39,586 nt of DNA, taken from NCBI GenBank assembly GCA_021734075.1, contig JAIPJW010000016.1:1-39586 (forward strand). The letters are read 5' to 3'. The stretch's first letter is position 1, and every line of letters starts with the position of its first letter. Of this stretch, positions 1 through 39,586 are shown piece after piece. Origin of the DNA: Cephaloticoccus sp. GTDB taxonomy: Bacteria > Verrucomicrobiota > Verrucomicrobiia > Opitutales > Opitutaceae. The notes beneath the pieces are model-generated. The model worked only from the letters and a program-made list of their open reading frames with translations, did no database searches and was not told where the DNA came from. The translations under genes and the position numbers were made by a program.

Positions 1-1
1 G

Positions 2-1429
2 CCCGTAGCCTACAATGACGTGGATTACTGCCTGCGGGCCGGCCAGGCCGGTTATCGCTCGGTCATCACTCCGCAGGCGGTGCTGCGCCACATCGGCAGT
101 GCCACCCGCGGCAACACCTATGAGGAAAAGGAACACCTCGATTTCATCGCCCGCCATGGCGAAACCATTGATCCCCATCTCAACGAGGCGTTGGATTTTC
201 CCCCGCGCAATCTGCCCCTCAACCCCTACTTTCAGCGCTACGCCCATACGGCCCGGCCCTTCCGCGCCTTGGTGGTCACGCACAATCTCAATTTTGAGGG
301 GGCGCCCATCTTCATCTTCGAACTGGCCCGTTACCTCGCCGAACAACCAGGGGTAACGGTCACGGTCGTTTCCCCGGAGGAAGGCCCGCTGCGCGCGCGA
401 TTTGTCGAAGCCGGACTTAACGTGGAACTGTGGGACGTTTCCAGCCTGACGGGCGCACAAACTCCGGTAGCGTTTAATGCCGCCCTGAAATCGTTTGCGA
501 GTTCCCGCTCCTGGGACGAAACCGACGTCTTTATCTGCAGCACCATGCTCACTTGGTGGGCGGTCCATTTGGCCGAATGCGTCGGTAAACCCACCGCCCT
601 TTATTGCCATGAGAGCAATGCCGTGCGGCGCTTCTTCCAACCCATCCTGCCCACCCCGATGCACACCTTGGTCGAGGCGGCCTTCCGCCAGGCCACCCGC
701 GTCGTATTTACCGCCCGTTCCACTCATGCCATTCATGAGGAACTTAATGACGGCGACAATTTCCGGACCCTCGCCAGTTGGGTTGACTTTGCCCGGATCG
801 AAGCTTTCTCCGCAGCCCATTCACTTGCTGAATTGCGGCGCAAACATGGACTGGATCCCGCGGCGGTCGTGGTCGTCAACATCGGCTCCGTCTGCGAGCG
901 CAAAGGTCAACACATCTACATCCGGGGTATCGATCTTTTGCGCAAGGACCTCCCGGCTCTTTTCCCCGGACGCAAAGTGCAATGGGCCATGGTCGGAGCC
1001 CGGGATGGGCTCTACATGGAGACCTTGCAGGAGGACATTCAACTGATGGGTCTGCAGGATGAAGTTATGATTTTCCCTGAGACTCCGGACATCTACGATT
1101 TCTATCGTCTGGCCGATCTGCTGGTGTGCACGAGTTTCGAGGAATCGTTTCCCCGCGTAATTTTGGAGGCGATGGTTTTTGGCAACCGTATCGTCAGCAC
1201 CGATGTGAATGGCATCGCCGAAATGCTGACCAACACGGACGAGGCCCACCTCACGCCCGCGGGTGATCCGTTCAAACTGGCCACGGCCCTCAAACTCGCG
1301 CTAACGGACCATTTCGCCGGTGATACCAAAATGATTTCGATGGCGCGCGCTCGCGCGGCCCGGCACTATCATCATGCCCGGGCATTCCCACGTCACCTTG
1401 AGGTGGTTCGAGAGGCCTGGCTCGGATGA
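2..1429 (+). CDS. GT2-GT4 fusion glycosyltransferase (5' truncated by window edge)
   Basis: This is the C-terminal 475 residues of a large cytoplasmic glycosyltransferase whose beginning lies left of the window. The reading frame is open to base 2, and the first residues, VAYNDVDYCLR, match the end of the second GT2 domain of the 1292-residue protein at 5988-9866, so a GTG at 20 is not the true start. Residues from about 90 (THNLNFEGAP) to the end form a GT4 (GT-B fold) domain. Its marks are CHES in the acceptor region, NIGSVCERKG for the donor-binding half, and the E-x7-E motif in EESFPRVILEAM. GT4 enzymes are retaining and use nucleotide sugars. Substrate cannot be read from the sequence. 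The next gene starts 10 bases after the stop, so they are probably one operon. Confidence 0.9.
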   Translation, partial: PVAYNDVDYCLRAGQAGYRSVITPQAVLRHIGSATRGNTYEEKEHLDFIARHGETIDPHLNEALDFPPRNLPLNPYFQRYAHTARPFRALVVTHNLNFEGAPIFIFELARYLAEQPGVTVTVVSPEEGPLRARFVEAGLNVELWDVSSLTGAQTPVAFNAALKSFASSRSWDETDVFICSTMLTWWAVHLAECVGKPTALYCHESNAVRRFFQPILPTPMHTLVEAAFRQATRVVFTARSTHAIHEELNDGDNFRTLASWVDFARIEAFSAAHSLAELRRKHGLDPAAVVVVNIGSVCERKGQHIYIRGIDLLRKDLPALFPGRKVQWAMVGARDGLYMETLQEDIQLMGLQDEVMIFPETPDIYDFYRLADLLVCTSFEESFPRVILEAMVFGNRIVSTDVNGIAEMLTNTDEAHLTPAGDPFKLATALKLALTDHFAGDTKMISMARARAARHYHHARAFPRHLEVVREAWLG

Positions 1430-1439
1430 TGCCAACCTG

Positions 1440-3689
1440 ATGCACGACACCGCTTTCAGTTCTTCACAGATTGAAGCTCCGACCCCAGGCACCACAGTGG
1501 CCCCGGGCTGGCAAATTATCCGCGGTTGGGTCTGGCCCAAGGCCGGTGGACATTTTGTGGATGTGCGGGCCAGGGTGGAAGGTCGAATATTCCCGGGTAT
1601 TCATGGCCGTTCCCGACCGGACCTCGCCGCCCACTTTGGCACCGGACGACAATTGGCGCTGGCCGAATTCGGCATCTGTCTTGAGCTTCACCCCGGTTCA
1701 AGCGAGATAACCTTTGAGGTGCTTGAACTCGAGGGGCGTTGGGCTCCCTTTCAGTCAGTCACCTATCAGGTCGAAGGGCTGATAAACCATTTGGCCACGC
1801 TACCCAGTCCGCGCCCGCTGCGGTGGCATGACTTTGGCCGCGGACTCGATTACTTGTTGCGTTGGCGCCGCACCCGTCCCGAAACGCCTTGGGTAAAACT
1901 CGCTGTGGAACTGGCCGCGGAGCTCCCTCTGGCGCAGGATTTGATGCATCCTCCGGAACCATTTATCGGTCATGCCGATGAGCCCGCCGTGATCAACAGC
2001 AGCCGCTTCGGTCGCATTCCCATGGTCGGTTATTTGTTTCACACCACCGGCATCATTCAGCGCCTTTGGGCAACCGCCGATCTGCAGGCCTTGCAGCCCA
2101 TTACACTGGGTCGCAATACCGACAATCTGGCACCTCATTTTCCCCAGTATCCCCAGGCAACCACCTCAGGTTACGAGGGGTATGTGGACGTGCCCGCCCA
2201 ACTCCCCAACCCCGTCACCCTACGGCTCTACGCCGAGACGCCCGACGGGATGTTGCACCTGGTGCAGGTGCGCCGGACCAGACGTCATGACGCTGAAATG
2301 GAAAAACATCCCCCGGTCGACGCGACACCGGAAAATTTCACAGCCGCGCTCTTGGCCTGGGAAAGCGCACTGCGGGTGCGTGGCATCGCCGTAACCCACG
2401 ATGCTGAACTTGCCCGCATCGTGGTGGAATTGCGTGCGGGTTATCTCCACCAACAAAACTTGCAATCCACACCGCCGCGCAAGCCACCGGCAATCATACT
2501 GAATTCTGCCGCCCGACCACCAGCCCGTATCATCCTGGCGACCCACAACCTCAATCTGGAAGGAGCTCCTTTGTTTCTGCTCGACTTGGCCCGGCACCTC
2601 GCTGTCGGCGGCGCAGAACTCACCGTGGTCAGTGCAGAAGATGGTGTGCTGCGGGAACGTTTTGCGGCCCTTGGCGCGGTCATTCATATCGTCAACGCAG
2701 GACCAGTGTTTGGAGCGACCAGTGCCGGCGCGGCCCAAACTGCACTGGTCGAGCTCGGTCGGGCATTCGACTTCGGATTAGCCGATCTGGTGATCACCAA
2801 CACCTTCACCACTTTCTGGGCGGTCCATGCCGCCAAGCTCGCTCAGCGGCATGTGCTCAGCTATGTGCATGAAAGCACCAGCCCGGCGGCCTTCTATGGC
2901 CGCACCCTCCATCCAGCTGTGCTGGGCCTCATCGATGAGGCCTTGGAGAAGGCTGACGCCATATCCTTCACCAGTGCTGCCACCCGCAGTTACCACGCAC
3001 GGGCCGATCGTCCGCTCAATGCCGTGTTGACCTCCGGATGGGTGGATCTGCGAGCGATAGACCAATGGCGGGAAGCACATCCTCGCGCCGGAATCCGGCA
3101 AAAATTCGACGTCAAACCCGACGAATTGCTCGTCACCAATATCGGCACGGTGTGCGATCGCAAAGGACAACTGGGTTTCGCCCGGGCCGTGGACCTGTTT
3201 AACCGTCGAAATCCAGAGTTGGCGGCACGAACCCGCTTCATCCTGTTGGGTGGAAGAAAATCCACTTTTGATGACATCCTGCGGGAGACCCTCAAAGGAT
3301 TGAACGTGCCAAATCTTGAAGTGCATCCCGAGCAATCTGACTATCTCGGCTACTATACCGCGGCCGATCTTACGGTCTGCTCCAGTTATGAGGAGTCCTC
3401 GCCCCGCGTAGTGTTCGAAGCCATGGCTTGTGGCGTGCCCCTGCTCGCCTCCGCAATACCCGGTATCAGTGAGATCGTAACAGACGAGGTGGAGGCCATG
3501 CTTGCGCCACCGGGTGATACGACCGCCTGGGCCGATGCCTTGGCCCGCATGTTGAACTCCAGTGATCTGGGTGCAAATCTGTCAACCCGGGCCCGGGGCC
3601 GGGTCGAAACCCACTATGCGGCTGAAAAAGTGCTGCCACTTCACACCGCTCTCGCGTGCGCTGTGGCTGCCGGCCAATTTGCATCATGA
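1440..3689 (+). CDS. GT4 glycosyltransferase with two N-terminal beta-modules
   Basis: Predicted cytoplasmic retaining glycosyltransferase of 749 residues. The frame is open from an ATG at 1374, but that start would overlap the previous gene by 56 bases. The ATG at 1440 lies 10 bases after the previous stop and matches where the paralogs begin. Residues about 23-110 (GWQIIRGWVWP onward) and 187-283 form two beta-rich modules also found in the next two genes; their function is unknown and a sugar-binding role is a guess. The GT4 domain starts near residue 361 (ATHNLNLEGAPLF) and ends with the E-x7-E motif EESSPRVVFEAM near residue 652. It has the family GTVCDRKG turn. The gene overlaps the next one by ATGA, implying translational coupling. 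Acceptor and sugar are unknown. Confidence 0.88.
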   Translation: MHDTAFSSSQIEAPTPGTTVAPGWQIIRGWVWPKAGGHFVDVRARVEGRIFPGIHGRSRPDLAAHFGTGRQLALAEFGICLELHPGSSEITFEVLELEGRWAPFQSVTYQVEGLINHLATLPSPRPLRWHDFGRGLDYLLRWRRTRPETPWVKLAVELAAELPLAQDLMHPPEPFIGHADEPAVINSSRFGRIPMVGYLFHTTGIIQRLWATADLQALQPITLGRNTDNLAPHFPQYPQATTSGYEGYVDVPAQLPNPVTLRLYAETPDGMLHLVQVRRTRRHDAEMEKHPPVDATPENFTAALLAWESALRVRGIAVTHDAELARIVVELRAGYLHQQNLQSTPPRKPPAIILNSAARPPARIILATHNLNLEGAPLFLLDLARHLAVGGAELTVVSAEDGVLRERFAALGAVIHIVNAGPVFGATSAGAAQTALVELGRAFDFGLADLVITNTFTTFWAVHAAKLAQRHVLSYVHESTSPAAFYGRTLHPAVLGLIDEALEKADAISFTSAATRSYHARADRPLNAVLTSGWVDLRAIDQWREAHPRAGIRQKFDVKPDELLVTNIGTVCDRKGQLGFARAVDLFNRRNPELAARTRFILLGGRKSTFDDILRETLKGLNVPNLEVHPEQSDYLGYYTAADLTVCSSYEESSPRVVFEAMACGVPLLASAIPGISEIVTDEVEAMLAPPGDTTAWADALARMLNSSDLGANLSTRARGRVETHYAAEKVLPLHTALACAVAAGQFAS
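2550..2575 (+). repeat. 26-base exact repeat, copy 1, inside a GT4 domain
   Basis: The 26 bases encoding LNLEGAPLF at the start of the GT4 domain are identical, including codon choice, to positions 8736-8761 in the 1292-residue enzyme. The flanking sequence diverges at synonymous sites. This suggests shared recent ancestry or local gene conversion between the two paralogs. Confidence 0.75.
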
Positions 3690-5929
3690 CCGAAAAATTC
3701 GGCTGGCAGTTTGATCTCGAAGTGCATCCTCCAGGCTGGAATTTTCCCGCCGGGAAGTCCTGGGTGGCCGGCTGGTTGTGGTCGAATGAAGGTCGTCTGA
3801 TTTCAGATCTGCGGGCCTGGATCGATGGTCGGTCCTTTCTGGCCATTCATGGTCTGCCCAAGCCCGGACTTGACGAACGTTTCCTGCAACACCCCGGCCC
3901 GCCGTATCTGGGTTTCACCATCCAAATCAATCCCCACGCCGGGGCCCGTTTGTTCCGTTTCGAAGTGCGGGATGAGCACGGAAACTGGCGTGAGCTCTTT
4001 CGCACTCCCATCACGGTTGATCCCCAAGCCGGGCCATGCCCCCGGCCCAAAACCCTGGCTGGAATCCTGCCGATCCAAATGGATTCTTTGCTGCGCCACC
4101 ATGCTGCCCATCCCGACAGACCCTGGGCGGTGCTGGCTGATGAAACTGTTTCGACCGCGCTCGGCGAGCCGCTGGATTCCCTGCCCAATCCGCCTTTCCA
4201 TGGCGCTCTTGAGGAACCACGGGAAATTGGCTGGGTTCGCTACGGACGCATCTCGGTGACCGGCTGGCTGGCCCATCGCACGTCCAAAATCATTCGGGTC
4301 ACCGCGATGATTGACCCCGTCCTCGAGGTCTCCCTGCTGCATGGCCTGCACCGCACGGACATCGATGGTGTTTTCGCGGACCTGCCCGGGCGAGAGACAT
4401 CGGCCTTTCTCGGGCTGGTGGATTTACCCACCAGTTCCAGCACCCCCGCACTCTTGAAAGTTTTCGCGGAACTCGAAAACGGCGAGAAGCACCTGGTCTT
4501 TGCGCAGCGCTTCTCGCCCCGAATTCTTGCCGGTGCCGAGTCGCCCCTGCCGCCGCTGTCGAAGGCAACTTACCTCTCCGCGCTCTGGGCCCTTTACCGT
4601 TCAGTGTCCCGGCACCACCTGCCCAAATCACCCTGGTCGGAATTGCGCCCGGCCCTGCGCAGCGCGTGGGAAAGTTTTGCGACTGAGGCACCGGCCAGTC
4701 GCAGCCCAAAGGCAGTCATGGCACCAGAGCTGCCAGCCGAAAATGCCAACACCCCTCTCCAGGTGATGGTGGTGACGCACAACCTCAATTTCGAAGGCGC
4801 CCCGTGGTTCATTTTTGAGCTGGCTTGTTTCCTCGCCTACACGCCTGGAACAAGGGTGCGCATTGTTTCTCCGCAGGAGGGTCCATTGCGGGCGGTCTTC
4901 GAGCAGGCCGGGTTGCCGGTGCAAGTCATCAATGTTGATGCGGTGCTCGCCGCCCAAACCCCGGAGGAATTCCACTCGGCCCTCGCCAATGCCACAAGCA
5001 GTCTGCCCTGGGCGACAACCGATATCGTGATCGGCAACACCATGGTTACTTTTTGGGCCGTGCATGCGGCCCGGTTGGCGGGGAAAGCAGCCTTGCTTTA
5101 CGTCCATGAAAGCTCCCCTGTCCGACGCTTTTTTGCCCGACATCTGGCGCCCGCAATTTTGACCATCGCAGAGGAGGCTTTTCGTCTCGCCGATCGCGTG
5201 GTCTACACGGCCGCTTCCACTCAGGCTGTGCATGCCCGGATCAATCGTGGCGGTAATGCTGTGCTGATGCCCAGTTGGGTGGACGTCGCGCGGGTGGATG
5301 CCTTTGTTTCCAGTCATGAGGCCGCATCCCTTCGGCGCAAACATGGGCTCGATCCCAATGCGGTGTTGTTGGTGAACATCGGTTCACTTTGCGAACGCAA
5401 AGGGCAGCACATTTTCATCCAAGCGGCCGACCTGCTGAAGGAGGAACTCGGCTTCACCTATCCGGACTGCAATATTGTATTTGTCATGGTGGGATCCCGT
5501 CCTGGGCTCTATTTGGAAATGCTGGCCAAGGAAGTGACCCGGCGCGGTCTGGCCGCCCGGGTTACCTTCGTGCCTGAAACCGGCGAGATCTTCGATTTCT
5601 ACCGCATGGCCGACATTTTCGTCTGCACCAGCTTTGAAGAATCATTTCCCCGCGTGCTCTTGGAGTCGGCCGCTTTCGGTTTGCCGATCGTTACGACCAA
5701 TGTGAACGGAATCCCGGAAATGCTGGCGACCGACGAAGCGTGGCTGACCCCGCCGGGTGACCGATATCGACTGGCGGCAGCCATCAAGTCGGCCTTGGAG
5801 GCCCATTTTGCCGGCGACCGGTCCCGATCCACCAAGGCGCGCGCCAAGGTGATGCGGAAATACCATCAGAAGAATTCATTGCCCCTCCACGCCACGCTCG
5901 CTCGGGCCGCTGCCCACCGGCACCCTTGA
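3686..5929 (+). CDS. GT4 glycosyltransferase with two N-terminal beta-modules
   Basis: A 747-residue paralog of the preceding protein with the same plan: beta-module 1 (about residues 24-115, signature WVAGWLWS), beta-module 2 (about 185-280, RISVTGWLAH), then a GT4 domain from residue 358 (VVTHNLNFEGAPWF). The catalytic-site markers VHES, NIGSLCERKG and EESFPRVLLESAAFG are all present, so the enzyme looks active. The frame opens at 3656, but the ATG at 3686 overlaps the upstream TGA as ATGA and matches the paralogs, so I chose it. Its GT4 domain is closer to that of the first, truncated gene (both have FVPETGEIFDFYR-like or FPETPDIYDFYR segments) than to its immediate upstream neighbour. It is likely one of several sequential transferases acting on the same glycan. 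Confidence 0.9.
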   Translation: MTEKFGWQFDLEVHPPGWNFPAGKSWVAGWLWSNEGRLISDLRAWIDGRSFLAIHGLPKPGLDERFLQHPGPPYLGFTIQINPHAGARLFRFEVRDEHGNWRELFRTPITVDPQAGPCPRPKTLAGILPIQMDSLLRHHAAHPDRPWAVLADETVSTALGEPLDSLPNPPFHGALEEPREIGWVRYGRISVTGWLAHRTSKIIRVTAMIDPVLEVSLLHGLHRTDIDGVFADLPGRETSAFLGLVDLPTSSSTPALLKVFAELENGEKHLVFAQRFSPRILAGAESPLPPLSKATYLSALWALYRSVSRHHLPKSPWSELRPALRSAWESFATEAPASRSPKAVMAPELPAENANTPLQVMVVTHNLNFEGAPWFIFELACFLAYTPGTRVRIVSPQEGPLRAVFEQAGLPVQVINVDAVLAAQTPEEFHSALANATSSLPWATTDIVIGNTMVTFWAVHAARLAGKAALLYVHESSPVRRFFARHLAPAILTIAEEAFRLADRVVYTAASTQAVHARINRGGNAVLMPSWVDVARVDAFVSSHEAASLRRKHGLDPNAVLLVNIGSLCERKGQHIFIQAADLLKEELGFTYPDCNIVFVMVGSRPGLYLEMLAKEVTRRGLAARVTFVPETGEIFDFYRMADIFVCTSFEESFPRVLLESAAFGLPIVTTNVNGIPEMLATDEAWLTPPGDRYRLAAAIKSALEAHFAGDRSRSTKARAKVMRKYHQKNSLPLHATLARAAAHRHP

Positions 5930-5987
5930 CTGACATAGCCGGGCTTGCCCTTGATCTCCAGTCCGGCCTTATTGCTATCCCCGCACC

Positions 5988-8900
5988 GTGAACGAAAACG
6001 ACGCCTATATCTTTGATGTGGAAAAGCCCGACTCATGGGTTTTTACCGGTGAACCGGTATGGATCAGCGGCTGGTTCCTGACCAAAACAGGGGCGATATT
6101 TTCCGACATCCGCGCGCTCATCGCCGGTGTGCCGCACATGGGTATACTGGGGATGCCGCGTCCCGAGATCGAACAGCAATACCGCGGATTTACCGGTCTG
6201 CCTCACGCCGGCTTCCTCCTCCGAGTGGCGCCTCCGCGTGGCGCCACGGACCTGCGCATTGAGTTACTCGATGCCGGCCACCATTGGGTGGAAATCTGGC
6301 GGAGCCCCATCAAGGTGCGCAAGGGACCAAGTCGGCCAGCCCATTACAATCCCGCGCTATTGCCAGATCACCTGCATCGCCTGCTCCAGGCCCGGCGGGC
6401 TGATCCCGCCGGTGGTTTGAATCTACTCGCCACCAAGCTCATCCTTGAAGGTGCGGCGGTGCCACTCGATACCCTGCCCAATCCACCCTTCTACGGTGCC
6501 TTGGAAAAACCCGAGTTGATCGGCGGTTCACAATACGGCAAAGTGCGCGTTGAGGGATGGATCATCCACCAAGAGCAGCGTATTCGCCGCTTGGTGGCCA
6601 GCACCCATCCGCTGGTGGAAAATGAACTTGATTACGGCGACCGCGAGCGAGCGGAGGCGGCGCTCCTGTTCCCCGGTCATCCTCATGCCGGCCGCTCACA
6701 ATATTTTGGCATGCTCGATCTGGATGAATTCGCGCCCGGACCGGCCGTCATCAAGATGTTTGCCGAGCTTGAGGACGGCACCTGTCACCTGGTCTTCACC
6801 CGACGTTTTCACGTTCGGGCCTGCCCCGTATGGGAACGCCCGCTGCCGGTCTTTCAACGGCGCGAATTTCTGGACTGTTTCCTGGCTTTGCGCACGGCCG
6901 CCCGGGAATTGCATGTCGGCATGGGTGGAGTTGCTGCGCAATGGCATGCACTCAAATCCGCCCACAAACTCTGTCGGCGCGAATCCCCGCTGTTGATTCC
7001 CGTCCTCACCTCTCAGCGGGAACCTTACGAGATTTGGCAGCAAAACAATGCGCTGACCCCACGACTGGTTGAAGCACTCGCGGTCGCGGCACACAAAATC
7101 GGCGCCGGCCCAGCTTTCACCGTATTGGTTGACACGCACAACTGCACTCAAATCCAAGTCGACTTTCTGGCCACTTCCTTGCTCGCCCAGATTTATCCGC
7201 ATTGGCAGGCGCATTTTGTTGGTCCCCTGATTCCTGCCAGACCCGATCTCCGTTTCCACCAACATGCCACATCCAATCACGACACTATAATAACAAGCGG
7301 GCTCAATTTGGTCTTGGAGAATTCCACCGGCAGTCACCTCTGTTTTCTCCCGGGACATTCGCAACTCAGTCCCGACGCGCTGCTGGAGATAGCCGAACGG
7401 ATCGTGGCGCTACCCGGTCTGGAGCTGATTTACACGGATGAGGATCGCGTGGACGTGGCGGGGCGGCGCAGCCATCCAGATTTCAAACCGGACTGGAGCC
7501 CCGCGTTAATGCTTTCAGGTCTCTTCCCCGGTCTGCTCAGTGTTATCCGACGGGAACGGGCGCGAGAGTTGGGGGGATTTCGCGCAGCATTTTCCGACGT
7601 GGGCTGGCACGACCTGCTGCTGCGCTTGAGTGATCATTTGGAATCCGACCAGGTGGCCCATGTGCCGCTGGTCTGTCACCACGCTTGCGCGGAAATCCCC
7701 CGCGAATTGGGCCTTGAACATCCGACTTATGAACAGGCCCGCCAAGCCTTGAACGAAACCATCCAGCGTCGTGGTTGGTTGGCCGCCCCCTTCCTTCCCG
7801 AGACCGGTCATATTCGGCGGCAATGTTTCCACCAATTGCGCTGGGACCGCACCTTGCTGTCCCGATTGCCCGTGACCATTGTCATCCCGACCCGCGACCG
7901 CCTGCATCTGTTGCAGGAATGTATCGAGCGGCTTGAGGAAACCGTGATTTGGGACCATGTCCGCCTGGTGATCGTGGACGACCATTCCCGGGATCCTGAT
8001 GCCCTGCGCTACCTCGAACAAATCCAACTGCGCCCAGATTTGCTGTGCACCGTGGTCCGCTTGGCCGATTCCCACGCCCCGTTCAATTACTCCCGGCTCG
8101 TCAACGCCGCGCTCCCCTTTCTGGAGACTCCCCTGGTGCTCCACCTCAACAACGATGTTAATGCACTGGAACCCGGCTGGCTCGAGGAAATGGTCGCTTG
8201 GTTCATCCAACCCGATGTCGGGGTCGTTGGCGCGAAACTCATTTTCCCCGATCGCACCCTCAACCACACCGGCATAGTCATTGGACCGCATGGTGGTCTG
8301 GCCGACACGCCTTGGGCTCGCCTGCCCGAGCAGGAAATTGCCCCGGCCTGGCATGCCGTCACGCGCGAAGTATCCGCGGTCACCGGAGCATGCCTGCTGA
8401 CCCGCACTGATCTTTACCGGAAACTCGGGGGTTTTGATGAGGGAGAGTTCGGGGTAGCCTACAACGACGTGGACTATTGCCTGCGCGTGCGCCGAGCCGG
8501 CCAACGTGTGCTCTACACTCCTCAGGCCAAGCTCATGCACTGGGGCAGCGCTACGCGCGGCGTCACCTTTGACGACAGGGAACACATCGCTTGGCTCCAG
8601 CGCTATGCCGGCTATGCGGACCCTTATTTCAAATCAAACCTGCAACTAGACGGCAATCGGGTGCGTTGCCGACCCGAGGGTGGCATGCGGCCGGAACAGG
8701 TGGGGCACATGCGCGTGCTCCTGATAACGCACAATCTCAATCTGGAAGGAGCTCCTTTGTTCCTGTTGGAATATGCCACCCACCTGGCTCGGGTTGAAGG
8801 CTTCAAGCTGGAGGTGCTGGCCGGACAGGACGGCCCATTGCGCTCGGCCTACGTAGCGCTGGGAGCCCATCTCACCGTCATTAATCCCGGCTTGCTGATG

Positions 8901-9866
8901 CAAGCACCCGACCGTGACACCTTTTACCATGAACTGGGTGAAATCTCCATCCAAGTGGACTGGGATCAGACGGATCTCGTCGTGGCCAACACCCTGTTGA
9001 GCTTTTGGGGCGTGCTTCTGGCCCGGGGCGCCGGATGTCCATCTCTGTTTTATATCCACGAAAGCTCCTCCGTGTTCCGTGCGTTTGAAAACTCCCTCAC
9101 CCTTCGGCTGCACGCTCTGGTGCATGAGGCTTTGCAGAGCGCCACGCGCACGCTGTTCCTTTGCACTGCGACCCAAGACTACTACGCGGATGATGACCGA
9201 AACAATTTTCGCATCGTGCCAAGTTGGATCGGGATCGCTGACGTTGATGACTTCCGCGTCCACCACCAACGCGAGGCCATGCGCAACAAGCACGGTCTGG
9301 CAATTGATGAGGTGGTTATCGCGAACATTGGCACCGTGTGTGAACGCAAGGGGCTGCATATCTTCATTCGGGCCATCCATCAATTCAACCTACGCTATCG
9401 GGGCCCAAAGCCGGTCCATTTTTTGATGGTCGGTGCACGGGAAGGCATCTATCTCGACCTGCTGAAAAGGGATATAGCGCGTCTGGGGCTCGACAACCTG
9501 ACCCTCGTGCCTGAAACCCGGGAGGTTTTTGATTTTTTCACGGCCAGTGACATGTTCGTCTGCACCAGCTACGAGGAATCGTTCCCCCGCGTCGTGATGG
9601 AGGCGATGGCATTCGGCACACCAATCGTTTCGACCGATGTGCATGGCATTCCCGAATTGATCGGCCAACGCCAGGATGGATATCTGGTCAAACCGGGCGA
9701 CGCCGAAGGACTGGCCACCATGATGTTGACCTGTCTGGCCAAGGAACGGAGCGGAAAATCCCTCGCGCCCACCGCAAACTCGAAAGTGCGCCGCTACCAC
9801 GATGCGTCCCGTATTCTCCCACAGCACGCCAATCTCGCCCGTGCCGCCATGCTCGTCGGTGCCTAG
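5988..9866 (+). CDS. Three-catalytic-domain glycosyltransferase (GT2-GT2-GT4) with beta-modules
   Basis: A 1292-residue cytoplasmic enzyme predicted to add up to three sugars. Order: beta-module 1 (about residues 18-110) and 2 (about 183-278), a first GT2-like domain (about 370-610, with IYTDEDRVD and FKPDWSP near residue 480-500), a second GT2 domain (about 625-870, with VTIVIPTRDR, VDDHSRD, LNNDVNALEPGW and the AYNDVDYCLR end motif), and a GT4 domain from residue 908 (LLITHNLNLEGAPLF) with EESFPRVVMEAMAFG near 1198. The GT2-GT2 arrangement resembles RfbC-type O-antigen glycosyltransferases. It starts at GTG 5988, as no better in-frame start is seen; a 58-base gap precedes it without a recognisable promoter or Shine-Dalgarno. 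The truncated gene at the left edge probably has the same architecture. Substrates are unknown. Confidence 0.9.
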   Translation: MNENDAYIFDVEKPDSWVFTGEPVWISGWFLTKTGAIFSDIRALIAGVPHMGILGMPRPEIEQQYRGFTGLPHAGFLLRVAPPRGATDLRIELLDAGHHWVEIWRSPIKVRKGPSRPAHYNPALLPDHLHRLLQARRADPAGGLNLLATKLILEGAAVPLDTLPNPPFYGALEKPELIGGSQYGKVRVEGWIIHQEQRIRRLVASTHPLVENELDYGDRERAEAALLFPGHPHAGRSQYFGMLDLDEFAPGPAVIKMFAELEDGTCHLVFTRRFHVRACPVWERPLPVFQRREFLDCFLALRTAARELHVGMGGVAAQWHALKSAHKLCRRESPLLIPVLTSQREPYEIWQQNNALTPRLVEALAVAAHKIGAGPAFTVLVDTHNCTQIQVDFLATSLLAQIYPHWQAHFVGPLIPARPDLRFHQHATSNHDTIITSGLNLVLENSTGSHLCFLPGHSQLSPDALLEIAERIVALPGLELIYTDEDRVDVAGRRSHPDFKPDWSPALMLSGLFPGLLSVIRRERARELGGFRAAFSDVGWHDLLLRLSDHLESDQVAHVPLVCHHACAEIPRELGLEHPTYEQARQALNETIQRRGWLAAPFLPETGHIRRQCFHQLRWDRTLLSRLPVTIVIPTRDRLHLLQECIERLEETVIWDHVRLVIVDDHSRDPDALRYLEQIQLRPDLLCTVVRLADSHAPFNYSRLVNAALPFLETPLVLHLNNDVNALEPGWLEEMVAWFIQPDVGVVGAKLIFPDRTLNHTGIVIGPHGGLADTPWARLPEQEIAPAWHAVTREVSAVTGACLLTRTDLYRKLGGFDEGEFGVAYNDVDYCLRVRRAGQRVLYTPQAKLMHWGSATRGVTFDDREHIAWLQRYAGYADPYFKSNLQLDGNRVRCRPEGGMRPEQVGHMRVLLITHNLNLEGAPLFLLEYATHLARVEGFKLEVLAGQDGPLRSAYVALGAHLTVINPGLLMQAPDRDTFYHELGEISIQVDWDQTDLVVANTLLSFWGVLLARGAGCPSLFYIHESSSVFRAFENSLTLRLHALVHEALQSATRTLFLCTATQDYYADDDRNNFRIVPSWIGIADVDDFRVHHQREAMRNKHGLAIDEVVIANIGTVCERKGLHIFIRAIHQFNLRYRGPKPVHFLMVGAREGIYLDLLKRDIARLGLDNLTLVPETREVFDFFTASDMFVCTSYEESFPRVVMEAMAFGTPIVSTDVHGIPELIGQRQDGYLVKPGDAEGLATMMLTCLAKERSGKSLAPTANSKVRRYHDASRILPQHANLARAAMLVGA
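8736..8761 (+). repeat. 26-base exact repeat, copy 2, inside a GT4 domain
   Basis: Second copy of the segment at 2550-2575. It lies in the corresponding GT4 N-terminal loop (the EGAP motif that occupies the place of the usual glycine-rich donor loop). Confidence 0.75.
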
Positions 9867-9872
9867 CAAGCC

Positions 9873-12800
9873 ATGCGGACCAAAGTTGGCATTGGATTTG
9901 CCCTGCTGCTGATTGTCGCAACCGGTGTCATGCGTTGGCCTGGGATGGACAAGGCCATCTGGAACATGGACGAGGCGGGACCTTCACCATCGCCCGGCAG
10001 ATCCTGGCTGGCGATATTCCCTACCGCGACGCCGTCGACCAGCGCACCCCCCTCGCTCCCTATTTTCAGGCGGCGGTCTTTGCCCTGGCAGGCCCGGCCA
10101 ACACCACGGCACAGCATCTGGCGCTGGTTTTGCTGATTGGATTGTCGGCCATCATGTTGTGGCAACTGGCCCGCCGGATGCGGGAAGAAGGCACCGGAAT
10201 TGCCGCTTCCTTCTGGTTCAGTCTGCTCTGCATGGTGCTGCCCACGGTGCGTGACACCATGCCGGCCCATACCTCGTGGTATCTAATTTTTTTCTCCACC
10301 GCGGGATTTTATGCCCTGATTCGGGCATGGAATTCTCCACGTCCGTGGTGGGCCTCGGCCAGTGGCATCGCCTTCGGGCTGTCCGTGTTGGCCAAGCAAC
10401 CGGGCGTGCTGGATTATGGGGTGGCCCTCGTCCTCCTCATTCTCCGGTGGTTGATCGTGCCCGAGGATCGCCGGAAAATATTCCGCCTGTTGGGTCTGTT
10501 GCTGGCGGGGCTCGCCCTGCCGCTTGCCTGACCGGGATTTATTTCGCCGCCCATGGCGCCCTGCGGGATTTGATCTACTACACGTGGACCTACAACAACA
10601 CCCTGTATGTCCCGGAAGTGCCACGCTGGGAGCGCTGGCAAACGATGAGTGTGCCTTTTGAACTGGCCTGGAAATATCATCCCCTGCTGCCGGTCATCGG
10701 CGTCCTGGGCGCAGGGTTGTTGCTGCGACGCGCCCTGCTCGATGCATTTCGTTCACCCCGACAATTCGATCTACCCTATTGGTTGATTCTGGGTTGGTGC
10801 GCCGCAGGACTCATCTCGACAACCCTTAGTGGCCGGGGATTTTCCCATTACTCGATTCAACTGATTCCCGGGCTCAGTCTGGCTTGCGGCTGGGTGACGG
10901 TCCGGTTGATCACGATTGTCCACCACTGGATTGGGTCCAACAAAACCCGCATTTTCGCCGGGATAACCGCGTCCATAATCCTGTTGATCTGGCTGCTCCT
11001 CCCCCTCGGCATCCGCCTGCAGTCCCTGCAGCTGCCCGAGCCTGGCACCGACGTGATCAGCGGCTTGGTGCGCCGGCTATCCGACCCAGCCGATCGCATC
11101 TTTGTCTGGGGCTACAATCCCGATGTATATGCCATCAGCGGTCGTATGCCGGCCACGCGTTTTCTTTACTGCACCTTCCTCACCGGACTCATTCCCTGGA
11201 CCAACCTCGACCCCTTGAAGAACACGGAATATGCCGTGGTGCCAGGTGCCTGGGACAAATTCCTCGCCGACTGGAATCGCCATCCGCCGATCCTCATTGC
11301 CGACGGACGCTCGCAGCGCGGCTTCCTGAAATACCCGATTGATGAACAACCCTTGCTCTGGCCGCTCATTGCGCGCAACTACGCGCAAGTCGAAATCGAT
11401 ACGGCAAACCAGATTGGGTTCTGGCTGTTCCGCCGCCTCGAGACAATCACACCGACTTCCCTCCCTGCTTTGGACACCAGTGACAAGATCCAGCTGCAGA
11501 TTGCTCCCACCGAGGTCGGAAGCATGGCCCGGGCATTTGTCCAAGCACCGGCAGGCACCCGGCTTGTTGAACTCTTCCTTGATGGTCGCCTCTATCTCCG
11601 GTTGCGCTGTGCCCCCGAGGCTCCGGTGTCAGCATGTTTTTTCATCCTGCCGCACGATCGATCTCCTGACATTAATCACATCCAGGCGCTCGCCCAGAGT
11701 GGGTATGGCCACCAAATCAGTGCGGAGCAGACGCTCGGCTCGGCCAAACCCCCACGGTTTTTGGCGGCCCGCCGCTATTGTTCTCGGGCCAAAACATAGC
11801 TGCGCTGGAATCCAGCACCATCACCGGTGGCCCTATTTTACCCAAGCAGGATGACCCGGAACACTGGGATGCACACCCGCCTTCCCGGCTCGTCTATCCC
11901 TGGTTGGAGGGAATGAATTCGCTGGCCATTGCTTTCGGTATTGAGGAATCGGCCTTGATCAAGCTCCCCCCCGAACGGGACAGATGGAATTGAAGTCGTT
12001 GTCCAGACCGAGGATTCAACAGGTGGACTCACCACGGTCTATCGCAATTATTTCGACCGGGAGACCGCCCGTCGGACGAAAGGCAGGATGATGGGCTACA
12101 CCCCTCTGCCCGCGCACCACGATGCCGGCCGGCTTATTTTGCAAATGACTCCTGGACCACGTTTCGACGTGGCTTTTGATTGGAGCTACTGGCTCTGGAT
12201 CCGGACTGATCCGGCACCCATCGACTTGCAGGTTGGAGGGAGTCTCAACTACCCAACCCACTTGGATACGCCTGCCGGGCTGCGGCAGGCCGAATTCAAC
12301 AACCAGTTCATCACGCTGGCCGAAGCGCCCACCGTCATTGATTTTGCCACGGCCCCAGATTTCAGCGAATTCCAAGGCGGGTTCGGCTTGTTGGACAGTG
12401 CCTGGACCGGTTCCGCCAAATCCGGCCCGGTGATCTTCTCCATCTCTTTGATCGGACCGGATGGCCACGGCTCAGTCTTGCTGGAGCGCCGCCTCGATCC
12501 AGCCAACCAGCCGGATGATCGGGGCGTCCGTCCCTTCAAGGTTGCCCTGCCGCAACCCTTGGCGGAACGCTTGCGGCTGAAGATTCAGTCCGTGAACCAA
12601 TCCGTCCCGGCCCAAGGATTTTGGACCGGTCTGACGGCCAGCACGATCAACATGTCACTCCCCCCCAAGGTGAGATCCCACCCGACAAGAGCAGCCGCTC
12701 GGATTTTGGGTTCAACCAGACAGTCGAGGATGGGAAGCCGTGCTTGTTTGCCCATGCGAACACCACCCTGGTCTGCAGCGTCTCAACGGAGTGTATGGCC

Positions 12801-13065
12801 TCATTCATGGGGCCTACACTGACGGCAATAGCACTGACGGGGTGGTCTTCAGTAACGAGGTTGAGGATGCGACGGGAAATCGCCGTGAGATCTTCCGTCG
12901 CCATTTGGTCCAGTTGCCCAAGCTGCAGACCGTGGCGCGCAGCCCTTGTCGGTTACATTGCCACGTGCGCCGGGAGGATGGATCATCCTGCACACCGCGG
13001 CCCCGCCGTCCGGTCATTTGAACCATGCCTGGAGCTACTGGCGCGAGTTGCAAGCCGGGTCCTGA
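9873..13065 (+). pseudogene. Frameshifted PMT/ArnT-like GT-C membrane protein with three C-terminal beta-domains
   Basis: Conceptually one long GT-C gene homologous to 17898-19967, split by seven single-base frameshifts near 9974, 10528, 11750, 11970, 12664, 12773 and 12908. Rejoined, it reads WNMDEGGTF (the first-loop Asp-Glu typical of GT-C), AGDIPYRDAVDQRTPL, many hydrophobic helices, FVWGYNPDVYAISGR, then three beta-domains (about 11815-12215, 12236-12650, 12670-13065) ending LNHAWSYWRELQAGS and a stop at 13063-13065. Six lesions lose one base and one gains one; five lie in C-runs or CC doublets and one in a short G stretch. No nonsense codon interrupts the rejoined frame. Starts at ATG 9873, six bases after the upstream stop. 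The longest intact fragment is the frame that ends at 11799. Either recent decay or base-calling errors would explain it; as written no full-length product can be made. Confidence 0.82.
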
Positions 13066-13154
13066 CCTGCAGCCCAAAGTCCAATGCCACCGGACGGGTC
13101 GGTGGGGGCTTGCCCGCACCAGCCAATCCATGCTTAGTCGCAACTTCGCCCATC

Positions 13155-15656
13155 ATGACACCAACCAAATACCGATCCCCCCCGCTTTGGCTGATTTTTA
13201 TATTGGCGGCGGTGGTCGCCTTGGGTTTCGCCCTTTATACAAACCACGTTTGGGAGGACTACTACATCACCTACCGTTCCAGCAAGAATCTGGCGACGGG
13301 CCACGGGCTGGTCTATAATCTGGGGGAAAAGCTGCACACGTTCACGTCTCCTTTGGGAGTGTTGCTGCCGGCGGCAGCCAGTCTCATGACCGGCAACACT
13401 TCAGATGCGGCCGCGCTTTGGATTTTCCGGGTGATGTGCGCTGCCGCGTTGGGCGGAGGTATGGTGCTGCTGTTCATCCTTGCCCGCCGTCAAGGATTGA
13501 AGGGTCTCGCTTTACTGCTGCTCGTCGCCGGTTTGTTGTCTGACCCCAAGACCATAGATTTCACCATTAACGGCATGGAGACAGCATTTCTCCTGCTGTT
13601 TCTGGCTTATGCCTTTTGGAGCCACCTGACCACCGGTCCACGTCAATGGCTCCATCTTGGCGCGGCCTGGGCGGGCCTGATGTGGACACGACCTGACAGC
13701 TTCATTTACATTGGTCTGATCGCCGTCGGCTTTGGCCTGTTCAACGACGAGGTCCAATCCGGGAAAAGTCGCGGCGGCCTGATCCGACTGTATTTTCAAG
13801 CCGGACTGGTCACCACCGCACTTTACCTGCCGTGGTTGTTGTGGGCCACGGCCTACTACGGCACCCCCATTCCCCATACCATCACGGCCAAGGGAGGGAT
13901 CAGCGAAGCCCACACTCTGGGCGGTCTGTTGCTGACGGCGGTGCAATTGCCGTATCTGGCGTGGTTCAAGTCCTCTTCCCTCGAACTGACGTTCCTACCG
14001 TCCTATTACATGATCGGAGGTTGGCCCCAGGGCTTGATCTATGGATCACGCTTGCTGGCCACCCTCAGTTGCCTGCTTTGGTTGCTGCCGTGTTTGCGAC
14101 CCTGGACCAGGACCGCGTCCTTTGCCTATTTCGGAGCCCACGTTTATCTCACTTATTTTCCCTACTTTCCCTTCCCTTGGTATATACCCAGCACCACCCT
14201 GCTCGCATTGATCGCCCTCTGTGGCTTAGCCGACTGGCTCGGATCGGTCGCTCGTAACCGGAAACTGTTCCGCCGGGCCACGATCAGTCTGATCGCCGTG
14301 TTGCTGGTGGGCAATGCCTGGATGTTGGTCCAAGCAGCCCGTCAAGTGGCGGCGGGGCAGACTTGGGTTGAGGATGGCACCCGGCGTAAAATTGGTGAAT
14401 GGCTGCACAACAATGCTGCCGCCGGCGATACCGTGTTCATGGAACCGCTGGGTTACATCGGGTTCTTCTCCAATCTCAAAACCTATGACTGGCCGGGCAT
14501 GTCCTCCCGAGAAATGGTCGAGGCCCGCCAGCAGGTGGGCAGCAACTGGGCCACGCTCCTGCACTACCTCGAGCCGGACTGGGTAGTCTTGCGCCCGTTC
14601 GAGGTAGAACGGATCAACCGGCTTTCCTACCGTCTGCTGACCGATGATTACAAGGTGGCCCAAGTCTTTGACAACTCCGCCAAGGTGGCCGCCTTGCAGG
14701 TCAACGGCCTGCCTTACCTTGAGCACGATGCCCACTTTATCGTCTATCATCTGCGCCGGATTCCAATCGCGGAGCGATCGCCGGTGACATTGGCCCGGGA
14801 CGAGCAGTCGCTGGTCCCGTCCCAAATCAAAGTAACAGGCAAGGCGTATCACACGGATTTCAATGCCCACCGGATTGCCCTAACAGGGGTTCCCACCTTG
14901 ATCGAGTTTCCGCTCACACCGGATTTGTCTGAAGTCACCGGTGGCTTTGGCTTGCTCGACGATGAATGGCTGCAACCCGAGCCCGTCAAGCCGGTCGAGT
15001 TCCGCGTGAGTGTGATCACGCCCGATGGCACCGAACAGGAACTGCTCCGCAAGGTTCTCGATCCTTTCCACCGGGCGGACGACCGTGGCTTCCGGCCTTT
15101 CCGGTTGAGTCTGCCCCAGCCCCTCGCTGGGCATTTGCGTTTCCGCACGAGTTCGACCGCCCCAACAACCAGGCAAATCCGCGCGTTCTGGGGCGAACTG
15201 CGGGTGGTCCCTCTGCGGACGAGTCTACAGATGCACGGCCGGTCGATCCCAGCCGCATCGGCCAGCAGTTCCAGGTTCGGGTTTTTCAACACCGAGGAGG
15301 CTGGCCGGCCATGTTTGTTCGCGCACGCCCCTAGCATGTTGATCTACGACTGGCAGGAAGGCATGGGTGCATTCGCCGCGGAATTCGGCGTGATGCAGGG
15401 CGCCTACTCCAACGGTAATGTCACCGAGGGCGTGGTTTTCATCCTGGAACGTGAAACCGCCGACGGAAAAATCTCGGAGCTTTTCCGCCGTTACCTCGAT
15501 CCCCGCAAAGTCGAGGAAGATCGGGGCGACCAACAACTCCGGGTGATCGTCCCACCGACGCCGGGAGGCAGGCTGCGGTTGCGCACCGTCCCACCACCCT
15601 CAGGTCATCTCAATCATGCCTGGAGCTATTGGCGAAACCTGCGCACTGCATCCTGA
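13155..15656 (+). CDS. AftB-like GT-C membrane glycosyltransferase with two C-terminal beta-domains
   Basis: An 833-residue polytopic inner-membrane protein. After a first hydrophobic helix the motif HVWEDYYITYRSSKNLATGH, then HTFTSPLG, follows. This acidic first-loop pattern is shared with the mycobacterial arabinofuranosyltransferase AftB (GT89) and related GT-C proteins, which use polyprenyl-phosphate sugars on the outer face. Actual donor here is unknown. Residues about 559-685 and 709-833 are two copies of a beta-domain: LDPFHRADDRG in the first, YLDPRKVEEDRG and NHAWSYW in the second. They match the last two domains of the broken gene just upstream. The frame stays open back to 12621, but that stretch is the out-of-place tail of the broken gene; ATG 13155 is followed by the hydrophobic start seen in the paralog at 15841. 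Confidence 0.85.
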   Translation: MTPTKYRSPPLWLIFILAAVVALGFALYTNHVWEDYYITYRSSKNLATGHGLVYNLGEKLHTFTSPLGVLLPAAASLMTGNTSDAAALWIFRVMCAAALGGGMVLLFILARRQGLKGLALLLLVAGLLSDPKTIDFTINGMETAFLLLFLAYAFWSHLTTGPRQWLHLGAAWAGLMWTRPDSFIYIGLIAVGFGLFNDEVQSGKSRGGLIRLYFQAGLVTTALYLPWLLWATAYYGTPIPHTITAKGGISEAHTLGGLLLTAVQLPYLAWFKSSSLELTFLPSYYMIGGWPQGLIYGSRLLATLSCLLWLLPCLRPWTRTASFAYFGAHVYLTYFPYFPFPWYIPSTTLLALIALCGLADWLGSVARNRKLFRRATISLIAVLLVGNAWMLVQAARQVAAGQTWVEDGTRRKIGEWLHNNAAAGDTVFMEPLGYIGFFSNLKTYDWPGMSSREMVEARQQVGSNWATLLHYLEPDWVVLRPFEVERINRLSYRLLTDDYKVAQVFDNSAKVAALQVNGLPYLEHDAHFIVYHLRRIPIAERSPVTLARDEQSLVPSQIKVTGKAYHTDFNAHRIALTGVPTLIEFPLTPDLSEVTGGFGLLDDEWLQPEPVKPVEFRVSVITPDGTEQELLRKVLDPFHRADDRGFRPFRLSLPQPLAGHLRFRTSSTAPTTRQIRAFWGELRVVPLRTSLQMHGRSIPAASASSSRFGFFNTEEAGRPCLFAHAPSMLIYDWQEGMGAFAAEFGVMQGAYSNGNVTEGVVFILERETADGKISELFRRYLDPRKVEEDRGDQQLRVIVPPTPGGRLRLRTVPPPSGHLNHAWSYWRNLRTAS

Positions 15657-15717
15657 TGGGCAATCAATCGCCCCGTAGGAGTTTCGTGTCAGCCGATGGC
15701 GGGTTTGGCCAGGTGGG

Positions 15718-15745
15718 TTGTCATGGGGACGATACCCCGTATAAT
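15718..15745 (+). promoter_or_regulatory. Candidate sigma-70-type promoter upstream of the 15841 gene
   Basis: TTGTCA (15718-15723) and TATAAT (15740-15745) are separated by 16 bases, close to consensus, in the 184-base gap between two GT-C genes. The spacer contains a small GGGG-ACGATA-CCCC inverted repeat that could be an operator or a coincidence. A start of transcription near 15752 would leave a leader of about 89 bases before the ATG. The rest of this gap shows nothing else recognisable. Confidence 0.5.
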
Positions 15746-15840
15746 CTCCGATCCATGTCGATAGTCCCGGACAGTGCAGCCTTGCCTCCCTGTTGCTTTA
15801 TATTAGGGAAACGGGAATCTATGCTCTGTCTTTATCAATC

Positions 15841-17853
15841 ATGAAAAGGGTCACACCGCGACAGGTTGCCGTCACAGTATTTACTGTCACCATTCTGCTC
15901 GCACTGGGCTTTGCACTCTACACCGGTCACGTTTGGGAAGATTACTACATCACCTTCAGGTCCAGCAGGAATCTCGCCACCGGTCATGGCTTGGTTTTCA
16001 ATCAGGGTGACCGTTTGCATACGTTCACGTCCCCGCTGGGTGTGCTCCTGCCGGCGCTCGCCAGTCTGTTGACCGGGAATACATCGGATACCGCCGCGCT
16101 CTGGGTGTTTCGTTTGATGTGCAGTGCCGCCCTAGGCGGCGCGGTGGTGCTGCTAAACGAATTGGTGCGTCAGTTTCACTACCCGGCGATCGCCGCCGGA
16201 TTTCTCGTGTTATATGTTGCCACTGATGCCAAGTCGCTCGACTTCACCATCAACGGCATGGAAACCGCTTTTATGCTGCTGTTCCTGGCCTATGCGTGGT
16301 GGGCCCATTACACCCCGAGGCCAAGGCAGTGGCTGCATCTGGGCGGAGCCTGGGCCGGACTAATGTGGACCCGGCCCGACAGTTTCATCTATATCGGACT
16401 CATCGCGGCTGGCGTCTGGTTGTTCAATGACGCCACCCACACGGGCTACGATCGACGACAAATGCTGGGGCTATATATCAGGGCCGGTCTGGTCACCACC
16501 CTCCTTTATGGTCCGTGGTTGCTTTGGGCGACTTGGTATTATGGCAGCCCGGTGCCCCATACGATCGTGGCCAAAGGCGCGCAGAGCGCCGGTGGCGGGG
16601 CACGGTTGTTGGATGGTATATGGCGAATGCCTTGGCTGATCTGGGAGGGGCGCACCGCGGCCGAAGCCGCGTTTCTTCCCTCCTATTACAGTTTTCCGTC
16701 CTGGCCGGCGTGGATGCTGCCCTTGGGGAGGATCCTGGCCACCATTTGTTCCGTGCTCTGGCTGATCCCCCGTCTCAAGCCGGAAGTCCGGGCCGCCTCC
16801 CTCGCCTATTTTGGCGGGGCGGCCTACCTGTCCTTTGTTCCTTATTTTCCCTTTCCCTGGTATTTCCCCAGCACCTTTTTGCTCGCAGCCTTGATTTTGG
16901 CCGGGACCATCGCGCAAGTCTGGTCTGACTTGCGCCTCTGGCCCCGCCGGGCCATTGGCCTGGGCGCCGGTATTATTCTGGCGGCGTCAATTGTCCTCAC
17001 CCTGCAATCAGCCCGACAGGTTCGAGCGCAACAGACCTATATCGAAACCGGCAATAGAAAGGTGATCGGTGAATGGCTCAAGGCCCATGCCCAGCCGGGT
17101 GATTCGGTCTTCATGGAGCCACTCGGTTACATTGGATACTTCTCGGGACTGAAAACCTTCGACTGGCCGGGCATGTCCTCCCGGGAGCTGGTCGATGCGA
17201 AACTGCTCGTGGGCACAAATTGGGGGGCACTCATTCGTTACCTCCAGCCCAATTGGCTCGTATTGCGACCGGACGGCGAGGGCGACCTGCCCAAAATCAG
17301 TCCCGATCTTGCCGCGTCCAATTACGAATTGGTCCGGGAATTCAATCGTCTGGACGAGGTGCAGCAACTCGATGTTCCCGGTCGCAAACTGCTGGAATTT
17401 GATGCCCGCTTTCGCGTCTACCATTTGATCAAGGGCACGCGCCACGATGTCGCCGGGATGGAGATTGCCTCTCCCTATGGCTCAAGCATCCGTCAAATCG
17501 GTGCCCAGCAGGTCCGTCTGGTGCATGCGCCGGGAGAAATGATCGTCGGGGTGCCCGCCGGCCGAACGGAAGTGTCCGGTTATTTCGGTTTTCCGCCTGA
17601 TGCCTACCAGGGGGAATCGCCCACTGACGGCGCAACGTTTCGCCTCTTTTGGAGCGACGGCCATGACCGCCTGGAACTGTTCAGCCGTCCGCTCGATCCG
17701 GCCAGCCGGAGTGCTGACCGCAACCTGCTAAGCTACACGGTGCCGCTGCCCTCACTCAAACCCGGGCGACAGGCGCGCCTGACCTTTGCCACCAAACCCG
17801 GGGGCAATTCAACCAAGGACTGGACATGCTGGAGCGCACCCGAATTTCATTAA
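15841..17853 (+). CDS. AftB-like GT-C membrane glycosyltransferase with one C-terminal beta-domain
   Basis: A 670-residue polytopic protein clearly paralogous to the previous gene: HVWEDYYITFRSSRN near residue 31, HTFTSPLGVLLPAL, DFTINGMETAFMLL and MEPLGYIGYFSGLKTFDWPG all have close counterparts there. It is predicted to transfer a sugar from a lipid-linked donor in the periplasm, as known for AftB-type GT-C enzymes; the donor and acceptor are unknown. It has only one C-terminal beta-domain (about residues 556-670, with SPTDGATFRLFW, RPLDPASRSADRN and DWTCW) against two in its neighbour, so it lost or never gained a copy. The frame is open from 15793, but ATG 15841 aligns with the paralog's start. 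A promoter candidate lies upstream. Confidence 0.85.
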   Translation: MKRVTPRQVAVTVFTVTILLALGFALYTGHVWEDYYITFRSSRNLATGHGLVFNQGDRLHTFTSPLGVLLPALASLLTGNTSDTAALWVFRLMCSAALGGAVVLLNELVRQFHYPAIAAGFLVLYVATDAKSLDFTINGMETAFMLLFLAYAWWAHYTPRPRQWLHLGGAWAGLMWTRPDSFIYIGLIAAGVWLFNDATHTGYDRRQMLGLYIRAGLVTTLLYGPWLLWATWYYGSPVPHTIVAKGAQSAGGGARLLDGIWRMPWLIWEGRTAAEAAFLPSYYSFPSWPAWMLPLGRILATICSVLWLIPRLKPEVRAASLAYFGGAAYLSFVPYFPFPWYFPSTFLLAALILAGTIAQVWSDLRLWPRRAIGLGAGIILAASIVLTLQSARQVRAQQTYIETGNRKVIGEWLKAHAQPGDSVFMEPLGYIGYFSGLKTFDWPGMSSRELVDAKLLVGTNWGALIRYLQPNWLVLRPDGEGDLPKISPDLAASNYELVREFNRLDEVQQLDVPGRKLLEFDARFRVYHLIKGTRHDVAGMEIASPYGSSIRQIGAQQVRLVHAPGEMIVGVPAGRTEVSGYFGFPPDAYQGESPTDGATFRLFWSDGHDRLELFSRPLDPASRSADRNLLSYTVPLPSLKPGRQARLTFATKPGGNSTKDWTCWSAPEFH

Positions 17854-17897
17854 GCCATGCCATGACAGATACTTGACCCAGAATCCGGACCTGCCTC

Positions 17898-19967
17898 GTG
17901 GCTGGCGTGGTGCTCGCGACCCTGGCCGTGGGAGTAATTTGGCTGCGCTGGCCAACCTTCGGCTTCAATGTTTGGAACGTGGATGAAGCGATCCATGCAG
18001 CGGTGGCCCGGGTCCTCATGGACGGTGGTATCCTCTACCATGACGCCATCGATCAAAGGCATCCCCTGACTTACTATGCAGTCGCGGCGATCTTCTCACT
18101 ATTTGGTGAAAACAACCTCTGGGCGGTGCGCTTTTTCGTGGCGGGCATCATCGCGGTCACGGCGTGGGTTCTCTATCTGTCCGGTCGTTCCCTGCGTCAT
18201 GCCGCCACCGGATTATGGGCGGCCGCACTCTTCGCCGTGCTTTCAACGACGGCCTTTTACCCGGGAGACGCATTCGCGGCCCACACGGAGTGGTTTGTTG
18301 CCTTCTTCTCCAGCGCTGCCGCCCTGACTTTTCTCAGCAGCCATTCGGTTCCCGGCACGGCAAGGCTGCTGGTTACGGGTGCATTGTTCGGCGGCGCCTT
18401 TCTGTCCAAGCAACCCGCACTGCTGGAACTGGCCGCACCACTGGGCGTGGTGGCTTACCACGGTTGGCGACAGCGCTCTCCGGGGCTGGTCGTGCTGGGA
18501 CGGATCGCGGTCATGATCGGCGGTTGGCTGGTTCCGGTGTTGGTGGTCGCCGGCTATTTTCGATTTCATCATGTCTTGGGCGAAGCCTTCTTTTACAGCT
18601 GGATCTATAATCTGACCTACTATGGACCAGAGATTGCCAGCGCCGACCGGGTCGCGTCCTTGTTGGTGCCATTCCGTTTATTTGGTGTCGCCTCGTCCTT
18701 GCTCATGCTGATCTGGGGAGCGGGCGCCTTGGGGACAATTCGACAGTTGTTGCAACGCATTCCCACTACGGCTGAAGCGGTGGCAAATCCCAGCTTGATC
18801 TTCGTGACCATCTGGTCGGTCACAAGTCTTCTGGCGGCCGCATCCGGCGGACGCGGGTTTGACCATTATGCCATCGAGTTTCTGGCTCCATTCTGCCTCG
18901 GCGGGGGCATCGTCCTGGGCCGCCTAACCAGGGCCATGGGGTCGAGCGGGACACGCACGTCAGTCCGGTTCATCGCGGCGCTGCTGCTCCTGGTGGTGAC
19001 CTGGCAAACCCTGGCCCCGCTCCCCTCAGCCCGTCGCCGCACCCTGCCTCCCGACCCCTCGGTGCGTATATCAACCTACATCGCGGCCCACAGCCAACCC
19101 ACCGACAAACTATTCGTCTGGGGATTTCATCCCGATATATATCTTTATGCCGACCGGCTGCCCGCGAGCCGGTATTTATACGCCACCTTTATCACCGGAT
19201 TGATTCCCTGGACCAATATTGCCCCCGGGCAAGACACGTCCTATGCCATCGTGCCCGGGGCCATGGAGACCCTGTTGCAGGACCTCGCCGCCACTGAACC
19301 TCGTTTCATTGTCGATTGCAGTGCGGGTCCCAACCGGCATTGGGGAAAATATCCCCTGACCAAATTCCCCCGGCTCGAAGCCTACATTGACGCCCGCTAT
19401 CAGCCGGTGGAAAGCGGGCAGTTTGTGCCGCAAGGTTTCCGATTATATCAACGACGGACCATGGACGAGCCTCCATCGGCTCAGGCTCCGACCACCGTGC
19501 CGGTCAGTGTGAGCGCGACCCTCACCATCGGCACCCTGGGAAACCCAGTGCCGCCGATCGAGGTCTCGGCACCCTATGGGGTCGGATTTTACCTTCATGA
19601 GGGCAGGTCGGAATATTTTGCCCATTCACCCTCACGTTTGGTTTACCCCGTGACAGCCGGAGCCACCGGCGTCAGGGGTGGGTTTGGCATTCGCCCAGCC
19701 GCCTACGTGGCGGAAAATCCCACTCCGACTGATGGGGCGGTGTTTATCATCCGCTGGCGTTCCACCACCGGCCTGGAGAAAATTCTCCTGCAACGACTGC
19801 TCCAGCCCCAAACGGTGCTTGAGGACCGGAAGATTATCAACTTCCATGTTGTTTTGCCGTCCCAGCAAGCTGGTGAATTGATCCTGCAGATCGAGCCTGG
19901 TCCGGCCGGCAATCCTGCCTGCGACTGGACTTTCTGGACGGATATATTGATCGAAACTTCCTCCTAG
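17898..19967 (+). CDS. PMT/ArnT-like GT-C membrane glycosyltransferase with C-terminal beta-domain
   Basis: A 689-residue integral membrane protein of the ArnT/PMT (GT39/GT83) type. After the first helix comes VWNVDEAIHAAVARVLMDG with the Asp29-Glu30 pair, where GT-C enzymes hold the catalytic acidic residue, then YHDAIDQRHPLTYY. About ten hydrophobic segments follow, then a periplasmic part with FVWGFHPDIYLYADRLPASR. The C-terminal beta-domain (about residues 554-689) has PTDGAVFIIRWR, a QRLLQPQTVLEDR variant of the LDP...DRG motif, and CDWTFW. GTG at 17898 is the only usual start codon before the first helix, as an in-frame stop lies at 17874-17876. It is the intact counterpart of the broken gene at 9873-13065. 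Confidence 0.84.
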   Translation: MAGVVLATLAVGVIWLRWPTFGFNVWNVDEAIHAAVARVLMDGGILYHDAIDQRHPLTYYAVAAIFSLFGENNLWAVRFFVAGIIAVTAWVLYLSGRSLRHAATGLWAAALFAVLSTTAFYPGDAFAAHTEWFVAFFSSAAALTFLSSHSVPGTARLLVTGALFGGAFLSKQPALLELAAPLGVVAYHGWRQRSPGLVVLGRIAVMIGGWLVPVLVVAGYFRFHHVLGEAFFYSWIYNLTYYGPEIASADRVASLLVPFRLFGVASSLLMLIWGAGALGTIRQLLQRIPTTAEAVANPSLIFVTIWSVTSLLAAASGGRGFDHYAIEFLAPFCLGGGIVLGRLTRAMGSSGTRTSVRFIAALLLLVVTWQTLAPLPSARRRTLPPDPSVRISTYIAAHSQPTDKLFVWGFHPDIYLYADRLPASRYLYATFITGLIPWTNIAPGQDTSYAIVPGAMETLLQDLAATEPRFIVDCSAGPNRHWGKYPLTKFPRLEAYIDARYQPVESGQFVPQGFRLYQRRTMDEPPSAQAPTTVPVSVSATLTIGTLGNPVPPIEVSAPYGVGFYLHEGRSEYFAHSPSRLVYPVTAGATGVRGGFGIRPAAYVAENPTPTDGAVFIIRWRSTTGLEKILLQRLLQPQTVLEDRKIINFHVVLPSQQAGELILQIEPGPAGNPACDWTFWTDILIETSS

Positions 19968-20002
19968 ACGACTCAGGTTCCACCACCTATACCCCAGCAT
20001 CC

Positions 20003-22369
20003 ATGAATACACCGGAGAATAATATAAGACCGCATCCGTCTATGGCCGATTGGGCCGTGCGGGCTTTGTTCTTTGTGATTCTGGTCCTGGTGACCTTCAG
20101 TCTCCCCCACCCTCCGGCCAATGAGTTGGACGCTTCCTGGCGCATGGTGTTGTCCAAGGTTTTTCAGGATGGCCGACAATTCGGCACGGAGGTTGTTTTC
20201 ACCTATGGTCCGCTCGGCTTCCTCATGGGCAAGACCTATGCGGGTTTGCACTACAACAGTCTGCTGGTGTGGCAATGCTTCCAGTCGCTCCTCTTCAGCC
20301 TGTTGATTTTCCGCACCGGCCTGCGGTTGCAGGGCTACGGCCGGTATGCCTACTTTGCCTTTTTCATTCTCCTGGGCGTGACCTATGACGACGCGTTGCA
20401 CCAAATGGTGATTGCGCTGGTTGGATTCGAGCTGCTCCGACGACATGAGGAGAATCTGCGCACCCTGCCCATGCTCTCCGCGATTCTGTTCGGCCTGTTG
20501 GGGCTGATCAAGTTCACGAACCTGCTGCTCGGAGTAGTTTTTGTGGCCTGCGCCGTCGGCTTGCACCTGTGGAAACACCGGCCGCGGGCCGCCATCTGGC
20601 TCGCCGGCTGGAGCCTGGGGACCTTTCTCGTCGGCTGGAAACTCTGCGGTCAGAACCTGCTGAACCTGCCGGCCTATTTCTACAATTCATGGGAAATCAG
20701 CCAAGGGTATCAGGAAACCATGGGCCTGCCCACCCCCCCGGCGGCACTGGTCGTGGGTTTGATCACCGTGGGCTCCGTCGTCCTTTATGCCTTGAATTTC
20801 ATGCGATTTCTCCCCGACCGCCCCCGGGGCATCGCCACATTTCTGGCGCTCAGCGCCTACCTCTTTCTCAATTGGAAGCATGGCTTCGTGCGGGCGGACG
20901 GCCACATGATCGGGTTCTTCTATGCGGTGCTCGTGCCGGCCACGGCCTTTCCCTGGCTGCTCATGGACGCGCCCATGCACCGGCGTCTGCAGGGTAATCT
21001 TGTGCTGCTAACCGCACTTTGTGCCTTCACGGGGATCGGGATTGCCATCCCGGGTCTCTATCGCGGTCTCCTGAGCAATGCCCAGGAAAGGATCTACACC
21101 AACGTCACCAAAGCCTCCGATCTTTCCCTCACCCGGAAACACTTCGACCACCTGCTGACGGTGGAGAAAGACTATTTTGACCTGCCCCAGACCAAGGCCG
21201 TCGTCGGTCAGGGCACGCTCGATGTGCTGGGCTTTGAACAAGCCGTGGCGATTTACAACGGTTTCAACTACCGTCCCCGGCCGGTCTTCCAAAGCTATTC
21301 GGCCTACCGGCCTCACCTGGCCCGGATCAACCGGGATTTTTACGCCTCCGACCAAGCCCCGGATTTCGTCCTGGTCAAGCTGCAGACCATCGACCGCCGC
21401 TTGCTGACCTTTGACGACTCCGAAGTGCTCGCGCTGCTGCTTTATCGCTACGAATACGTCCTTTCGGAAAAGGGGCTGCATTTGTGGCGGCGCAAGCCCG
21501 GGCCATTCGACATCAAGAGTATCGCCCCAAAATTGCTGCGCACGGTGTTGCTGGCCCCAAACCAGCCCTGCATTCTGGAGGAATTGTCCGACCAGCCCCT
21601 CTGGGCCCAGGTGGAACTGCGGCCCAGTCTGCTCGGTTACTTGCGCAATGTCCTCTACAAATTGCCCATCGTGAACCTGCAACTTGTGAACAACCAGGAT
21701 ATGATCACCGAATACCGCATGCCACTTCCACAGGGCTACACGGGTTTCATCCTCAATCCCGTGGTCGAAGACTACACCCAATACATGAATTTCGCGAGCG
21801 ACAAGCCCGAGCGCCTCATTCGGTCCATCACGTTGAAAATCGCCCCGGAGTATCAAAAATTCTTTGCGGATGAATACGCGGTGAAAATATCGGAACTACC
21901 CCGCTCGCATGCCGGCGACGAGTTCTTCAGACAATCGGACAAACGCGTCTTCAGCATGTTTGACGTGACGCCGGTCGATTATGTGACCAAGGCTCCGCTT
22001 TCCGAGGGCGTGATCGATGGTCGGCCGGTCATGGTCTTCCATGCGCCCAGTGATCTCACGTTGCGCGTGCCGCGGGGCGCTACCACCTGTTCCGGCGCAT
22101 TCGGCTACGTGGAGACTGCCTATACCAACGGCAACACCACCGATGGGGCCACCTTTACCATCAGTTGGGTCCTCGGCTCGGAGGAAATTATTTTGCTGGA
22201 GCGAACCCTGGAGCCATTGATCAAGGAAAAGGACCGGGGCCTGCAGTTTTTCAAGGTCACCCTGCCACCGGGACGTGATGGGGGGCAGCTGCGTCTGAAA
22301 ATTTCAGCCGGTCCCCGAAACAATTTTGCCTGGGACTGGACGGCCTGGACCGGGTTGAATATTTACTGA
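20003..22369 (+). CDS. Polytopic membrane protein, GT-C-like, with C-terminal beta-domain
   Basis: A 788-residue protein with many hydrophobic helices in its N-terminal half, then a long soluble region. The first periplasmic loop contains ANELDASWRMVL and GTEVVFTYGPLGFL. An acidic residue in this loop followed by the FTYGPLG motif recurs in large bacterial membrane proteins near polysaccharide genes, but I do not know an established function; a GT-C-type transferase is the likely class. The soluble part includes a segment from about residue 360 with VVGQGTLDVLGFEQAVAIYN, then the beta-domain at about residues 670-788 (HAPSDLTLRVP, TTDGATFTISW, LEPLIKEKDRG, FAWDWTAWTG). The ATG at 20003 is 35 bases after the previous stop; no strong ribosome site is visible. 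Confidence 0.8.
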   Translation: MNTPENNIRPHPSMADWAVRALFFVILVLVTFSLPHPPANELDASWRMVLSKVFQDGRQFGTEVVFTYGPLGFLMGKTYAGLHYNSLLVWQCFQSLLFSLLIFRTGLRLQGYGRYAYFAFFILLGVTYDDALHQMVIALVGFELLRRHEENLRTLPMLSAILFGLLGLIKFTNLLLGVVFVACAVGLHLWKHRPRAAIWLAGWSLGTFLVGWKLCGQNLLNLPAYFYNSWEISQGYQETMGLPTPPAALVVGLITVGSVVLYALNFMRFLPDRPRGIATFLALSAYLFLNWKHGFVRADGHMIGFFYAVLVPATAFPWLLMDAPMHRRLQGNLVLLTALCAFTGIGIAIPGLYRGLLSNAQERIYTNVTKASDLSLTRKHFDHLLTVEKDYFDLPQTKAVVGQGTLDVLGFEQAVAIYNGFNYRPRPVFQSYSAYRPHLARINRDFYASDQAPDFVLVKLQTIDRRLLTFDDSEVLALLLYRYEYVLSEKGLHLWRRKPGPFDIKSIAPKLLRTVLLAPNQPCILEELSDQPLWAQVELRPSLLGYLRNVLYKLPIVNLQLVNNQDMITEYRMPLPQGYTGFILNPVVEDYTQYMNFASDKPERLIRSITLKIAPEYQKFFADEYAVKISELPRSHAGDEFFRQSDKRVFSMFDVTPVDYVTKAPLSEGVIDGRPVMVFHAPSDLTLRVPRGATTCSGAFGYVETAYTNGNTTDGATFTISWVLGSEEIILLERTLEPLIKEKDRGLQFFKVTLPPGRDGGQLRLKISAGPRNNFAWDWTAWTGLNIY

Positions 22370-22385
22370 CCGGGACTACACCCTG

Positions 22386-24551
22386 ATGACATCACGCTCA
22401 CAGCTGTCATCGTGGATCTGGGCACTTGGGGCAGCCGGGTTGGTTCTGGCCGCGCGCCTGCACGAGATCCACCTTTACACCGGTAATGTGGCCATCAACG
22501 ACCAGTGGAAAATAGAGGCCGCCGACCTCTTGGCCCCATGGTTGCAGGGCACTTTGTTTCCTTCGGCTTTTTTTCTTCCCCATTTTGAACACGTCCCGGT
22601 TTGGACGCGCCTCAACGCTTGGCTGACCGTCGCACTCACCGGACGGTGGGATCCATTGGTTCAGACTACAGTGAATGCACTGCTTTATTGCAGCTTTGTG
22701 CTCATCGTGGTGCGGTGGGTGACCGCCCATCTGCGCCCCCTAGCGGCAATGGCGATCACCCTCCTGTTGGTGACCTGCAGTGTGCTGCCCCATGACTGGG
22801 AAAACATCACCTGGGGGTTTCAATCCCAATTCCCGTTCGCCCTGTTGTTTCTTGTCCTGCACCTGCAGGGTTCATTTGCCTACCCCAAGGCCAGCAGGGG
22901 CTGGTGGCTGGCCCAGGCTGCAGGCCTAGCCGGGCTCTTCACACTTGCCGGGATGTGGATCGCGCCCCTGGCTGTGGTGGTCACCGGATGGTGGGTTCAC
23001 CCGCGTAAACCGAAAATGGAACTGGTCCCGCTCGGCCTGGTTGCCTTGGGGCTCGGCATCATCGGCTACATCCGCGCCACCGCGCCGGCCCATGGCGCCT
23101 TTGCTCAAACCGCCGGTTCCGTCCTGCTTTTTCTCCGGGCCTGGTTCGATTTGCTCGGCTGGCCGGCTGGCTGGCCCGGGGCCCTGATCCTGCTCAATCT
23201 GCCCTGCGCATATCTGATCCTGCAACTTCGCCAACGCGAAAGGGCCACGGCCTTTGACCGCACCGTCATGGCTTTGGGCCTTTGGACCACGGGTCAGGCC
23301 GCCGCCCTCGCGTTTGCGCGAAGCGCTGACTACAGCGGCTACGTCTCCCGTTACGGAGAGTTGTTGGCTATCCTCGTCCTGGCCAATGCCCTCGCTCTGG
23401 CCCGTCTGCTGCCGTCGATCAAGCGATGGCGCCCGGTTACCGCGGCATTTGGCGTGGCTTGGACCGCGGTCGTTCTGGCAGGATGGTGGCAATTATCCAC
23501 GGGTGGACACACCCGTTATTTTCACGAGCATGCAGCGGAAAACGCCCAAATCCGACAGATCGCAGTGCAAGCCTACCTGCAGCAGGGCGATCGCAACCTG
23601 CTGGAGCAACAGACCACGCGTTGGGTGCTTTACCAGGACGTAAACCAGATCACCACGCTGTTGGATGACCCCGCGTTTCGGGCTTTGCTGCCGCACGCGG
23701 TAAACCCGTCGAATCCCCCGGATTTTGCCGGGAAAATTGTCCGTCTTGCCCAACGCCACACTTTGCCGCTGGGCGGGGGCAGTGTTTTGCTGCTGCTGGT
23801 TGGCGCGACCGGGTTCATCCTTGGCAACCGTGAAATGAAATATCCCCTCGAAACTCTTTCGTTGTCGCCGCAGGCCGTGTCCCCTCTCCTGCCCGCCTGC
23901 CTTGCCCTGGCAGCCTTCCTCCTCTTGTTTTGCTGGCCCGCTCCATTTACCTTCAACGCCTCCAGCCGCTGGCGCTTGATCCTGACTCCCGAGGGCAATG
24001 TCGGCCCACTGCAGGTGGAAATAATCACCGGTTCGGCAGATTACCCTGGCACGCGACTTGTGGGAGCGGCCCCACTTTCTCCGCCAGCTTTGCGGGATCT
24101 GTTCACAGGCACAAGTCCCGGGGGTCCGGAATTGACCTGCACAGCGTGGAGCAAACTGTTCCCCATTAATGCTCCATGGTTTGTGGTTCCCTATGCCGGT
24201 TGGCCCGTGGCTCATGGTAACGGACTGAGACTGCGCATCGAGGAAACCGATGGCACGTTCATCACCGAGGTGGAATGCCTCGGTCCAAATGACCCGGAAA
24301 TAGCATTTTGGACTGCTGAGGTTCGATCTTACTTCGGCAAGCAAGCCCGGCTCGTGCTCTACGACGGACGCACCGAAACCAAAGCCTGGGTGGCTGCGGC
24401 TCCTCCGATCCCGACGCATGACGCCCAACTTGGTCTGGTCATGACCAAGCGCATGCAAATAGAAGCCAGTGCGAGTCTGCACACCTCTCTGGGGATCGTC
24501 GCAATCGTGGCCTTATGTTTTACGGGCCTGGTCCGCAGACTGCGGCTTTGA
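22386..24551 (+). CDS. Polytopic membrane protein, probable GT-C glycosyltransferase
   Basis: A 721-residue membrane protein starting at ATG 22386, 16 bases after the previous stop. The first loop has NVAINDQWKIEAADLLAPWL and FLPHFEHVPVWTRL, then about nine further hydrophobic segments. This layout (acidic first loop, polytopic core) fits a GT-C fold but I do not recognise the specific family. Unlike its neighbours it does not end with the DW.YW beta-domain. Instead a soluble segment (about residues 515-690, with STRWRL-like beta-strands, ELTCTAWSKLFPINAPWF and FWTAEVRSYFGKQARLVLYD) is held between two transmembrane helices, the last near residues 693-715. It is the last gene before a 264-base gap, so it probably ends this transcription unit. 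Confidence 0.75.
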   Translation: MTSRSQLSSWIWALGAAGLVLAARLHEIHLYTGNVAINDQWKIEAADLLAPWLQGTLFPSAFFLPHFEHVPVWTRLNAWLTVALTGRWDPLVQTTVNALLYCSFVLIVVRWVTAHLRPLAAMAITLLLVTCSVLPHDWENITWGFQSQFPFALLFLVLHLQGSFAYPKASRGWWLAQAAGLAGLFTLAGMWIAPLAVVVTGWWVHPRKPKMELVPLGLVALGLGIIGYIRATAPAHGAFAQTAGSVLLFLRAWFDLLGWPAGWPGALILLNLPCAYLILQLRQRERATAFDRTVMALGLWTTGQAAALAFARSADYSGYVSRYGELLAILVLANALALARLLPSIKRWRPVTAAFGVAWTAVVLAGWWQLSTGGHTRYFHEHAAENAQIRQIAVQAYLQQGDRNLLEQQTTRWVLYQDVNQITTLLDDPAFRALLPHAVNPSNPPDFAGKIVRLAQRHTLPLGGGSVLLLLVGATGFILGNREMKYPLETLSLSPQAVSPLLPACLALAAFLLLFCWPAPFTFNASSRWRLILTPEGNVGPLQVEIITGSADYPGTRLVGAAPLSPPALRDLFTGTSPGGPELTCTAWSKLFPINAPWFVVPYAGWPVAHGNGLRLRIEETDGTFITEVECLGPNDPEIAFWTAEVRSYFGKQARLVLYDGRTETKAWVAAAPPIPTHDAQLGLVMTKRMQIEASASLHTSLGIVAIVALCFTGLVRRLRL

Positions 24552-24815
24552 CTGCTGAATTGACCCCACGGGGTATGAAAATCAGGCAGGATCTGGTCGG
24601 CACATCAAAATCCTGAACCACAGTCCGTTCACTGTGTGGATCTTATTCGTTGCATTCAAACAACTTGCTCGCACCAACCCGGATCAGGTAGAAGCGGCAT
24701 ATTTAACTGTCAGCCGATAGCGGTATTAGGTCCGGAAATTGTCTAAGTTTAGTGCCATGTCCCATAATTTCCACGTCGTTCAGGTTCAAAACATATCCGC
24801 CGATTCACCTTAAGC
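24552..24815 (+). promoter_or_regulatory. Intergenic region before the sigma factor gene, with a promoter candidate
   Basis: This gap of 264 bases is more AT-rich than its surroundings. At 24619-24636 CACAGT and ACTGTG form a six-base-pair stem with a six-base loop, without a proper T-tract, so it is at best a weak terminator or an operator. At 24739-24744 TTGTCT and at 24763-24768 CATAAT, 18 bases apart, form a plausible housekeeping promoter for the sigma factor gene. No ORF of note lies here. Confidence 0.35.
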
Positions 24816-25382
24816 ATGGATCACTCCCAAGATCATAATCGGAAGTTCTCTGCCCTTTATCGGGCCACCTTGGACCCGCTGCGACGATATCTCGCCCGGC
24901 TCTTGGGCAACTCCGGTGAAGCTCAGGATGTCGCACATGACGCATATGTGCGAATCTATCCCAAGATTGAGGACCACACCGCGGAAAAACCGGAAGCGTT
25001 GCTCTACACCACCGCCCGGCGTCTGGCATTCAATCGGCTCAAACGTCGGCGAATCAGCCCGATCAGCACGTCCCCACTCAATCTGGAATTTGCGTCAGCC
25101 CAAACGCCGGGGGTGGTGCAGGAAGTGATCGCTCGACAGGAACTGGCCCGGTTGGAATCCGCCATCGCCCGACTTCCCGCTGGGTGTCGCTCCGTGCTAC
25201 TGCTGCGCAAAATTGAATTGTTGCCCCATCAGGAAATTGCCCGGCGACTGGGCATAGCTGTGAGCACGGTGGAAAAGCAACATGCCCGGGCCTTGCGACT
25301 ACTCCGGCATGAACTTCAAACGCACGAAGAAACCGAATCCGCATCGGAAGATTTGCAGATCAAACGGGAAACCTCGCCATGA
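24816..25382 (+). CDS. FecI-type ECF RNA polymerase sigma factor
   Basis: A 188-residue extracytoplasmic-function sigma factor. Region 2 (about residues 10-80) shows FSALYRATLDPLRRYLARLL, GEAQDVAHDAYVRIY and the -10 recognition stretch LLYTTARRLAFNRLKRRR. Region 4 (about 125-175) has LPAGCRSVLLLRKIE followed by the helix-turn-helix HQEIARRLGIAVSTVEKQHA. Length and order match the FecI group. It directly precedes a FecR protein, overlapping by ATGA, and a TonB receptor with a signalling domain, the classic cell-surface signalling triplet. The sigma factor would be held inactive or made active through FecR when the receptor binds its ligand, then transcribe the receptor gene or neighbouring genes. 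Start at ATG 24816 gives a normal N-terminus; no Shine-Dalgarno is obvious. Confidence 0.92.
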   Translation: MDHSQDHNRKFSALYRATLDPLRRYLARLLGNSGEAQDVAHDAYVRIYPKIEDHTAEKPEALLYTTARRLAFNRLKRRRISPISTSPLNLEFASAQTPGVVQEVIARQELARLESAIARLPAGCRSVLLLRKIELLPHQEIARRLGIAVSTVEKQHARALRLLRHELQTHEETESASEDLQIKRETSP

Positions 25383-26401
25383 ATTTCAATAATCAAAATC
25401 ATCAGACAGAGATGGAGGAATCCGCGTCCTTGTGGGCCGCGCGCCTCGATGGCACAAATCTCACCAACGCAGCCCAGGCCGAATTGGAACAGTGGCTGGA
25501 TCTCAATCCACGTCATCGCGAACTGTTGAGTGTTTACTGTCAGTTTTCCACGGATCTGGAAGAAAAACTGCCCGTCCTGCTTGCCACCGGAGGCGTGGAA
25601 CTGCCCGAATCGCCTGCGTCCCGTCCGGGGAGGCGTTGGCAGCCCTGGCTTGTGAGCGGTGGCCTCATGGCCGCAGCCGCGATCGTTTTCATGATTTGGA
25701 TCCTGCAGCCGGCAACCCAATATGAAAGTCTCGCCACCCCAGTGGCCCAGAGACAGTCCATTGAACTGGTTGACGGTAGTATGGTCGATCTCGATGCCCG
25801 CACCAGCTTGCGCGTCGAAATAGATGCCACAAAACGCCGCGTCAAACTGGCCGAAGGTGAAGCTTTCTTTGCGGTCGCCAAGGATCCGGAGCGTCCTTTT
25901 GTGGTGGAAACCCCTGCGGGTTCCGTGCGGGTTAAGGGCACCAAGTTTGATGTCCACACGATTTCCAACCACGATCTGGTGGTGACTGTGCTGGAAGGCG
26001 TGGTTCAAATCTCTCCCGCCACCACCAACAGTGCCGCGCGCCAGATCACCATGGGAGTCGGCGATCAGCTCACTATAAGTGCCACCGGGAGCTCAATGCG
26101 CCGCTTGGATGAATCTGATTTGGAGGATGCCATCGCCTGGCGGGAGGGCCGGGTCGTCTTCAATGGCGTGACCCTGCAGGACGCCCTGGACCGATTTGGC
26201 CGTCACCACGGTATTGGCCTGACGGCCACACCCGAAGCGGCCCGCCAAAAAATCGGCGGTCGCTACGCCCTCGATGACCTTACTGGTTTTTTGACAGCAC
26301 TGGAGGACGCGGTTCCTGGGTTGCAGGTCAGCTACAATTTGAACGGCACCGTGTTGGTCACGCTGCGGGATTCCAACGCCACCAACGTCGCGGGCAATTA
26401 A
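25379..26401 (+). CDS. FecR-family transmembrane anti-sigma regulator
   Basis: A 340-residue inner-membrane sensor that connects the periplasm with the sigma factor encoded just upstream (four-base ATGA overlap). Residues about 10-55 form the cytoplasmic FecR N-terminal domain (ASLWAARLDGTNLTNAAQAE, LEQWLDLNPRHRELL). A single helix lies near residues 90-110. The periplasmic FecR domain (about 126-215) contains IELVDGSMVDLDARTSLRVE, RRVKLAEGEAFFAVAKDPER and VRVKGTKFDVHT, all family hallmarks. A C-terminal secretin/STN-like segment (about 260-332: VTLQDALDRFGRHHGIGL) follows, as in FecR proteins that interact with STN-containing receptors. Known family role: it receives the signal from the receptor's STN domain and releases or activates the ECF sigma factor. 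Confidence 0.92.
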   Translation: MNFNNQNHQTEMEESASLWAARLDGTNLTNAAQAELEQWLDLNPRHRELLSVYCQFSTDLEEKLPVLLATGGVELPESPASRPGRRWQPWLVSGGLMAAAAIVFMIWILQPATQYESLATPVAQRQSIELVDGSMVDLDARTSLRVEIDATKRRVKLAEGEAFFAVAKDPERPFVVETPAGSVRVKGTKFDVHTISNHDLVVTVLEGVVQISPATTNSAARQITMGVGDQLTISATGSSMRRLDESDLEDAIAWREGRVVFNGVTLQDALDRFGRHHGIGLTATPEAARQKIGGRYALDDLTGFLTALEDAVPGLQVSYNLNGTVLVTLRDSNATNVAGN

Positions 26402-26428
26402 TCAGCAAGCCCATGCCTGCTGCATTAA

Positions 26429-29400
26429 ATGCACCATCCCGTTCTTCGTAGTTCCATGCGATCAGCCACCCGATGCCTTTTGCTTTGGACCGTCGCCCTT
26501 CTGGGACATTCCCTGCACGCCCAATGGCATCACTTCGACATACCGGAGCTGCCTGCAGCCAAAGCACTCATATTGTTCTCCAAGCAAGCCCAATGCGATG
26601 TGCTGTTTTCCTATGATGATCTGCTGGGCATTCAGTCTCCGGCCTTGGTGGGCCGGCATGAAACCAAGGCGGCACTTGCCCTGCTGTTGGCCCATTCCGG
26701 ATATGTCGCGCAACGCAGTGCGGAGAATAAATACGTCGTCAGCCGGCCCACGCCCACGGTCGGAACCATCCAGGGCCGCGTGCTAAAGCCCGACGGCACA
26801 CCTGCGCTAAATGTGGAGATCAAAATTCCCGGGACCATCCTTTCCACGGTCACGGATCACAAGGGACAGTTCACCTTGGTTGCGGTGCCTGCGGACGAAC
26901 ACACGATGATCGCGCTCGCCGAGGGCTTCCGTCCCGTGCAATGGGAAAATCTGGCGGTGCCTTTGGCCGGAATCCTTGAACTTGAAGATCAGATCCTGCA
27001 ACCCGCAAATGACCCCATGCAGCTGGAACGCTATGTGGTTGTGGACCAGACAACGGCCAGGGAATCTCCCGCCTTACTGGCCCTCTATCCGCGCCAAGTC
27101 ATCGGCAACATTGATTTGCCGCGCACGGAAAACGATCCATTGCCCTTCAAGATTTATGATCGCGAGCAAATCTCTCGGAGTGGCACGGTTGACCTGAATG
27201 ATTTCCTCCGCCGGGAATTGCTGGACAGCGATGCCTCCACCCTCCCCCCCGAACAAAACAGCACCCAGGCCAGTTTTCTGGCCGGCAGCTCCAATTTGAA
27301 CCTTCGCGGCTTCGGAGCGGATGCCACCATCATTTTGGTCAATGGCCGCCGGCTGCCCGAATCCTCGGCCACCGTCGATGGCCGACTTGGGGCCCCCGAT
27401 GTCAATTCCATCCCCCTGAGTCTGGTGGAGCAAATCGAAGTGCTGCCTGCATCAGCATCAGCCCTCTACAACGGAAATCCCGTCGGTGGCGTAATCAATA
27501 TTGTGCTTCGGCCAGACATCAATCGGACCGAAATTTCCACCACATACACCAATGCGCTGCGGGGATTCGATGCCCCGAATTCGTCCGTTTCCCTGCTGCA
27601 TGGCAGCAGCCTGCTCCAAGGTCGATTGCATCTGCGTTTGAATGCCACGGTCACCCAGGCCCTGCCGCCAACCGAGTCAGAATTGGGTTATCGCCAAAGC
27701 AATGACCGGAACCTTAACTCACCCGACGGATCCATCTATCGTGCCACCCCCAATATCCGCAGCAGTCAGGGGTCCCCGCTCTTTGGCCCGGGCACATCCG
27801 ATCATACTTCGGTGGCCCCGGGGGCAAATGGCCAAGGCGGTCTGAGTGCTTTCACCTCGCGGGCCGGCATGACTAATGTGGCCTTCTTTGATCCCCCGGG
27901 CGGCTTCGCGGCTTCGCCCGACAGTATCGACAACCCCTTCGGTCGCCGCCAGCGACGCCAATCCTATTTCATTTCGGTGGTCTATGATGCCCTGCCCTGG
28001 CTGCAAATCGGGATCGACAGCATATTCACCCACACCGTGGTTAATCGGGGTTATGATGTATTCCGGGGTGATCTCAGCCTGGCCGGCAATTCGCCCTCCA
28101 ACCCTTTTGGCCAGGACATACAAATATCCCTCAATGAAACCGCACCGGCTTTGGGCGAATCGTTCAGCGAAGCCCAACTGGACTTATCCTCCACCCTCAT
28201 CGGAGCCTTGATCAAACTGCCAGCCAATTGGCAACTCTCCCTCGATGCCCAATACGCGCGCAATGTGGCGCGCTACCGAGGTTTTGCCGGGGTCAATCCG
28301 GATCGATGGCAACAGCTGGTCGATCAGGGCATCTATAATCCCCTGCGTGACACGCAGTCATATGGCCCACCCACCGAATTTTATGACCGCGCCCTGGTGT
28401 ATTATGGCCAGCGCAATCGCTTCGTGAAACTTGGCGACTATCAGGCGATCGATTCCGCCATCCGCGCCACGAATCAGAACTTGTCCTTCCCGACCGGCAC
28501 AGCCACCGCTGCCGTGGGATTCGATTATCGGCTCACCGAACTTTCAGACTATACGCAGGAACTACGTTATGCCGACGGCAACCTCGCCGAATCACCAGTC
28601 CGGTGGAGAGGACGCACGTTGGAGCGCCTGAGCGTGTTTGGCGAATTCCAGGCCCCGTTGTTGCCCCGGCGCATGCTGCCCACCTGGATTGAGTCATTCG
28701 AAACTGATCTCGCCGCGCGATATGTCATGGCGGATACCTCCAGGGAAACAAACCTGGCCCCGACTTTGGGTGTAAAAGTCGACTTCAAAGGCGGATGGGC
28801 CCTGCGGGGATCTGCCACGATCTCAAACCGGTATCCCACCTCGGCCATGAGCCGCCGGATATCCACGCCATCAAGTGGCGGACCCGGCATCAACTACGCC
28901 GTCATTTACGACCCCAAGCGCAACCAAACCTATTCCGTCGAGGTCAATGAGGACTTGAATCCCAACGTCGTGCCGGAAGGGGCCGTTACGCAAAGCGCCG
29001 GGTTGTTGTATCACCGGGGGGACATTCATCGCTTTCGGGCCAGTTTGGACTTTGTGGATACCCGCAAGGAAAACGAAATTCTCTTCCTGGAACCACAAAC
29101 CCTGCTGAATCTTGAGTCCAATTGGCCCGATCGCATCAATCGCGTAACTTTGCCTCCCGGTGACATCCACGCTGAGGGCTATGTCAACTCACTCCTGACC
29201 GGTCTGATTAATGTGGCTTCGCGGCACTCGCAAAATTGGAATGCCACCCTCGACTACACCTGGATGCACTGTGGTTCCGGACGGCTGGATGCCTACCTTC
29301 GTCTGGTCTATTTCCAAAACTACCTGCGCAAACTTTACCCCACGAGTCCTGAGATTGATGAATTGAATGCACCGGACGGCTCTACGTCAGGGCTCATGCG

Positions 29401-29728
29401 CTATCGGGCCAATTTCGGGTCTAGCTGGACCGGCCGTAGCTTTGGCTTCGGTTTTGACGGGCACTACTATTACCATCGTATATTGCCCGAATCAGAGTGG
29501 CTGGGCCAAGGGAGCGACCGCATCAATGATTTCTGGCAATATGATATCTATGCCCAAAGTGAGTTGACAAAGTGGTTGCCCGGACTTGCAGACGACCACG
29601 AACTGACCCTCCAACTGCGCATCAACAATATCTTTGGCCGGAAATTTCCCCGTTACGCCCAGGATGCCTCTGGAGCCGGGGTGCAAGCTTATGGGGATTG
29701 CGCGGTCGCATCTACTCGATTTCCCTGA
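26429..29728 (+). CDS. TonB-dependent outer-membrane receptor with STN signalling domain (C-terminus frameshifted)
   Basis: A receptor/transducer of about 1100 residues. A signal peptide (LLLWTVALLGHSLHA) is followed by an STN domain (about residues 36-107), a carboxypeptidase regulatory-like beta-domain (112-190, TIQGRVLKPDGTP), the plug (235-370, SSNLNLRGFGADATIILVNG and PVGGVINIVLRP) and the beta-barrel. The start may instead be ATG 26456, nine residues later. The frame as written ends CAVASTRFP at 29728. Shifting one base near 29699-29700 gives GDWRGRIYSISLTAKF with a stop at 29740-29742, the usual TonB-receptor end with terminal phenylalanine, so one base is missing in the sequence or the gene is truly damaged. 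STN plus FecI/FecR makes it the sensor of the triplet. Ligand is unknown; an oligosaccharide is a guess and no SusD-like gene is next to it. Confidence 0.9.
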   Translation: MHHPVLRSSMRSATRCLLLWTVALLGHSLHAQWHHFDIPELPAAKALILFSKQAQCDVLFSYDDLLGIQSPALVGRHETKAALALLLAHSGYVAQRSAENKYVVSRPTPTVGTIQGRVLKPDGTPALNVEIKIPGTILSTVTDHKGQFTLVAVPADEHTMIALAEGFRPVQWENLAVPLAGILELEDQILQPANDPMQLERYVVVDQTTARESPALLALYPRQVIGNIDLPRTENDPLPFKIYDREQISRSGTVDLNDFLRRELLDSDASTLPPEQNSTQASFLAGSSNLNLRGFGADATIILVNGRRLPESSATVDGRLGAPDVNSIPLSLVEQIEVLPASASALYNGNPVGGVINIVLRPDINRTEISTTYTNALRGFDAPNSSVSLLHGSSLLQGRLHLRLNATVTQALPPTESELGYRQSNDRNLNSPDGSIYRATPNIRSSQGSPLFGPGTSDHTSVAPGANGQGGLSAFTSRAGMTNVAFFDPPGGFAASPDSIDNPFGRRQRRQSYFISVVYDALPWLQIGIDSIFTHTVVNRGYDVFRGDLSLAGNSPSNPFGQDIQISLNETAPALGESFSEAQLDLSSTLIGALIKLPANWQLSLDAQYARNVARYRGFAGVNPDRWQQLVDQGIYNPLRDTQSYGPPTEFYDRALVYYGQRNRFVKLGDYQAIDSAIRATNQNLSFPTGTATAAVGFDYRLTELSDYTQELRYADGNLAESPVRWRGRTLERLSVFGEFQAPLLPRRMLPTWIESFETDLAARYVMADTSRETNLAPTLGVKVDFKGGWALRGSATISNRYPTSAMSRRISTPSSGGPGINYAVIYDPKRNQTYSVEVNEDLNPNVVPEGAVTQSAGLLYHRGDIHRFRASLDFVDTRKENEILFLEPQTLLNLESNWPDRINRVTLPPGDIHAEGYVNSLLTGLINVASRHSQNWNATLDYTWMHCGSGRLDAYLRLVYFQNYLRKLYPTSPEIDELNAPDGSTSGLMRYRANFGSSWTGRSFGFGFDGHYYYHRILPESEWLGQGSDRINDFWQYDIYAQSELTKWLPGLADDHELTLQLRINNIFGRKFPRYAQDASGAGVQAYGDCAVASTRFP

Positions 29729-29799
29729 CCGCGAAATTTTAGCCAAATTATTCTGCTGGAAACAAAAGCGCCAGCCTGCAGGGTAATCTATCTCCCAAC

Positions 29800-30867
29800 A
29801 TGGCCAATAAAACGCTTCTCGTTACCGGTTCTTCGGGGCTTATCGGCTCCGAAGTTTGCGGTTATTTTTCCCAGCTGGGCTACGTCATCCACGGCGTGGA
29901 CAACAACCAACGCGCGGTTTTTTTTGGCCCCCAGGGTGACACGCGCTGGAATCAGGAACGTCTGCAACGTGACCTCAAGGGCTTTGTTCACCATGAGCTC
30001 GACATACGGGATCGGGCCGGCGTCCTTGCCCTGATCAAGTCCGTCAAGCCTGAAGTCATTGTGCATACGGCGGCCCAACCTTCTCATGACCGGGCCGCGG
30101 CCATTCCCTTCGATGATTTCGACACCAACGCGGTCGGCACGTTGAATCTGCTGGAAGCTGCCCGCCAGGCCTGCCCGGAATCACCATTTGTGCACATGAG
30201 CACCAACAAGGTGTATGGCGATGCGCCCAACCGCATCGCCCTGACCGAGTTGGCTACGCGTTGGGAATATGCTGATGCCGCGTATGCGAACGGCATCCCG
30301 GAAACCTTCACCATCGACCAATCAAAACATTCTCTCTTTGGCGCCTCCAAAGTTGCGGCTGATGTCATGGTCCAGGAATACGGTCGCTACTTTAATCTGC
30401 CCACCTGCTGCTTGCGTGGCGGTTGTCTGACTGGTCCCAATCACACTGGCGTCGAACTGCACGGTTTCCTCTCCTACCTCGTCAAATGCAATCTCGAAGG
30501 GCGGGAATACAAGGTATTCGGCTACAAGGGCAAACAGGTTCGCGACAATATCCACTCACTGGATGTGGCGCGTTTCATGGCTGCATTCGTGGCCGCACCC
30601 CGAGCGGGAGAAGTATACAATCTCGGTGGAGGCAAAGCCAACAGCACGTCCATTCTCGAGGCTTTCAAAATCGCCGAGAAATTCTCGGGCCAACCCCAGG
30701 TCTTCACCTACGTCGATCAAAACCGGGCCGGCGACCACATCTGCTACTATTCGGACCTGCGCAAGATGCGCGCGCATTATCCCTCGTGGGACATCACCCA
30801 ATCGCTGGATGAGACCATTCATCAAATCGTCGATGCGTGGAGAAAACGCTCCTCCACCACGACATGA
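29800..30867 (+). CDS. NAD-dependent SDR epimerase, CDP-paratose/tyvelose epimerase-like
   Basis: A 355-residue extended short-chain dehydrogenase. The NAD site GSSGLIG is at residues 11-17, followed by [40 protein letters not shown] and [18 protein letters not shown], an assembly typical of proteins annotated as CDP-paratose 2-epimerase relatives, which interconvert 3,6-dideoxyhexose nucleotides. The position of the catalytic tyrosine of the Y-x3-K motif holds phenylalanine (LFGASK, Phe180, Lys184). I recall this substitution as common in this subfamily, so the reaction may differ from true tyvelose epimerase. It starts at ATG 29800, 57 bases beyond the corrected end of the receptor gene, and its stop overlaps the next ATG (ATGA). 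It likely makes a nucleotide sugar for the transferases here. Confidence 0.83.
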
Positions 30868-33800
30868 TGCGAGCTTGGTTTGATCCCCGCAGTCTGCTCT
30901 TGACGGTTTTGCTGGCTTTGGCGGCGGCGCTGCCCGCGATCACCACCAGTGTTGAAAACCGGAATTATTATTTTTTCGACATCACGCTGACTTCGACTTC
31001 TCAGGGCTCCACCCAGTTTTTTTGGGACTTGGGTGACGGATTCACCGAATACAACTCCTCCCGGCAACCGATCAAAGTCGAAACGGAGCCAGTGGTCTAC
31101 CGATTCATGATGCCCATGGGCCGCTTCACGGCCCTGCGTTTCGATCCCATCGACGGAGTCGGTCAGTTCACTTTTTCACACGCTCAAATCGTGGACCGGC
31201 GCGACCGAATTGTGCACGTGTTTGGTCCCGAGGATTTGCTGCCCGGCGGCAACATCACCCGTGCAAAACCACGCGGGATGAAGCTTGATGTCGTGACCAG
31301 CCAGTCGTCCAACGACCCAATCCTCAACCTGCGACTCGTCGAGCCCCTCGTGCTCAAGCCTGATGCCCGGATCTGGTGGGAACTGGGTTGGCCCGCCGCC
31401 TGGCCGGTGCTGTTGCTCGGTTGCCTGTTGAGTTGCCCGCTCGTGGCCCGCGGACTTTCCCGGAGCGCCACGCAAGTGCTGGCCTACGCCGAATCCAGGC
31501 CGGCCTCCTCCATCATGTTGACGGCAGTTATCATGGTGGCGATCCAGTGCCATCCGGTGCTGTTTCAGGGGCGATCATTCGCCTCACCCAACAATGGAGG
31601 GCACATGCTCTATGAGAGTCTGCCTACCCTACCCGGATATACCGATGCCATGTCGGCCAACACCGGCAGTTCCGACACCGGAGCCCTGCTTTTCCAGCAT
31701 CTTTATTATCCGATGGTCCAACGCGATGCCTTGGCGGCCGGTGAACTGCCCTTGTGGAATCGCTACTCACTCAGTGGAGAACCCTTGCTGGGCCAGGGCC
31801 AATCCATGTTCGGTGATCCATTCAACTTTATCACCATTGCCACGGACGGAGCCGCTTGGGCCTGGGATATTCGATTCCTCATTGTCCGCTGGTTGCTGGC
31901 AGGCTCTCTGGGTGGAATCGTCTGGCTGCTGACCCGCCGCATCGGCCCGGCCGTCCTGACCACGATTGGGGCAGGTTTCCTGGGATTCTTTACTTACCGG
32001 CTGGTCCACCCGGCAAATTTCAGCGTCTGCTATTCGCCCTTGATCCTGCTCGCCTGGTGCGGCCTTCACGGCACCACCACTCCACGTGGCATGGCCCGAT
32101 GGCTGGCCGCCCTGGTCGCGGCCAATTGGTTGGTGCTGACCAGTGGCACCGTGAAGGAGGCCTACATGCTGATCGTATGTTTGAATCTTGCCGGGGTCAT
32201 CCTGCTGCTGCTCCGCTCCGATACGGCCGGTCGACGGTCCCGGCTTTTGGGGGCCGCCAGTCTGGCAGGATTTGGTTTCATCCTGATCACCGCCCCCAAT
32301 TGGATTTCTTTTCTTAGCGCATGGGCTCACTCCATGACCGGCTATGATGTGCCTCAGGCGAACACGCTGACGTGGTCGCATTTCGTTGGATTCTTCGACG
32401 ACATCTTCTACCGCCAGACTCAAAATGATGAAAATGTCGTGGCCCCGGCCCTGAACTTTCTCTTTTTCTCAGGCTTCCTTTGGTGGCTCGTCCAACCACG
32501 TGCCTGGCGCACTACCCGAACGGGCTGGGCCTTGCTCTTGGCGTCTGCCGTGCCTTTCAGCCTGGCCTTTGGCTTGGTGCCCACGTCGGTGATCGAAAAG
32601 ATCCCCTTCGTCGGCAACATCGTGCACGTCGGCAATACTTTCTCCTGTATCCTGCTCAGTCTGCTGGGAGTATTCGCCGGGGTGGGCTTCGCCGATGCCT
32701 GGGCCCAACTGGGCAAAAGCGAAGCCCGTCCGGCCATGGTGCGCTACTGGTTGTTGGCACTGCTGATTTTCGGCCTCTATTTCCTGACCACCCGGGAGTC
32801 TTCCTACAGTCATTTTTTCGTCGGTTATGCCATATCTCTCGGCGTCGTTTTAATGCTGCTGCCCCTCGGACTGCACTGGGGTCTGGCCAATCCGACCAAG
32901 CCCGGACCCGTGTGGATCATGCTCGCACTCGGCTTACCTTTGCTGTGTTGGCGCCACAGTCAGTATCGGGAATCAGCCTTTGATCACTTTGTGTTCATAC
33001 CCGGTCCCCGCGCGGACCTGCACGCACCCTCACCGGCCATCACGCTGCTGAAGCGTAATCTGAACGAACCTGGTCGGGTGAATGGGTGGGGTTCCACGCT
33101 CTACGCCTCCTACAACACCGCGCTGGGCTTGGAGGGGGTCTATGGCGTCGATGCCGTGCGCAGTCAGCAATACCATGAACTGGCTGATGCATTGGGACTA
33201 CAACGGGTCTGGAACTGGGACTGGCCGAACCGGGAATCCGATTCGCGCGACCTCATCAAGAAATACGACCTCTACAACGTGACTCATTGGGTCGCGACCC
33301 ACCGCGATGGCGATCATCCAATTGATGGCTTGCAACTGCTCGGACAGGCTGACCTTGACGTCTATGCAAGTCCGACTGCGTGGCCACGGGCGTTTTATTG
33401 CAATGGGGTGTTGGACTATGACACCCCGGCGGATTTTGCCCGCCTACTACTGACTGGTGATGGTCGACCGTTTGCTGCCGTGCAAACCGGCGACGAGTCC
33501 GATCTCCCCCGATTAAACGCGGCCGCAAAGCTGATCCAGCCGGCCATTGACTACCGCTTCACCCCAAACAGCACATCCTTCACGATCGATGCTCCCGGGC
33601 CAGGGGTGGCGGTGTTAACTGAAACGTATTATCGGGAGGACTTTCAAGTGACGGTTAACGGCCAACCGGCGGACTATTTTCGCCTGAATCATGCCTTCCG
33701 CGGAATCAGGATCCCCTCCGCCGGTGCGTATGAAATCACTTTCAACTACTGGCCCCAATATTTCACCCTCGCACTTTGGCTCGCCTTCGTGGGAGCCATG

Positions 33801-33869
33801 GGTCTCGTCGGTGGACTGGTCTGGCTGCTCCGCCCCAATGCGTCGTTCGCCTCGCAGCCCGTCCTTTGA
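30864..33869 (+). CDS. YfhO-like polytopic membrane protein (GT-C superfamily)
   Basis: A 1001-residue inner-membrane protein of YfhO type. Family marks are [20 protein letters not shown] near residue 295, the preceding loop with [13 protein letters not shown], numerous helices between about 170 and 700, and the C-terminal beta-part with [20 protein letters not shown] and a last hydrophobic helix. In Bacillus, YfhO and relatives are implicated in glycosylating lipoteichoic acid with polyprenyl-linked sugars; in Gram-negative glycan loci the role is unproven. An N-terminal periplasmic beta-rich part (about residues 35-165, with [19 protein letters not shown]) precedes the usual core, which makes the protein longer than many YfhO proteins. 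The frame extends upstream to a GTG at 30837; the ATG at 30864, overlapping the upstream TGA, is preferred. Confidence 0.85.
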
Positions 33870-34630
33870 TGAATGCCGCGCCCAACCCGCTTCCGCCGCT
33901 ACCGGCCCTGCCCAAGCTTTCCATCGTGGTTCCCTTGTTCAACGAGCACTCCACCGTGACCGCAGCACTCGATGCGATCACGACCAAGCGCATTGCCGGT
34001 TGGGAACTCGAGGTCATCATCGTGGAAAGCAACTCAACCGATGGCACCAGGAAACTCGTGCTGCCCTATGCCAATCGTCCCGGGGTCAAACTCCTGTTGG
34101 AGGAAAAACCACGCGGCAAGGGTCACGCCGTCCGTCACGGATTCACTCAGGCCACGGGCGATGTTTTGTTGATTCAGGATGGAGATTTGGAATACGATCT
34201 GGCCGACTACGAAAAGTTGCTCGCGCCCATCCGGACAGGTGCCCACTCCTTTGTGCTCGGGTCCAGGCACAGTGACAGCCTGTTCATTCGCAAGTTCGAT
34301 GAGCAGGTGCTGCATGCCTTTGCCCTCAACGCCGGTCACTGGTTTTTCACCGCCCTGATCGATGTGTCGCTGGGTCTGACGCTCCGTGATCCCTTCACCA
34401 TGTATAAGGTCTTCCGGCGCGAATGTCTGGCCGGGCTGACTTTTGAGGCCAACCGTTTCGATTTCGATTGGGAACTGCTGATCAAGCTGGTGCGCAAGGG
34501 GCATATCCCGATTGAAATTCCGGTGAAATACACCTCCCGATCCTTCAAGGAAGGCAAAAAGGTCTCCATGTTCCGGGACCCGCCCACTTGGCTTTGGGCC
34601 TGGGCCAAATACCGCTTTCAGCGGCTCTGA
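33869..34630 (+). CDS. GT2 glycosyltransferase, polyprenyl-phosphate sugar synthase-like
   Basis: A 253-residue family 2 (GT-A, inverting) transferase. It has LSIVVPLFNEHSTV near residue 15, IIVESNSTDGT, EKPRGKGHAVRHGF, the metal-binding DGDLEYD at 104-110, and GSRHSD. The resemblance is to dolichol/undecaprenyl-phosphate mannosyl- or glucosyl-transferases, which make the lipid-linked sugars used by GT-C enzymes; a membrane anchor is not obvious, so it is probably peripheral. ATG 33869 shares its first base with the stop of the YfhO-like gene (TGATG), so both are coupled. The frame runs upstream to 33776 inside that gene but this is not needed. A natural hypothesis is that it makes the donor for the YfhO-like protein. 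Confidence 0.87.
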   Translation: MNAAPNPLPPLPALPKLSIVVPLFNEHSTVTAALDAITTKRIAGWELEVIIVESNSTDGTRKLVLPYANRPGVKLLLEEKPRGKGHAVRHGFTQATGDVLLIQDGDLEYDLADYEKLLAPIRTGAHSFVLGSRHSDSLFIRKFDEQVLHAFALNAGHWFFTALIDVSLGLTLRDPFTMYKVFRRECLAGLTFEANRFDFDWELLIKLVRKGHIPIEIPVKYTSRSFKEGKKVSMFRDPPTWLWAWAKYRFQRL

Positions 34631-34655
34631 CCCCAACACCCTCGGCACGTAGAGT

Positions 34656-35099
34656 TTAGCGGACGTAAGCTATCCAGTAACGCGTCGGCGGCGTCCGCCA
34701 CATGCTCCAAGTGTCATCCCAGTTGATGGCCCCGCCGTCATAATCAACATCGCCCGCCATGCCTCCGCGAAATGCCGTCCGGGCCCGGACCACGACCTTG
34801 GTTCCGACCTTGCCGGTCGTAATCGTGACGCCGCGCTCCACCTTCGTTCCCGACTTCGCCTCGTAGCAGATCCCCGTCCAATTCTGGCCTCCGTCGATGG
34901 AATACTCCGCATGGAAAAAGCCCACATACTCACCACCGGCGACATTCGAGCTGGCTTGGACGGTCACGCGCAACGGGCTGTCCGGCTGGGTCTCGGCCGG
35001 CAGATCCGAGGAAACCACGCGATCCACCGCCAGGGACGGCAGCGCGCCGAGGCCAAGCAATACAGAAAAGGATAAAAGGCGACCAAGTATTTGTTTCAT
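34656..35099 (-). CDS. Small secreted protein of unknown function
   Basis: The only convincing minus-strand gene. It encodes 147 residues beginning MKQILGRLLSFSVLLGLG, a clear signal peptide with probable cleavage after PSLA. The mature part of about 120 residues is beta-rich, with FFHAEYSIDGGQNWTGICYE, a glycine/aromatic pattern like sialidase-type SxDGGxxW turns, and ends with WSMWRTPPTRYWIAYVR. No known enzyme motif is seen. An in-frame TTG at 35117 is possible, but ATG at 35099 gives a better signal peptide. It converges on the GT2 gene with 25 bases between stops and is divergent from the epimerase gene at 35219, so it probably has its own promoter in 35100-35218. A short extracellular carbohydrate- or surface-associated role is only a guess. 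Confidence 0.75.
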   Translation of the reverse strand: MKQILGRLLSFSVLLGLGALPSLAVDRVVSSDLPAETQPDSPLRVTVQASSNVAGGEYVGFFHAEYSIDGGQNWTGICYEAKSGTKVERGVTITTGKVGTKVVVRARTAFRGGMAGDVDYDGGAINWDDTWSMWRTPPTRYWIAYVR

Positions 35100-35218
35100 A
35101 AGAGGTCTTGGATTCAATCATATCCAAACTGGCTCGATCAACCTCGAAAGTGCACGACCCGCTGAATGAGCCATTTCACGCTTCACCTGCAGTCCGGGGT
35201 CTGTTTCCCTCGCGAGAC

Positions 35219-36286
35219 ATGCGCATCCTCATCACCGGCATTTGTGGCTTTGTCGGCAGCACCTTGGCTCGCGAACTTTTGGCCTTGGGCCATGACGTCT
35301 GCGGATTCGACAACTACATCCGCCCTGGCAGCGAGACCAATCGCAAACCTCTGGAAGCGCTGGGGGCTCGGATAATCACCGCCGATTTGCGCGATATCGC
35401 CCGGATGGAAAAGCTGCCCGTGGCTGACTTTGTCATCGATGCCGCCGCCAATCCCAGCGTGCTGGCAGGAGTGGACGGCAAGACCAGCAGCCGCGAACTG
35501 GTGGACCACAATCTGGTCGGCACGATCAATATTCTGGAATACTGCAAGACTCACCAGGCCGGATTCATCCTGCTTTCAACCTCGCGGGTCTATGCCATCG
35601 CTCCCCTGACTTCGCTGCCTGTGGCGGTGGTAGATAACGCCCTGACCCCCGATGCCACCCTGTCTCTGCCCCCGGGTCTGACCATCAGGGGACTGGATGA
35701 ATCCTTCTCCACTCAAGCTCCCATATCCCTCTATGGGGCAACCAAATTGTGCTCCGAAATACTGGCGCTGGAATACGGCGAAACCTTCGGTTTTCCTGTC
35801 TTCATCAACCGATGTGGGGTTCTGGCTGGCGCCGGACAATTCGGTCGCGCGGACCAGGGTATTTTTGCCTACTGGATCAATGCCTGGTTGAGGAAACGAC
35901 CACTCAAGTATCTGGGGTTCGGAGGCCACGGGCATCAGGTGCGCGATTGCTTGCATCCCCGCGATCTCATCCCCCTTCTGTCGCGCCAACTCACGGCCCC
36001 GAAAATGGATTCTGCGGACCGGGTGGCCAATTTTTCCGGCGGAACCAACTCGGCCATGTCCCTGCGACAATTAAGTGATTGGTGTGCCCAACGATTCGGA
36101 CCACATTCCGTTCAGCCCGATGGAGCAAAGCGGCAGTTCGATATTCCCTGGATTGTGCTGGACCATGCCAAGGCCACTCGTCTTTGGCACTGGCAGCCCG
36201 CAACCCCCACCCGCGAGATCCTCAAGGAAATCGCCAATCATGCCGAAGCCAACCCAACCTGGCTGGAACTGTCCGCACCACGTTGA
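35219..36286 (+). CDS. NAD-dependent SDR epimerase/dehydratase, paratose-epimerase-like
   Basis: A 355-residue extended SDR. The NAD motif GICGFVG is at residues 7-13 of MRILITGICGFVG, FDNYIRPGS follows strand 2, STSRVYAI carries the active Ser/Thr, and YGATK provides Tyr172 and Lys176, so the catalytic set is complete, unlike the paralog at 29800. RCGVLAGAGQFGRADQGIFA and GHQVRDCLHPRDL are as in CDP-tyvelose/paratose epimerases; I am less sure of the substrate than of the fold. The frame is open from 35108, but ATG 35219 places the glycine-rich motif at the usual distance from the N-terminus. It begins a new rightward unit after the minus-strand gene and ends 21 bases before an intrinsic terminator. 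Confidence 0.83.
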   Translation: MRILITGICGFVGSTLARELLALGHDVCGFDNYIRPGSETNRKPLEALGARIITADLRDIARMEKLPVADFVIDAAANPSVLAGVDGKTSSRELVDHNLVGTINILEYCKTHQAGFILLSTSRVYAIAPLTSLPVAVVDNALTPDATLSLPPGLTIRGLDESFSTQAPISLYGATKLCSEILALEYGETFGFPVFINRCGVLAGAGQFGRADQGIFAYWINAWLRKRPLKYLGFGGHGHQVRDCLHPRDLIPLLSRQLTAPKMDSADRVANFSGGTNSAMSLRQLSDWCAQRFGPHSVQPDGAKRQFDIPWIVLDHAKATRLWHWQPATPTREILKEIANHAEANPTWLELSAPR

Positions 36287-36307
36287 AACGCTTCGCCCGA
36301 AACGCAT

Positions 36308-36332
36308 ATCCCGGCGACGAGCCGGGATTTTT
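36308..36332 (+). terminator. Rho-independent terminator after the epimerase gene
   Basis: ATCCCGGC (36308-36315) and GCCGGGAT (36321-36328) form a perfect eight-base-pair stem with loop GACGA, followed by a run of five T's including the last stem base. It sits 21 bases after the stop at 36286 and is the only textbook intrinsic terminator I found in the window. Confidence 0.8.
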
Positions 36333-36546
36333 CGGGTGAATTGCGGCTTGCCGCGCATGCTATCCGGTTGCTCACGTAGTCCGCATGCCGATGGTCAAGG
36401 AGTCCACTACCGATGCCACCACCCATCCCCCCTCTAGTGAGCAAAATTCATCTCGACCGGCCCATTGCCCGTGAGCGGGGCGACCTTCGCCTGACAGCAT
36501 TCCGGTCCCTGGGCCGGGCCTTTCACAGCCTATGAAGGGGGAATTC
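36333..36546. other. Intergenic region with no convincing gene
   Basis: Between the terminator and the next GT-C gene. A 30-codon frame from ATG 36384 is present but has no ribosome site and no recognisable content. A promoter for the downstream gene is expected here, but I cannot point to a good -35/-10 pair. Confidence 0.4.
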
Positions 36547-39105
36547 ATGCTGCGGTTCCTCGATGGGCACGCCACGCTTTACTGGCCGTTGGCGGTGGGC
36601 GCTTCACTGCTGTTCCTGACCTCAGCCATTTGGCCCCGCACGCTTGGCCCGGCACGAGGCGCGTCATCAAATCCCTGGTTATTCCCCCTGTTGATTTTGC
36701 TGGTTCTGGTCTGCTGGCGGTGGCCGTTTTTGTCCTATGGCAATGAGCTGAACACGGATGAGAGCCAGTTCATTGCGGGGGCCCTGACACTCCGTCATGA
36801 TCCCCTGTTTTGGCGATCGGTTGACGGCATGACCGCCGGACCGTTGGTGTATTACGCGCTGGTCCCATGGACTCTGGTTGGAATACCACTTGATTATTTC
36901 ACCGCGCGGTTCACCGCATTGTTACTGATTTGGTTGGCGCTCGGGTTGTGCTACTTGACCTTGCGCAAATATTATGGGGAACGCTCCGCCCGGTTGGGCC
37001 TGGTGCCGGGCGTGATCTATATCGCTTCCATCGCGTCCGACGATCTGAACCACTACTCCTCGGAACTGATCTCCCTGCCCTTGACGGCAGCCGGGGTCGC
37101 CTTGCTCTGCACTACGAACGATGAGGATGCTCCCCGTTATCGAAAATGGTTGCTGCTCGGATTGGTGGCCGGACTCCATCCATGGGCCAAATTGCAGACG
37201 GGACCCATCGGGGCGATCCTGGCATTGTTCGCCCTGGTCATCCTGCTGCGGGCGCACAATACCGATCGAGGCACCAGGACCAGGCAGTGCGCCGCACTGA
37301 TCGGGGGGGTGTTGATGCCGGCTGTTACCGTGATCGTGGCCACCACCAGCGGAGGAGTCTGGCGGGATTTTTACCAGAGCTATATACTCCAAAACCTCAT
37401 CTATGCGGGCGCAAGTTTGTCCGAATCATGGCTGCCCCCTGATCTGTCCTTGCTCCACCCGGCGTTCCTTTCCTTTTGTCTAGTTCTGGGCCTCTCGCTC
37501 GTGCTTGTCCTCCTGACCGCATCAACCAGAAGAACATTTAGCAGACCATTTGTGCTGGGAGGATGCCTTTTCGGGGTGGCCTTGTTTTGCGTCCTTTTTC
37601 CCGGCCGACCTTATCTGCACTATGTCCAGTTGTTGCTGGTGCCTGTCGTGCTATGGAGTGGAGCGGCTGTGGGGGAATACGGCATCGCTCCCAAACCAGG
37701 GTTCACCGGTCTTGCGGTCAGGATCGCGGTGCTGTTAGGGGCAACCGGTCTCCTGATCACCCGGCTGTTGTCCCCGATGCCGTCTGTGCTCGGCCAGTTG
37801 CTCACCCACCGGATGAAATCACTCACCGAGGTCGATAGTGTCATCAGCCATCTCACGGATCCGGGCGATCGACTCGCCATCTGGGGTTGGGATGCTCAGT
37901 CCTATGTCACCTGCAGTCTCATTCAGGGGACCCGTGAGGCTTACAGCGTAAACTGCATCATCCCGTCACCCCTGCAGGAATATCACCGCCAAACCTACTT
38001 GGCGGATTTTCGCAGCCACCTGCCTGAAGTGTTCCTCGATTCAGTCGGCCCCAATGATATATTTTACCAGGACCGAGCCAGCACCGCGCATGAGAATTTT
38101 CCCGCGTTAGCCGACTTGATCGCACGCAACTATGCTCTGGTGATCGATCTGGATCATTCCCGGGTTTACGCCCGACGTGATGTTCTGAGCCAAAGGAAAA
38201 TCTCGCCTTTTCAGATGCAAAAGGAACTGGCCAGCAGTCGCCTACCCAACTGGATCGACCAACATTTGCCGGCGGAAAACCTGCGGGAGCAACATGGTCA
38301 GTTTGATCGCATCAATGGGCGGGACGTCTTGATGTTACTGCCGCCTGGCCGGGCGGAATGGACCCTGCAAGGCAATGAGCGCGAACTGTTGCTGGAAACC
38401 GGCTATGTCCCGCGTGCGATCAATCAAACCGATGGGGATGGCACGGGCTTCGTCGTGGAAGTTAGCGCTCCCGATGGCACCCGGCGGATCATCCAATCAT
38501 TTCTGGTCAACCCCCGCGATCATGCCGATGATCGCATTCCCCAGAGTCGGCGAATTCCTCTTCCTCCCTACGCAACGGGTTCCAAACTGACCGTTACCAC
38601 GAACCCTGGACCGGGCCAGAACAATGCCTGGGACTGGGCATATATCACTCATGTCAGGTTTCTCCGCAGCCCGAATTATACCTGGCGGCAATTTCCCGGA
38701 TTCAACCGCCCGCCCAATGCAGCATTCAGCCCCCTTTCCACTCTGATCGAAGAATCCGGGGTCAACCTGCTGATGTTGCATGCCCCCTCCAGCATCAGCT
38801 TTCGTCTGACGGGAAGCGAAAAACAATTGAGTTTTGCCTTCGGCTTCATCGCCGGAGCTTATCGCGGGGAACAGGGCACCAACGGTGCGACTTTCCGGGT
38901 ATCGGCACAACTCCCGGATGGCACCATCTCCCCGTTGGCATCCCGGCAATTGCAGCCGCTTACGGCAGTGGCGGACCAGGGTCGGCAACTCTTGAAATTG
39001 AATCTACCAGTTTTGCCCCCCAACTCGCTACTGAAAATCGAGATAGATCCCGATGGTAGCAACGCCTTCGATTGGACCTACCTCACTGATGTCTGGCTTG
39101 ATTGA
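36547..39105 (+). CDS. GT-C membrane glycosyltransferase with two C-terminal beta-domains
   Basis: An 852-residue polytopic protein of the PMT/ArnT-like GT-C class. The first loop has NELNTDESQFIAGALTL with Asp71-Glu72, followed by GPLVYYALVPW and about ten helices up to residue 430. The periplasmic part includes LAIWGWDAQSYVTC, a counterpart of FVWGFHPD in the 17898 protein. Two beta-domains close it: about 589-709 (variant LVNPRDHADDR, AWDWAYI) and 736-852 (HAPSSISFRL, GTNGATFRVSA, AFDWTYLTDVWL). The ATG at 36547 follows AAGGGGGA by four bases, one of the few good ribosome sites in the window; the frame also has an ATG at 36532 without such a site. It follows a terminator, so it starts a new transcription unit. 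Confidence 0.84.
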   Translation: MLRFLDGHATLYWPLAVGASLLFLTSAIWPRTLGPARGASSNPWLFPLLILLVLVCWRWPFLSYGNELNTDESQFIAGALTLRHDPLFWRSVDGMTAGPLVYYALVPWTLVGIPLDYFTARFTALLLIWLALGLCYLTLRKYYGERSARLGLVPGVIYIASIASDDLNHYSSELISLPLTAAGVALLCTTNDEDAPRYRKWLLLGLVAGLHPWAKLQTGPIGAILALFALVILLRAHNTDRGTRTRQCAALIGGVLMPAVTVIVATTSGGVWRDFYQSYILQNLIYAGASLSESWLPPDLSLLHPAFLSFCLVLGLSLVLVLLTASTRRTFSRPFVLGGCLFGVALFCVLFPGRPYLHYVQLLLVPVVLWSGAAVGEYGIAPKPGFTGLAVRIAVLLGATGLLITRLLSPMPSVLGQLLTHRMKSLTEVDSVISHLTDPGDRLAIWGWDAQSYVTCSLIQGTREAYSVNCIIPSPLQEYHRQTYLADFRSHLPEVFLDSVGPNDIFYQDRASTAHENFPALADLIARNYALVIDLDHSRVYARRDVLSQRKISPFQMQKELASSRLPNWIDQHLPAENLREQHGQFDRINGRDVLMLLPPGRAEWTLQGNERELLLETGYVPRAINQTDGDGTGFVVEVSAPDGTRRIIQSFLVNPRDHADDRIPQSRRIPLPPYATGSKLTVTTNPGPGQNNAWDWAYITHVRFLRSPNYTWRQFPGFNRPPNAAFSPLSTLIEESGVNLLMLHAPSSISFRLTGSEKQLSFAFGFIAGAYRGEQGTNGATFRVSAQLPDGTISPLASRQLQPLTAVADQGRQLLKLNLPVLPPNSLLKIEIDPDGSNAFDWTYLTDVWLD

Positions 39106-39130
39106 CACCTCTTCAGTAGTTCCTGACATG

Positions 39131-39146
39131 CAAGCCAAGGCTTGCC
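39131..39146. repeat. Short perfect inverted repeat between genes
   Basis: GCAAGCC-AA-GGCTTGC is a perfect seven-base-pair dyad 25 bases after the GT-C stop. It has no T-tract, so it is not a standard terminator; an operator or RNA hairpin is possible. It may be chance. Confidence 0.45.
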
Positions 39147-39177
39147 GCCGACGGAGGATTTCCCCTCATTGGCCGGA

Positions 39178-39586
39178 TGCACGAGGCCAATTCCGCCCCG
39201 CTAAGTCTCTATTCCGTGGTCATTCCCGCCCACAACGAGGAGGAATCATTGCCCCCCACATTGGCGGCAATCTACGAGATTTTTTCCCGTGAAAACGTGC
39301 CGCACGAAATTGTCGTGGTGGATGATGGCAGCAAGGACCGCACCTGGGCTGTGCTCCAGGAGCTTAAGCAAACTATTCCCACCCTGGCTCCGGTGCAGAA
39401 TCCTGGACCCAACGGATTCGGCCGCGCGGTAACCTATGGCCTGAATCACTTTCGGGGCGATGCCTGTGTCATCATGATGGCCGACGCTTCGGATGATCCC
39501 AATGATGCGGTGAAATACTGGCAGTTACTCAAAGAGGGCTATGAATGCGCCTTTGGCAGCCGTTTCGTCAAGGGGGGCCGGGTGGT
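39178..39586 (+). CDS. GT2 glycosyltransferase (3' truncated by window edge)
   Basis: The first 136 residues of a family 2 transferase that continues past the right edge. It shows YSVVIPAHNEEESLPP near residue 12, VVVDDGSKDRTW, GPNGFGRAVTYGLNH and MMADASDDPND at the metal-binding DxD position, then FGSRFVKGGR. This is the dolichol/undecaprenyl-phosphate sugar transferase (DPM1/GtrB-like) pattern, so it could make the lipid-linked donor for the adjacent GT-C protein; membrane helices would lie in the missing part. ATG 39178 is chosen because it places the first strand at the normal distance; GGAGG at 39154-39158 is rather far upstream (19 bases). Confidence 0.85.

Follow-up and report, generated by a model that had tools for sequence, protein, structure and literature searches.

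A recurrent C-terminal module on GT-C-type membrane proteins of Opitutaceae, predicted to be a divergent relative of NPCBM/CBM51

The window, the whole stretch of DNA analysed here, spans 39,586 nucleotides and is contig C181 of a Cephaloticoccus sp. genome (3.53 Mb in 212 contigs). Profile searches find a module of about 115 residues ten times in the window, with seven intact copies and three in a frame-broken gene (Table 1), and three further times on contig C54 of the same genome. The preliminary description had placed about ten copies in these genes, and the profile matches bear this out. When each of eight copies was left out in turn (the two split copies, 1 and 3, were excluded from this set), the profile of the other seven recovered it at E 7.1e-17 to 2.9e-32, and the same profiles gave zero matches against 2769 reversed ORFs. 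The segments thus align above background, as had been expected, and the repeat is real, beyond chance. The split copies score more weakly than the intact ones: against a profile built from the seven intact copies, the two pieces of copy 1 give E 7.7e-4 and 9.2e-9 and the first piece of copy 3 gives 8.1e-9.

Table 1. Module carriers, neighbouring genes and module copies in the window, with predicted assignments
Feature	Position	Strand	Evidence
Broken PMT-like GT-C gene (pseudogene), three C-terminal modules	9873..13065	+	three-frame translation
AftB-like GT-C protein, cluster c2, two modules	13155..15656	+	ORF; NF041481 E 1.8e-5, 23 bits
AftB-like GT-C protein, cluster c2, one module	15841..17853	+	NF041481 E 3.8e-8, 31.8 bits
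K, PMT_2-type GT-C protein, cluster c3, one module	17898..19967	+	PF13231 E 4.8e-10; full-length model
L, FTYGPLG-type membrane protein, cluster c1, one module	20003..22369	+	core clustering, c1 search
GT-C protein, cluster c5, two modules	36547..39105	+	c5-c3 link, probability 99.7
GT2 glycosyltransferase	33776..34630	+	PF00535 E 8.4e-24
NAD-dependent sugar epimerase/dehydratase	29800..30867	+	PF01370 E 3.4e-43
Second NAD-dependent sugar epimerase/dehydratase	35108..36286	+	PF01370 E 1e-32
Three GT4/GT2 glycosyltransferases	1374-3689, 3656-5929, 5988-9866		Pfam
Module copy 1	11871..12207	+	two frames, 11871-11957 E 0.06 and 11971-12207 E 2.3e-6
Module copy 2	12268..12642	+	E 1e-43 (own row in profile); leave-one-out E 2.1e-24
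Module copy 3	12764..13056	+	two frames, 12764-12907 E 1.3e-7 and 12871-13056 E 2.8e-10
Module copy 4	14835..15209	+	profile match, leave-one-out
Module copy 5	15270..15650	+	profile match, leave-one-out
Module copy 6	17470..17850	+	profile match, leave-one-out; structure predicted
Module copy 7	19569..19955	+	profile match, leave-one-out
Module copy 8	21992..22366	+	profile match, leave-one-out
Module copy 9	38287..38664	+	profile match, leave-one-out
Module copy 10	38728..39102	+	profile match, leave-one-out

For two carriers the tabulated start is that of the preliminary description, and the mechanical ORF begins slightly upstream (15793 for the gene at 15841 and 36532 for the gene at 36547). 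Protein K passes the curated score of PMT_2 (40.3 against 26.1 bits). The first carrier is broken by at least seven frame changes, as read from its three-frame translation, and the K-type (PMT-like) profile recognizes its core piece at 10489-11673 (E 1.7e-80). Its counterpart in G002, a relative of the same genus, has internal stops too, while matches free of internal stops occur in four other genomes (G048, G201, G231, and G401); this three-module gene seems to be decaying in the genus shared by the window genome and G002. Among the neighbours, the GT2 enzyme is presumably a DPM1/GtrB-like maker of a polyprenyl-phosphate sugar donor. The GT4/GT2 trio carries another repeated N-terminal beta-type region with GW.. 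and VDVRA/SDIRA motifs, which had no Pfam match at the thresholds used; G002 and G048 have apparent counterparts of the trio, judged from the first 50 residues, with the gene order preserved. Genes for an ECF sigma factor, FecR, and a TonB-dependent receptor sit in the middle of the glycosyltransferase cluster (24816-29728). Two large membrane proteins, at 22386-24551 and 30837-33869, had no module match; the latter matches YfhO (PF09586) at 29.2 bits against a cut-off of 28.5 and, judged by eye, carries its own beta-type region at the N-terminus.

At convergence the module profile matches 105 stretches in 86 ORFs at loci from 17 genomes, a count that holds some duplicates from overlapping fetched loci (G018, G028). 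Eight of these ORFs lie at a locus edge, and 73 of the 78 uncut ones have predicted transmembrane (TM) helices by a crude hydropathy count; one ORF, at L063 (G035), has a non-protein-like beginning and a single TM helix at a stricter threshold. Each of these 73 has 3-26 residues between its last module and the stop codon, in agreement with the earlier claim that the module sits at the C-termini of membrane proteins. The five uncut ORFs that lack TM helices are pieces of broken genes: three from the window, the G002 counterpart, and a 122-residue ORF of G001 (L060:11703-12068), a lone module that follows a broken membrane protein of perhaps another core type.

A search with the c1 (FTYGPLG) alignment found matches in 18 of 288 genomes of the phylum, our own included. 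Once four edge-cut ORFs and two duplicates are left out, the module is present on 11 cores whose C-terminus is uncut, a count that takes in our own genome and one weak match (E 8e-5), and absent from seven, which end 3-61 residues past the last core-profile match. Because one core family occurs both with and without it, the module is an added C-terminal tail on existing cores. For the K-type core, the module is present in 14 of 15 relatives and the fifteenth is cut by a contig end; all 12 of the 15 loci that are long enough have a second module-bearing ORF directly downstream. Paired module genes of cluster c0 lie tail to tail in six genomes, 2-33 bases apart or slightly overlapping (L066:512-4904 on contig C54, L046, L048, L057, L059, and L062), and the two partners occupy different regions of the module tree.

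Clustering of the 77 cores of at least 300 residues at 80 bits gave seven clusters with 25, 19, 13, 10, 5, 4, and 1 members (one c1 gene being counted twice). Profile-profile comparison links c3-c5 at a probability of 99.7, c5-c6 at 98.9, c0-c3 at 95.2, c0-c5 at 92.5, c3-c6 at 87.4, c0-c1 at 83.4, c2-c5 at 82.0, c1-c5 at 79.6, and c2-c3 at 45.5; the remaining 12 pairs reach at most 6.3, and c4 has no link to the other six (at most 3.8). Since six of the seven are joined directly or in a chain, the clusters are distinct families, most of which plausibly belong to one superfamily. The proposal that the module is attached to at least three unrelated membrane cores therefore stands as to the number of core types, which is seven, but not as to unrelatedness: six clusters appear to be remote kin, and just c4 is unlinked.

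The module had also been called interchangeable. A tree built quickly from 95 modules over 116 columns, with 33 of its 92 inner branches unresolved and the unassigned group treated as a label, needs 24 core-label changes against a mean of 60.0 under shuffling, and 0 of 200 shuffles went as low, which indicates that modules mostly descend with their cores; few as the columns are, we dropped the idea of free shuffling on this count. A few swaps do appear. The clearest is seen in G048 and G002, where the PMT-like gene with three modules has a final one that groups with the final one of the adjoining two-module AftB-like gene at an SH-aLRT of 97, and its middle module groups with the first of the AftB-like gene at 93, on a branch not starred. 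'Interchangeable' is thus too strong a word, the general pattern being of modules following their own core family. Between the two tails in the window, DNA likeness amounts to one short stretch, 74% over 76 bases, from which the exchange between these neighbouring genes looks old.

The shared signature (HAPS, TDG, LDP/DRG, and DW.YW) was followed across 95 distinct modules of at least 100 residues, with duplicates from the overlapping loci of G018 and G028 removed. The His is kept in 79, the Pro of HAP in 67, the Gly of TDG in 89, the Pro of LDP in 93, the Asp and Arg of DRG in 78 and 82, the Asp and Trp of DW in 81 each, and the last Trp in 57. The signature as first described therefore persists over the family but is eroded in inner tandem copies: the Trp of DW is present in 7/15 inner tandem, 13/14 last tandem, and 61/66 single copies, and the His in 6/15, 13/14, and 60/66, respectively. 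Last tandem copies keep the Asp of DW in just 7 of 14. By these alignments the inner tandem copies are degenerate, with hallmark residues apparently lost.

An AlphaFold2 model of copy 6, computed with eight window sequences as input, shows nine strands, arranged as a beta sandwich, with two short helices (pLDDT 83.9, pTM 0.78). Among the 16 PDB matches that Foldseek returned at E<=0.001 are nine CBM6, three CBM51, two chains of one GH43 enzyme, one Akkermansia enzyme, and BcsB. Over the 50 matches listed, the highest query TM scores belong to CBM51 (2vmh, 0.64; 2vmg and 2vng_B, 0.62; CBM51 chains overall, 0.57-0.64). The E values are modest (best 1.5e-4), the rmsd is 2.7-6 A for most CBM rows, and jelly-rolls that do not bind carbohydrate, namely ephrin receptor domains and a phage tail, are also among those 50. 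We take the module to be a predicted beta jelly-roll of the galactose-binding-like kind, a fold that had been anticipated for it and that the model and the Foldseek matches support.

Sequence comparison points in the same direction. In a single hhalign comparison, with just six sequences on the NPCBM side, the modules match NPCBM at a probability of 94.9 (E 4.7e-8), against at most 0.4 for ten shuffled controls and 0.1 for one reversed control. Columns 41-132 of the 135 in NPCBM/CBM51 (PF08305) align with the module, with a His (GTHA in NPCBM, HAPS in the module), a Gly, and a closing D..W in register; the first ~40 NPCBM columns fall outside the alignment, and the closing motif differs (D-H-x-x-W in NPCBM, D-W-x-x-W in the module). 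No module in eight genomes of the Opitutaceae family reaches the Pfam NPCBM cut-off of 23.9 bits. The best there scores 19.0 bits (G048:C1:1656117-1656440), and the sub-cut-off matches in these genomes comprise four modules and three non-modules. Within the 44-member module set, five match NPCBM at E<=10 (best 3.5e-4), and NPCBM is the sole Pfam family matched by more than one module when ten whole proteins and the modules were searched. NCBIfam gave one weak match each to two families over the 44 modules, and the module profile gave chance-level matches against PDB sequences (for example, serum response factor and release factor 2). The suspected NPCBM kinship, then, holds at the superfamily level: the hhalign probability and the top CBM51 TM scores are consistent with the module having diverged from the NPCBM/CBM51 branch within the galactose-binding-like jelly-rolls, a prediction drawn from model and alignment together. 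CBM51 is usually found on secreted hydrolases, whereas the module is on putative membrane transferases.

A full-length model of K (pLDDT 83.0, pTM 0.74, 15 sequences) matches the GT-C enzymes AglB, STT3, PglB, ArnT, Emb, DPY19, Pmt, and AftA, with loose overlay (query TM 0.27-0.50, rmsd mostly 9-25 A). The K core is thus predicted to have a GT-C fold, which would extend to the other cores through the profile links given above, none of them above 3.8% for c4. K shows 11 hydropathy peaks, two of which are close together, and the charge difference between its predicted loops is weak. Eleven TM helices and an N-terminus assumed to be cytoplasmic would put the K tail in the periplasm; the TM count in this one modelled protein suggests the periplasmic location proposed earlier. 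In the GT-C superfamily, catalysis relies on an acidic residue of the first periplasmic loop. D29 and E30, which follow TM1, are invariant in 15 K-type sequences, and D43 is invariant in nine c1 sequences.

The module-tailed families are found chiefly in Opitutaceae among the Verrucomicrobiota genomes searched. With the first profile at E<=0.001, 17 of 95 genomes (our own included) gave 1 to 17 matching stretches each, 16 of them from the same family and one from the same order. A wider profile at E<=1e-4 matched 40 of 387 genomes of the phylum, again with our own included. Sixteen of the 40 have a match stronger than 1e-20 (15 from the same family, one from the same class), and the remaining 24, with best matches of 8.6e-11 to 5.4e-5, were counted apart from module carriers. 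We dropped the possibility that these 24 mostly hold the same tail, as the 14 loci viewed show at most one TM helix in the available part of the ORF; one of the 24 genomes, G154, has a c1 core with a weak tail. Loci L101-L114 hold an NPCBM-like stretch (SDGV.F ... CD.YWG) within large proteins of other Verrucomicrobiota families, with E 5.9e-12 to 6.3e-6 against the module profile. Pfam searches of eight of these 14 loci gave CBM9 and DUF5696 above cut-off, one each, weaker matches to DUF6259, DUF5696, NPCBM_assoc, or pAdhesive_8 in three, and nothing in four. Such stretches are a possible source of the module. A K-type motif scan of 84,980 species, which reaches close relatives only, gave 26 stretches, of which 15 loci are relatives, labeled Opitutaceae, Opitutia, Verrucomicrobia bacteria, Oleiharenicola, Lacunisphaera, Didemnitutus, and Cephaloticoccus (including the Cephaloticoccus sp. 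MAG contig JAURHD010000015.1); some of their contigs are apparently identical to contigs of genomes in the other counts. We take Oleiharenicola, Lacunisphaera, and Didemnitutus to be Opitutaceae. An L-type profile run on viral contigs gave 40 pattern stretches, with no relative among them.

GT-C enzymes use lipid-phosphate sugars at the outer face of the membrane. We propose that the C-terminal, probably periplasmic module, borne by several putative GT-C families, would hold the acceptor, a growing surface glycan such as an O-antigen, a capsule, or another exopolysaccharide. The chain would in this way stay close to the catalytic groove as the membrane core adds a sugar taken from a polyprenyl-phosphate donor, and enzymes that share a kind of tail would work on identical or related chains. 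The proposal draws on the predicted jelly-roll and NPCBM kinship, on the C-terminal position and conserved gene order of the carriers, on the acceptor-binding tails of the Emb and GT136 enzymes discussed below, and on the epimerases, the GT2 enzyme, and the GT4/GT2 enzymes encoded in the window. We think it fairly probable that the divergent, CBM51-related tail holds an acceptor glycan. Counting against it are the degenerate inner copies, the GT136 tail, dispensable in the conditions used for that enzyme, and the seven tail-less c1 relatives.

Other roles for the tail have to be weighed against these same data. It might be a protein-protein docking domain that joins the GT-C enzymes of the cluster to one another, or to a scaffold or exporter, having retained a CBM fold and lost sugar binding. 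Reuse of the module on several cores of one gene cluster, the conserved order in which its carriers adjoin, the tandem copies, and the Foldseek match to BcsB, a protein in the crown of the cellulose secretion machine (9fmt, E 6.3e-4), would all suit such a role. However, module lineages mostly stay with their own core families, and the 44-member set is just 19-41% identical to its first row, so that one shared partner surface is not suggested; moreover, the fold matches at E<=0.001 are mostly carbohydrate-binding modules. We consider docking unlikely.

It is improbable, in our view, that the tail serves as a structural cap, stabilizing the enzyme or shielding its active site from the periplasmic side as a lid that has no ligand. 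A private cap is expected to co-evolve with one core, whereas this module family occurs across seven core clusters, and neighbouring genes with different cores seem to have shared a two-module tail. The best-conserved positions (Gly, Pro, Asp-Trp, and Arg) could be purely structural, inner copies are degenerate, and the same core type exists without the tail, all of which would nonetheless be compatible with a cap. That the likeness is due to chance, or to a beta segment of a generic kind with little information, has a negligible likelihood: the window copies share just 23-35% identity with the first alignment row, but the leave-one-out recovery with silent reversed sequences refutes this explanation, and the convergence of the profile and the C-terminal position in every uncut TM-bearing carrier also speak against it.

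To return to a tail that holds the acceptor glycan, a more far-reaching version is that the module is a new carbohydrate-binding family, derived from NPCBM/CBM51, that marks enzymes for a common acceptor throughout the Opitutaceae lineage, with tail swaps between neighbouring genes reassigning an enzyme to that chain. We put this forward tentatively and think it may well not hold. If true, any GT-C enzyme serving the main surface glycan would carry the tail, whatever its donor or core. The natural series of same-core proteins with and without the tail makes the need for the tail in catalysis, acceptor choice, or chain length testable, and would also allow the tail to be used to predict acceptor specificity where the glycan of a genome is uncharacterized. 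We found no description of the module in the open-licence literature, a scope outside which most subscription journals fall, and nothing there on NPCBM glycosyltransferases in Verrucomicrobia or on Opitutaceae exopolysaccharide glycosyltransferases.

GT-C enzymes with CBM tails are already known. The Emb arabinosyltransferases form family GT53, and Emb chains are among the matches of the K model. None is among the 50 matches listed for the module, and the candidate assignment of the modules as Emb domains was dropped on this ground. The likeness to EmbA, EmbB, and EmbC is one of architecture, in which the GT-C core leads into a periplasmic beta-sandwich CBM at the C-terminus that is linked to acceptor binding (PMC3044687, PMC7341804). 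The EmbC tail is a CBM in which changes of conserved tryptophans cut acceptor binding and activity (PMC3044687); the C-terminal CBM of EmbB is proposed as an acceptor path, and EmbB differs from the module carriers in having an N-terminal CBM as well (PMC7341804). The GT136 ribofuranosyltransferase ORF12 of Citrobacter youngae is likewise a GT-C protein, one whose additional beta domain (residues 503-652) lies in the periplasm and binds the enzyme's unmodified LPS (O-antigen) backbone; under the conditions tested, the enzyme stayed active when this domain was deleted (PMC11127046). That domain is described as immunoglobulin-like, and its likening to the module, as for the CBM tails in print on GT-C enzymes of other phyla, is by description (PMC7341804, PMC11127046). 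AftB has 11 TM helices and a C-terminal periplasmic domain with a mix of helices and strands (PMC12041299), whereas the module is a predicted jelly-roll. The two c2 proteins of the window match the AftB family NF041481 weakly; at 23 and 31.8 bits they are far under its cut-off of 1050, and we therefore rejected their identification as AftB. In these papers CBM tails concern particular GT-C enzymes (Emb, AftD, and GT136); here one tail family recurs on seven core clusters and is present or absent within a single core family.
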